This document shows, piece by piece, positions 1-64,000 of a stretch of 64,000 nucleotides of DNA (the first letter of the stretch is position 1; every line of letters begins with the position of its first letter). Source of the stretch: Siphonodentalium dalli (lineage: Eukaryota; Mollusca; Scaphopoda; Gadilida; Siphonodentaliidae); contig CP136065.1 of assembly GCA_032622095.1 (NCBI GenBank), positions 242,027,530-242,091,529 of the forward strand, read 5' to 3'. The translations under genes were made by a program, and so were the position numbers. The notes under the pieces were generated by a model. The model saw nothing but the letters and a program-made list of their open reading frames with translations, ran no database searches and was not told where the DNA came from.

Positions 1-31
1 TCACCCTACCGGAGTGTTTCACACCACTTTA
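1..31 (-). repeat. End of a family I dispersed repeat
   Basis: The first 31 bases are the reverse complement of the start of the repeats at 9735-10112 and 61573-61948 (GTGATGTGAAACACTCC, then a run like TAGGGTGA). The rest of this copy lies outside the window. Confidence 0.6.
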
Positions 32-885
32 ACACACGTGTCAGGTTGTGTTTATTACATTTCCTAGAATCCGTGCATTACAAATACAAGCTTACAATAT
101 TTATTTCGGCACATCCAGGGCTTATTCTATTATGTGTGATGATGCTTTTATTTTATAGTTCCAGTTTCATGGTTGAGGCGAACGTCATTTGACGTCAACG
201 GGGTGCGTATCCAACGTACGTTTCATATGTATTTGTAAATATGGGAAAGCAATAACACTGTACTTCTAGGAGCAAGCGTGTAACAAATGGCATGTCTCTA
301 TACGAATATCGAAAGTTTAACCCTTTCCTTATACTGATAACTGATTGACGACTATTTCCCTAAGGCAATATTCGGACAATAAGTTCACCACGACCAAGTT
401 TGTCAATTCAATTTATTCGTATTCTGATCATCAAAATAGATATAACAGAAACATACATTGTAATTATTGCAGATATCGATGCAAGTATATATATATTTTT
501 GCATGGATGCACATTTGGATATAATATATTTGTGTATAGCAATAGTGTCTTGATCTGTATATAATTATATTAATATTTATCTGATTTATAGGGTTATTGT
601 TATTGAGTTCGGCGTTATTGGTTACGTGTTCGGTCAATGGATATTGATTTTGATTGGTTTGTGTGATTAAGCCTCAAGAGGAATCAGATTGTAGTACTTG
701 TAGCGCTTATCAAATAAGCGCATCAATAGCCATAACATATTATATTGGTGTTGGGGTCCTTCTTTATAAAGTTTTGGTACATGTGTAAGCATTATGTATA
801 TCATATCGGTATATTTTGAAGGGGGTTTACTTGTTTGTCCGAAAATGAAGCCTCAAGTGTTCCGAAATATATCGATGACCTTATT
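32..885. other. No gene recognised
   Basis: AT-rich sequence with stops in all frames and no family resemblance that I can see. A TA-rich patch lies at about 485-580. Confidence 0.5.
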
Positions 886-1080
886 GAACTTGTTTGTTGA
901 ACTTATTATGTGAACATTTCCCACCAATGAATATGAATCATTCAGTACTTGTATTATCTTTTCGTCATACTATCGTCTGCTAATTATCCTGAACATCCTA
1001 TAAATGAATAATAGAGCATTCCTGGGATAATCCATTTAGTAAAGAAAGGACTATAACATGTCGATGTGTTCTCTATATGT
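886..1080 (+). repeat. Family J dispersed repeat, copy 1
   Basis: Shares ordered blocks with 6775-6985 and more weakly with 16950-17170: a GAACATTTCCCACC block, then CTGAACATCC, then AAATGAATAATA, then a block like AGTAAAGAAA and ACTATAAC. The copies are diverged and non-coding. No terminal repeats were found. Confidence 0.5.
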
Positions 1081-1087
1081 CTGAGAG

Positions 1088-1657
1088 TTAAAGGTACGCA
1101 ATCCGATTCGAGGGGTGCCCATATAATCAGATTCCAACAACAATCTGTTTAGAAATGCCGCTTGTTATCAGAATCGATTAATTGCCCAAAAATAATGCTA
1201 ACCACTGTCAAATATAGTATAACATTGCCCGAAACGTGTTATTTGTCAACATGTTGTTCGACGAAATTTGGCCTTATTATCAACAGGAGGCCTCTTGATT
1301 TTAGAGTTATCCATCTTCATCCGCAATTTGGTCCGAGACCGTCGGCTCGTCGACTTTTTACTGGGCCTCTAATAAGTCTAAATGGTGAAAAATAATATAT
1401 TTTAAAAATTGATATCTAATAACACTGAGCTTTGATAGGTGGGTTCTTCGACTCGAATAAAATATTTTGTACCCCGAAATCAAATAAATAGTAACTGAGG
1501 GGGCGCTTAATAAAAAGTAACTGAGGGGGCGCTTAATAAATAGTAACTGAGGGGGCGCTTAATAAATAGTAACTGAGGGGCGCTTAATAAATAGTAACTG
1601 AGGGGGCGCTTAATAAATATTAACCGAGGGGCGCTTAATCGGATTATGCACCTTTAA
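1088..1657 (+). mobile_element. TTAA-flanked non-autonomous element (family D), copy 1
   Basis: The left end reads TTAAAGGTACGCAATCCGAT. The right end is its inverted counterpart, ending ATTATGCACCTTTAA, so the element has about 20-bp terminal inverted repeats and TTAA at both ends. The interior matches, in the opposite orientation, the elements at 36556-37707 and 59690-60088. Near its right end it holds a 25-26-bp minisatellite (1487-1640). No transposase is present. The short open frame at 1162-1395 is shared with copy 2 only because the DNA is shared. Termini of this kind fit a piggyBac-type MITE, which is an inference. Confidence 0.65.
1487..1640. repeat. 25-26-bp minisatellite inside family D element
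   Basis: About six units of a TAACTGAGGGGGCGCTTAA type. It is the reverse complement of the 15-unit array at 36576-36950 in another copy of the same element, so copy number varies between copies. Confidence 0.8.
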
Positions 1658-1881
1658 ATGTTTTGTGCAATAACATAGATAATTGACAAAATAGTCAGAC
1701 CACTCATTTGAACCTCCAATGAGTAGTAATAAGACAGGGCATTACATACACGAAATACCCATCAACATCTTTTATATTCTCTTAAATAAAAAAATTGAGA
1801 AACGTGGCAGTAATTTATTTCCATATGTTTTCAGACAGAAGTGAGAAAAACGCTCTTTAATTGTACTAACTAATATATTGA

Positions 1882-2281
1882 TTAACCCTTTACAAAACAA
1901 ACCGGCCAAAACCGGCCAAATAAAGCTTCAACAGCCTAAAATATCTTCGGTCTGTCTCAATAAAACCATACAAATATGGATATCATTGGAACCGGCTCCT
2001 TGACCATATTGTGATAGTTACAGTTATACCCTGTGCCAATGCATTCTCTTATATATGCGAGTCGACCATAGGTCGCCTCGCATATATAAGAGAATGCATT
2101 GGCCTAAAAAAAATCTTTTTTTAACACTTTTTACCATTTTTTCTTACATTCTTTAACAATTTTATAATTTTTAATGTGTTAAGCCAATGCATTCTCTTAT
2201 ATATGCGAGGCGACCTATGGTCGAATCGCATATATAAGAGAATGCATTGGCACAGGGCCCTTCTGTTGGGTAACAGGTTAA
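1882..2281 (+). mobile_element. PAL element E1, type 1 termini, TTAA-flanked
   Basis: Bounded by TTAA (1882-1885 and 2278-2281). The left end is TTAACCCTTTACAAAACA, and the right end is the inverted form of the family terminus TTAACCCTTTACCCAACA with small changes. It contains two 67-bp palindromes at 2036-2102 and 2184-2250, separated by an AT-rich spacer, and flanked outward by CCCTGTG and CACAGGG. A 150-bp left arm with the ACCGGCCAAA motif repeated twice has no counterpart on the right. No protein is encoded, and the frame at 2176-2634 only crosses the palindrome. Close relatives lie at 12955-16160, 18191-18575 and 20465-20860. Confidence 0.8.
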
Positions 2282-2693
2282 CAAAGAACGCTCTTTATTG
2301 TTTCTCACTTTTTATATTTTGCAGATTTACCCGAAAGCTTGGATATATAATATTACTGCACAGGTCTAACACATCAACTAATACTGCGAATCAAGACATC
2401 TTCATTTCATTACAAAAGTCTGAGGAGGTAACCAATATATTTAAATATCGATCGATCGCGGAACCATACAATTCAACATTATTTATTTATTATACTATAC
2501 GTACATTGCGATGTGACTTTATGTGCCAAATTGAGAATAAAATATCGTTTACACTAAATAACAAGAGGCGATGCAACAATAATACCGAAGATAGTCATAT
2601 TTGTGGCCGACCCTTCACTTCATTCGCCTCATAGTTTACATTTTTCCTATGTAAAACAATCTCGTATGCATAAGAGAATTGATCATTGTAAAT
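2282..2693. other. No gene recognised
   Basis: AT-rich. It begins with the short dispersed motif AAAGAACGCTCTTTATT. The open frame running through it starts in the preceding palindrome and shows no domain. Confidence 0.45.
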
Positions 2694-3160
2694 ATATGTG
2701 ACCCGCCATATCAAATCCAGTCTTAAGTCGGGATTTTTTTACCCTGTGCCAATGCATTCTCTTATATATGCGAGTCGACCACAGGTCGCCTCACATATAT
2801 AAGAGAATGCATTGGCCTAACAATTTTTTACAATTTTAATATTTTTTTCTTGTATTCTTTAACAATTTTATAATTTCACCCATACAGAGCCCCAGACAAA
2901 CATGAGCAGACGACACTATTCTATATGCTTCTATATATGTGTGGGGCTTCCTGCATGGTAATGGATGTTTTTTATTTTATGTCCTAAAAATTGTAAGAAA
3001 CATTTATTTAAAAAAAAATGATAAAACATTGTTAGGCCAATGCATTCTCTTATATATGCGAGGCGACCTATGGTCGACTCGCATATATAAGATAATGCAT
3101 TGGCACAGGGTAAAAAAATCCCGACTTACGACTGGATTTGATATGGCGGGTCACATATGT
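2694..3160 (+). mobile_element. PAL element E2, type 2 termini
   Basis: The long terminal inverted repeats (about 55 bp) start ATGTGACCCGCCATATC and include AAGTCGGGATTTTTTTACCC. They lead directly into two palindromes at 2749-2815 and 3037-3103. The spacer contains a block with AGAGCCCCAGACAAACATG, also found at 7480-7560 (inverted) and 48018-48100. The termini are unrelated to type 1, but the palindrome and its CCCTGTG/CACAGGG borders are the same. A target-site duplication cannot be read with confidence because the flanks extend the inverted repeat. Confidence 0.75.
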
Positions 3161-3751
3161 TCACATATGTTTTTCTCTCACCAAACTTTAATTAATCAGT
3201 TCATTAATCTTCTCATTATGCTCTGTTTTCTTCCTCTTATATACTTAATCTTGCCTTCCACTTCTCACTGACCACTATATGTATACTTTTATTTTCTTAG
3301 GAGATAGCTGTATAAGTATATAGCTTGTTGCCAAATCATCTACCCCCTTCAACCCTTTATATACATACTTGTGTCATGCTTACTAATTATTTTATATTCG
3401 GTAAGAAATAGTTATTGTTAAAACCAACAGTTGCCAAAATTATCAAATTTCATATCAGATAACAAAACGTGAGTTCCAAATCTCTGTTGTCATAATTCGT
3501 GCTAAGCTCGACCACCTGTTCGTGACGGGTATTAGATTTTTGCTCTATATCCCCCACATACTTTTATAAATAGAAGTCAGAGATAGGCTGTCGGTTATAT
3601 GGTGAATTCTTCAGATTACAAACCAGCTTCTTAAGAACGCGATCTGTCAGCGCCTGTCTAGATTACAGTATCGCCCTGTTTCATTTCTAAATTTTAGGAT
3701 TGGGTTATGTTTGTTTCGAGTTATATGCACTCTTATCGGCGCATCTGATGC
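3161..3751. other. No gene recognised
   Basis: AT-rich, with short frames only. No repeat relationship was noticed. Confidence 0.45.
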
Positions 3752-4024
3752 CTATGTTTTCCCGTCCAACCAATCACGAATAATCTCACACTGATCTTCT
3801 CTGAGGCCAATTATGTTATATGTTTCGTTGGAAGGCTGTTGCATGAACAACAGCGTTATACTAACTTGAGGGACACCATAAGCGTGCGGAATGCCTTGTG
3901 CATCCCGGCCAAATATCAAGCAAAAACGCTTCAAAGTTGTGCTACAGTTTGATATTTCAGAAGAACCATCGACAACAGCGCAAGTCGTAAAACCTGATTT
4001 AAATATAGACAAGACTGCGTTCAT
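3752..4024 (-). CDS. Unrecognised open frame, possible exon
   Basis: A 90-codon frame on the minus strand without stops. Its translation has a balanced composition (for example LIFGRDAQGIPHAYG and IIGLREDQCEIIRDWLDGK), unlike the low-complexity frames around it. I do not recognise a family. No splice sites or promoter are evident, and the opposite strand is also open across part of it. It could be a decayed element fragment or a chance frame. Confidence 0.2.
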   Translation of the reverse strand: MNAVLSIFKSGFTTCAVVDGSSEISNCSTTLKRFCLIFGRDAQGIPHAYGVPQVSITLLFMQQPSNETYNIIGLREDQCEIIRDWLDGKT

Positions 4025-4065
4025 CTGTCAAAGGTTTTGGCAAATTGAAAAATATTCCGTTTCCC

Positions 4066-4112
4066 GGTGTGTGTGTGAGGGTGTGTATGTGTGTGTGTGT
4101 GTGTATATAATA
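4066..4112. repeat. GT-rich microsatellite
   Basis: An interrupted (GT)n tract followed by ATATAATA. Confidence 0.8.
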
Positions 4113-4269
4113 TTTTTGTTTCGTCTCAAATGGCACAGGGCCACACCCAATCTGACACCCCCATGTATATTTACTAATGCGTGTGCATAAGCCAAAATTA
4201 TGAAACATGTTTGGTGACTGCAAATTAAGAACATAATTTGGCCCAGAGCCCTACATAACTTGGGGCAAT

Positions 4270-4687
4270 GAAATGGAGAGGCAGGTGCTAGCTCGTTTTA
4301 GGGCTAGTTCACACAGCTTGGAAATCGAGAAGGGTAGATTGATGCATTGATTTAGGCATTGGTGCAGATAAAAGATTATGCGAATTATGTAAACTAGAAG
4401 TTGGAGACGAGCAACACTTCATGGTGAAATGTCCAAAGCTGGAGAATGTGCGCAAGCCTCTTTTGAATCAAATAATAAATAAATATCCCAATATCAAGGT
4501 ATTAGATGATAGCAATAAGTTCATATGATTCATGAGCTCCGAGGACACCTCCGTAATGAAATGGCTAGTCCACTTACTGATATCGCTATTTTCTGCTAGG
4601 TCCCTAATTCTGACTGACAATCCAGCAAGCAAAGTAAAAACCATTACCTTGGCATACACACGCTGCAAACCTTCATTATTTTATTAA
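4270..4687 (+). pseudogene. Decayed LINE ORF2 C-terminus (family 1)
   Basis: The translation in two frames gives VLARFRASSHSLEIEKGR, then after a frameshift RLCELCKLEVGDEQHFMVKC. This is the CX2C-X8-H-X4-C zinc-binding tail typical of non-LTR retrotransposon ORF2 proteins (zf-RVT type). An internal stop lies near 4527 and the frame ends at 4687. It is a truncated, non-functional 3' fragment. A second, better preserved tail from another LINE follows at 4738. Confidence 0.65.
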
Positions 4688-4737
4688 TTGTTTCCTTATA
4701 AATATACATTTTATTAATTGTTTCCTTATAAATATAC
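4676..4737. repeat. Direct duplication of about 30 bp
   Basis: The block TTTTATTAATTGTTTCC plus TTATAAATATACA occurs twice head-to-tail, exactly between the two LINE tails. It could be a target duplication or replication slippage. Confidence 0.7.
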
Positions 4738-5510
4738 ATGTTAAGACTGTATAAAGACCTCAAAACGGAATATCTCACAGAAACATACGTAAAACTGAAC
4801 ATTAGTAAAGGAGAACGTTCAGTTGTTGCCCGATTTCGGTGCGGTATCCTGCCGCTACGTGTAGAGACCGGTCGATGGCGAAATGAAGACTTGGTCGACC
4901 GAATATGTGTGTTCTGCCAATCAAAGTCTGTGGAAGACGAGCTCCATTTTTCTCTTCACTGCAACGCATATGATAATTTACGGACGGATTTTTTTCGTAG
5001 TGCCAATTTCCACATCAATCGTGTGAATTCTCTGACTTATATGGCCAAACATTTATTCGATAACTTTCCGCGACAAACTGCTAAATTCCTGTACCGTGCA
5101 TTTGGAGAAAGACAGACATTACTAACGACGCCGCGAAATTAATTAATTAATAATTATATTTATTTTGAAATAGAGTGACTTATAGGCCCTATGGGCCGGG
5201 TGTAATTGTCGATTATTGTTGTGTGTGTATACGCATTTATATATGTAACACAATGTCACTATAATAAACAAATATTCAATTCATATACATGTTATTATAC
5301 CCTACATTGTTCCGTATTACACTGAAATTGTGATGTCTAGGTCCCATTTTATTGTTGTTTCCAATTGTACAAGTCGTACTTAACTCTCAATCATCGAAAT
5401 CATAACTGTTTTTTATTTGATATACTGTGTATATCACCCTAATTCACTGCCTGTAAAGGCCCTATGATTGGCAAATAAAGTTATTCTATTCTATTCTTTT
5501 CTATCTAACA
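4738..5510 (+). pseudogene. LINE 3' fragment: ORF2 C-terminus plus 3' UTR (family 2)
   Basis: An uninterrupted 134-codon frame (4738-5142) contains RFRCGILPLRVETGRW and the zinc motif CVFCQSKSVEDELHFSLHC (CX2C-X9-H-X4-C), followed by a short tail. This is the extreme C-terminus of a non-LTR retrotransposon ORF2. The endonuclease and RT domains are missing, so the copy is 5' truncated. The ATG at 4738 is only the first in frame. The 3' UTR runs to GGCAAATAAAGTTATTC followed by an (ATTCT)n tail near 5510. The last 130 bp occur again at 5637-5766. Confidence 0.8.
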
Positions 5511-5636
5511 TTCTATATAATTATGTCCAAACCTTCAAATACGGTGTCTAGACTTCTGTAATGCCACCATTGTTACCTGACAATATACCACTACCCACCA
5601 TCTACCATTCAGTCATGTTACAGACAAAGGATTATT

Positions 5637-5766
5637 GTACAAGTACTTAATTCTCAATCATCGAAATCGTAACTGTTTTTTATTTGGTATACTATGTATA
5701 TCACCCTAATTCACTGCCTGTGAAGGCGCCTATGATTGGCAAATAAAGTGATTCTATTCTATTCTG
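5637..5766 (+). mobile_element. Second copy of the family 2 LINE 3' end
   Basis: Closely matches 5370-5505, including CTCAATCATCGAAATC, TATATCACCCTAATTC, GGCAAATAAAGTGATTC and the same ATTCT tail. It has only about 130 bp of 3' UTR, so it is a severely truncated insertion next to its relative. Confidence 0.8.
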
Positions 5767-6774
5767 TGCATCGACGGACGCACCATCCTAATAAATCACT
5801 CAGGCTATAGGAATTATCCCTCGCATGGTTCCTTTTAGTTGACGTTTATTCGTTTTCTGTGGAGGGTGGCTTCATTAAGAAGATATCTTATTTCGGCCTG
5901 TGTTGACTGGACAAAATATATAGCGTGTGAATACCCTTCATCCCAATGTTGTTCCTCACTATCAAAAATATCACTCACAGTTTTCAATAGTTTTATTGCC
6001 TTCGTCAAGAAAGTATATGACATACAAGACAAAATACAAAATACAAAATCAAAATACAATATACATCACGCAGGGATGGACATATTTTACACTCCAGGTA
6101 TCCCACCTTGGTGTGAGGTGAAACAAACAATCTTAGAGTGACTTCGAGATCGGCTGCAGCTTCGGTCACAGATTATATCGGAAATAAGTCGAACGACTAT
6201 GACCGCGGCTGCATCCGCAACGAATGCCACTTTCAGTATCCCATACAAACAACATGAATTTCCTGTAATTTAATCATCGAATTTGAGGGTCTGGTATCAT
6301 AAACTATATAGGGTTATCTGTTGATCAGACCAATGCTGTATATTTTATAAATAAACATTATTAGTTTATATTGACCAAGGCGTGTATATACGATCGGTTA
6401 TAATTATATGGCATATGCATATAAAAAAAACATCGACATTCGGAATTAACTATAAACTCCAACTTTCCAAAAATAGTTTCATAAAATTAGACAGATAAGT
6501 GTTTTCCTAAAACAACCATCGAACCCAAAGATAAAAACCTACACATAACAACTACAGATTAATTTTTTCATTCATTCAATCATTGTCCGCCTTTTTGATT
6601 TATTTATTGGCCGCCATTTTAGATTTGATCGGTAGTACGTGAACTCGCAACCAGGATTTGGTGGAAACGTGACGTCACATATCCTGGTCATGGTAATTTC
6701 GAGGTCCCAAATCCGGCTGTGACTCGAAGTCACTCTTAGATTAACACTTTCGGTACTAACTGTCCCGTATAGGG
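5767..6774. other. Mostly unassigned; one weak minus-strand frame
   Basis: A minus-strand frame at 5835-6059 reads LKTVSDIFDSEEQHWDEGYS and on to a stop. A pyrimidine- and T-rich stretch precedes it, which could suit a terminal exon, but no domain is recognised. The rest is AT-rich with short frames. Confidence 0.25.
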
Positions 6775-6985
6775 GATGTTCATTCAGATAAGTTGAATAC
6801 ATAGCCGTTTGTTGAAATTATTATCTGAACATTGCCCACCAATGTGCAGGAATACTTCTGTATTATCTGGCGTCTACTTATATTTCCTGAACATCCCTCT
6901 AAATGAATAATAGACCATTCCGATGCATATTTTTTGCATTCAGTAAAGAAACTATAACGAATGGAATGTGGTGTCCATGACTCGG
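6775..6985 (+). repeat. Family J dispersed repeat, copy 2
   Basis: Ordered matches to 886-1080: TGAACATTGCCCACCAATG, CCTGAACATCC, AAATGAATAATAGA and CAGTAAAGAAACTATAAC. Confidence 0.55.
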
Positions 6986-7111
6986 TGACTATTTCATGCA
7001 TTCATGGCAATCCGATCCATATGCATTTGTTATGTAATTAACGATGACTCCTGTCTTGGTTCCATGTGTTTCCGATGAGTTCGCAGCCCTCAATCATTAA
7101 CACGTCATTCG

Positions 7112-7134
7112 CCTATATATATATATATATATAT
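7112..7134. repeat. TA microsatellite
   Basis: About eleven TA dinucleotides. Confidence 0.85.
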
Positions 7135-7279
7135 CATGTCAGTGTGAACAGTACGTAAAGAGTGTACGATAAGCAAAACACTCAACACCGGGAGACCGAC
7201 AAAACGCACCGTGGATAATCAGTATTCACTGTGACGTTTTCGCGGTTATCCATGATGAACTTGCGTGTAGCGGATTGAT

Positions 7280-7660
7280 ATGTGAGCCGCCATATCAAAT
7301 CCAGTCGTAAGTCGGGATTTTGTTTTACCCTGTGCCAATGCATTCTCTTATATATGCGAGTCGACCATAGGTCGCCTCGCATATATAAGAGAATGCATTG
7401 GCCTAACAATTTTTTTTCATTTTTTTAAAAATAAATCTTTCTTACAATTTTTATGACATAAAATAAAAAAACATCCATTACCCTGCAGGGAGCCCCACAC
7501 ATATATAGAAGCATATATAAAAGTGTTGTCTGCTCATGTTTGTCTGGGGCTCTGTATGGGTGAAATTATAAAATTGTTAAAGAATACAAGAAAAAATTAT
7601 TAAAATTGTAAAAAATTGTTAGGCCAATGCATTCTCTTATATATGCGAGGCGACCTATGG
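7280..7660 (-). mobile_element. PAL element E3, type 2 termini, truncated
   Basis: The terminus TGTGAGCCGCCATATC with AAGTCGGGATTT leads into a palindrome at 7335-7401. The spacer matches E2 but inverted (GGGGCTCTGTATGGGTG). A second palindrome begins at 7624 and stops after its centre at 7660, where unrelated sequence starts. The copy is therefore in reverse orientation to E2 and lost one end inside the palindrome. Confidence 0.75.
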
Positions 7661-7789
7661 CATTTCGAAGGTTAATGGAGCTTCCCACAGAGGCCACACT
7701 TACAGCGGTGCGTAGTACCGCCCACTGGCAATAAGCCACGCTTGCCCTTATGTTATAACTAGTCTCCTCAGTGCGCATTGCTTACATTA
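7661..7789. other. Unassigned sequence abutting the broken palindrome
   Basis: Different in composition from the AT-rich neighbours. A short minus-strand frame ends in the palindrome and shows no domain. Confidence 0.3.
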
Positions 7790-8165
7790 CATTTTTGAAC
7801 GTTTTTTATGAACTCCTTGCACAATTTAACATTAAAATTTAAATTAAATTTGTTTAATTCCACAATTTTTTTTTTTTTAAATGTTTTAGATTTAACTACT
7901 TGTTCAATTTAACCATTAAATTTTTAAGTTTAAATTTTTTTTTTCTAAATAAAAATTTAATTTAATTATGGTATTTTTTTTACACTGAACTGCTGATTCA
8001 ATTTAAATTCAAATTTTTAACTTTTATCTTTTAATTTTAAGTTAAATTTAAAAAAATAAAATTTAATTTAAATATTGTATGTTTTTAGATTGAACTGATG
8101 ACTAAATTTAGCATTTAACAAAAAAAATAAAATAAAATTTAATTTAAACGAAAACATTAAAATTA
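7790..8165. repeat. AT-rich low-complexity block
   Basis: Dominated by diverged repeats of TTTAAATTAAATTT type and T or A runs, roughly in alternating orientation. No coding potential. Confidence 0.6.
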
Positions 8166-8809
8166 AGCAAATAAACGCCGTTATAACATACGCCAGGAAA
8201 CCCAGAGTCACCACACCATTCTTTTAGCATTTAATTGTGAAAAATATGACAAGTGTCATGCAAAATATGTGTTATAACCATGGATAAATTTCCAACACCA
8301 TGACGCATATAGAAATTTCAGTACATCATGATTTGACAACAAAAATGTTGTTTGAATACAGCCAATTTAACACTGAATGTATGCATGGATATCCAAATTA
8401 GGGTGAAAAAAGATGGCATCAGAATTTGTATGCAGCCAAAGTTCGACTCAGTCACTAATTGGTTGAAAATATCTGCAAATAATTATTTGATTGACAGATG
8501 TGAAAAGGTCCATTGCTGCACTTTCAGGGTTCAAATATGGAACAATAAAGATCGTTCCTTGTTAATAATTTATTGCTATGGTACAGAGTATCGCTTTCGT
8601 CACATCCTGGAAATGAAATTGGTCGAAGGGGGGGGGGGGTACACCATATACATCTCCCCACACAAACGTTCACTATATCGAGATAAACGTAACAAAGAAC
8701 GCTCTTTGTTCTTGCTCGTTTTTATACGCCAGTTAAAAAAAATTCGGCCGTACTGTGTAATGTATTATGCGTTGCATAACCTATTGTAAATTATCTCTAC
8801 ATGTGATTT
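8166..8809. other. No gene recognised; contains a 12-G run
   Basis: A 145-codon frame (8352-8789) starts at a TTG, crosses a run of 12 G at 8628-8639 and shows no domain, so it is not called a gene. The motif AAAGAACGCTCTTTGTTC lies at about 8697. Confidence 0.4.
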
Positions 8810-9180
8810 CCCCCTATGACGTCACTCAATTGCCTCCCCGATGACCACGCAAAACATCACCCATTTACCGATTGTTATGAACAAATCTGGCAATGGTCCT
8901 GGTTGGTACCCATCAACTTAAATAATATCTGTAACATACCCTTGATAATTATGTTCACAAGCCATGATTGTCTGTGCACTCACATGGAGACGACCGCCCA
9001 GATATAAGCCATCTTCAAACATTCACTATAGAGATACATATGGCAACGGGGATGACAGGAAGATAGCCTGGAAGGGCTATATCACCCCGTGCAATATACA
9101 CAAGATTCGTATTTATTGTTCATATATGTTTGTGATATTCATGTATTTATATTGTAAATAAACTTTATCCTATCCTATTA
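8810..9180 (+). mobile_element. Possible retroposon 3' end
   Basis: The stretch ends in AAATAAACTTTATCC followed by a short CTATC repeat. This has the form of the AATAAA-like signal plus simple-repeat tail seen on the LINE at 4738-5510. No coding part is preserved. A host 3' UTR is an alternative. Confidence 0.3.
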
Positions 9181-9184
9181 GTGT

Positions 9185-9656
9185 GTCTGTCTGGCCGTCG
9201 TTGTCCAGTTTGGATTATTTTAACTGAACCAAAATTGATATGTGTGTTTCCGAGCTAAAACTTCAGCCAAGTTCAAATATGAGTTCCGTCCAATTATTTT
9301 TAAACGACTTACGACCCTTTTTCGACTTCGAATTTGTCTGATTTAATAACATGTGGATTTCTGATGGATAACTCAAGTTTGAATGTTTCATCGTTTTATA
9401 TGCCCATTTGGGGGAAAAAACTGTAATATTATGTAATCAGTCCATTCGACAGTGTGTCTGTCTGGCCGTCTGGCCGCCCGTTAACAGTTTTGGTTTTCGA
9501 CCGATAACTCCAGTTTTGATTACTTTATCTAAACGAAAGTTCCCAGCTAAGACTACAGGCCAAGTTCAAATATTGGTTCCGTCCAATTATTTATACATGA
9601 GTTATATACGGGCCTTTTTCAAACTAATTTATCTGATTTAAATGCAATTTACAAGT
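9185..9656 (+). repeat. Family E repeat, about two units
   Basis: Two diverged units share GTCTGTCTGGCCGTC, a GATAACTC block, AGTTCAAATATGAGTTCC and CCAATTATTT, ending in TTTTTCGACTT-like blocks. The same unit recurs at 20380-21300, 23640-23915 and 53400-54120. Confidence 0.65.
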
Positions 9657-9734
9657 AACTATAACGGTCGTATTTAGCCACGCCCCAGCGATGTTCTTAT
9701 TTAATTGTTCTGTCATATTTTCATTCCCGACACG

Positions 9735-10112
9735 TGATCGATATATTTAAAGTGATGTGAAACACTCCGATAGGGTGATAAAATATTAGTGGAGAATAAT
9801 CTTGTTCAAAGAATTAATTTTTACAAATATATTATATCCAAATTGACCAGATACCATCATTCTTATATATTAATTCAATGCAGTGAAATCGTTTTCGTAA
9901 GTTTATCGCCGATAGATGCGTCCCGAATCGAGTAGTAAATATTATACAATTGAGCATAGTTCAGACGATGTTTTCTATGGAGTGGTACGGTGGATTTGCT
10001 TCAGATTTTCGGCGACGTTAGTAGAATGCTACATTCACACAGTTGACATAGCGCATGAGTACTAACTTATCAGTTTCACGCACCCGAACAAGTACATAAT
10101 ATATATTTAAAT
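9735..10112 (+). repeat. Family I element, full copy
   Basis: Starts TTTAAAGTGATGTGAAACAC and ends near ATATTTAAAT. The interior includes TTTATCGCCGATAGATGCG, GACGATGTTTTCTATGGAGT and TACTAACTTATCAGT. It aligns end to end with 61573-61948 and, without its first third, with 19580-19795. Both ends carry TTTAAA, so TTAA target use is possible but not shown here. Confidence 0.65.
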
Positions 10113-10757
10113 CATGCATATGTATATAATGGATCGCTTCAAAATCAGTGCACTCCAAGCGTCTGCGATCGCAACTGACTGACTGCATTGCCTGCGATTT
10201 TCAGAACAGGCGTTATTGTTATATATAAAATATTTTTACTTCCAGGTATCTATAATTGGTACATGTAAATATAGAATTTGTGGGGTACTCAGGGGCATAT
10301 GGCAAACTGCCTGACCCCACATCGCGATATCGAAAGGCATATCGTCGCGGCTCACTTGGGCCGATCAGATCTCGGGTAATATCAACGAGCATAAACAATA
10401 GGAAACGAGACTTACCTTTGCTGTAACGAGTTATCTGCAAACGTTGATTCTAACAAAGCTGATGATGTGAGTAGAATACCACAACAAATGGAACCCAGAG
10501 CTTCGTTTCGGTTGTATACATACGGGTTTTTACGAGGCCCGCGCGGTAATTGTTTTCACATATGTAGGGATAAAAATAACATTTAGCATCAAGCTACATT
10601 AACAGGGTATTAGAACTAATATTTATTGCAACGTTGCTTTATCGAACGAAGACATAGATTAGCTAAAACCTTGCTAGTATGAACGTCTTTTAATTAAACA
10701 TAAAAGATCCGGTATGTTTTATATTTTAACATCACCTCGGCAACGCACACCTGCAAG
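10113..10757. other. No gene recognised
   Basis: Short frames only (for example 10219-10440 minus, without a recognised domain). Confidence 0.4.
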
Positions 10758-12954
10758 ATTTCGGCTTTAGAAACGCATCTCCCCCTGATTATGCCAAGAT
10801 CTCATTATAAAAAAGTTAACAACATCCCTAGCCAGGTAAATAGCCTGCTTGTTCTTGATATATACTGCCTTTATTGACGTAGTGATAAACAGATTATAGA
10901 AATTGCTGCCACGCAATATTCCAGACATGCGTCGCCACAAAAAACTATAACTTTCTCGAGCTCAGACGAGAATAATGTCAAGCAAGCCACCCAGGAAAAG
11001 CTGAGACTTAGTTATATTGTCTAACGATCGACAATCCTGGCTGACACCAAGTTATATAAATATCACGAAATAAGTAAGTTCCCCCCTGACATATTACGCT
11101 ATATCTCAAGAATCCGAGACAGATTGATGGGAAAGTATACACGTATATTTACAATAGTAGAACTTGAAGTGACAACATGTCTACCCACTGAGTGCTTGCA
11201 TGAATACTGTTAGTCTCCCCACTTGCATGCTTCTCTGACCACCGTTTGTGCGCAGATTGTGCTCAATTCAAAAGTCACGAAACAAAAGTTATGAATGTAG
11301 AAATCTCCTACAAAGTAGTCGCCCATGCGAAACACAGCTTATAGTTCTGAGTGTACCCCCCCCCCCCATAACACAACAAGACTTGAGGGCACAGTGCCCT
11401 TAATTAGTAATATTTCGGCTTTAGAAACGCATCTCCCCCTCATGATGCCAAGATCTCATTATAAAAAGTTAGCGACATCCTTAGCCAGGTAAATAGCCTG
11501 CTTGTTCTTGATATATACTGCCTTTATTGACGTAGTGATAAACAGATTATAGAAATTGCTGCCACGCAATATTCCAGACATGCGTCGCCACAAAAAACTA
11601 TAACTTTCTCGAGCTCAGACGAGAATAATGTCAAGCAAGCCACCCAGGAAAAGCTGAGACTTAGTTATATTGTCTAACGATCGACAATCCTGGCTGACAC
11701 CAAGTTATATAAATATCACGAAATAAGTAAGTCCCCCCCCCTGACATATTACGCTATATCTCAAGAATCCGAGACAGATTGACGGGAAAGTTTACACGTA
11801 TATTTACTACAGTAGAACTTGAAGTGACAACATGTCTACCCACTGAGTGCTTGCATGAATACCGTTAGTCTCCCCACTGACTGCTTGCATGCTTCTCTGA
11901 CCACCGTTTGTGCGCAGATTGTGCTCAATTCAAAAGTCACGAAACAAAAGTTATGAATGTAGAAATCTCCTACAAAGTAGTCGCCCATGCGAAACACAGC
12001 TTAATTCTGAGTGTACCCCCCCCCCCATAACACAACAATACTTGAGGGCACAGTGGCCTTAATTAGTAATATTTCGGCTTTAGAAACGCATCTCCCCCTC
12101 ATGATGCCAAGATCTCATTATAAAAAGTTAGCGACATCCTTAGCCAGGTAAATAGCCTGCTTGTTCTTGATATATGCTGCCTTTATTGAAGTAGTGATAA
12201 ACAGATTATAGAAATTGCTGCCACGCAATATTCCAGACATGCGTCGTCACAAAAAACTATAACTTTCTCGAGTTAAGACGAGAATAATGTCAAGCAAGCC
12301 ACCCGGGAAAAGCTGAGACTTAGTTATGTTGTCTAACGATCGACAATCCTGGCTGACACCAAGTTATATAAATATCACGAAATAAGTAAGTTCCCCCTGA
12401 CATTTTACACTATATGATCCTATATGTCAAGAATCCGAGACAGATTGACGGGAAAGTTTACACGTATTCACTATAGTAGGAACTTGAAGTGACAACATGT
12501 CTACCCACTAAGTGCTTGCATGAACACTTTGTGTACGCTCAGTACTTGCATGGTTACATTAACACGGAGGTCTACCCACTGAGTGCTTGCATGCTTGCCT
12601 AAACACTTTGTGTACGCTCAGTACTTGCGTGATTACATTAACACCGAGGTCTACGCACGGAGTGCTTGCGTGAATACCGTTAGCCTTCCCACCGACTGCT
12701 TGCAAGCTTGCCTGAACACTTTGTGTACGCTCAGTACTTGTATGATTACATTAGCACCGAGGTCTACCCACTGAGACTGAGTGTTTGCATACTTGCATGA
12801 ATACCGTTAGTCTACCCACTGACTGCATGCTTGCATGCTTCTCGAAACAAAAGTTATGAATGTAGAAATCGCCTACAAAGAGTGGCCCATGAGAAAAACA
12901 GCTTAGTTCTGAGTGTACCCCCATAACACGACAATACTTGAGGGCACCGTGCCC
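10758..12954. repeat. Three-copy tandem repeat, about 656 bp per unit
   Basis: Units start with ATTTCGGCTTTAGAAACGC at 10758, 11412 and 12071, and each ends with a block like TTGAGGGCACAGTGCCC. The first two differ by a few substitutions and C-run length changes. The third is enlarged between about 12490 and 12840 by an internal minisatellite built on TCTACCCACTGAGTGCTTGC. No unit is coding. The unit ends CCCTTAATTAGTAA, and in the third unit an element (12955-16160) has inserted exactly at that TTAA. Confidence 0.9.
12490..12840. repeat. Internal minisatellite expansion in the third unit
   Basis: The motif CTGAGTGCTTGCATG and the alternating motif CACTTTGTGTACGCTCAGTA with TTACATTAACAC recur four to five times. 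Units 1 and 2 hold only one or two copies. Confidence 0.75.
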
Positions 12955-13187
12955 TTAACCCTTTGCCCAACAAAACGGCCAAAACCGGCCAAATAAAGCT
13001 TCAACAGCCTAAAATATCTTCGGTCTGTCTCAATAGAACCATACAAATATGGATATCATTGGAACCGGCTCCTTGACCACATTGTGATAGTTACAGTTAT
13101 GCCCTGTGCCAATGCATTCTCTTATATATGCGAGTCGACCATAGGTCGCCTCGCATATATAAGAGAATGCATTGGCCTAAAAAATCT

Positions 13188-16042
13188 GCATCATAATATG
13201 GCATCAATGCGACAAGTGTGGATATCTGCCGGGAGACCACGGGAGGAATCACACATTGCATATAGAGCATACAAAGACGCAAAATGTCTATTTCGTGCAC
13301 AATTCCGCAAATCGAACGAGCTCTATCTCCAAGAAATGGATGACAAGCTAGACAAAATGGCCGAACTTGACATAAACAGCTTTTTTAGGGCTTTCAACAA
13401 AAGGAAAGTTCAACGGCAAACCGCATCAAACTGTTTATTTGAAGTAAACGGTTCCACACTTAGAGACCCACAGGCGGTAATTGAAGCTTGGTCATCTTAT
13501 TATGAGAACCTCTATTCCCCATTACAATCTAACGATTTTGACGAAAAACACTTTTCATATGTTAACGCGGAAATTGAGAACATTCCCTCGTCGCACGGGT
13601 ATAGCGACATTGATGCAGATTTATGTTTCAATGTGTCTATTGATGAAGTAAAATATGTACTGCAAAATGCCAAGAAAGGCAAGGCGCCTGGTTTAGACAC
13701 CTTATGTTATGAACATATAATTTATGGTGGAGAGCGCCTGCAGAGCTCAGTTGCAACATTGATGTCCAAAATGGTTGAACTCAACCACGTCCCAGCACGA
13801 GCCAAAATAGGCCTTATGGTACCGCTCTTCAAAGGCGGCAATAAATCCAAAAAACAATTTGATAATTATCGTGCTATCACATTGCTCCCTGTTTTATATA
13901 CTATATTTGAGAAAATTATTTTGAACCGTCTTGAAAACTTTTCAACAGATCTCATCAAAGTACACCCACTGCAACATGGATTTCAAAAAGGGGTTAGCTG
14001 CCTCGCGTCGTCCTTCATAATTCAGGAAAGTATCGCCTTCACGGCCGAAAATCACAGCCCACTGTTTGCTTGTTTTTTAGATGTCCGTAAAGCATTTGAC
14101 ACAGTTTGGATTCACGGTCTCCTGCTCAAACTCTATCAACGTGGATTCACTGGTGAAATATGGCATATAATCAGTTCTCTGTTAAGTGGAATAAAATGCT
14201 CTGTTCAATTTAATGGTTCGATTTCGCGATACGTCGATATACAACAGGGAACACGTCAAGGAAGTATACTCGCCCCCTTATTTTACATGATCTTCATCGA
14301 TGAACTAATTTTCCAACTTGAAAACAGTCACCATGGTTTGCGCGTCGGTTCTGCGTGTTGCGCATCGCCAACTCAAGCCGACGATATGACTCTCTTGTCT
14401 CTAACTTCTTCTGGTCTCCAAACTTTGTGTGACCTATGCAGCTCATACAGTAAAAAATGGAGATTTAAATACAACCAGGATAAATGCAAAGTAGTCATTT
14501 TTAATGAACCATCTTCCTTACAAAAGTCCCGAGAAACAGTAGTTTGGATTGTAAATGATGAACCCGTGTCGGTGTCAGATCAGGTCACGCACCTTGGAAT
14601 CCCATTACAAAACATTAACATGGGCAACCATCTGAATGACCACATATGCAACAAAATACGATCTACGTATCTCATGTTAAGTAACGCTGGTATGTATGCC
14701 GGTGGCATAACACCCCTCAGCTCAAACACTTTGTACAACACTGTAGTTTTACCCAAAGGCCTATACGGGTCTGAATTCCTTTGCGGCATATCTTTGACAA
14801 ATGAAAACTCGTTGGAAAAAGTTCACAGGTTTTGCTTAAAACAAATTCAAGGACTCCCTTATAGAGCGCGCACAGATGTGGTACAAGGCTTACTTGGACT
14901 ATGCCCTCTATCAGCAATTATCGACAAGAGAAAACTTAGTCTGCTTGGGTCTCTTTGCAGGACGGCACATGGAAAGACATCGAAAACGATTTTCATGTTC
15001 CGTCTTAAGAGTCACCTTCAACAATCTAATTGTAATGCATCGTTTATTTCAGAAATCATTAAAATTCTAGACAACTATAACCTCACATCCTATCTAACAT
15101 CGTTTCTAGAAGAAGGACACTTCCCATCCAAGGACGCATGGAAATCCCTCATAGTAACAGAAATCAAACAAGCAAACGAGCAGTCATGGCAGACACGATT
15201 ACGCAATGAACATGCCCTAGTCCCATTCGCAAATAATCATAGTTCACTGTCAATTTCACCTCTTTGGCTAGCATGTAGAAGCTATCCTCAACATAAGCTT
15301 GAATTTCTAGAAATAGCCAAAATCCTGACCCGGGCCTTATCCCCAGTACACGGAAAGTGTCAGATATGTCATAAACTCTTTAAAAACGAAATCGAACATG
15401 CAATCCTCTTATGTTCCGCCTTTGCCGAGACAAGAATCGAAATATGGTTCAATGTCATAGAGGACTTCGGTATACCTTGTTTCTTATATATTGACAACTT
15501 GAGCCCCGTAGATCAGTTGATGATATTTCTTGCTTGCATTCCGCCACCCATGCGGGACCTCGTAAATGATATTAAGCAATTTACCATGTTTCTTGTTCGA
15601 AATTCATTTAAACTGTGGAAAATGTATACGGATCTATCGACTAAATGGATCACTTGTAAACCGCTCACGAACCGCTCTGCTCGAAGACAGAAACAATATC
15701 TACATAATTAATTTGTATTTAGTAGCATCTAACTAAACATGATATACACATGTACTTTATAACGAAAATAAAGCTATATCGCAGACAACTCAGTCTCGCT
15801 CCATTCGACAGATACTCGTATAATTATCCAGTTGAAGTGTTTCGTGAAATCAGAAATACACGAGGCCTACAGGTGTAATGCTTATACCTCATTGAATTTG
15901 TATTGCGCATATTTTGTGTATAAAACCATGTGATATATTGATGTTTATTTTTTGTCAACTATGTTGAAACACTAATCTTGTGTATGATGCATAATGTTTA
16001 AACTCTCCGTTTGCGGAGGAAATAAAGGTATATATATATATA
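13188..16042 (+). mobile_element. 5'-truncated non-LTR retrotransposon (LINE)
   Basis: The left junction follows CCTAAAAAATCT of the E4 spacer. The right end is the 3' UTR, closing GAGGAAATAAAGG and a (TA)n tail, after which the spacer resumes as TAATTTTTAATGTG. About 47 bp of spacer present in E6 are missing, so the insertion came with a target deletion or replaced that stretch. Only the RT-to-C-terminus part of ORF2 is present. The apurinic-type endonuclease expected at the N-terminus is absent. Confidence 0.85.
13198..15711 (+). CDS. LINE ORF2 protein, partial: reverse transcriptase and C-terminal zinc motif
   Basis: Reverse transcriptase of a non-LTR retrotransposon, which would copy its own RNA at a nicked target. 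The frame is open from 13084, but the first 30 or so codons are MITE and palindrome sequence. I start at the first ATG within LINE sequence (13198). Numbering from 13084: KGKAPGLD lies at about 200, motif A FLDVRKAFDTV has Asp at 333, motif B QGTRQGSILAPLF begins at about 388, and motif C is QADD at 431-434 (the usual aromatic before ADD is Gln). The thumb-like HLGIPL follows, then CQICHKLFKNEIEHAILLC (CX2C-X9-H-X4-C, 759-777). The frame has no stop or frameshift over 838 codons, so the copy is young or recently active, though it lacks the endonuclease. Confidence 0.88.
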   Translation: MASMRQVWISAGRPREESHIAYRAYKDAKCLFRAQFRKSNELYLQEMDDKLDKMAELDINSFFRAFNKRKVQRQTASNCLFEVNGSTLRDPQAVIEAWSSYYENLYSPLQSNDFDEKHFSYVNAEIENIPSSHGYSDIDADLCFNVSIDEVKYVLQNAKKGKAPGLDTLCYEHIIYGGERLQSSVATLMSKMVELNHVPARAKIGLMVPLFKGGNKSKKQFDNYRAITLLPVLYTIFEKIILNRLENFSTDLIKVHPLQHGFQKGVSCLASSFIIQESIAFTAENHSPLFACFLDVRKAFDTVWIHGLLLKLYQRGFTGEIWHIISSLLSGIKCSVQFNGSISRYVDIQQGTRQGSILAPLFYMIFIDELIFQLENSHHGLRVGSACCASPTQADDMTLLSLTSSGLQTLCDLCSSYSKKWRFKYNQDKCKVVIFNEPSSLQKSRETVVWIVNDEPVSVSDQVTHLGIPLQNINMGNHLNDHICNKIRSTYLMLSNAGMYAGGITPLSSNTLYNTVVLPKGLYGSEFLCGISLTNENSLEKVHRFCLKQIQGLPYRARTDVVQGLLGLCPLSAIIDKRKLSLLGSLCRTAHGKTSKTIFMFRLKSHLQQSNCNASFISEIIKILDNYNLTSYLTSFLEEGHFPSKDAWKSLIVTEIKQANEQSWQTRLRNEHALVPFANNHSSLSISPLWLACRSYPQHKLEFLEIAKILTRALSPVHGKCQICHKLFKNEIEHAILLCSAFAETRIEIWFNVIEDFGIPCFLYIDNLSPVDQLMIFLACIPPPMRDLVNDIKQFTMFLVRNSFKLWKMYTDLSTKWITCKPLTNRSARRQKQYLHN

Positions 16043-16160
16043 TAATTTTTAATGTGTTAAGCCAATGCATTCTCTTATATATGCGAGGCGACCTATGGTC
16101 GACTCGCATATATAAAAGAATGCATTGGCACAGGGCCCTTCTGCTGGGTAAAAGGGTTAA

Positions 16161-16504
16161 TTAGTAAATATTGCTATGATGCTGCCAAGTTAGTGTCATT
16201 GTCCATTCTTGTTTAGACTGTTCGATACCCGTGAAGCCATGGTGCCAAGTCACAAAGGAGAGGTCCGCCTGTCGTTGGCCGAGAATTCTGACACTACCAA
16301 CGTTAATCTCCAGCATACCCAGTGATTTCATGATGTTTCGAAAGTCGACTCTTCCCATTATATTGGTTATCATTCAATAAGCATGTAGACACCCACCATA
16401 TGGTTACTTACATGTAGAATTATCTTCAAAATTTAATCACATTCTGATTAACATATCTGAAGATATCCTCTCAAATATCAAGGCGGAACCAAGCCTGAGT
16501 TTAG
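16161..16504 (-). other. Unassigned; weak minus-strand frame
   Basis: A 70-codon minus-strand frame (16161-16373) reads FRNIMKSLGMLEINVGSVRI and on. It looks more protein-like than its surroundings, and a retroelement ORF1 remnant is conceivable. No motif settles this. Confidence 0.2.
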
Positions 16505-16614
16505 TGTGCCTGTCATTTGCAGAATGAGGTCACCAGCCTAGAGGGTGAATTTAGTGACGCTATCCCGTATGGCGGGCTAGCATCACCAAATTAACCCTCT
16601 GGGGACCTCATTCT
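16505..16614. repeat. Fold-back element (hairpin), about 95 bp
   Basis: GAATGAGGTC and AGAGGGTGAATTTAGTGACGC on the left are mirrored by AGCATCACCAAATTAACCCTCT and GGGGACCTCATTC on the right, around a loop with CCCGTATGGCGGG. One arm of the same family, with its left flank GTGTGCCTGTCATTTGCA, recurs at 49203-49275. Confidence 0.75.
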
Positions 16615-16949
16615 TCTTAGGCCCCATCTGCTATGGGAGACATAGACTCAGTTTGATGTTTCCAAATGATGAATATTGTGATGTACATCCATTGGGAACC
16701 TCGATTATGCAATGTGTCGTCTGCCAATTTGGGGGGCATAGAGAAACTAAAGTTTCTAAACTAAAACAGAAATATAAACTACATGTATGTGAAGATGTGA
16801 TTTCTACGCCAAACAGCCGTCTAACTTCTGTGCGTCAAGACGATTTGTCTGTTCAATGATATTAAGGTTTGCCTTCAATATTTAAATACTAATTTTGATT
16901 GTTGTGTAAAAAATAATTTCGTTATTGATAAAATTAACAAAAAATAATG

Positions 16950-17170
16950 GACAATTAAGCCGTTCTTTACTAAATAGTAGTTCCTCGGGAAATGTGCAAA
17001 TAATAAGTTCAACAAACGGCGAGATATATGAACGTTTCCCACCCATGAAAAGGAACCGTTCTGCTGTTGTATTATCTATTTTTCTGTCTGTCTGGTCATT
17101 TTTGTTGACACCATCCAAATGAATAATATACAATTCCAATGTATTCTTTTATAACTCAACGGCGATAAAT
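16950..17170 (+). repeat. Family J dispersed repeat, copy 3 (diverged)
   Basis: Shares AATAATAAGTTCAACAAACG, GAACGTTTCCCACCC and CCAAATGAATAATA with the copies at 886 and 6775. Confidence 0.4.
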
Positions 17171-17189
17171 ATGTCGACGATTGTGATGA

Positions 17190-17348
17190 TAATTAGAGGT
17201 TATTACTTGGAGTCGGATATCGGCCGAGATATCAGCCCGATGTAACTTCATATCATATGAAGTTACCGATGACTGATATGAAGTTACCGAGAGCTGATAT
17301 GTCTCGACCGATATCCCACAAACCAAGTAATAACCTCGTTATTAATTA
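17190..17348. repeat. Fold-back element of about 160 bp
   Basis: The left arm TAATTAGAGGTTATTACTTG with GATATCGGCCGAGATATCAG is mirrored on the right by CTGATATGTCTCGACCGATA and CAAGTAATAACCTCGTTATT. The centre holds a short tandem repeat of GATATGAAGTTACCG. It is probably a MITE without coding capacity. Confidence 0.8.
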
Positions 17349-17409
17349 GATCAATAGTTTATGCTAATACCATCACTATCCATTCCAATTACATATGATA
17401 TTTAATTAA

Positions 17410-17823
17410 TAATGATGATGATAATGGTGTGATGATAATGGTGATGATAATGGTGATGACAATGATGATGATAACGATGATGATAATGATGATGATAATG
17501 GTGATGATAATGATGATGATAATGATGATAATGATGATGATAATGCTGATGATGGTGGTGATGATGATAATGATGATGGTAATGATGATGATGGTGATGA
17601 TAATAATGATGGTGATAATGATAATGATACTGGTGATGATAATGATGATGATAATGATAATGGTGATGATAATGATGATGATAATGATGATAATGATGAT
17701 GATAATGCTGATGATGGTGGTGATGATGATAATGATGATGGTAATGATGATGATGGTTATGATAATAATGATGGTGATAATGCTAATGATAATGGTGATG
17801 ATAATGATGATGATAATGATGCA
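17410..17823. repeat. GAT/AAT-rich microsatellite block
   Basis: Arrays of GATGATAATG and GGTGAT variants. A block at about 17475-17610 is repeated nearly unchanged at about 17640-17780. It produces a long frame of Met, Ile and Val only, which is not a gene. Confidence 0.9.
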
Positions 17824-18190
17824 TTACTTTGATATTGTTTGGACGTTTCTATGCATTTATTACATATTGATTTAGAAGGACATCAGAAATTATTTGTTGA
17901 TTGTTCAACAACAATTTGATATTGTTTGGTATCTAGTTAATATGTCATATTTGGTTTTCAAAATTTTCTCAACAGAACAAATCAGAAAACGACGTTTAAC
18001 TAGATGCTTTATGTTGTTGTTGTAACTGGAGGTTTGGAACCATGAATGCACCTTTAATTGGTGGGAACTATTTGGTCGTTTGTAGAACATCTGAACATTT
18101 CCTAACGGAACTACATACTCGTTGAAGAGTATTTCGTATAGAAAGGGTAAAAGATCTCAAGGCGCGCGAAGTGGGTTCATGCGAAATTAC
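17824..18190. other. No gene recognised
   Basis: AT-rich. TTTGATATTGTTTGG occurs twice (about 17827 and 17916), suggesting a local duplication. Confidence 0.4.
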
Positions 18191-18575
18191 ACCATTTACC
18201 CAACCGAAGGGCCCTGTGCCAATGCATTCTCTTATATATGCGAGTCGACCATAGGTCGCCTCGCATATATAAGAGAATGCATTGGCTTAACACATTAAAA
18301 ATTATAAAATTGTTAAAGAATGTAAGAAAAAATGGTAAATTGTACACGAGACATCAATTTAATGCATTCTCTTATATATGCGAGGCGACCTATGGTCGAC
18401 TCGCATATATAAGAGAATGCATTGGCACAGGGCATAACTGTAACTATCACAATGTGGTCAAGGAGCCGGTTCCAATGATATCCATATTTGTATGGTTCTA
18501 TTGAGACAGACCGAAGATATGTTAGGCTGTTGAAGCTTTATTTGGCCGGTTTTGGCCGTTTTGTTGGGTGCAAAA
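18191..18575 (-). mobile_element. PAL element E5, type 1, reverse orientation, decayed ends
   Basis: Same structure as E1 and E6 but inverted: palindromes at 18219-18285 and 18359-18425, then the long arm with GGAGCCGGTTCCAATGATAT and TTTGGCCGGTTTTGGCCG. The termini read ATTTACCCAACCGAAGGG and TTGTTGGGTGCAAAAAC, so the TTAA at both ends has been lost. Part of the spacer next to the second palindrome is replaced by GTACACGAGACATCA. Confidence 0.78.
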
Positions 18576-19579
18576 ACGACTGTCATCAACAAGTACATGA
18601 ATAATAGATTGAATTTTTTATTATTTTCATTATTTGTTACTTTCCAATAATGATATGTCACATGTCAAAACCATTGTTATGTAAATATTACTGTTACAGT
18701 GGAATTACTAATAATAGTCCAAATAGTCCAATATTAGTGCAATAAGATACACAAGTTTTTTTCAAAACTGAACGGTAAACGTTCGAAAATTAATGTCAAA
18801 AAATTGAAAAGTATTTTGAAAATCATATTCAGACTACAATATTTTAATTTACTAAATGATTAGCGATGTTTGTTGACAAATCTACAACTTTTGTTTATAA
18901 AACAGTGGTTTCAACTCGCGAAATTCCATTGTTGCAGAACTGTCAATAATGAACGCAAGCTCATCTCGTTCTATCCTTCCGCGACAGCACTCGTGCCGTA
19001 TCGACAAACCCATTTACACATCGTGTCGTTCTGTGTATTTATCTATTTCTCTATGTTTTTCTTATTAGCGCGCACCGCGTGTATACTGTTCTTCAATTTT
19101 GTTTTATGGCTGTGGTCCTATGGGCATTTTATTTATAGATAATTGTTTTTTTCCGGTTTAAAAGTCGAACTGCGCGACCAGGAGGCCGAGTCCGGTAAAA
19201 GGTGTAGTTGGGAATTTCAATTTCGTTTATTGTCCTTTACATTATTATGTCAATAATGTTGATTTTTGGTTTGTGACAAGCTATGTCAATTACCAATAAA
19301 AGAAATTTAACAGATAATTTGTAAGTCTTATATTTCAACTTTTATAGATATTTTTCGTTCTGCAACCAACTGATGTTTGTGGTCGGAGACGGCCGAGTCG
19401 GTCGCCGGTTAGTTAATTAGGCGCTGGTTGTTATTGTTATTTTAACGGAATTCTGAGTTGGTCATTCGCGAAACCAATATATTTTATATTCTATAATTAC
19501 AATCATGGGTATATAATATATGATCTTGAGCGCGTTACCATTTCTGACTATGGTTTTCTTGGTTGTGTTGTTTGACAGA
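18576..19579. other. No gene recognised
   Basis: AT-rich sequence. A 90-codon frame at 18870-19142 is hydrophobic with no recognised family. The region 19180-19400 has two GGCCGAGTC-type motifs. Confidence 0.4.
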
Positions 19580-19795
19580 CTTTTCGTTAGTTTATCGCCG
19601 ATAGATGCGCCCCGCATCGAGTAGTAAATATTTACAATTGAGCGTAGTTTTGACGATGTTTTCTATGGAGTGGTACGATCGATTTGCTTCAAATTTTCGG
19701 CCATGTTAGCAGAATGTTACAGCCTGAGTACTAACTTATCAGTTCCACGCACAGGAACAAGTACATAACATGTCTTTAAAAGTACATGAATAGTA
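19580..19795 (+). repeat. Family I element, 5'-truncated copy
   Basis: Matches the last two thirds of 9735-10112 (TTAGTTTATCGCCGATAG through ACTAACTTATCAGTTCC) and ends ACATGTCTTTAAA. Confidence 0.65.
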
Positions 19796-20087
19796 TCAGA
19801 GCTGTGATGAAACCCAGCGATTTAGTTGATTCCTCAGAGCCGGAGATATTCGCTGATATAGCTCCAAACACAAATAGTGGCAGGTGTGCATAAATTAAGA
19901 AGAATGGGTAAAATATTACTAACGGTAAACAACAAATCCTTTGGAATATTTTGATATTAAATTGAGATAAATTAAACTGCTACACCTGTATTTGAGGTCC
20001 CTAAAAGTGTGGACATTACTGTAATGTCCAACAACATCAAACTCAACTGACGGTAACAAGAGCTGGTGCCAACACACGTCAGCGTTG

Positions 20088-20330
20088 AATCATGAATGTT
20101 ATATACATCAAGCTTTCACTAACAACATCTGCCAAACAATCTTCTGTGCTATAAATGTTATAAATGCCAAAGGTATGGCCATGCCAAACATAATTGCAAT
20201 AATAAAGCTACTCCGTGTGCACCGTGTTCTGCCCCAGGGGATCACAGGAATTGTGCAGGACATAAGAAATGTTGAAAGTGTTTTGGCGCACACCCAGCGC
20301 AGGCCTACATGCCTCATTGGTATACGCCCG
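20088..20330 (+). pseudogene. LINE ORF1 (gag-like) zinc-knuckle fragment
   Basis: In the frame starting at TGC 20147 the translation reads CYKCQRYGHAKHNC, then CAPCSAPGDHRNC, then KKC, a stop, and KCFGAHPAQAY. This is the series of CCHC knuckles found in ORF1 proteins of Jockey/CR1-like non-LTR retrotransposons, where they bind RNA. The in-frame stop inside the third knuckle and the absence of flanking ORF1 domains make this a dead fragment. It is not adjacent to any ORF2 of the window. Confidence 0.7.
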
Positions 20331-20379
20331 TTTAAAACGATCGTATTATGTTATTAGCCAGTGCGTTCTTCTGTTGGCT

Positions 20380-20464
20380 AGCCATCCGTTAACTATTGGT
20401 ATCAGAACGATAACTCTAGTTTGGACTATTTGATCTGAGCGAACGTTGGTGTGTTTGTGTGTTC
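20380..20464 (+). repeat. Family E repeat, left part interrupted by E6
   Basis: Contains CGATAACTCTAGTTTGGA and GTGTGTTTGTGTGTTC, then TTAA of the inserted element. The repeat continues after 20860. Confidence 0.6.
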
Positions 20465-20860
20465 TTAACCCTTTACCCAACAAAACGGCCAAAACCGGCC
20501 AAATAAAGCTTCAACAGCCTAAAATATATTCGGTCTATCTCAATAGAACCATACAAATATGGATATCATTGGAACCGGCTCCTTGACCACATTGTGATAG
20601 TTACAGTTATGCCCTGTGCCAATGCATTCTCTTATATATGCGAGTCGACCATAGGTCGCCTCGCATATATAAGAGAATGCATTGGCCTAAAAAATCTTTT
20701 TTAAACACTTTTTACCATATTTCTTACATTCTTTAACAATTTTATAATTTTTAATGTGTTAAGGCAATGCATTCTCTTATATATGCGAGGCGACCTATGG
20801 TCGACTCGCATATATAAGAGAATGCATTGGCACAGGGCCCTTCTGTTGGGTAAAGGTTAA
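20465..20860 (+). mobile_element. PAL element E6, type 1, intact reference copy
   Basis: TTAA (20465-20468) then CCCTTTACCCAACAAAAC. It ends CTTCTGTTGGGTAAAGG before TTAA (20857-20860). Palindromes lie at 20619-20685 and 20764-20830. The spacer is about 78 bp and contains ATTCTTTAACAATTTTATAA. At about 388 bp between the TTAA copies it is the best reference for the unnested type 1 element. It interrupts a family E unit. Confidence 0.85.
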
Positions 20861-21300
20861 CCAAAATGCAGGCCACATTCGCATATGGGTTCCGCTAAAT
20901 TATGTTACATGATTTACTGCCCTTTTTGTCCCCCCAAAGTTTTTCTGAGGATTATTACAACCAACATTTGAGTCATTGTGCCCGTCCGTCCGTCCGGGTT
21001 TCTACTCATAGCTTAGACGGAGTCAATACAATATTTCAGTTGGTTTGTAGTTGACATTGGGGAACTCTCATGTCAAGTTCCAATTTGGTCACGATTCGAT
21101 TATTTTTAACGACGCAGAAAACACATTTTTTGGGTTGTCCGGATGATAACTCGAGCAATATTCAACATATTCTCTTGATATTTGGTAGATGGTTCACATT
21201 TGAGATAACGCAGGTCAAGTTCTAAAATAGGCATGACCTGATGATTTTTGACGGAGTTATACCTCTTTTTCGACTTAGTAGACTGAGTAGACGTAGACTC
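20861..21300 (+). repeat. Family E repeat, continuation, about two further units
   Basis: Resumes with GGCCACATTCGCATATGGGT and then shows TCCGTCCGTCCGGGTT, GGATGATAACTCGAG, CAGGTCAAGTTCTAAAATAG and GACGGAGTTATACC. These are the same ordered blocks as at 53400-54120. Confidence 0.6.
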
Positions 21301-21389
21301 TACATGTATTTATATATTCGTAGCCAAACAAGTCACACACACCGGCATCATCCAAGAGGCAGGGTGCTCTCACATTCCAAACATAGAAC

Positions 21390-21905
21390 GGGCTTAAAGG
21401 CACGTGAGGCCTTAGTTGTCGAAAATATTCATATTTGTTCCAATCACCGTAAACATTAAAACATTAAAACGCATGCAGTTTCGTTCATATATACCATGAC
21501 CATCGCGTAAACAGCATGTTATCATAAAGATTTACTATATTTTACCTAAGCAAGAACCTGATCGTGTTACAGAAGACAACACAATGCTGCTGGCGAATCA
21601 CACACAAATGGCATAAACGCTCTTTATTCGTTCCATATCAGGAATTCACCAACAAAGAACGCTCTTTATGTTTACCATCATAATATAAACAAACACCAGA
21701 AAAGTAACTTTTTAGGCTTTTGTTTACATAACAATGGTCAAAAATATGACAATAACATACTGTTTATGCGATATTTCTTATTTGTATACGGACAAAGTCT
21801 GTCTACATTTTGTTGTTCTTTCTGTTTGTGGCGGTTTTTGACGGGTGGAAATATTTTCACAGGATACCCACCGCCAAGGCCAACCGTACCTTTAACAAAC
21901 CCTAC
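21390..21905 (-). repeat. Family C repeats, two adjacent copies in opposite orientation
   Basis: The copy from 21398 starts TTAAAGGCACGTGAGGCC with AAATATTCATATTTGTTCC. The copy ending at about 21898 shows, inverted, TTAAAGGTACGGTTGGCC, a GGCGGTGGGTATCC block and CCGTCAAAAACCGCC. Between them, AAACGCTCTTTATTCG and AAAGAACGCTCTTTATG occur. Relatives lie at 25077-25290 and 31227-31510. Confidence 0.55.
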
Positions 21906-22965
21906 GTAAATGTTACTTCATTGCTTGTCGATCCCCAATCTCCGATGAGTTCATTCAACCAACCAACCTGAACACCTTACTCACGTTGTCGCTCTCAGAT
22001 TCCTGAATATATACGGTTGCGAGATGTGGTGGGATCTGGCGATAATAGATACTTGGTACTATAGAAAGAGCATATCGCGTGTGTATTAAAATACGCAGGA
22101 CATTCCCCAGAGGACCAGCTCGATTTTATCACTCTCCCTGCTTGGTGTTTTGCCAATTCAATATGAACTTGAGCACAGAAAATTACTTTTCCTATGATAA
22201 TTGTTACATTAATCGAGCAATCATAGGCATGCACTACAAATGTTCTTGTTCGTCGTCTTTATGGTCGCCAATCGACAGGGTTCCTCAATTACTTGACTGC
22301 AATCCTCAAAAAGTGTGATGTGTATTAAATTCTCGTAACGTATGCCAACTCGGGTATCTTCCCGTCGCTATCGTCGTGGAAAAATACGACTAATGAGCGA
22401 CTTTTTACCCATTCACATATTACTCGAGTTAAATATATGCTAGTGCAGATGGTATAGGCACAACACTAGACCAAGCTCGGGCGCCAAGAAAACCAGAGAC
22501 CCATATACAGAAATGGAGCCACCAATTTACTAAAGCGTGTCCAAATGGAATCAAAACGTATCTGTGAACCATCCACTTGTGAAGCGGCAACATTCGGTTA
22601 GAATGACTTTGTTTCGGATTTTCGTTCATTCAAAATGTAACTTAAATACTACGCGATTCGGCTTATTATTGAAGTGACAATTGGGTTTTATATTAACACG
22701 TGTATCGACAAGGGGCGAATCATATTCGTTCCCAGTAAAACGGGTTGTACTCATTATTACATTATGCCGAAGGGATTCTGCTTTATTTGAACAGTCCAGT
22801 ACTCCCGACTCCAGCAGTTTGTGTCGGTGTGATACAGTTTATGTACTATATGCTTTCTGCAAGTTCTCACTGTTCGACGAAATATAATAAATATATCATG
22901 TCTTGTCGTTAACTACTCGGATAGAGTTCCCAGTTGGGTAGAAATGGGTGTATTCGTTAACTATG
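21906..22965. other. No gene recognised
   Basis: Several 60-80-codon frames on both strands without recognised domains. No repeat families noticed. Confidence 0.4.
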
Positions 22966-23037
22966 CATACACCCCACTATAGATACACCCCAGTATACAC
23001 ACCCCACTATACATACACCCCACTATACATACACTAT
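22966..23037. repeat. 15-bp minisatellite
   Basis: About five units of ACACCCCACTATACAT type. Confidence 0.85.
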
Positions 23038-23072
23038 GACCACGTAGTCAACTCCAAGACATGATATGTGCA

Positions 23073-23506
23073 TTAACACTTTGAGTGCCACGGGCCAGAT
23101 CGGCCCTAATTTACGTTCTGTAAAATCGGCCCTAAAAAAAAATTAAAAATAAAACAAAACATTTTTTTTTATAGAATTTTTTTAAGTATGCTTAAGCATG
23201 CTATAGGGCATGTTATAACTCAAAACTATCACCAAGTATTCATAGTAATAATTTTTATGCCCATGAAAAACGTAAGATTCCCTGGCCCTAAACCTACAAA
23301 ATAAGCCTGTTAAAGAATATAAGAATCAATTATTAAAATCGTAAAAAATTGTAAAAAATAATAACAAATGATGAAAAATTGTTAGGCCAATGCATTCTCT
23401 TATATATGCGAGGCGACCTATGGTCGACTCGCATATATAAGAGAATGCATTGGCACAGGGTATATGGGTTTATACAAAAAATCGGACCTGCCACTCAAAG
23501 CGTTAA
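23073..23506 (+). mobile_element. PAL element E7, type 3 termini, TTAA-flanked
   Basis: The left end TTAACACTTTGAGTGCCA (TTAA 23073-23076) and the inverted right end GGCAGGTCC/CACTCAAAGCGTTAA (TTAA 23503-23506) give imperfect terminal repeats of about 17 bp. These have the CACTTTGAGTG form seen in piggyBac-type termini. Only one palindrome is present (23387-23453), with CACAGGG on its outer side and the usual GTTAGG on its inner side. The interior is AT-rich and non-coding. Confidence 0.78.
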
Positions 23507-23639
23507 ATATATTGTCTGTAACATAATCATCTTCTGATATATGGTGGAATAAAATTATCTCTCTCAAGTTGGAATACAAATTTTTGCCAGAATTTTACTT
23601 CTTTATTTTATTAAAATAAAGCCAAGCCAAATCAGTTAC

Positions 23640-23915
23640 CTTTTATTCGACCTCGAATTTACTCGATTTGATAATATTTTTGGTTTACGATTAATAACTC
23701 CATTTTATGTGTGTTTTTCAGCCAAAGCAAGATCGGATGCGTGTTCCGTTCAGTTATTTTTTACATGAGTTACGCCCTTTTTCGACTTATAATTTAGCTG
23801 ATTTGACAACAATTTGGTTTTTGACCGATAACTAGAGTGCGGATTGTTTGATCGGGACCAAATGTTATATGTGTGTTTCGCTGCCAAACTATAGGCCATA
23901 AGTTATAATATCATT
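23640..23915 (+). repeat. Family E repeat, about two units
   Basis: Shares CGATTTGATAATA, GATTAATAACTCC, TTCCGTTCAGTTATTTTTTA, CATGAGTTACGCCC and TTTTTCGACTTATAATTTAG with the other copies. Confidence 0.6.
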
Positions 23916-25037
23916 ACGCGTGGCTATACCTCTCTATTATAGCATTACATAATGCTTTATATGTGCACCATATGCACCATATATGTATAGAGCTAACAAA
24001 AGAACTTTTACGTGATTTGGATCGCCGATAGAATCGCATTTTCGATCGTAAACCTGACGCTAAACACCCAACAGACAACATGTTTTATCATACATCTATA
24101 CACCGCACGTGTATCATTAGTGCAATTTGTTTGTACGTTGATAGAAGAATAGTTTTCCCTTGAAATCCAGTTAATTATCAACACTAGGTTTATTGTCGGC
24201 ACATTCTTGTGTGGATATAGTCTGTACGATCTACCATACTGTTTACCCGCGTAATGAACTCAACAGCCCGTGCTGTCATTCTTGGGGCCGGGAACCTACG
24301 TCATTATTTGCTCCAAAATGGCGGCAATTGTCTCGGTTACAATACACCAAATGATTTAAATAGGCATCAGTGTTAACAAATCCCGCTGGCCTGTATAAAG
24401 GCTGTATTCGCAGGAAAGATTTGACCATGCACGAGTAACAAAAATTACGTCCTTTTAGACACAAGAAAATGTGCCCAGAAGTACTTGTCAACGTATTGCA
24501 TCACGCTGCAGTTTGACAAACGTCACACTACCCTTAAAATGGAGAAAAAAATGACACCGAAAAAAACACCAACCCTTTCCATAAATTATTCGCCGTAACT
24601 GTTCACCATGTGGCTATATTTGATGTTTCTCGTCGGGAAACACGTTTGTGCATTTTTTCGTGCACTTTTCATCCATGTATCATTGACTATCCAGCTGCCA
24701 GGATTTGTTTTATGCTGATGCTAGATTAGGGGGTCCAATGGGAAATCACTCTACTAATTTGTATTTGGTGTATTATATAACCTCTCCCATCGAAGCGAGT
24801 ATTGGTAGTTTTCTTCATCTATATTAATAACTCCATCAAATTGATAACGAATGAGCTATGTAACAATTTTCGCAAACTCACTATATATGAATCCCGTCCC
24901 AATATAAATATGACTGTTGTGATTGAGAACATATTAGCGTTCAAGTGACTTCTGTTACCATATTTCGAGGTTGTGAAATTTGAACGGCAAATTACATTAA
25001 AAACAAATTTGTTCGATATCCGTTTTTTTTACAGTGT
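23916..25037. other. No gene recognised
   Basis: Short frames on both strands (such as 24276-24491 minus, cysteine-containing, no known pattern). AAAATGGCGGC is present at about 24314. Confidence 0.4.
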
Positions 25038-25080
25038 CCGAGAGGAGTTGTTGGGCCAGCTCCAGTCATGAAAGGGTTAA
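25038..25080 (-). mobile_element. Isolated type 4 terminus
   Basis: Reads, inverted, TTAACCCTTTCATGACTG followed by GAGCTGGCCCAACAACTCC. The same terminus begins PAL element E8 at 32092. No palindrome accompanies it here. Its TTAA (25077-25080) is shared with the start of the adjacent family C copy. Confidence 0.55.
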
Positions 25081-25290
25081 AGATACGGGCGGCGTTGGCG
25101 GTGGGTATGCTGTCAAAATATTCACTTCCGTCAAAAACCGCCATAAACAGAAATAATAGTAAAATATAGACAGACCTTGTTCTTATACCAATCAGAAATA
25201 TGGCATAAACAGTATGTTATTGTCAAATGTTTTTCCTTTGTTATGTAAACAAAAGCAAAACAAGAAATTATGGCATTGAAATCCATGTAA
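25077..25290 (+). repeat. Family C repeat, inverted relative to 21898
   Basis: TTAAAGATACGGGCGGCG, GGCGGTGGGTATGC, CCGTCAAAAACCGCCATAAA, AACAGTATGTTATTGTCAAA and TTATGTAAACAAAAGC match 21700-21900 in the reverse sense. Confidence 0.7.
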
Positions 25291-26974
25291 AAAAGGACGA
25301 CCGTGCAGTCACGACCTGCACTACTCAGACTAATATGTGTTGACTTATATGAACGTCAAGATTTAATTAACTATAAATATTTCTTATAACCAATTACGTA
25401 CACGAAGTTGGTTGCTTGTGGTAGGGGGATTGGGTCTGTACCTCATAATTATCATATTGTACTCATACATGTATCTTCCAGCCTTTCGATCGTGGCTCCC
25501 CGATGGCACATATGCCCATTCTCAATTTGGATGAAATATTAGTTGTACTCGCCTCCACAACCCTTGGCCTTGGTTGGAAATTGGGGTTATTATGAGTGAG
25601 AACTTGGGTTTGTCCCCTCATAATTTGGGTTGTTTGTTTGTTTCAAATCACAACCCAAATCATTAGAATATAAGTAAGGAAGAACATTCAATTTCCAAGA
25701 ACATGTTTTGTTTGTACCTGTACAAATTCTATAGTGATTTTATAGGTTGGGATTTGATCAGTTTAATTACAATTGCATGGAGCTACATTTATACCAGCGC
25801 GGACTCGGAGCCATGCACTATGAAACAACGTCAACCAAACCAAACCTAATGCGAACCATGCCAACATTATGCCTGCTTTGTGTGCTATGTCGCGTCGCTG
25901 TCAAAACGTCAATAACTGTCGCGGGAAAATGCGCGTGCCAATATGACGTCGCTTTGGATACAACATATGACGTAACCTAACTAGTCCAGGAGATCGGGAG
26001 GTAGTGTTGCTCATATTGACGGACAAGCTGCGACCATGTTATTTTGAATGTTTTATGTATGGTAATGAAGAAAAATCATGATAGCAAGAACAAATTTGTA
26101 GCCTTCTTTGTTTTTTTTCGATTTTTTTGGGCATTTTTCTACATTTTAAGCCCAAAATTTTCATATTTTTTTTTCAATGTGTAAAGATTTCATTTTAGTA
26201 TGATTTTGGTGATTAAGTTCAATAGTAATTGTGTTAGTAATGTTAAATAACTAATTGTGCTAAAATATTGAAGAATTTCAATGTTTTTTTCTTCAATTTT
26301 TTACCATTTTGTTTACTTTTTTACGCAAAATCGTCCAAATTGCAACCATTTCATCTTAGTATGATTTTAAGGTTAAATTCACCATAATTATTTTAATATT
26401 GTTAAATAATATACAACTTGGCTTCTACAATGTTTTAAAATGGATTTAAGAAGGTTTCTACTTGTTTAATTCAAATCCAATTAAACATCGTACTGTTCAA
26501 AATTAGATAAATTCCTTAAGGCGTATGGTAGATATACATAACTAGTTTTCAAAACGTATACACATGCCTTTCTATCCTGTGCGTTATGCACGCGAGTCGG
26601 ATTTTACAAACTAAATTATGATGAAAAACCCTGAATTTTGGGTGTGGTCACATTTGTGGTCATAATATTCCGATTAGAGAGTGGATGGACATGGGGCATG
26701 CGACACTGTGCAGTATATATGTATATATTAAGCATGACATGAGACATTAGTATCTTTCTACTAAACTGTGCTTCCAGAGTTATCAGGAATCGAGTATCGG
26801 TGTTACTTCTTACCCCCAAAAAATGGTCAATTTTAAAACGGGGTATGTGGGTCAAAGGACCACTGGGCGATAATAGGATGTCCAATGACTCCTATATTAC
26901 TATCGTATCACAGTAAAGTTTTTTTTGTAAAATTGGCACGGTTTACACGATCAAAGTTCGATTTTCTTTACAAT
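25291..26974. other. No gene recognised; AT-rich diverged duplication
   Basis: Two related blocks at about 26180-26260 and 26345-26420 share TTTAGTATGATTTT followed by GTTAAATAA. Otherwise only short frames are seen. Confidence 0.4.
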
Positions 26975-27420
26975 TATATGTTACAAGCAACTAATTATAT
27001 AGAGTTACGCTTCTTGAAACTCGAGTCAGCATAACAAAAAAATCTGGCTGCCGATTGGTTGATTATCAATGAGGGAAATATCCCTAATCGGGAACAGAAA
27101 ATCATAGCCCACGTAAATATGGCGATCATGTATATCTAGATCTCCAGGAAGAGTCTAGGGGTGTCCAGAAGTTAGGGAAGGGGTCTGGGTATTTTTATGC
27201 TGCTGATTTTTGTGCAGTAAATGGGGTAGTTGTGGAAATGCAAGATTATCGTTTGAAAACAATACCGAAAAGGGCGCATTTGTTGTCACACACTGGTGCA
27301 GAGGATGACGTTCTAAAGGAAAATTGACCACTTGAAGTTCAAATAGGCTTAACCCATGGCTGGCGGGACTTTTAGTTAACACTGTCGCCTATGGAAAATA
27401 ATTAATTGTGTGTAACCTAT
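26975..27420 (+). repeat. Family K dispersed repeat, copy 1
   Basis: Matches 38260-38710 along about 400 bp: CTAATTATATAGAGTTACGC, GATTGGTTGATTATC, CGTAAATATGGCGATCAT, GTGCAGTAAATGGGGTAG, GAAAATTGACCACTTGAAGT, CAAATAGGCTTAACCCAT and TATGGAAAATAATTA. No terminal repeats or coding domain were seen. Confidence 0.75.
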
Positions 27421-28354
27421 ATTCACGCTCTAAATCGATAACTAAGTGGATGTGGATCTGAAGCACGGCACCCACGCACAGTTCATTTATTGGGCATTTC
27501 TATTAGAACGAGCTTGTGTTTGCTTTGCTTAATAAATATATATGGCTTAATAATCATACACCCTCTACAAATGTACATTTACACAATTAAACGCCCGTAA
27601 GAATCAGAAAAAAATCGTCATACGGCTTACACGAACGTTTCCGTGGTTCATCAATCAATAACTGTAGCTTCCACTTCATACAAAGCGATGCACCACATAC
27701 GTCACTTCAAGTCGACCATGTGCATGCGCTCTCTGCGCGTTGTTATTGGCACGGATATTGTGTTGGAATTTAAACAACATGTTACTTACAATTGTTTTGG
27801 TTTGAAAAGTTGTTCATGCTATTAATGTTCCAATAAAATGTACTGATGTATGCGTATAAGGAATGACTTGAAGATCGATTGGTTTTAACCAGCAGAGTAA
27901 CTAAGCAAAGTTCGTGTGAATCCCTTTGTTTAATCACTCTGACGGTCAGAATCCAATGACCCAATCGATTTTCAAGTCATTTCTCAATTGAAATTTTCGG
28001 CAGTTCACTGTATCCTGTTTAGTATGCTCCTAGTCAGTTGCATGATGTACATGTAAACTCGGCTAAAGTTTGTGCAGGTCATTTCGATTATCGAGGGTAT
28101 GTATACCCAATGTTGAGTCGGTAGACAGTTTCAATAGTTCAAACTGCCGTTCACAATTTCATCGCATCATACTCTCACCTTCCGAGTAATAGCGCAGGCC
28201 GAATTATAGTGCCCGGCTGTATTTTCGTGTGAAATTAATAATAGTCAATTTCACTATTTGTCTCATTGCCTAATAATAGTGCAGGGTTGTATTTTTGACT
28301 GAAATAAATGATCATGCATGAACTATTCGGCAGGTGAGAGTACTGACTGCCACG
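27421..28354. other. No gene recognised
   Basis: Short frames only. Two related TAATAATAGT-containing blocks lie at about 28190-28310 (AATTATAGTGCCCGGCTGTA and TAATAGTGCAGGGTTGTA), a small duplication. Confidence 0.4.
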
Positions 28355-28536
28355 TACAGTAATGCCCTAAGTAATCGACTCTTTAACCACATCAGAATTA
28401 TGGGTAACTTTTCAGGATTTAGTCGGAAATATGGCTTGTTGCCATTCATCGGAAAGCCATATTTCCGACTAAATCCTGAAAAGTTACCCACAATTCTGCT
28501 GTGGTTAAAGAGTCGATTACTTAGGGGATTACTGTA
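28355..28536. mobile_element. TA-flanked full-length palindromic MITE (Tc1/mariner-like)
   Basis: Arms of about 80 bp around a 17-20-base loop: CAGTAATGCCCTAAGTAATC to GTCGGAAATATGGCTT, mirrored by AGCCATATTTCCGAC to GTAATCCCC-type and ending ATTACTG. The TA dinucleotides at 28355-28356 and 28535-28536 fit the duplicated TA target of Tc1/mariner elements. Arms are about 95% complementary by eye. No coding sequence. Confidence 0.8.
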
Positions 28537-28933
28537 TTTCCCGACTTATATTGGCTCCAGAACATGATAAAAACAAACAAGTACCACGTAGGAACATTGT
28601 GAGTAGCTTTATGGGGTAAATCAATAGTTTGCGACCAAGTTCCTTGCATGTATCTTGGGTATCACGATCTAAATGATTGATCATTGTAGACGTCATCGGC
28701 GGTCTCGGTTATCACGCCAGCTATAGTGCATACGTCCTTAATTTGCGAGTTCATAGATCTATTTAGAAGCCAAGGTTTCCAACACCTACACAGATATGTA
28801 CCCCGCCAGTTCACATGTGGCAGCTGTGTCGTGAAAACAGCGTGGGATTTAAGGACATCGATTGAAACAAGAATACTACTGTTCAAGAACATTTATAGCA
28901 AGCCTTAGTGTTGGAACATGTAATTAAAATTAG

Positions 28934-29383
28934 GTAGAAATACGTCTGGACCACCGCTCACACTTATTAGTATGGTTCAGGAAAGAAGCGATCAATAAAA
29001 TCAACAAAAACATATATTTAAAAAAATTAGAACAGCTTTATTCCAGTGAGGTCGTATATTCCAAATGTCATACATGTTTCAACGAGAAACAAGAAACACC
29101 ACACTTACATAATTCCTTAGAGCCGGCCTCAGCCTCAGATCACACGTTTAGAGTGTCCCGTTTACAGACGACGCGAAAATATTGCCTCCATTTATTCTCC
29201 ATTGCTCCATTTGTAAATTCCTATTGCAAAACATACTTATGTATAAATAATTTAATACAAAGGGGTTCCGGAGTTCTAATTTTAGCAACAGTATTGGTAG
29301 CATCTACATATATATATGGTAATGAAAACGAATACCCACATGCCAGGCCATGTTTGTGTTTGCTATACGAAGTAATATTATAA
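28934..29383 (+). pseudogene. Open frame, possible decayed LINE C-terminus
   Basis: A continuous frame reads LLVWFRKEAINKINKNIY and then KCHTCFNEKQETPHLHNS. The CX2C-X8-H spacing recalls the LINE zinc tails at 4270 and 4738, but the final Cys is replaced. Further downstream the translation is hydrophobic and not family-like. It may also be an unknown exon. Confidence 0.25.
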
Positions 29384-29693
29384 CAGTTTACGTGAACATG
29401 CTTCTACTAATTTACTAAACTAAAGTTTATAGTTATATGATAAACATTCCAGATATTTACGATATGAATTATGTTGTTTTCACGAGGTGGCTAAGGAAAA
29501 TTTGCAGTTTTACGTAAATTTCCGACATTTCCCGAATGGCATAGCAACCCGAGTCCGGTCGACAATATTAATGATTTAAGTCATGATTATTGTTCAAAGA
29601 ATGAACCATGTAATGCCTTAACGCAATGCATAATGTTATGTTGGCAATATGAAAAGTAACATTTTGTAGTTTTAATTTAATTGCAATTACGTT

Positions 29694-29755
29694 TTAAGAT
29701 GGCGGCCCCTCAAATTCAAAATGGCGGCGCCCGTAATTCAAGATGACGGCGCCCA
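29694..29755 (+). promoter_or_regulatory. Three tandem AAGATGGCGGC-like motifs
   Basis: AAGATGGCGGCCCC, AAAATGGCGGCGCCC and AAGATGACGGCGCCC occur at about 25-bp spacing, each after an ATTCA block. The form matches the known YY1 site AANATGGCGGC. Either they are functional sites or simply a 25-bp minisatellite of three units. No gene start is recognised nearby. Confidence 0.4.
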
Positions 29756-29778
29756 TGTTCGAAAGCGAAAACAATATA

Positions 29779-29831
29779 AGGACGACCAGCGCATATATGC
29801 GCGGCTGGACTGCGCCCAGCTGGTCGTCCTT
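29779..29831. repeat. Short inverted repeat
   Basis: AAGGACGACCAGC and GCTGGTCGTCCTT form a 13-bp perfect stem around a GC-rich 27-base loop that contains GCGCATATATGCGC-like self-complementarity. Confidence 0.7.
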
Positions 29832-31226
29832 AAAAAACGTTACAGAACCTGGCTTTTGTTTATATCCGGATAAGGTAAACATAAAGAGCGTTATTACTTG
29901 CGCCAGTCCATGCTGGACGCAATTAATGTTTTTGGTCCGGATCTCTGTTTATTTGTCTGTCTGTCCTTCCACGAATATGTTACGTCATACCGGAAGTACA
30001 TAATGTAAATAATGGACACGCTAATATGAAATGGTTGCATCAATTGTAATTTAAATCCACATATATACTTAATTTGCATCGTTATCTGGTTTTATTTTGG
30101 TAATACATCGTTCATAAATGAACAATATTGAATGATTTCTTTCTGGAAACCGATCAAGGCGCCATGACGCCACGATGCACATCAGGACGTCACGAGCTAC
30201 ATGGGCGCGCAAAACACCAGACATGATTGCGTCGATGTCCAGACAGCTGCGACTCGTATAACACGGGGTGGCTAAACCATTCCATATGCCAACAACTTCC
30301 GTGTTGTATTATTATAAATATATATATATACTGCATGCAAACAAAAGTGGGCAATAGTACTGCCCATTAGAAGCCTATTTTATCTAACTTGAAACTCGAG
30401 GAATGAGTTGAGATCAAGTCTAAAAGATGCGTGCGAAATCGTTTTTTTTTCTTTCGCCGAGACAATGAGGTGCGAACATATTTCTAGAAAGTTCAAAACA
30501 TTTTCGAAAGATCCTGGTGCATATAAATCATGTCCGGCCAAACAGTCGAGCGCGTGGTTCAATTGAAAAACAATTGCACTGGAAAATGTGAATGTGGAAA
30601 CATGGATTATTAAAATTCATTATTAATTAACTGGGAAAACAAGCTTTCTCATTCTCAACGCAATAGACATTTTGATGATTTGTTCCCGAAGACTGCAGAC
30701 CAGTCGCCAAGGGAGTGTTCTCATTGACACACTGTTAATCAAAGACTAGCCAACGGTCGCGTGTCTTTTATTTAATTGTGTCGGTATTTGTATTTTACTT
30801 TGATGGTTTTCATCACTGAAGTGCAATGACATACACACTTGATGTCATTCTCGTCAAACTAGTAATTTATTCCAATTGGTATATAATATGGCATCATCGG
30901 CAACCAATCGTTTTCACACCATTTATATGAACGAGGTCTATATTGTTCTATAAATATGTCAAACAACTCGTACGTATTACTAAGACTAGCATTAGTGTAA
31001 TAGATCAACTTGAGATAACAGAGATATTCTGTCCATACACACAACTATATTTCAGCGATGGATGAACTGAGATGTGATATCTAGAGTTTTGTTCTCGATC
31101 TCTCCCAAACGAGGGACCAGCACCCGTGGTTCAAACTGTTGTTGGTAAGACACCACAAAACATGCCAAATGTGTGATGGCCGCAAGTATTGGCAGCTCCA
31201 GAGTGAGTGCATTCTAGTTTGTTACT
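29832..31226. other. No gene recognised
   Basis: Short frames. A small TA tract lies at about 30317-30332. AATAAAGAGCGTTAT occurs at about 29880. Confidence 0.4.
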
Positions 31227-31510
31227 GTTTTCCTGATATGGAAATAATAAAGAGCGTTTATATCATTTGTGTGTGATTAACCAATAGAATTGGGCTGTGT
31301 TATGTAAACGGAAGCAAAACTTCTGTAACACGAGCAGGCTCTTATTTACGTATACACCATCGTACGTCTTGACGACAATATACTATTTACGCGCTGATTA
31401 TGTTTGGCATATGAACAAAACTATATATATTTTAATATTCCTTCTGTTGATGGCGATTTGAACAAATATGAATATTTCTGCAACGAACGCTGCCCGTGCC
31501 TTTAACACTC
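31227..31510 (-). repeat. Family C repeat, diverged copy
   Basis: Inverted: starts TTAAAGGCACGGGCAGCG, then GAAATATTCATATTTGTTC, and near the other end ATAAACGCTCTTTATTAT followed by TTCCATATCAGG, as at 21615-21645. Confidence 0.55.
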
Positions 31511-31555
31511 AACACCTCAATCTTCTATATATGTAACAGGAATGTCTACAATTTC

Positions 31556-31640
31556 CACAATCAATCAATCAATCAATCAAGTTTATTGTCTATTTAAATC
31601 AATTAATGACATTTAGACAACATCAATTAACATATATACA
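31556..31640 (-). mobile_element. Possible retroposon 3' tail
   Basis: On the minus strand: AATAGACAATAAACTTG followed by (ATTG)n. An AATAAA signal plus short simple-repeat tail is the usual end of several LINE and SINE families. The body upstream (higher coordinates) shows no preserved coding part. Confidence 0.35.
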
Positions 31641-32091
31641 TAAAATTTACAGATTACACGCGTACGTTGCAATATGTTTCACACACAGCAGCAGGCAGCC
31701 GCGAGCAAACTACAGCTGCACACATTACTTGGAAATCCAAAACAATGTATGCAGCTCCATTCTACCCACGACCACACATTGTCACCACTAACAGTTTGAA
31801 CAAGTCAAGACAAGACACTTATCAATATTGATTTAATACTGATATGAAATAAATTGAAATTGCGTAAGATATTCTGAGTGGCTGTGTGTATTTTGTGGTA
31901 TTTCTCAGTGGTTCGCGGGGATTCTCAGTGGTTCGCGGTGACTCTTGGTAAGCCCGGCTGAATCCCAACGATCTCTGTTGATTCATATTAATCCGCCCTC
32001 GCGAGTCCACTGTGAACCACCGCGGAAAACATCACTGTGAATACTATAGTGAATCACAGTGGGCTTAATGGGGTCCCATTGGTGTTGAGTG
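31641..32091. other. No gene recognised; imperfect inverted motifs
   Basis: CTCAGTGGTTCGCGG occurs twice (about 31905 and 31925), with a partial inverted match GTGAACCACCGCGG at about 32010. Confidence 0.4.
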
Positions 32092-32549
32092 TTAAACCTT
32101 TCATGACTGGAGCTTCCTGATTATTTTGCGAAAACCCTGTGCCAATGCATTCTCTTATATATGCGAGTCGACCACAGGTCGCCTCGCCTATATAAATGAA
32201 TGCATTGGCCTAACAAATTTTATATTATTTTTTTATAATTGTTAAAGAATGTAAGAACAAAAGAAAAAAAAAATTGTTAAAGAATGTAAGAAATAATGAA
32301 ACAAAATTATAAAAATTGTTAAAGAATGTAAGAAAAAAATATAAAATTGATAAAGAATGTAAGAAAATGATAAAAAAAAAATCTAAAATTGTTAAAGAAT
32401 ATAAGAAAAAATGATATTTTTTTTTATAGAATGTACAAACAAGTTATAAAAAAAATTTATAGTAATTGTTAAAGAATGTAAGAAAAAGTGATAAAAAATG
32501 ATAAAAAAAAATTGTTAGGCCAATGCATTCTCTTATAAGTGCGAGGCTC
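32092..32549 (+). mobile_element. PAL element E8, type 4 terminus, 3' end lost
   Basis: Starts TTAAACCTTTCATGACTG, then GCGAAAACCCTGTG and a palindrome with worn arms (32142-32208). The spacer is an array of about six ATTGTTAAAGAATGTAAGAA units separated by A-rich stretches. A second palindrome begins at 32520 and breaks off at about 32548 within its first arm (CTTATAAGTGCGAGG). The same short spacer motif appears once in the other PAL elements, so here it was amplified. Confidence 0.75.
32239..32486. repeat. Tandem spacer motif of E8
   Basis: GTTAAAGAATGTAAGAA recurs about every 30-45 bases with variable A-rich filler. Confidence 0.75.
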
Positions 32550-32635
32550 CCGAAGACAGTTCTCGACGATGTTAACTAATGGGGTGTATCCACATTATTG
32601 AACTTTTGAAAACGAGGGTTCTCCAATAAAAGCCC

Positions 32636-33378
32636 TTCACCAGACAAACTGAACACGGTGATCCCCAAGACCAGCCCTGCACCATGCAGACAAACTGAAC
32701 ACGGTGATCCATAAGACAAGCCATGTACCATGCAGACAAACTGAACACGGTGATCCATAAGACAAGCCATGTACCATGCAGACAAACTGAACACGGTGAT
32801 CCATAAGACAAGCCATGTACCATGCAGACAAACTGAACACGGTGATCCCCAAGACAAGCCCTGCACCAGACAAACTTAACACGGTGATCCATAAGACAAG
32901 CCCTGCACCATGCAGACAAACTGAACACGGTGATCCCTAAGACAAGCCATGTACCATGCAGACAAACTGAACACGGTGATCCATAAGACAAGCCATGTAC
33001 CATGCAGACAAACTGAACACGGTGATCCATAAGACAAGCCATGTACCATGCAGACAAACTGAACACGGTGATCCCCAAGACAAGCCCTGCACCAGACAAA
33101 CTTAACACGGTGATCCATAAGACAAGCCATGTACCATGCAGACAAACTGAACACGGTGATCCCCAAGACAAGCCCTGCACCAGACAAACTTAACACGGTG
33201 ATCCATAAGACAAGCCATGTACCATGCAGACAAACTGAACACGGTGATCCCCAAGACAAGCCCTGCACCAGACAAACTTAACACGGTGATCCATAAGACA
33301 AGCCCTGCACCATGCAGACAAACTGAACACGGTGATCCATAAGACAAGCCATGTACCATGCAGACAAACTGAACACGG
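32636..33378. repeat. 46/42-bp minisatellite
   Basis: About 16 units of CAGACAAACTGAACACGG, then TGATCC(AT/CC)AAGACAAGCC, then ATGTACCATG or CTGCACC. Two unit lengths (46 and 42 bp) and CATAAG/CCCAAG variants alternate in a pattern that repeats as blocks. The long minus-strand frames (up to 202 codons) arise only because the units lack stops in that direction. Confidence 0.9.
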
Positions 33379-33777
33379 ACAACATAACGACGAACAAAAT
33401 GACTTCATGTTGGTGAGTTGAATTATACCAAACTTCAAGACAGGATTCAGTCCCCTCGCTAAGCTGTGTGACCACTGTATACATACTCTATTGAAAGCGA
33501 AAAAATGTATTTAATACTTTTGTGGGTTTCAATTCATTCTGATTTGATTTAGCCAATTTCCAAAATGAACATTATTATCAGAATAGTGCAGTGCATAATG
33601 AATTTTAACAATTTTACACAAATCATATGAGATTTCCTTAAAGTTTGAAAACGTGATGGCAGTGTTAAAGCCGACGAACTATCGTTTGGAAATACACATT
33701 GCAAGTGGCGTGGTACGATAATAGAATTACTAGTAAATAGCAACACTCTTACTAATAAGAGTGTTGGTATTTATTGG
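33379..33777. other. No gene recognised
   Basis: AT-rich, with short frames only. Confidence 0.4.
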
Positions 33778-33893
33778 ACCAGCATCCGCGATGACCTCGT
33801 CTGGCCCAGACTGTGATGGTATCCACAACAAATATATCTGTTGTGGATACCATTATCACAGTCTGGACAAGACGAGGTTATCGCTGATTCGAA
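33778..33893. repeat. Long imperfect hairpin
   Basis: The arm with GCGATGACCTCGTCTGG and GACTGTGATGGTATCCACA pairs with TGTGGATACCATTATCACAG and GACAAGACGAGGTTATCGC around a loop AATATATC. The stem is about 50 bp with scattered mismatches. It could be a small fold-back element or a hairpin RNA precursor. Confidence 0.75.
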
Positions 33894-36555
33894 TCGCGGC
33901 ATGGCCGAACATGGGACCGATTTTAAAGGTTATCTTGAGTTGAGAATGTGTTCACACACAATGAAGCAGTGAACACTCAAACTGATTCAGTGCCTCCATA
34001 CATCTGATAGGTTATCTAGTTGAACATGGATATATCCATATGTGGGTTTACTGCACATCCAACTTAATGCTTATCGTCCAGATAATAGAAATTGTTGCGT
34101 TTGTTACAACCATGCATTCTATAGAATGACCCTTGGTGTGGGTACACCTATATATCGCCTTTGATGTTTAGACGAACGCCGGGTTGGTATACCTGGCAAC
34201 GTGTTTTCAATTATTATACGCTTTCGCTAGAGAGTGTCTTCGTGTGCTCAAGTTGCGTAACAAAAGCTGAAGAAATAATCGAATCAACGTCAGAGCGATC
34301 AGCCTTTGGAGGAAAGAAAGAAACAATGTAATTTGAAGGCGAAATGTTCGGTTCTAAATAATTATTATAACAGTTTGCTTTGTGAGACATAATATTGTTC
34401 GGGTTAATCGGTTTGAATGCAACAAGAAGACAAGCTATATATATATATGCTTTATTCATTTACATATATCTTCAGGGTGCCAGACATCTAGTAACTCTGA
34501 AATGGGTTGTTACCTCTTTGTTTTTGGATGACGAATGTTCTCAGAAAATGAACAAATTGATTATCTTAATTAGAAGAGAGAGTCGCTGAAAGTGGTGCTA
34601 TACAGAGTATCCACATTCGGAAAATCTCACCTAGATGTCGTGACTTTAAATGTTTTCGTTCGTTGTAATCAATTCGCGACGGGACAAATTTCAGGTCTAC
34701 TTTAGATTCTGTGATTTGTATGAGTCACAGACATGCAGTGCATGGTGCCTGGTAATTTTGAAAATAGTTGAGTATTCCCATGGGATAGAATTGTCATTGT
34801 ATAAGATAGATAGATAGATAGATCTGTATTGTCATTGTATAAGGAGAACCACTGATTGTGAAGTTGCAGTGATATGTCCACGAGAAAAGAAAAACTGTGA
34901 AAACAACAGGATATAAAGCAGACACATGCAGGGTGTGATATATTTTAAATAACCATCCCGATGAAATGCAAAGCATGTAACCTCAATGAGAAGCCACCTA
35001 GTACAAACGCTATCGCATGCCAAATGGGGTGGGATGCTGAAAAATCGCAAGCCAATTTGCGCGCGATTTAGTTTGCCGTGTCCCGCGTGACTCAGCATCG
35101 CATGCGAATATGTTTCGATTGTAAAATTCAAAGAAATGTAACTCTAACATACCCGTTATTTAGTAAAAAATCATACCAAAAGAATGACACCACAAAGAGA
35201 CACGTTTCAAAAACACTATAGGAAAAATCACTTTTAGGGTGGGTGGGCTTGGGGGAGGCGGACGGCACTGTCTAAGACCTGTTATTGAAGCAACGTCACC
35301 CCTTTTTCAACGGCCTGATTGCTCATAAAAACAACTCTATATATAAGCGCACGCGGCTACCACTTTATAGCATCAAGGGTAGACTGAGCAAATCGAGACG
35401 GGATGCTGGTCCCGCCAAACTCTCCAGACGGCATCGACATATCAAAACGCATGCGATTCTCGCCTATCGTATCCGTATTTGGACGAGATTGTAAGACCAT
35501 AGCCTGGAGAAGCACCATAAATCTGAGAAAATCACAAAACACTCATACATTAAAGTTGTCAAATAAGGTTTATCACCCATACCCATATAGGTTATATGTA
35601 TATATGCATCAAAGCAGTATTGAGAGTAGTCTTTTCTCTCACTGGGTGACTATAGCCCCGGCTAGATGACTAAATTGGCAAATAGTCGTCCAGTCAATGC
35701 AATGACAAGTAATTGAAGAACACACTGACTCAATGCAAGTATTCTTTGCAGTTGGCAGAAGCACAGATACTTGCAACGCGCTTGCTTCTCTGCCACACCC
35801 AAAGCTGCACAGACAGTATGCGCCGTACCTACTAGTATATATATATGATACCCATGTATACTACTATGATGTAAAACAGGTGCGTATATATAAGGACGAC
35901 ACACATGTTTGGAGCGGGATGGGCAGTGGAGCGCATTACAAGCCCCATGTGACAGAAACATTAATCCCAAAATAAAATGTTATAACCACAAAGATGAATA
36001 CTTGTTTTGTAATAATTAGCATGTTCAATTACTCAGCTTTTCATTATATCGGTAGGCCCCACAAATCCAAGCTCACATCTACCCAATGACGAGCATCATA
36101 CATTAATACAAGAAATATGTAAATCTTTCAATGTTCATACCATTTATTGCACATGAGAATTAAATTAGCTGATATTGGCATCTCACGGATCAATGAAGGT
36201 AAGCAACAACAAAGAAAACCTGTGAAAACTGGGTTGTTATCTCTGTAATTGCTTTTTGTTCAGTGCAATGTTTAGTTCGTAAAAATCGGGACATGATATC
36301 GTGTTATAAAAGAACAAATAGTGAGTAAATATTGAAACTAGGACCCACCTTCTCTTGAATAATGTTCTATTTTGTTCCAGTTTATAAGCCTGAACATATA
36401 AACTAATTTTGATAGTCATAATTTATCTTTAAACATAGTTTTGGAAAAAAAACCTGTATACATGGCAAGGAAATATCTGCGATGGGCTCTCAGAATTACC
36501 AACACCCCGGACCATTTTTTCGCGACCCCGCCTGTCGTGTGACTTGGCATAACAG
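33894..36555. other. No gene recognised
   Basis: About 2.6 kb of short frames on both strands. A GATA tract at 34805-34822 is bracketed by an 18-bp direct repeat (TATTGTCATTGTATAAG type). TA-rich tracts lie at about 34437-34450 and 35838-35850. No domain or repeat family was recognised. Confidence 0.4.
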
Positions 36556-37707
36556 TTAAAGATGCATAATCCGATTAAGCGCCCCTCAATTACTATTTAT
36601 TAAGCGCCCCTCAATTACTATTTATTAAGCGCCCCTCAATTACTATTTATTAAGCGCCCCTCAATTACTATTTATTAAGCGCCCCTCAATTACTATTTAT
36701 TAAGCGCCCCTCAATTACTATTTATTAAGCGCCCCTCAATTACTACTTATTAAGCGCCCCTCAATTACTATTTATTAAGCGCCCCTCAATTACTATTTAT
36801 TAAGCGTCCCTCAATTACTATTTATTAAGCGCCCCTCAATTACTATTTATTAAGCGTCCCTCAATTACTATTTATTAAGCGCCCCTCAATTACTATTTAT
36901 TAAGCGCCCCTCAATTACTATTTATTAAGCGCCCCTCAATTACTATTTATTTGGATTCGGGGGTAAAAAAATATTTGATTCCAGTCGAGGAACCCACCTA
37001 TTAAAAGCTCAGAGTTATTAGATATCGATTTTTGAAACGTTAAATCCTCAATCAATGATTAAGCCATCGTCATGCTTATGGCAATTGAGTTTCATCAATG
37101 ACTCAGTTTTCAGGCAAGTTTATTTAAAAAATTAAATACTGTCTGGCACATTGGATATTTATTGCGACATTTGTTGACAGGTATCAACTGCCTTGCTCAA
37201 ATTGTACTAGTAATGAGCCTGTTATGCCAGGTTGTAATAGCTGTTAATTGCTGAATTATTTCAAGGCATGAAATGGACCATTTTATTGCATACTATTCGT
37301 TATGGAAGCAAGCTGGTCAAATATTTTCATGTGTGGAACAAAATATCGCATCATATTGCATCCATTCAGTGGTCGACAACCATTTCTTACTGACAGTTCT
37401 CTCTTTGACATGAAATTTGTCACTTACAAGTGGCCCAGTAAACAATCGACGAGCCGACGGTATCGGGCCAAATTGCGGATGAAGATGGATAACTCTAAAA
37501 TCAAGAGGATTTCTGTCGATAAGAAGGTCAAATTTCGTCGAACAACATGTTGATAAATAACACGTTTCGGGCAATTTTATAATATAGTTGACAGTGGTTA
37601 GCATTAGTTTTGGGCAATTAATCGATTCTGATAACTGAAGCAGCATTTCTAAAAATGTTGTTGTAATCTGGTTATATGGGGACCATCGGATCGGATTGAT
37701 TACCGTT
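36556..37707 (-). mobile_element. TTAA-flanked family D element, copy 2, with expanded minisatellite
   Basis: In reverse orientation to 1088-1657. The left end TTAAAGATGCATAATCCGAT runs straight into the 25-bp array. The right end near 37707 is GGATTGATTACCGTTAG, a worn form of the family terminus. The shared interior includes AGATATCGATTTTTGAAACG, GTCGACGAGCC-like blocks and TTAATCGATTCTGATAACTG. About 380 bp between roughly 37043 and 37426 are absent from copy 1 and may be an insertion here or a deletion there. Confidence 0.65.
36576..36950. repeat. 25-bp minisatellite, 15 units
   Basis: Fifteen nearly identical units of TAAGCGCCCCTCAATTAC plus TATTTAT at exact 25-bp spacing (36576, 36601, 36626 and so on), with only single-base variants (GCGTCCC, CTACTTAT). 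Confidence 0.95.
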
Positions 37708-37991
37708 AGAGAAAATATGAATATTTCATATTTACAGATCATACTGGACCTTGGTAGTATATTGTAAACAGAATACGTAAAATCGTTTACATGTATGAGA
37801 CCTATGGAAAATATTTACACCATTGTAACCATGTATAACGACGGAACGCGTGCGAGAGACTATCCGCACAGCGGGGGGAATTATTTCTGGGAACGAAATT
37901 AGCACAGGCTTGTACTGTCGAGTATGTAATTCGCAATCTATGTGTGGAATTCAGCTTGATGAGTATGCGCTCCGTGCTATGATGACGTAGC
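37708..37991. other. No gene recognised
   Basis: Short stretch between repeats with no domain. Confidence 0.4.
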
Positions 37992-38341
37992 TGATGATTC
38001 CGCCGGCAAAGATGTATCTGTGTTTACATCAAACCAGGTGTGCTCGACCACAGTTCTGGCAGGGACGTGGCTTGGGGGTTTCTGTTGGTTACAAGAAACT
38101 AATTATATAGAGTTACGCTTCCTAAATTTGTGTAGAGAAACTAAGAGTCAGTATAAAAAAAATCTGATGGATGATTCCGCCGGCAATGATGTATCTGTAT
38201 TTACATCAAACCAGGTGTGCTCGACCACAGTTCTGGCAGGGACGTGGCTTGGGGGTTTCTGTTGGTTACAAGAAACTAATTATATAGAGTTACGCTTCCT
38301 AAATTTGTGTAGAGAAACTAAGAGTCAGTATTTAAAAAATA
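37992..38341. repeat. Tandem duplication, 177-bp unit, two copies
   Basis: GATGATTCCGCCGGCAA through AACTAAGAGTCAGTAT occurs twice head-to-tail, nearly identical. The second half of the unit belongs to family K, so a family K copy appears to have partly duplicated. The resulting 124-codon frame is a product of the duplication. Confidence 0.9.
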
Positions 38342-38710
38342 TGGCTGCTGATTGGTTGATTATCTTTGAGGTAAAATTCATAGCCTATATGTAAATGACG
38401 TAAATATGGCGATCATTTTTGTTCAGATGGCCAGGAAGAGTTTGGTGCGGTCACGAAGTTATGGAAGGGGTCGATATTTTTATGTTACTGATTGTTATGC
38501 AGTAAATGGGTTAGTTATGGAAATGCAAGATTATATATTTTTTTAAATTATCGTGAAGGGCGCGTTTGTCGTCACCAAATGGTGTATCGGATGACGTTCT
38601 GATAGAAAATTGACCACTTGAAGTTCAAATAGGCTTAACCCATCACCAGCGGGAGTTACAGCTAACAGCTATGGAAAATAATTAGTTGTGTGTAACCTGT
38701 TTGGGAGTTT
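38260..38710 (+). repeat. Family K dispersed repeat, copy 2
   Basis: Aligns with 26975-27420 (blocks listed there). Confidence 0.75.
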
Positions 38711-39120
38711 CTAACTTAGAATGTCCAACCTTAACCCCATAACACAGACAAAATTTAAAAATACTTGAAATTTTATGTGCACCATCTTTAGAATGCAGTC
38801 TAAGTCAAACCTAGCTAGCTACGCGTTCGATCGTCTGAAACAGTTCACTGAGGACACTTCCTATACAGTCGCCCACGTTCGCTGTAAATAATATTACCCG
38901 GTAGTCCCCGCAGTATGACGTCATCACGCACATTTGACATTAAAAATACTGTTATGATTGACAGATATCTACTTTCGTTTTCACGAATACACAAATTCGA
39001 TGCTGATTGTTGAAAGATTTGGAAATATTTAATTATATTCTTCTTGTTAGGTAATATTTGTCATTGCGGGATTCTTTATAGGCGTTTTTAGTGTTTAATT
39101 ATTTGTCGTAATCTTTAAAT
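38711..39120. other. Left flank of the satellite; no gene recognised
   Basis: AT-rich, short frames only. The satellite begins abruptly at about 39121. Confidence 0.45.
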
Positions 39121-42100
39121 GTGTTAACATTTATTACCCCTACTCAGCTATGTGGTAACATTTATTTCCCCCTACTCAGCTATGTGTTAACATTTATTAC
39201 CCCCTACTCAGCTATGTGTTAACAGTTATTACCCCTACTCAGCTATGTGTTAACATTTATTACCCCCCACTTAGCTATGTGTTAACATTTATTACCCCCT
39301 ACTCAGCTATGTGTTAACATTTATTAACCCCTATTCAGCTATGTGTTAACATTTATTACCCTTACTCAGCTATGTTTTAACATTTATTACCCCCTACTCT
39401 GCTATTTGTTAACATTTATTACCCTTACTCAGCTATGTTTTAACATTTATTACCCTTACTCAGCTATGTGTTAACATTTATTACCTCCTACTCAGCTATG
39501 TGTTAACATTTATTACCCCCTACTCAGCTATGTGTTAACATTTATTACCCCCTACTCAGCTATGTGTTAACATTTATTACCCCTACTCAGCTATTTGTTA
39601 ACATTTATTACCATTACTCAGCTATGTGTTAACAGTTATTACCCTTACTCAGCTATGTGTTAACATTTATTACCCCCTACTCAGCTATGTGTTAACATTT
39701 ATTACCCTTACTCAGCTATGTGTTAACATTTATTACCCATACTCAGCTATGTGTTAACATTTATTACCCATACTCAGCTATGTGTTAACATTTATTAACC
39801 TTACTCAGCTATGTTTTAACATTTATTACCCCTACTCAGCTATGTGTTAACATTTATTACCCCTACTCAGCTATGTGTTAACATTTATTACCCCCTACTC
39901 AGCTATGTGTTAACATTTATTACCCTTACTCAGCTATGTGTTAACATTTATTACCCCATACTCAGCTATGTGTTAACATTTATTACCCATACTCAGCTAT
40001 GTGTTAACATTTATTACCCTTACTCAGCTATATGTTAACATTGATAACCTCTACTCAGCTATGTGTTAACATTTATTACCTCTACTCAGCTATGTGTTAA
40101 CATTTATTACCCCTACTCAGCTATGTGTTAACATTTATTACCCCTACTCAGCTATGTGTTAACATTTATTACCCTTACTCAGTTATATGTTAACATTTAT
40201 TACCCCTACTCAGCTATGTGTTAACATTTATTACCCTTACTCAGCTATGTGTTAAAATTTATTTCCCTTACTCAGCTATGTGTTAACATTTATTACCCTT
40301 ACTCAGCTGTATGTGGCGGGTGAACATTTATTACCCTTACTCAGCTAGGTGTTAACATTTATTACCCTTACTCAGCTATGTGTTAACATTTATTACCCCC
40401 TACTCAGCTATGTGTTAACATTTATTACCCCCTACTCAGCTATGTGTTAACATTTATTACCCTTACTCAGCTATGTGTTAACATGTATTACCCTTACTCA
40501 GCTATGTGTTAACATTTATTACCCTTACTCAGCTATGTGTTAACATTTATTACCCTTACTCAGCTATGTGTTAACATTTATTACCCTTACTCAGCTATGT
40601 TTTAACATTTATTTTCCCCTACTCAGCTATGTGTTAACATTTATTACCCCCTACTCAGCTATGTGTTAACATTTATTACCCCCTACTCAGCTATGTGTTA
40701 ACATTTATTACCCATACTCAGCTATGTGTTAACATTTATTACCCCCTACTCAGCTATGTGTTAACATTTATTACCCCTACTCAGCTATGTGTTAACATTT
40801 ATTACCCCTACTCAGCTATGTGGCGGGGTTAACATTTAGTATCCCCCTACTCAGCTATGCGGCGGGGTTAACATTTATTACCCCCCCCTACTCAGATATG
40901 TGTTAACATTTATTACCCTTACTCAGCTATGTGTTAACATTTATTTCCCTTACTCAGCTATATGTTAACATTTATTTCCCCCTACTCAGCTGTATGTGGT
41001 TGTTGAACATTTATTACCCCCTATTCAGCTATGTGTTAACATTTATTACCCCCTACTCAGTTATGTGTTAACATTTATTACCCCTACTCAGCTATGTGGG
41101 GGTTAACATTTATTACCCCCACTCAGATATGTGTTAACATTTATTACCCCCTACTCAGCTATGTGTTAACATTTATTACCCTTACTCAGCTATGTGTTAA
41201 CATTTATTACCCTTACTCAGCTATGTGTTAACATTTATTACCCTTACTCAGCTATGTGTTAACATTTATTACCCCTACTCAGCTATGTGTTAACATTTAT
41301 TACCCCCTACTCAGCTATGTGTTAACATTTATTACCCCTACTCAGCTATGTGGCGGGGTTAACATTTATTATCCCCCTACTCAGCTATGTGGCGGGGTTA
41401 ACATTTATTACCCCCTACTCAGCTATGTGTTAACATTTATTACCCTTACTCAGCTATGTGTTAACATTTATTTCCCTTACTCAGCTATGTGTTAACATTT
41501 ATTTCTCCCTACTCAGCTGTATGTGGTTGTTGAACATTTATTACCCCCTACTCAGCTATGTATTAACATTTATTACCCCCTACTCAGCTATGTGTTAACA
41601 TTTATTACCCCTACTCAGCTATGTGGGGGTTAACATTTATTACCCCCACTCAGATATGTGTTAACATTTATTACCCCCTACGCAGCTATGTGTTAACATT
41701 TATTAACCCCTACTCAGCTATGTGTTAACATTTATTACCCCTACTCAGCTATGTGGCGGGGTTAACATTTATTATTCCCCTAATCAGCTATGTGTTAACA
41801 TTTATTACCCTTACGCAGCTATGTGGCGGGTTAACATTTATTACCCCTACTCAGCTATGTGTTAACATTTATTTCCCTTACTCAGCTATGTGTTAACATT
41901 TATTCCCCCTTACTCAGCTGTATGTGGTTGTTGAACATTTATTACCCCCTATTCAGCTATGTGTTAACATTTATTACCCTTACTCAGATATGTGTTAACA
42001 TTTATTACTCTTACTCAGCTATGTGTTAACATTTATTACCCCTACTCAGCTATGTGTTAACATTTATTACCCCCTACTCAGCTATGTGTTAACATTTATT

Positions 42101-45100
42101 ACCCCTACTCAGCTATGTGTTAACATTTATTACCCTTACTTAGCTATATGTTAACATTTATTACCCCCACTCAGCTATGTGTTAACATTTATTACCCTTA
42201 CTCAGCTATGTGTTAACATTTATTACCCCCTACTCAGCTATGTGTTAACATTTATTACCCCCTACTCAGCTATGTGTTAACATTTATTACCCCTACTCAG
42301 CTATGTGTTAACATTTATTACCCCTACTCAGCTATGTGTTAACATTTATTACCCTTACTCAGCTATGTGTTAACATTTATTACCCCCTACTCAGCTATGT
42401 GTTAACATTTATTACCCCCTACTCAGCTATGTGTTAACATTTATTACCCCTACTCAGCTATGTGTTAACATTTATTACCCTTACTTAGCTATATGTTAAC
42501 ATTTATTACCCCCACTCAGCTATGTGTTAACATTTATTACCCTTACTCAGCTATGTGTTAACATTTATTACCCCCTACTCAGCTATGTGTTAACATTTAT
42601 TACCCCTACTCAGCTATGTGGCGGGGTTAACATTTATTATCCCCCTACTCAGCTATGTGTTAACATTTATTACCCTTACTCAGCTATGTGTTAACATTTA
42701 TTTCCCTTACTCAGCTATGTGTTAACATTTATTTCCCCCTACTCAGCTGTATGTGGTTGTTGAACATTTATTACCCCCTACTCAGCTATGTATTAACATT
42801 TATTACCCCCTACTCAGCTATGTGTTAACATTTATTACCCCTACTCAGCTATGTGGGGGTTAACATTTATTACCCCCACTCAGATATGTGTTAACATTTA
42901 TTACCCCCTACGCAGCTATGTGTTAACATTTATTAACCCCTACTCAGCTATGTGTTAACATTTATTACCCCTACTCAGCTATGTGGCGGGGTTAACATTT
43001 ATTATTCCCCTAATCAGCTATGTGTTAACATTTATTACCCTTACTCAGCTATGTGGCGGGTTAACATTTATTACCCCTACTCAGCTATGTGTTAACATTT
43101 ATTTCCCTTACTCAGCTAAGTGTTAACATTTATTTCCCCTTACTCAGCTGTATGTGGTTGTTGAACATTTATTACCCCCTATTCAGCTATGTGTTAACAT
43201 TTATTACCCTTACTCAGATATGTGTTAACATTTATTACTCTTACTCAGCTATGTGTTAACATTTATTACCCCCTACTCAGCTATGTGTTAACATTTATTA
43301 CCCCCTACTCAGCTATGTGTTAACATTTATTACCCCTACTCAGCTATGTGTTAACATGTATTACCCCTACTCAGCTATGTGTTAACATTTATTACCCTTA
43401 CTCAGCTATGTGTTAACATTTATTACCCCCTACTCAGCTATGTGTTAACATTTATTACCCCCTACTCAGCTATGTGTTAACATTTATTACCCCTACTCAG
43501 CTATGTGTTAACATTTATTACCCTTACTTAGCTATATGTTAACATTTATTACCCCCACTCAGCTATGTGTTAACATTTATTACCCTTACTCAGCTATGTG
43601 TTAACATTTATTACCCCCTACTCAGCTATGTGTTAACATTTATTACCCCTACTCAGCTATGTGGCGGGGTTAACATTTATTATCCCCCTACTCAGCTATG
43701 TGTTAACATTTATTACCCTTACTCAGCTATGTGGCGGGTTAACATTTATTACCCCTACTCAGCTATGTGTTAACATTTATTTCCCTTACTCAGCTATGTG
43801 TTAACATTTATTTCCCCCTACTCAGCTGTATGTGGTTGTTGAACATTTATTACCCCCTACTCAGCTATGTGTTAACATTTATTACCCTTACTCAGATATG
43901 TGTTAACATGTATTACCCCCTACTAAGCTATGTGTTAACATTTATTACCCCCTACTCAGCTATGTGCTAACATTTATTACCCCTACTCAGCTATGAGGCG
44001 GGGTTAACATTTATTATCCCCATAATCAGCTATGTGTTAACATTTATTACCATTACTCAGCTATGTGGCGGGTTAACATTTATTACCCCTACTCAGCTAT
44101 GTGTTAACATTTATTTCCCTTACTCAGCTATGTGTTAACATTTATTTCCCCTTACTCAGTGTATGTGGTTGTTGAACATTTATTACCCCCTATTCAGCTA
44201 TGTGTTAACATTTATTACCCTTACTCAGATATGTGTTAACATTTATTACCCTTACTCAGCTATGTGTTAACATTTATTACCCCCTACTCAGCTATGTGTT
44301 AACATTGATTACCCCCTACTCAGCTATGTGTTCACATTTATTACCCCTACTCAGCTATGTGTTAACATTTATTACCCCTACTCAGCTATGTGTTAACATT
44401 TATTACCCTTACTCAGCTATGTGTTAACATTTATTACCCCTACTCAGCTATGTGTTAACATTTATTACCCCCTACTCAGCTATGAGTTAACATTTATTAC
44501 CCTTACTTAGCTATGTGTTAACATTTATTACCCCCACTCAGCTATGTGTTAACATTTATTACCCTTACTCAGCTATGTGTTAACATTTATTACCCCCTAC
44601 TCAGCTATGTGTTAACATTTATTACCCCTACTCAGCTATGTGGCGGGGTTAACCTTTATTACCCCCCCTACTCAGCTATGTGTTAACATTTATTACCCCC
44701 TACTCAGCTATGTGTTAACATTTATTACCCCCTACTCAGCTATGTGTTAACATTTATTAGCCCTACTCAGCTATGTGTTAACATTTATTACCCTTACTTA
44801 GCTATGTGTTAACATTTATTACCCCCTACTCAGCTATGTGTTAACATTTATTACCCCCTACTCAGCTATGTGTTAACATTTATTTCCACTACTCAGCTAT
44901 GTGTTAACATTTATTACCCTTACTTAGCTATGTGTTAACATTTATTACCCCCACTCAGCTATGTGTTAACATTTATTACCCTTACTCAGCTATGTGTTAA
45001 CATTTATTACCCCCTACTCAGCTATGTGTTAACATTTATTACCCCTACTCAGCTATGTGGCGGGGTTAACATTTATTACCCCCTACTCAGCTAAGTGTTA

Positions 45101-47560
45101 ACATTTATTACCCTTACTCAGCTATGTGGCGGGTTAACATTTATTACCCCTACTCAGCTATGTGTTAACATTTATTTCCCTTACTCAGCTATGTGTTAAC
45201 ATTTATTTCCCCCTACTCAGCTGTATGTGGTTGTTGAACATTTATTACCCCCTACTCAGCTATGTGTTAACATTTATTACCCTTACTCAGATATGTGTTA
45301 ACATGTATTACCCTCTACTAAGCTATGTGTTAACATTTATTACCCCCTACTCAGCTATGTGCTAACATTTATTACCCTTACTCAGCTATGTGGGGGGTTA
45401 ACATTTATTATCCCCTACTCAGCTAAGTGTTAACATTTATTAACCCCTACTCAGCTATGTGTTAACATTTATTACCCCCTACTCAGCTATGTGTTAACAT
45501 TCATTACCCTTACTCAGCTATGTGTTAACATTTATTACCCCATACTCAGCTATGTGTTAACATGTATTACCCCTACTCAGCTATGTGGCGGGGTTAACAT
45601 TTATTATCCCCCTACCCAGCTATGTGTTAACATTTATTACCCTTACTCAGCTATGTGTTAACATTTTTTACCCCCTACTCAGCTATGTGTTAACATTTAT
45701 TACCCTTACTCAGCTGTATGTGGTTGTTGAACATTTATTACCCCCTACTCAGCTATGTGTTAACATTTATTTCCCTTACTCAGCTATGTGTTAACATTTA
45801 TTTCCCCCTACTCAGCTGTATGTGGTTGTTGAACATTTATTACCCCCTACTCAGCTATGTGTTAACATTAATTACCCCCTACTCAGCTGTGTGTTAACAT
45901 GTATTACCCCCTACTCAGCTATGTATTAACATTTATTACCCTTACTCAGCTATGTGTTAACATGTATTACCCCCTACTCAGCTATGTGTTAACATTTATT
46001 ACCCCCTACTCAGCTGTGTGCTAACATTTATTACCCTTACTCAGCTATGTGGGGGGGTTAACATTTGTTACCCCCTACTCAGATATGTGTTAACATTTAT
46101 TACCCCCACTCAGCTATGTGTTAACATTTATTACCCCCTACTCAGCTATGTGTTAACATTTATTACCCCTACTCAGCTATGTGGCGGGGTTAACATTTAT
46201 TACCCCCCTACTCAGCTATGTGTTAACATTTATTACCCTTACTCAGCTATGTGGCGGGTTAACATTTATTACCCCTACTCAGCTATGTGTTAACATTTAT
46301 TTCCCTTACTCAGCTATGTGTTAACATTTATTTCCCCCTACTCAGCTGTATGTGGTTGTTGAACATTTATTACCCCCTACTCAGCTATGTGTTAACATTT
46401 ATTACCCTTACTCAGATATGTGTTAACATGTATTACCCTCTACTAAGCTATGTGTTAACATTTATTACCCCCTACTCAGCTATGTGCTAACATTTATTAC
46501 CCTTACTCAGCTATGTGGGGGGTTAACATTTATTATCCCCTACTCAGCTAAGTGTTAACATTTATTAACCCCTACTCAGCTATGTGTTAACATTTATTAC
46601 CCCCTACTCAGCTATGTGTTAACATTTATTACCCTTACTCAGCTATGTGTTAACATTTATTACCCCATACTCAGCTATGTGTTAACATGTATTACCCCTA
46701 CTCAGCTATGTGGCGGGGTTAACATTTATTATCCCCCTACTCAGCTATGTGTTAACATTTATTACCCTTACTCAGCTATGTGTTAACATTTTTTACCCCC
46801 TACTCAGCTATGTGTTAACATTTATTACCCTTACTCAGCTGTATGTGGTTGTTGAACATTTATTACCCCCTACTCAGCTATGTGTTAACATTTATTTCCC
46901 TTACTCAGCTATGTGTTAACATTTATTTCCCCCTACTCAGCTGTATGTGGTTGTTGAACATTTATTACCCCCTACTCAGCTATGTGTTAACATTTATTAC
47001 CCCCTACTCAGCTATGTGTTAACATTTATTACCCCCTACTCAGCTGTGTGCTAACATTTATTACCCTTACTCAGCTATGTGGGGGTTAACATTTATTACC
47101 CCCTACTCAGATATGTGTTAACATTTATTCCCCCCACTCAGCTATGTGGCGGTGTTAACATTTATTATCCCCTACTCAGCTATGTGCTAACATTTATTAC
47201 CCCTACTCAGCTATGTGCTAACATTTATTACCCTTTCTCAGCTATGTGGGGACATTTATTAGCCCCTACTCAGCTATGTGTTAACATTTATTTCCCCCAC
47301 TCAGCTATGTGGCGGGGTTAACATTTATTACCCCCTACTCAGCTATGTGTTAACATTTATTTCCCTTACTCAGCTATGTGTTAACATTTATTTCCCCCTA
47401 CTAGGCTATGTGGCGGGGTTAACATTTATTTCCCCATACTCAGCTATGTGTTAACATTTATTACCCCCTACTCAGCTATGTGGGGGTTAATATTTATTAC
47501 CCCATACTCAGCTATGTGTTAACATTTATTACGCCCTACTCAGCTGTATGTGGCGGGGTT
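39121..47560. repeat. 8.4-kb satellite array, 31-33-bp units with higher-order structure
   Basis: Roughly 260 head-to-tail units of GTTAACATTTATTACCCC then TACTCAGCTATGT. Units differ at the C/T run (CCCC, CCCCC, CCTT), the TTATTT variant and inserts such as GTGGCGGGG. A rare variant, CTGTATGTGGTTGTTGAAC, marks higher-order repeats: it recurs at about 41517/42747 and 41927/43147 (1.22-1.23 kb apart) and at 45220/46347, 45715/46842, 45816/46944 (1.127 kb apart). All open frames here are satellite translations, identical between copies, and not genes. Confidence 0.97.
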
Positions 47561-47757
47561 TACTGGAATTGCAGTCGCTAAAGGAATTTCGACAGGTCTT
47601 GGAGCTTCCACGCGGCTATCTTCTGATTGGCTTCATCGTTTTGCTGTGTATTGTTTTGATTGACTGACACGTATGTAATGCTTCTAGGGATTAATGGGAT
47701 TTCCTATGTAAGACTACCGACCACGTTGATAGGTAAATAGGCTGGGTTTGACGTATA
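47561..47757. other. Right flank of the satellite; no gene recognised
   Basis: Unique-looking sequence with no domain. Confidence 0.4.
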
Positions 47758-47883
47758 ACGCCATGAGTCTCTACGCTGGCTAACGGTCGTAGAGATCATG
47801 TTTCACCAGAACAAAAACTTCGAACTAGTTTTGACAGAGACTTATAAATTTGAAATAATAATGTGGGGAATAAATTTAACAAT
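47758..47883 (+). repeat. Family B fold-back repeat, left-end fragment
   Basis: CCATGAGTCTCTACGCTGG, CGTAGAGATCATGTTTCACC and AATGTGGGGAATAAATTT follow the first 120 bp of the family B copies at 48105, 52419 and 63556, then stop at a PAL element. Confidence 0.65.
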
Positions 47884-48104
47884 ACCCTGTGCCAATGCAT
47901 TCTCTTATATATGCGAGTCGACCATAGGTCGCCTCGCATATATAAGAGAATGCATTGGCCTACAATTTTTTTACAATTTTAATAATTTGTTCTTGTATTC
48001 TTTAACAATTTTATAATTTCACCCATACAGAGCCCCAGACAAACATGAGCAGACGACACTCTTCTATATGCTTCTATATATGTGTGGGGCTCCCTGCAGG
48101 GTAA
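47884..48104 (+). mobile_element. PAL element E9, type 2 interior, incomplete
   Basis: ATACCCTGTG, a palindrome at 47892-47958, then the type 2 spacer (TATTCTTTAACAATTTTATA, AGAGCCCCAGACAAACATG, GTGTGGGGCTCCCTGCAGGG) up to a new family B copy. The outer terminus and second palindrome are missing. Confidence 0.7.
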
Positions 48105-48594
48105 TGAATCTCTACTCTGGCTAGCGGCCGTATAGATCATGTTTCACCAGAACAAAACCTGGGAACTTGTTGATGTTCTGACCCGTTCTTTATAACATTG
48201 AACAAACAAGGCAGGGACTATATGTCTTTGTTAATACTTGTTCCTCAATAATCTACTTCACAATAGAAGGTGGTCGCAGCTCGAGATTGCATGACTTTTG
48301 TGAGCCTATGTATCAATAAACATTGAAGAAGGAGGGATTCCATAATTGTAAGCGACGCAAAGCAAAATCGCTGTCAAAATCACTTAAATCATGCAATTTC
48401 GAGTTGGGATCTTCACCTACAGTGAAGTACAATATTAAGGAACAGGTAGTAACTAAGAAATATATTCCCCGCATTATATTATCGACTTTATAAAGTTCCC
48501 TGTCAAAACTTCAAAAAGTTCCCAGGTTTTGTACTGGTGGAATATGATCTCGATACGGGCGTTGGCCATATAGCCGAGATTCATGGCATGATCT
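48105..48594. repeat. Family B fold-back repeat, full copy
   Basis: Nearly symmetrical element. The left end TGAATCTCTACTCTGGC with GATCATGTTTCACCAG is mirrored by CTGGTGGAATATGATC and GAGATTCATGGCATGATC at the right, with further paired blocks (TTGTTCCTCAATAAT / ATTAAGGAACAGGTA). Arms are about 200 bp and the centre holds GTAAGCGACGCAAAGC. No coding sequence. Confidence 0.75.
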
Positions 48595-49189
48595 AGGTTT
48601 GACACAGACTGCATGGCTGGAATGTCCATCAAGTTTTCCAACTATTGGAAAATATCAACCTGAGACCCCTTTGGTTGAATATTTCCAAGTCCAAGAAATT
48701 AACCGAAATTAAGAGAATGTTCAACTTATAGTCTGAAGCAACATATCTTATCCCTAAATACTGGCTGGTAAATCAAACTAACAGAACAATTTCGACCTAG
48801 TATTGTTTGAAATTTATAACTGATATTGGGTCAGGTCGTGACATTTCGAAATATTTAATAATATTTTGACCAAAGTCTAGAAAGGGGTAGACACTATCAA
48901 CTAACTACTTTATCATCATGTCTATATATACATATATCTGATTTACGAAGGCACTGACTCGGTGTGAGTTTTCATTGGTTATATATGCTTGCTTCAGTGA
49001 GCGTGAGGAAAGTTCCATTTTTATCGAAATGGTCATGCATGTAGCGATCGGAATGGCAGACTGAGATGTCGCTCAACTCAGATTAAGCTAAAGATCGGTC
49101 CAGATTTCTGCCAATGGTTTTGAACCCACGCCAACCTGGTCTAGCCCTGACTGCAATGAAGGTACATATATCAATTATCTGATCACCTC
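48595..49189. other. No gene recognised
   Basis: Short frames. TTTTCCAACTATTGGAAAAT at about 48636 recalls the motif cluster at 50280-50830. Confidence 0.4.
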
Positions 49190-49275
49190 GGCTCCGATCC
49201 AGTCTGAATTTAGTGTGCCTGTCATTTGCAGAATGAGGTCCTCAGAGGGTGAATTTAGTGATGCTACTCCGCATG
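49190..49275 (+). repeat. One arm of the 16505 fold-back family
   Basis: GTGTGCCTGTCATTTGCAGA, ATGAGGTC and AGAGGGTGAATTTAGTGATG match 16505-16560. The mirror arm is not present. Confidence 0.7.
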
Positions 49276-49409
49276 ATTTGTTATAATATTCAGTCTTTCG
49301 GGAAAAAGAGTTGAATCGGTAGGGATATCGGGAAGGGTAATATGTGTTGTCCCCGTGCTATATAGCGCGCAGGTAATATATTAGTCAAATATTTCGGAGC
49401 ATTTCCAGC

Positions 49410-49925
49410 TTAGATTCGGTATGTGCAATTGTCTAGCGTATTTAGAAGGGAATCGGGACCACAGTCCCAGATAATATCTCCATATTCCATAAGTGGAAGA
49501 ATGTAAGATATGTACATTAGATTTAGGGATTTGCGACTAAGTTTATTTTGAATTTTTCTAAGAATGGATAATCGACCAGAAACACGATTCACTATGTCAT
49601 TTATTTGTATATCCCACCCTAAATTGGATTGAAAGTTTAAACCGAGGTGTTTTTGAGAGTCCATTTCCTCAAGTTGGGTATCACCAAAAAGAATTGGGGG
49701 CAATGTTGCAATGGAGAGTCTTTTTGGGGAGATACTTTAAATCGTGTGAGAGTAGTTTTGGTGGGGTTGAAATTAACAAGCCATTTTTTGGACCAATCAG
49801 TGAGTTTTTCCATGTCATTGTTCAATTCTTGACTTTTGTAACAAGAAGGGTAACGGGTGTTGATATGTTAGATGACATTCTAATTTGGAAGATGTGGATT
49901 GCCTGCGCAGTCAGCGCAGACTATG
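49410..49925 (-). pseudogene. LINE reverse transcriptase fragment, frameshifted
   Basis: On the minus strand, 49637-49880 gives LNNDMEKLTDWSKKWLVNFN followed by PTKTTLTRFK, the region just after RT motif C. After a frameshift near 49705-49735, 49410-49703 gives LPPILFGDTQLEEMDSQKHL, then GLNFQSNLGWDIQIN and MYISYILPLMEYGDIIWD. This order is typical of CR1/Jockey-like non-LTR elements. Upstream the frame decays (possible remains of the ADD box as CADC). It is a third LINE lineage, distinct from 13188 and 4738. Confidence 0.8.
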
Positions 49926-49981
49926 TTCATTCATCCAACTTATAAACCTGAAGTTAAATATAATATTGAATAATATGCAGT

Positions 49982-49984
49982 GTT

Positions 49985-50017
<33 letters not shown>

Positions 50018-50185
50018 GGAGATTATGATGATAATGATACTGGCGATGGTGACGACGAGTAGGCGACGACGATAATGTGATGACAACGAAGACGGTGATG
50101 CTGGTGACGCGGTTACGGTGACGATGATCTTGATGATGAGGACGACGAAAACGACTACCATGATGATGATGATGATGATGATGAT
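49982..50185. repeat. GTT and GAT microsatellites
   Basis: (GTT)n at about 49985-50018, then an imperfect GATGATAATG/GACGACGA region and (GAT)n at about 50160-50185. Confidence 0.85.
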
Positions 50186-50279
50186 GGCGGGAAGTTCGTG
50201 TATATATTGTACATATACTGCCAGAGACGTGGCGACATGGGGTTTAGGGGTGAGACGGGGGGTGTCTAACCCCCAAACT

Positions 50280-50830
50280 TTTGTCAAAATTTTCAACAGT
50301 TGGAAATTCCATACCTGCCAAAACATTAGTTGGAAATTTCACACCAACAATAGGTAGAAACTTTTCTGGTAGTTTGATTTTCAAACAATTTATTGGGGGG
50401 AATTAATTGTTTTTGGACCAATATTTGCATATTTTCCAATTTTTTATCAAAATTATGGACTGAAATGGTCATCAGTTGGAAATTTTCCAACCTTAGGGGG
50501 GGGGGGGGGGGGGGTGACAGGTTGGAAATTTCCAACACTTGGAAAGCTTGTGTCCGGGTCCCTCCCCCGTGGCCAGTCAAAAACTGCTAGTTAATTTAAG
50601 AAAACAATATTGTCGTACATTTGGTCAACATTGTCATTGGAATTGTCATCAGTTGGAAATTTTCCAACTTAAGTCTAAAATTTAAAATTTAAAGTCATGT
50701 TTAAAATTTCCAACCTAAGTTTAAAATTTTAAAATAAATTTTCTGACCATATGAAATTTAATATTTCCAACCTAAGTTTAAAATTTAAAATTTTAAGTCA
50801 GGTTTAAAATTTCCAACTCTAGGAAGGCTT
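50280..50830. repeat. Cluster of GTTGGAAATTTCCAAC-type palindromes, with a 19-G run
   Basis: GTTGGAAATT or TTTCCAAC occurs at least eight times, as whole palindromes (GTTGGAAATTTCCAAC at about 50520, GTTGGAAATTTTCCAAC at about 50475 and 50654) or halves. A run of 19 G lies at 50496-50514. The 50680-50830 part is built from TTTAAAATTTAAAATTT and CCAACCTAAG blocks. Confidence 0.75.
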
Positions 50831-51628
50831 GAGGCTAGTCTAGATGCTAGGATTTTGCGATTTTCTTTTTCAGATTTGAAAATTTTCGCACACCGTCATT
50901 GTGTGTCATTGTCCCTCCCCCGTGGCCAATACAAAACTGCTAATTAGTTTAACAAAACAATATTTTACCACATTTGGTCAAACTTGTAGACTGAAATGGT
51001 CATCATATACTCCAACCTGAGGGGGAGTATGAAGTTTGAAATTTGCGATTTTCTTTTATAGTTTTCAAAATTTTCTCACACCGGGCCGAACAACCATGGT
51101 CAGCCCGATGTGTCCTGGTCTTTTGCCCGTAGCCGTGTGCATTTGTCTGGAGTTAGAGTACTAGATGTTAGGATTTATGCAATTTTTCAAGTTAAAATAT
51201 CTGAATGTTCTCATACCGGGAATATAGAACCATGGTTTATGACTACATGTATATAGGATATTAGGCCTGAGCACTGAGGTGCAATGGGTGTGCTTGTGTT
51301 TGTGTTTGGTCTGATTCTGATTCAAGGGGGTGCAGTTGGAATTTCCCAAGGTGGACACCCCCAACGGAGACTCTCTAGCCACGTCCCTGTATAATGCAAC
51401 AGTCCTAATCTTTTATCTTCTACTTGTATCTCAATTTGTGTTGATCAGAGAATAAACGCATTCACTCGGTGAAACTGTTCTGAATTTGGGATTGGATTTT
51501 CTCGGACGTTTTTTGCCGTTTATATTTTTTGGATGTTAGTTTTTAAGAGGTTGTCAACACATTTGATATTTTGAAAAATAACGTTTTTGAAACTATTATA
51601 AAACAAAATATTCCTGGACCCCTGTGGA
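50831..51628. other. No gene recognised
   Basis: Two similar blocks (TCCCTCCCCCGTGGCCA at about 50560 and 50913, each followed by an AAAACTGCTA block) show an older duplication of about 350 bp reaching into this stretch. Confidence 0.45.
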
Positions 51629-51746
51629 ATTATGTGGCTAAACATTAATGCATCTACAGAGCACCTCCAAAGAAAATTATCTGTCTGGTAGACACATAGT
51701 TTTCTTTGGAGGCACCGCAGAAACATACATTTTTAGCCACATAATT
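51629..51746. repeat. Fold-back hairpin of about 118 bp
   Basis: TTATGTGGCTAAA with GCACCTCCAAAGAAAA on the left is mirrored by TTTTCTTTGGAGGCACC and TTTTAGCCACATAA on the right, around CTGTCTGGTAGACA. Related half-motifs (ATGTAGCCACATAA, GCACATAATGTGG) follow at 51885-51957. Confidence 0.75.
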
Positions 51747-52418
51747 CACATAATTGTCTGCTGTGATGCTATTGTATGTTAATTAATTACCGTATGCTAC
51801 AATATCAAACAGTGCATGTGCAGAAAGCGAATGATTGTAAAACAAGCCACGTCTGGGGTCATATTGTGAAAACAAATTATGTAGCCACATAAAACAAATT
51901 GTAAGAATGTATAGCCTTGACAGTTGTATTGTTTTTTCATAGGCACATAATGTGGCATGATAATAGGTAGTCGTATGGATACAAGTTATCATACAACATC
52001 ATGGATAGTCACCCTTCAACTATTAAGTTACCGTGTTTCTAAAGTCTTCTTTAAACGGACATGGCTCATTCGAACCTCCAAAATTGTTTTCTTCGTAATT
52101 TGGAACGACGAATACGATAGGTCGATAAATCAATACACGAACTATTGATATACGTGCTTCATATGCTCTGAAAAACACTTGCCGAAGTTACATCAATTTC
52201 TCAGTAGTTTTTAACTTGTTGCCAGAAGTCAGACAAACGTTCTTTATTGCTACCATATCAGGAATAGACTATCACGAAACGCTCTTTTCTGTTCCATTTC
52301 GGGCAAATGTCTGTTTTGTGTTTGGGACCCAAAGGGCGTATTCACAGTTGTATTTTTCAGTACTTCGATGCGTCTTTTTGGGTTACACAATGCTCGCAGA
52401 AAGGTAGTTCAGATATTT
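51747..52418. other. No gene recognised
   Basis: Short frames. At about 52230-52300 it holds AACGTTCTTTATTGC, TACCATATCAGGAAT and AAACGCTCTTTTCTG, a diverged relative of the family C end. Confidence 0.4.
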
Positions 52419-52896
52419 GAATCTATACTCTGGATGACGCCCGTAGAGATCATATTCCACCAGTACAAATCGTTCGAAATTTTGAAGTTTTGACAGGGAA
52501 CCCTATAAAGTCCAATAAAATTACACTGACAATATATTTCTTAGTTGTTATCTGTTCCTCAATACTGTACTTCAATGCAGGTGAATGTCCCAACTCAAAA
52601 TTGCATGCTTTTCCGTGACTTGTGAGCCGAAATCGCAATAAACTTTGAATTAATAACCCAGGAGAAATGTCATCATTGTAAGCGACGCGACGCAAAATCG
52701 CTCACAAATTCACTTAAATTTTGAAATTTCGAGTACATTATTAAGGAATATATAGTAACTAAGAAATATATTCACCACGTTATTTTTTCGACTTTATAAA
52801 GTTCCCTGTCAAAACTTCAAAAAGTTCCAAGGTATTGTACTGGTGGAATATGATCTCTACGGGCGTTAGCCAGAGTAGAGATTCATGGCATGATCT
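52419..52896. repeat. Family B fold-back repeat, full copy
   Basis: GAATCTATACTCTGG, GTAGAGATCATATTCCACCA and TTTTGAAGTTTTGACAGGGA on the left are mirrored on the right by TCCCTGTCAAAACTTCAAAA, TGGTGGAATATGATCTC and CCAGAGTAGAGATTCATGG. Centre GTAAGCGACGCGACGC. Same family as 48105-48594. Confidence 0.8.
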
Positions 52897-53399
52897 ATAT
52901 CACTGTGGGGGAACCACTCCTGGCGATTTTGTTCTCTACCGAGCAATATTTACATTCTCTACCGAGCAAATTTTCCGATTCTTTGCATTTTTGCTCATTT
53001 TCGTGACATCGTCATACTCACAGCAAGTTTTCTGCCACGTGTTATCTCGAATCATCACAACAGAAGGAGCAATAGACGATGTTTGGAAATTACTCGGTAT
53101 TTGTCAGTTGGCGAGGAAAATATCATATTGCGTACACGTACATTTGACATATCTAGTTCCTGATTGAGAGGTATAACATAAAACGTTTTAGCCAGTGAGA
53201 TAATACATTTAGAACTGGGCAATATTATTATTATATAGAACTGTATAACATTTTTGAAAGCAATTTGATTTTATTATACTTTTAAGTATTATATGTAATA
53301 TAGTATGCGTTTCAGGCGCAGTGAAGCAAATACGTCTGCCTACGACTTCGCTCTTTAAAATTGGATTTTCCGTACGTTACTTGTGGGGTGCACCGGGTC

Positions 53400-54120
53400 C
53401 AAGAGTATTATTTTGGGGTGCACCCCACAAGTCATGCAAACAAAAGATCGCACCTCACAAGTACCCTGTGGTGCGTATGGCCGTTCGGAAAGTTTCCGCG
53501 GATGAGAACTTTATTTTGGGCTAACGGATTGAAACCAAAGTTGGTATGTGAGTTTATGAGCTCGGAATACAGGTCAAGTTCGGTCCGCCCATTTTTGTCG
53601 GAGTTATGGCCCTTTTTTCGCCATATAATTTTGTCGTTTTGAGGTTTCCGGATGGTAACTTTAGTTTGTGTGATCTGAAACAAATTTGGTATGTGAGTTT
53701 ATGAGCTCCAAATACAAGTCAAGTTCGAATATGGGTTCGGTCCGCCCATTTTGCCGGAGTTATAGTCGTTGTCGACTTAGAATTTGACGATTATTTTGTT
53801 TTCCGGGTAATAACTTTAGTTTTTGTAATCTGATTGTTTTTAAATTTGGTTTGTGGATTAACCATATGAAGATAAAGGTCTAATTTGACTTTGGGTGTAG
53901 TCCGCCCATTTTTGCCTGAGTTATGGTCCTTGTTGACTTAAAATTTGCCGATTATTTTGGTTCCGGGTGATAACTTTACTTTTAGTTATCTGAATGTTTT
54001 TTAAATTCAACTGATTCAACTAAATCAAATTTCAGAAGACAAGGCTAAGTTTGAATTTGGTCACGGTCCAATGAATTATGACAGAATTAAACAAAATGTA
54101 TTCTTTCTAAAAAGCCACTT
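53400..54120 (+). repeat. Family E tandem repeat, about 155-bp units
   Basis: Three clear units (about 53530-53677, 53678-53832, 53833-53993) plus partial flanks. Each has TTTGGTATGTGAGTTTATGA, a TCAAGTTCGAATATGGGTTC block, GTCCGCCCATTTT, GGAGTTATGG, a CGACTTA-AATTT block and a GATAACTTTAGTTT block. Confidence 0.75.
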
Positions 54121-54150
54121 TTCGGGGGACACGTGGTCGCCGACCTTTTA

Positions 54151-54187
54151 TTGTTGTTGTCGTCGTCGTCGTCGTTGTTGTTGTTGG
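54151..54187. repeat. GTT/GTC microsatellite
   Basis: (GTT)n, (GTC)n, (GTT)n tract. Confidence 0.85.
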
Positions 54188-54395
54188 AAGTGTTTTTGCA
54201 AAGAGACAAGGCACCTTTAAGCGTTTCACCACAGTATTAATTGTTGAATTCACATGAAAAACATTTTCGCGGTTTTAAATATCTATTCCTCAGAAAATAC
54301 TATTATTGTGAACGGTTTATTGTTCGACATGAATTAACATGTTACATGCAAAACATATATACATTATTACATATCTATATACAAATTGTCAAGCA

Positions 54396-54743
54396 ATGAT
54401 TGGATATGGAAACGAGACGCTGCAGCACACCCTCATTGCACACAATGACCTCGAGGCCGTCTTGATGTGCGGCGTATCGAGAGATGATATTCGCACACAG
54501 TACATGGCGAAGCATTTCGGGATTATTCCAAAAAAAATACCCTGTGATCTGGTATCCATCCGCTCAAACGAGGATGATTGCGTTTTGAATTTTCCTGAGG
54601 AAACCGAAACCGACATATCTGAAGGTCCTGTGTATTCGGCACCAATTCGGGACCAGACCAAATCGGCAGCATTCGAGAGAATTCTGGACGCGTTTTATTC
54701 CAAAAAAGCCGCCGAACTGATGCCGAATTATGACAAAATTTAA
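54396..54743 (+). CDS. Unrecognised protein fragment inside the candidate transposon
   Basis: The frame reads MIGYGNETLQHTLIAHND, LEAVLMCGVSRDDIRTQYMA and KHFGIIPKKIPCDLVSI, with protein-like composition. Its last third runs into the CCGAAT-repeat zone, so the true C-terminus is uncertain. I start at the ATG at 54396. The frame extends upstream to 54339 through AT-rich sequence that looks non-coding. Harbinger-type elements usually encode a second protein besides the transposase, but no Myb/SANT pattern is seen, so that role is not claimed. Confidence 0.3.
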   Translation: MIGYGNETLQHTLIAHNDLEAVLMCGVSRDDIRTQYMAKHFGIIPKKIPCDLVSIRSNEDDCVLNFPEETETDISEGPVYSAPIRDQTKSAAFERILDAFYSKKAAELMPNYDKI

Positions 54744-55000
54744 TCGTCCCGAACATTGCTGAGTATTCCAGAATGCTTCCGAATTTCTTCCCGAATGATC
54801 AAGAATTATCCCGAACTGATACCGAAATTTTGTGCGAGTGGCTGCCGAATTGTCCAGATTACTACCGACTGACACCGAATTGTTGCCGAATACCCCGAAT
54901 CAATGCCGAACTGGTACCGAATTGATGCCGAATAAATACCGAATTGGTATTCAATTGCTGCCGAACGTCCCGAATCGATGCCGAATTTTGCAGATACACC
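54700..55000 (+). repeat. Left CCGAAT motif array
   Basis: About 18 copies of CCGAA(T/C), spaced roughly every 10-20 bases and often as GATGCCGAATTG or TACCGAATTG. Confidence 0.75.
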
Positions 55001-55080
55001 GGATCTCAGTATAAAAGCAGCCACACATCAGCACATCCACCATTCCATACCTGACGTTCAAGCTAAATCGATATACAGAT

Positions 55081-55467
55081 ATGCCAGAAATGGTGTCAGA
55101 TATGACAGATCCACAGTATATTATGGCAGCTTTACGCCTAGACGAGGACGTTCTTCGTAATAGCGTCTCAATTATAGACAACGATAGAAGACGGAGAAGA
55201 AGACGACCAAGATGGTGGGTGCGGCCCTGGATTGCCAATAGACCTCTTCTTGGCCAATACGAACAGCTGATGTCGGAGCTCGAGACACATGACATGGCAT
55301 CCTTCACCAACTTTGTCAGATTACACCATGATATGTTCAGCGAACTGCTCCATCGTCTTGGACCCAAATTAACCAAGGAAGACATATGGTCAAGAAAGTC
55401 GTTGGGCGTTGGACTAAAGTTGGCTGTAGCATTACGTCATTTTGCAACAGGAGATTTATACTTCTGA
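55081..55467 (+). pseudogene. HARBI1-like (PIF/Harbinger) transposase, N-terminal fragment
   Basis: The 128-codon frame contains RRRRRRPRWWVRPWIANRPL, then LLGQYEQLMSEL, HDMASFTNFVRLHHDMFSEL and GLKLAVALRHFATGDLYF, then a stop. This order is that of the N-terminal, HTH-containing part of Harbinger transposases. The catalytic DDE region (some 200 residues) that should follow is absent: after GDLYF comes the CCGAAT/ATTCGG repeat zone. The fragment cannot be an active transposase. Confidence 0.8.
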
Positions 55468-55950
55468 GTGTCATCGGGAAGGCACTCGGGAATAGTCGGC
55501 AATAGTCGGGAAAATATTCTGGACTGATCGGGAGGGCATTCTGGAATAGTCGGGAAGGTATTCGGGAGTCATGACGTTATTCGGGACGCAATTCGATGGC
55601 GAATTCGGGAATAACCTACCGAATACTGCCGACTACTCCAGAATATCCACCCGAATACTGCCGACTACTCCCGAATAGGTGGCGAATTGCTCCCGAATTT
55701 CTCCCGATGATTGACAAATCGGGAGCGATTCGGCTTGGTTCCAGATAGTTTTGAATATTTCAAAACTGTCGGGAGCAAGTCCAGAATCGTCACGAATCGA
55801 CCCAGATAGCACCGATATCCCCGATCATGTTCGGGGGTAAAAAATCACAGTCCCGACTCGTCCCGAACTTACTCCTCGATTTTTGCAAAATTATGATTCG
55901 GGAGTCATTCGGGAACGTTCGGGGTGGAACATAGGGGATATGGAACCGGG
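55468..55950. repeat. Right CCGAAT/ATTCGG motif array
   Basis: Dense copies of ATTCGGGA, TAGTCGGGAA and their reverse complements CCGAATACTGCCGACTA. The first and last parts are inverted relative to the left array. Confidence 0.7.
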
Positions 55951-56275
55951 GCTTAAGGCAGAGAATCGAGCTCTTCGCAGAAAGCCGAGAGCTCGGTAGA
56001 GAATCGGAGTCATCGGCAGAGAATAGGAATCGGAAAATAGAAAGTCAAAAGACAACTTTTGTTTTTACACAAACTGATGGCTGGTGACTAATTTCACGAT
56101 AGCGAAACACTGTTCAAATGTTGTTATTTTTTTACGTTTTATGCCGCGATTGCTCGATAGAGAATCGGAATCGTCGCTCACAAATGCTCACGAAATTCGG
56201 TAGAGATCCACATCGTCAGGAGCAGTTCCCCATAGTGTATATGTAACGCTGCTACTAATTATTTGCCTTCATATA

Positions 56276-57003
56276 TCTATTATATATTTTTGGAAGATCT
56301 GTCTGTGTATCTGTGGTCTGTGTGTGTGTGTGTGTGTTCGCGATGAACTCGAAAACGGCCGATCCGATTTCGATGAAACTTCGTATGTGAGGCTACTATC
56401 GGTCGGGAAGTGGCATAGGCATATTAATTTTCAGATCCGAGGTCAACTTTTCACGTGCCGAGGTCAAATCTGTTTTTACGCCGTTTTGCGCTAATATATT
56501 TCAGTTCGGTGCTCACAAATCGATTCGATATAGCGCGAATAATAAATTGCCAGTTATATAATTTGCACGGTTAGAATCTGTGGCGCTTCATCTTTCTAAT
56601 AATGTAACACATGCCTGTGTACGTTTAAAGTTTCTACCTTAATTATCGGGAAGAACGCAGGACCATGCTTCGCTCATCGAAAAACATTCCGTAAATATAT
56701 TACGCCGTCAACAGATCGTGACGTGATCGCGTTTAACTCTTAACCGGCCGATGTCGCGTTAACTCATCACCGGCCGAGGTATCCGCAAATGACATTGGGC
56801 TATATATCTCGGTAACGGGTGGAGCTATCAACTTGAAATTTGGTATGTGAATGTATCTTGCCCCGGATACGAATTTTATCGGGTCGCCGAGCCCGTGCGA
56901 CTCCAGCTTCGCGCATGCGCAGACCAGATCTCGTAAACGGGTGGAGCTATCGACTTGAAATTTGGTTTTTGAATAGCCCGGACGAAGTCGGGTCACCTTC
57001 TAG
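56276..57003 (+). mobile_element. Helitron-like non-autonomous element, copy 1
   Basis: Begins TCTATTATATATTTTTGGA after an A and ends GCCCGGACGAAGTCGGGT then CACCTTCTAG. A 5' TC, a short hairpin (CCCG/CGGG) about ten bases before a 3' CTAG, absence of terminal inverted repeats and no target duplication are Helitron features. The interior has AAACGGCCGATCCGATTTCG and CTCATCACCGGCCGAGGTAT. No Rep/helicase is encoded. Confidence 0.6.
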
Positions 57004-57385
57004 TCTATTATATATTTTGGAAGATATGTGTGTGTGTCTGTGTGTGTGTCTGTCTGTAATCGATGGACTCAAAAACGGCCGAGCCGATTTCGATGAAACT
57101 TGGTATGTGTGGGTATTTTCGGCCGGGGAGTGACATGGGCCAATTAATTTGCCCGTGCGACGTGACCTTGACATTGAAATCGGGTAATTTCAAGGTCAAA
57201 CGCCCGAATATCTCGGGATTTTGATGAAACTTGGTATGTGGGTGTATTTTCGGCCGGGGAGTGGCATAAACCTATTAATATGCCCGTGCAAATTTGGACG
57301 GGTCAAATTGTGACCCCACTTGACCTTGGCCTTCAAAATAGACAATTCAAGGTCAAAGCCCGGACGAAGTCGGGTCACCTTCTAG
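57004..57385 (+). mobile_element. Helitron-like element, copy 2 (short), abutting copy 1
   Basis: Starts TCTATTATATATTTTGGA directly after the CTAG of copy 1 and ends with the same hairpin and CTTCTAG (57382-57385). The interior differs from copy 1: it lacks the long middle section and carries TGACCTTGACATTGAAATC, TTCAAGGTCAAA and related repeats. Confidence 0.6.
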
Positions 57386-57388
57386 TCT

Positions 57389-57940
57389 TCTATTATATAT
57401 TTTGGAAGATCTGTTTGTGTGTTTGTGTGTGTGTTTGTGTGTAATCGATGGACTCGAAAATGGCCCAGCCGATTTCGATGAAACTTGGTATGTGGGGGTA
57501 TTTTCGGGCCACGAGTAACATAGGCCTATTGATTTTCAGATCCGAGGTCAACTTTTCACGTGCCGAGGTCAAATCTGTTTTTACGCCGTTTTGCGCTAAT
57601 ATATTTCAGTTCGGTGCTCACAAATCGATTCGATATAGCGCGAATAAAAAATTGCCAGTCATATAATTTGCACGGTTAGAATCTGTGGCTCTTCATCTTT
57701 CCAATGATGCATCACACGCCTGTGTACGTTTAAAGTTTCTACCTTAATTATCGGGAAGAACACAGGACCATGCTTCGCTCATCGAAAATCATTGCGTAAA
57801 ATATATTACGCCATCAACATATCGTGACGTGTTCGCGTTAACTCTTGCTCGGCCGATGTCGCGTTAACTCATCACCGGCCGAGGTATCCGCAAATGACAT
57901 TGGGCTATATATCTCGCAAACGGGTGGAGCTATCGACTTG
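57389..57940 (+). mobile_element. Helitron-like element, copy 3, 3' end missing
   Basis: The start TCTATTATATATTTTGGA and an interior nearly identical to copy 1 (AATCTGTTTTTACGCCGTTT, AATCGATTCGATATAGCGCG, CATGCTTCGCTCATCGAAAA), but at CTATCGACTTG it joins a (TG)n tract and a new copy without its start. This is probably a recombination joint. Confidence 0.6.
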
Positions 57941-58335
57941 TGTGTGTGTGTAATCGATGAACTCGAAAACGGCCGACTTGATTTAGATGAAACTTGGTAT
58001 GTGGGGGTATTTTGGGCCGGGGGGTGACATAAGCCTATTGATTTTCAGATCCGAGGTAAACTTTTTACGTGCCGAGGTCAAATCTGTTTTTACACTGTGT
58101 TACGGGACTTTCATTTGAGTTCGGTGCTTACAAATCGATTCGAAACAGCGCGAATAATAAAATGCCAGTCATAATAATGACACTGTGAGAATCTTTCGTG
58201 TTTCCTCTTTCCAACGATATATAATGCGTATGTATCCGTTTTAGTTATCTGCCTCAATTATCAAGAAGAAGTGGTACTATCTTCCATCAGGATAAAAACA
58301 ATGCGTATCTTCTATGACGTCGTTAGAGGTCATAA

Positions 58336-60373
58336 CCACAGTGGATCAACGGACACGAACCAAAACCGGAAGTCGTAGATTTCGAGGTGGAGAAATATTT
58401 GTCGACAAATATTTGTTGACATTTTTTGACGGTTTTTTGGGAAAATAAACGCTTGGATACCATATCTGTCCAACTGAAGGTGAGTGAATATTTCTTCACT
58501 AATGTTCGAACACCGACGATCAATTTAAGTCAGTTGTCATTGTTCGATCGCGGAAAAAATGTCATTTAATCATCGCCGCGAGACGATTTCTTCCCCAAAA
58601 TATCCCAGAAAATCATACTTTTCACATTCATCGCAGACAGCTGTCGCAACAAGCTATATACCGGTCGAAAGGGCTGTTTTCCCCCCACAAATGCATATTT
58701 TGAGTATTTTCACGGACTGTCTCAAAATTCCAAATTTCATCTTTTGATGCAGGTACCCACCTCGAAAATACTGTCCGGTTAGTCCTGTACACCCCGGAAT
58801 TTAGTTGCAATCCACCAGACCCGGCGGACAGTTTTTGTTGTTCAATCAAGAGTCGAAATGGATTAGTTGGTTGGCTGCCTTTCGTTAACAGTGGCACGTT
58901 TTTGGGTAACTGCTTTTATGTTGCAACTATAGTATACTGATCAAGTTTAGTTACCGAGTACAGTTTGCAATTTGTTCTCATATATTCGTTCAGATCGTGT
59001 AAGGTCATTAACCAAAGAATCATTTATGGAAATATTGTTAGAACAAGAATATTACAATGCCCTCCATCAAGGCCGTAGCAACATGATTGTTTTGATGGTG
59101 GGAGGTGTAGATGTATTTTCCAATAGTTTATATATAGTCAGTATATAGCGTGAAATTTGATACTTAAAAAACAATTAAAATTCGATTAATTTCAGAAAAA
59201 AACAAATCGGGACCCATGGCTGTTCTTTTTCATTATGGCCACTTTCGGGACCCACCACCCGAGTTTTGATTACAATTGTATAAAGTTTTAACTACATTTT
59301 TCGGGTATATATACACCCCTTTATTTTTATGTTTTAAACTATAGGCACCCACCCATATTTCGGAGAATTTTCGCTAATATTACATATTATAGCATAGCCA
59401 TCAAATATGCAGATGTTTATTTCCATTTCTATGAGAGGCCAAATTCACATTTCATAATTAATTGCAGTTAAGCAATAGCACTTAAGCATAATTATTTGCG
59501 ATTAAGCGCAATTCATGGTTATACTGTATGTAACTATGTACCCCTGGTAAATAAATAGGTGTATCTATAACTAAACCTGAACTCATATTGACATATCACC
59601 TCCTTGTTTTCATTGCTTTGGATAGTTGGGATTGTGAACTAGCCTAAATTCTTTATCAAAATGGGTGACTCGCGACAGTATTACCTTATGTTTTAGTCGA
59701 GTCGAGGAACCAACCCATCAAAGCTCAAGTGTGATCAGATATCGATTATTGAAGTTTGTTATTTCAATTGATTGCTGCCCAGAAACACGCCGTGAAAAGG
59801 GTGGTTTCGGTCAAAATTGCGGATGAAGATGGATAACTCTAAAACAAGTGGTAATACGGTAAAATTTTGTGATACTTTAGTAATTATACGGCCATATGTT
59901 GTTGAACAAAATGTTTATAAATCACACGTTTTTGGGAAATTTGATACCATAGTTGACAGTGGTCAGCATTATTTTTTGCAGTTAATCGATTCTGATAACT
60001 AAAGCTTATTTTGAAGAAATATTGTTGTTGTTGTTGTTGTATCTTTATAATATGGGTTTTTCTGATCGGATTGAGGACCTTTAGTTTAAATTTGCCAAAT
60101 GCAGATACACCCGGTCATGCTAATAGTTAGGTTTTATGGGTAGTTACACTTACTCTCAAGAAACTCATAGCGCTTAATCGCAATTAATTGCACTTAAGCG
60201 CAATTCATTTCAATTATGTGCAAATGACCGCAAAACTTAGGAAAAAAACTCGGAAAATTGCATCCACGAAAGGACGAACAAGCTGCTTCCTGTATAACCC
60301 CACAAGTTGTGGGTCACAACTCGTTGATCTACGACTTCCGGTTTTGGTTCGTGTCCGTTGATCCACTGTGATA
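58336..60373. mobile_element. 2.0-kb segment bounded by a perfect 44-bp inverted repeat
   Basis: CACAGTGGATCAACGGACAC continuing to AACCGGAAGTCGTAGAT at the left is mirrored exactly at the right (ATCTACGACTTCCGG to GATCCACTGTG, 60328-60371). The interior shows no transposase. It contains a family D copy and CACTTAAGCGCAATTCAT-type repeats. It sits within Helitron-like sequence, so it is either a nested TIR element or the result of an inverted duplication. No clear target duplication was found. Confidence 0.5.
59690..60088 (-). mobile_element. Family D element, copy 3, one end missing
   Basis: GTCGAGGAACCAACCCATCA, AAAGCTCAAGTGTGATCAGA, AAATTGCGGATGAAGATGGA, ATAGTTGACAGTGGTCAGCA and GATCGGATTGAGGACCTTTAG match 36960-37707. 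The minisatellite-bearing end is absent. Confidence 0.7.
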
Positions 60374-61099
60374 ACGTTAGATCACGTTAACGCTTAACCG
60401 GCCGATGCATTTGACTGTTTCAGACGTCTTGGCGATATCTCGGGCACCGATGGTAATTTATCTTTACGTTGAAACTTGATAATTAATGAGCGTGTGTATA
60501 TGAGGCGCGTTTATATACTTGAGTGGAAATCAAATCGGGTTAAACTGGCGAATTTTTACGGACGAAATTTGATGCATAGGGTATCTCGGTATCCGCTGGG
60601 CCGATTTCCCGGTATCCGCTGGGCCGATTTCCACCATTTACGACGTGACCTTGACCTTGAAATCGGGTCATTTCAAGGTCAAACGCCCGATTATCACGGG
60701 ATTTCGATGAAACTTGGTATGTGGGGGTACTTTCGTATGGGGAGTCTCATAAGCATATTCATTTGCCCGTGCGACGTGACCTTGACCTTGAAATCGGGTC
60801 AATTCAAGGTCAAATCGCCAATTTTGATGGTATTTCGACGAAATTTTATACATAGGGTTACTTTTGTCCACTGGGTGTTTTGGACGGGTCAAATCGTGAC
60901 CCCGACCTGACCTTGACCTTCAAAATGATCAATTCAAGGTCAAATCGGGTAAAACCGGATGGATTTCGACGGGTACTTTTGTCGGGTACCTTTGTCCGGG
61001 CAGTGTTTTGGACTGGTCAAATCGTTACCCCACTTGACCTTGACCTTCAAAATGGACAATTCAAGGTCAAAGCCCGGACGAAGTCGGGTCACCTTCTAG

Positions 61100-61130
61100 T
61101 ATATATATTTATATATATATATATATATAA
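61100..61130. repeat. TA-rich tract
   Basis: Imperfect (TA)n immediately after the Helitron-like 3' end. Confidence 0.8.
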
Positions 61131-61204
61131 GGCCACGAGAAAATGGAATGCTATTTACAGGCAATTTTCAGTAGCATCGGAACACGTCGTACTATCGAGT
61201 GTTT

Positions 61205-61315
61205 ACTTATCATGTAGTTAGTTATATGTGCTACAGATGCGTTTTATATATAAGCATGTCTGCAATTATAGTTATATGTGCTACAGATGTATTTTATATA
61301 TAAGCATGTCTGCGA
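61205..61315. repeat. 56-bp direct duplication
   Basis: TAGTTATATGTGCTACAGAT through AAGCATGTCTGC occurs twice in a row. Confidence 0.85.
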
Positions 61316-61550
61316 TCATTTTCTGGCAGATTATAGGTTTCTGTATCGAAATACCTGCACAAAACATTCCAGACAAATTTCCAGTTTGTATGAACGAGGC
61401 CTTAACACTTTCATAGAGTTCACGACGGAGTAGCGCTGGTGCGGCATTCAAGATCATGTGCCAGAGCAAACTCGTATATAAGCGAATCTCCCATTGGGAG
61501 CATCGCATATAAGATAATGCACTCATGGCTTACAACTTCAAGGTAACTAT

Positions 61551-62022
61551 TGTTAGGCGAATGTATTCTCTAAAAGTGATGTGAAACACTCCAGTTGTGT
61601 GATAAAATAGAAATGGAGAATAATCTTGCTCAAAGTAGTTATTTTTATGAATATTAATCCAAATTTACAACACACACCGTAAGTCTTATATATTTATAAA
61701 ATGCAATGAGTATCGATGGCAAAATCATTTGCGTTAGTTTATCGGCGATTATTGCGTCCCGAATCGAGATGTAAATATTTACAATTGAGTGTAGTTCAGA
61801 CGGTGTTTTCTATGGAGTTGTATTTGGTCGATTTCTTTGAGATTTTTGGCGATGTTAGTAGAATGCTACATTCTCTCATATGGCATAGCGCCTGCATACT
61901 AACTTATCAGTACCACGTACCCGAACAAGTCCATACTATGTCTTTAAATATATGCGAGGCTCACAAATATATCAGAGAATGAATTGGCATAGTGTTTTCG
62001 CAAAATTTCATGGGAGGATTAA
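61551..62022 (+). mobile_element. PAL element E10, type 4 remnant, split by a family I insertion
   Basis: TGTTAGGCGAATGTATTCTC (inner border and first arm of a palindrome) is cut at about 61572 by a full family I copy and resumes at about 61947 as ATATATGCGAGGC, then ATCAGAGAATGAATTGGC, ATAGTGTTTTCGCAAAAT and TTAA (62019-62022). The TTTTCGCAAAAT stretch identifies the type 4 border seen, inverted, in E8. The palindrome centre is shortened. Confidence 0.55.
61573..61948 (+). repeat. Family I element, full copy nested in a palindrome
   Basis: AAAGTGATGTGAAACACTCC to ATGTCTTTAAA, aligning with 9735-10112 along its whole length. Confidence 0.7.
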
Positions 62023-62259
62023 CCAGGGAGTATATCAAACAGGCGCTGTTCCAATTTATAATACATATTTTGGATCAGTTCCCTGGATCGAGTCGGTTTT
62101 ACTCTCATTGACGATTGACGGCACGTGCAGAAGTAATAACCATCAATTAGCTAGGGATTTAATGACAGCTTAATCGTGTACAGGTATTACATAACACACT
62201 TCCACCAGTACCTGTGCACCAATATCAACTATCAACTTCAAATAGATCGTCGATGCAAT

Positions 62260-63221
62260 CAGGGGCGTAGGAAGCTATATTTATTGGGGGGTATCAGGGG
62301 CGTAGGAAAGAAGTTTGTATATGAGGGGCCACATTCGATGGTCGCGTCGAAGGCTGGAGATGGGGAGAGCTCGAGAGGGGTGTCCCCTCTGGTCGGTGGG
62401 GAATATTTTTTTAATTTAAACCCCTCAGATCGCATTTCGTTGCATCTGTAACAGCATTTACGTTAAATAACCCATTGAGGGAATATATGGTATTTTAGTT
62501 TTTCACCTGTTGTACAAAATAGTATGGAGATCATTTTTGACTCTCATAAGCGTGTGTGTACAAATGGAGCAGTCTTCCATGAAAACATGATATGTAGGTT
62601 TATACTTACATAATTATATATTCACATTCTCAGCTTTCCCAGTCTAATCCATAGTAGTAGTGCATGTAACTGAAAGGTGGCCTCGATAAAGCAGGCAGAT
62701 TCGCCATTTAAGCAGTACCAAAGTACTAGCTGTGATGAAGCGTATAGTTTCCGTATTTACTCTTCAAATAATTTCGTATTGAATTCACCTTGGAAATCTT
62801 GGTGTTGATTTATTTTGTAGCTTTGGACAAATTAGATACCGTTTGTGGGCTAACACAATGATTTCTGAGAGAGTACTGTAACAATAAGACTTATAAGGAG
62901 CAAAGGCCGGTGGATAGCACCATATGGGGAGTTATAATTTATTACCCGATAAAAACCTAAATGTTTGTACTTGTATGATAACACAATCCAGTGAGACAAT
63001 AACACATGGCAGTCAAGGCACTTAATCTTTATAATGGTACCCCCAACCGCTAATTGCCCATATAGAGTATACTATATATTTTATGTCAAACTGTGCGGGA
63101 GGAGAATGTGACTGGTTAGGTTGAATAAATAACAAATACAGTTTAAGTGTTGACCATTTTCTGGAAATGTTTTGGGGGGGGGGGGGTATTTACCCCCTCA
63201 CCCCCGGTTCCTAAGCCCCTG
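62260..63221. mobile_element. Non-autonomous hAT-like element with 8-bp target duplication
   Basis: The left end CAGGGGCGTAGGAAGC and the inverted right end CAGGGGCTTAGGAACC are flanked by GATGCAAT (62252-62259) and GACGCAAT (63222-63229), an 8-bp duplication with one mismatch, as expected for hAT elements. A second left-end-like sequence, CAGGGGCGTAGGAAAG, lies at about 62295, so a related element or internal duplication is present. A 13-G run is at 63174-63186. No transposase is encoded. Confidence 0.7.
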
Positions 63222-63229
63222 GACGCAAT

Positions 63230-63492
63230 ACAGACAGTGTTATAATTATGCCATTCATATTTCATTTTGTAAATTTCCAAGCAGTTATATAGAGACTGTG
63301 AATGCTTCTTTGACTATATGTGAATTGAATTTTCGTTTGGATTTTAATAAAAAGTAATTTTCCAATAAAAATATATATAATTCAAGTTGAGTGTGGATTT
63401 CCGACCCCCATACAAATTGTGCATTTTAATCAAGGTCCTATTGTGTAACTGTCACAGTGATCACTTGGTTCCAATCGATTACTAGATGCGAT
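63230..63492. other. No gene recognised
   Basis: AT-rich, short frames only. Confidence 0.4.
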
Positions 63493-63550
63493 CGCACACG
63501 ATTCAACAATGCTGCATGCATGCATGCATAGCATTGTTGCATCGTGTGCG
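63493..63550. repeat. Short hairpin
   Basis: CGCACACGATTCAACAATGC and GCATTGTTGCATCGTGTGCG pair around (GCAT)n. The stem is about 20 bp with one bulge. Confidence 0.8.
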
Positions 63551-63555
63551 GGGTT

Positions 63556-64000
63556 AGATCATGCCACGAAACTCTACTCTGTATATATCGCCCGTATAGA
63601 GATCGTGTTCCACCAGTAAAAAACCTGGGAACGTTTTGAAGTTTTGACAGGGAACCTCATAATGTCGAAAACAATAACCCTGGGAATATATGTCTTAGTT
63701 ATTATCTGTTCCTTAATAATGTACACCACTGTAGGTGAAGGTCCCAACTCGAAATTTCACGATTTAAGTGACTTTGTGAGCAATTTTGCTTTGCGGCGCT
63801 TATAATTATGGAATTTCTCCTGGGTAATTAATTCAATGTTTTTTGCGATCTCGGCTCACAAAAGTTACATAAAAGCATGCAATTTCTAGTTGGGACCTTC
63901 ATCTACAGTGAAGTACATTATTAAGGGACAGATACTAACTAAGAAATGTATTCCCCGCGTTATTTTTAGACTTTATAGGGTTCCCTGTCAAAAAGTTCCC
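63556..64000. repeat. Family B fold-back repeat, cut by the window end
   Basis: AGATCATGCCACGAAACTCT, GATCGTGTTCCACCAGTA and TTTTGAAGTTTTGACAGGGA start the copy. The mirrored half is present up to GGTTCCCTGTCAAAAAGTTC at the end of the window. Confidence 0.8.

Follow-up and report, generated by a model that had tools for sequence, protein, structure and literature searches.

How can a 67-bp near-palindrome stay nearly the same in elements whose ends are unrelated? This question is raised by a 64,000-nucleotide stretch of the Siphonodentalium dalli genome, here called the window. Palindrome matches number 18 in these 64 kb, and all seventeen positions given in the initial annotation were found again: fourteen are whole 67-bp copies with 0-4 differences from the consensus, those at 7624 and 32520 are broken, and 61551 is a split relic. 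As had been described, CCCTGTG always lies outside (14/14 whole copies), and the inner side usually reads CCTAA/TTAGG, the exceptions being CTTAA in type 1 right arms, CCTAC at 47892 and the lost inner edge at 18359. The four sets of element termini also match the earlier description. The relic palindrome at 61461-61528, the fifth context at 47892 and a type 3 element with a single palindrome are additions to the earlier list (Table 1).

Table 1. Elements, tips and example module in the window (positions of the 64-kb stretch).
Feature	Positions	Strand	Description
Example module	2029-2102	+	74 bp (CCCTGTG + 67-bp palindrome), the version counted genome-wide
E1	1882-2281	+	Type 1; TTAA both ends; palindromes 2036-2102 and 2184-2250
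E2	2697-3155	+	Type 2; tips TGTGACCCGCC; TA both sides; palindromes 2749-2815 and 3037-3103
E3	7281-7660	+	Type 2; right palindrome broken 3 nt from centre
E4	12955-16160	+	Type 1; TTAA both ends; truncated retrotransposon in place of interior
E5	18195-18569	-	Type 1; decayed TTAA ends; one inner edge replaced
E6	20465-20860	+	Type 1; TTAA both ends
E7	23073-23506	-	Type 3; TTAA both ends; single palindrome 23387-23453; inner side stops at internal TTAA
Type 4 tip	25059-25080	-	22/22 bases; no palindrome within 230 bp
E8	32092-32551	+	Type 4; left palindrome class A with 4 changes; interior a minisatellite; right palindrome broken, apparently near centre, with class-B-like letters
E9	47885-48108	+	Left half of type-2-like module in fifth context (repeat R); right half absent
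E10	61402-62022	+	Type 4, an old relic with TTAA at each end; variant-centre palindrome on the left (61461-61528); the right one interrupted by another repeat, about 61573-61949

In the consensus, 31 pairs and a single T.C mismatch make up the palindrome stem, which is closed by an ATA loop. As single-stranded DNA, the hairpin of CCCTGTG, the 67 bases and CCTAA reaches -36.1 kcal/mol (z -15.9), and none of 200 shuffles folded as well; the relic at 61461-61528 folds far more weakly (-10.3, z -2.5). CYTAA stands on the inner side of the palindrome in nearly all copies and is followed by an AT-rich stretch, in which the motif TTCTTACATTCTTTAACAATTTTAT or variants of it are present in all four carrier types, while several type 4 copies have another interior. 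Because this interior motif is partly common to the carriers, the shared unit is longer than 67 bp. Compared by eye between carriers, the anchored motif differs at 1-4 of about 33 bases. Between-type divergence was 37% on the inner side and 2.5% in the core, computed on between-type pairs of eight of the ten copies (two broken copies dropped), a contrast which is overstated because AT-rich tracts misalign. Outward, the shared part ends at CCCTGTG; beyond it the between-type identity is 0.23-0.36, at or near background, and the edge falls on the same base in types 1, 2 and 3 and in the right arm of type 4, with no scatter.

Three of the four carriers end at TTAA, namely type 1 (end TTAACCCTTTACCCAACA), type 3 (TTAACCCTTTGAGTGCCA) and type 4 (TTAACCCTTTCATGACTGGAGC), and type 2 (TGTGACCCGCCATATC) ends at TA, not TTAA, with TA/ATAT adjoining its tips. 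TTAA was found at both ends of five window elements (E1, E4, E6, E7 and E10) and of four type-1 and three type-3 sampled copies, among those listed with a palindrome; it is decayed in E5 and several type 4 copies. TA flanks both sides in 3/3 complete type 2 copies, where it could belong to the tip, and the arms of E2, which extend right up to the module, differ from each other at 1 of 44 bases. All four type 3 copies hold one palindrome, and the module's inner side halts at an internal TTAA; in L006 a 94-bp type-3-like element has its tip right at that TTAA. The tip-to-module distance, counted with TTAA included and in type 2 from GTG, is mostly 41-46 bp in type 2, type 3 and both ends of type 4 (40, 38 or 29 in some decayed type 4 copies); for type 1 it is about 24 and 147 bp. 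The automatic arm typing has errors, W32507 being called t1L and two truncated copies being given odd distances. An open reading frame of 875 aa in E4 (13084-15711), whose frame crosses the palindrome, was considered as the element's gene and is read as a truncated retrotransposon insertion. For the type 4 tip ending at 25080, no empty TTAA site was found, the best score being no better than shuffles.

The module is very abundant in this genome. The exact 74-mer was counted 81,964 times in 2.23 Gb (9 contigs), about equally on the two strands (41,075 forward and 40,889 reverse), and the same 74-mer written backwards gave 0+0 genome-wide, so chance is excluded. Outside the window, thirty stretches of 10 kb each were sampled at round-number places (300 kb), and 10 of them held 34 matches, degraded ones included, which extrapolates to about 250,000 copies genome-wide with degraded ones (bootstrap 111,000-438,000). 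The whole-genome counts cover three patterns, the module and one arm each of types 1 and 2. The type-1 right arm AGAAGGG adjoins 15,939 of the 81,964 exact modules and the type-2 arm TTTTTTA 8,380, each a lower bound for its arm since 7-base flanks undercount (7 of 13 local exact copies match a type consensus over 7 bases). The same module is therefore abundant under non-homologous arms. The sampled stretches contain the same four end types; 4 of 33 matches stayed untyped, three of them cut inside the palindrome and the other, L016:2048, resembling type 4 over about its 10 last bases only. Further carriers had been named as possible support; one fifth context lies in the window (47885), and the 34 matches in the 300 kb outside it include no clear new carrier type. 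No match to the palindrome was obtained in viral and prokaryote sequence collections, Rfam at gathering score gave none in the window, and none of six stretches of this sequence occurs in a paper of the literature library searched.

Type 4 is the oldest carrier. Median identity to the nearest class consensus is 90.6% in type 4 (n = 15), 97.7% in type 2 (7), 98.7% in type 1 (17) and 98.8% in type 3 (4); these medians use the 43 of 52 matches spanning at least 70 query bases, and the loose arm matching left no copy untyped, so that the R copy (E9) is counted under some type. The palindrome centre is of class B or C in 10 of the 15 type 4 copies and of class A in 5, among them L011:4490 and E8. 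Types 1 and 3 have class A alone, and so does type 2 bar one centre-deleted copy. Type 4 includes versions in which three class-defining stem pairs are changed on both sides. These results suggest an origin of the class-A chassis within type 4.

Based on these observations, our preferred reading, to which we give a probability of about 0.42, is that one non-autonomous transposon chassis with its edge at CCCTGTG entered different end-sets in a few founder events and was then amplified with them. The chassis would comprise CCCTGTG, the 67-bp near-palindrome, CYTAA and the AT-rich interior, and all types but type 3 would have this series in mirror image at the other end. A class-A branch of type 4 may have supplied it to the founders of types 1, 2 and 3 and, on one occasion, to repeat R; it would have travelled as a discrete unit bounded by CCCTGTG, probably by transposing itself at TA-rich sites. 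The resulting composites would then each have been amplified by whichever transposase reads the new tips; the symmetry suggests that the palindrome belonged to the end recognised by the original transposase of the chassis. TA adjoins the module edge in type 2 (both sides), type 3 and R, and this, together with the fixed edge and the R context, fits the capture of a discrete unit. R copies without the module run on past the point where the module of E9 begins. E9 is the one copy in the fifth context in 364 kb, its right junction is lost and the 7-13 bases before CCCTGTG are ambiguous; R is kept as a suggestive insertion site because there is a single junction. Capture leaves two things unexplained. 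No clean target-site duplication of the module is seen in type 1, where the left edge has TG in three copies and TA in one and the right edge GG, and the tip-to-module spacing is similar between types 2, 3 and 4, which would not be expected under random insertion. Type 4, too, lacks a clean duplication, having AA at the module edge, or AT at its left end.

Two other explanations address how the module came to be shared and why it is kept. A single chassis lineage may have exchanged its outer tips through gene conversion or through template switching, aided by hairpin breakage and without transposition as a unit. All six internal palindrome deletions of 8-22 bases reach or cross the centre (product of chances 0.008, in a test chosen after the copies were seen and with the 2-base loss in L014:1802 not counted), and to these are added the breaks in the right palindromes of E3 and E8, the latter apparently lying near the centre, if its GGGAG letters are of class B. 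Such centre deletions and breaks are what a hairpin or cruciform would give. The hybrid A/B centre of L011:8551, a type 4 copy, points the same way, as does L015:9425-9676, which looks like a deletion product: both type-1 arms flank just one palindrome, the outcome that recombination between the two palindromes would be expected to leave. Clear tips had a palindrome within 230 bp in 16 of 16 cases for type 1 and 7 of 7 for type 2, each type having one extra weak tip match (4 and 5 mismatches) without a palindrome, and this fits founder events of either kind. Chimeric copies and end exchange between subfamilies are reported for Galileo/Foldback in Drosophila (PMC3573991), which likewise favours an exchange of tips; in that account, however, Galileo exchanges among the subfamilies of one transposon, whereas here the outer arms are non-homologous and the target sites differ, and Galileo-like mixed ends are absent (0/13 elements typed at both ends). 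Both ends were of the same type in all 13 such elements, type 3 being left out and 7 further listed pairings having one end untyped, so that end-swapping as a habit is disfavoured and any swapping was infrequent. The fixed position of the edge in types 1-3 and in the right arm of type 4 also speaks against it. Weighing the evidence for and against, we regard tip exchange by recombination as possible but rather unlikely, and as less probable than capture of a discrete unit.

In the other explanation, selection maintains the palindrome as a functional end element that acts by binding a transposase or host protein or as a hairpin, and it is shared because the families need it. Stem cells changed on both sides number 20 against 8.4 in shuffles, none of 500 shuffles reaching 20, and the covariation score is 0.088 against 0.009-0.041 when slid; paired stem cells make up 91.8% against 89.2 shuffled. 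These values come from 29 of 42 copies, the other 13 repeating a row already given. Of 25 readable rows, 23 retain the T.C mismatch; the ATA loop is present in 24 of 27, and the similar tip spacing is in favour as well. The subterminal palindromes of piggyBac/piggyBat, about 14-19 bp, are reported to be bound by a transposase domain (PMC11707139); the present palindrome likewise lies just inside the tip, but is 67 bp long and spans end types. On the other side, the pairs changed on both sides (4 against a shuffled mean of 4.3) and the further pair types (17 against 17.2) are not above shuffles. Three pairs account for 19 of the 20 doubly changed cells, and with so few pairs involved, few inherited events may underlie them. 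Most of the decay in the relic at 61461 lies on one arm, type 1 has spacings unlike the others and type 3 has one palindrome. A core more conserved than the termini had been named as support, yet changes within type 1 are 5/536 in the core and 12/560 in the outer left arm (Fisher p=0.14); with no significant excess, selection is not demonstrated. We consider this explanation unlikely. The carriers differ by non-homology and not through faster divergence. Of the earlier proposal that the module is either selected or separately mobile, what stands is a module common to carriers with non-homologous outer arms, and what is not shown is the excess conservation of the core. Descent of every type, tips included, from one ancestral TTAA element by divergence is very improbable. 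The TTAA-type tip TTAACCCTTT or close variants of it is common to types 1, 3 and 4 and the interior motif is shared, but no arm homology extends beyond that tip, the type 2 tip is of the TA type, and similar TTAA tips also occur without a palindrome within 230 bp. When consensus arms written by one of us were aligned locally against shuffles, 14 of 15 arm pairs had p>=0.15, the sole homologous pair being the two ends of type 4, so outside the module the four carriers do not align as diverged versions of one ancestor, the outcome that the initial annotation had named as refuting. Local duplication or an assembly artefact might be thought of for so dense a window, and can practically be set aside given the matches in ten separate stretches and the even strands of the exact copies.

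As compared to known systems, the elements show MITE traits: about 150-460 bp (insert-bearing copies aside), inverted tips and a module present in tens of thousands of exact copies. MITEs of the piggyBac superfamily have TTAA on both sides, CCC...GGG tips, short length and very high copy number. Types 1, 3 and 4 resemble them in all these traits; they differ in carrying, about 20-150 bp inside the tip, a 67-bp near-palindrome common to other end types. Type 2, with tips TGTGACCCGCC and TA flanks, resembles TA-target (Tc1/mariner-like) MITEs, but shares its interior and palindrome with the TTAA types. The superfamily names are tentative assignments that we take from target site and tip pattern, set against generally known traits. 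No piggyBac-type transposase was seen in the 14 Pfam-scanned of the 20 window ORFs of at least 100 aa. The pearl family of bivalve MITEs is reported to be modular and non-autonomous with internal tandem repeats, and in its member DTC84 a conserved palindrome lies close to where the repeats join (PMC5139131); compared with that description, the present elements differ in having several unrelated end-sets.

It is a doubtful but conceivable extension that the palindrome is a portable, structure-selected hairpin or dimer-binding part, its mismatch and loop nearly fixed, working behind unrelated TTAA and TA tips that transposases of these two target specificities read, and that the chassis repeatedly changed transposase via its tips. 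The usual classification of MITE families goes by their ends, and a family is regarded as tied to one kind of transposase. A chassis present in tens of thousands of copies under four kinds of tip, three of the TTAA type and one of the TA type, and with an age order that can be read, would serve as a natural experiment. It would bear on how non-autonomous transposons shift from one transposase to another and on the contribution of a long subterminal palindrome.

The type 1 element E4 carries a truncated reverse-transcriptase element, which has a TA-rich tail and is 37% identical to its best database protein. Repeat R is about 480 bp in size with inverted arms of about 155 bp, and these arms are present also in two of the 10-kb stretches sampled elsewhere in the genome (L003 and L004); L020 gives a short match. 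One copy of another dispersed repeat, distinct from R, interrupts a type 4 palindrome.

Coordinates of repeats and insertions in the window
Feature	Position	Remark
Repeat R	47755-48600, 52418-52897, 63555-63993	
Truncated reverse-transcriptase element	13186-16040	within E4; PF00078, E 2.7e-28
Second dispersed repeat	9749-10112, 19581-19780, 61573-61949	
Minisatellite	32237-32414	interior of E8
31-bp tandem array	39119-47545	8.4 kb, ~259 copies

In the sampled stretch L011, the TTAACTCATTCAGTGCC tips at 4908 and 6497 belong to other TTAA elements, and the palindrome was absent within 230 bp of them. The minisatellite of the type 4 element E8 contains TTAA within many of its units, and the other types carry one or two copies of its repeated motif. 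Another type 4 copy (L025:238-566) has in its interior a long inverted repeat, which resembles another insertion.
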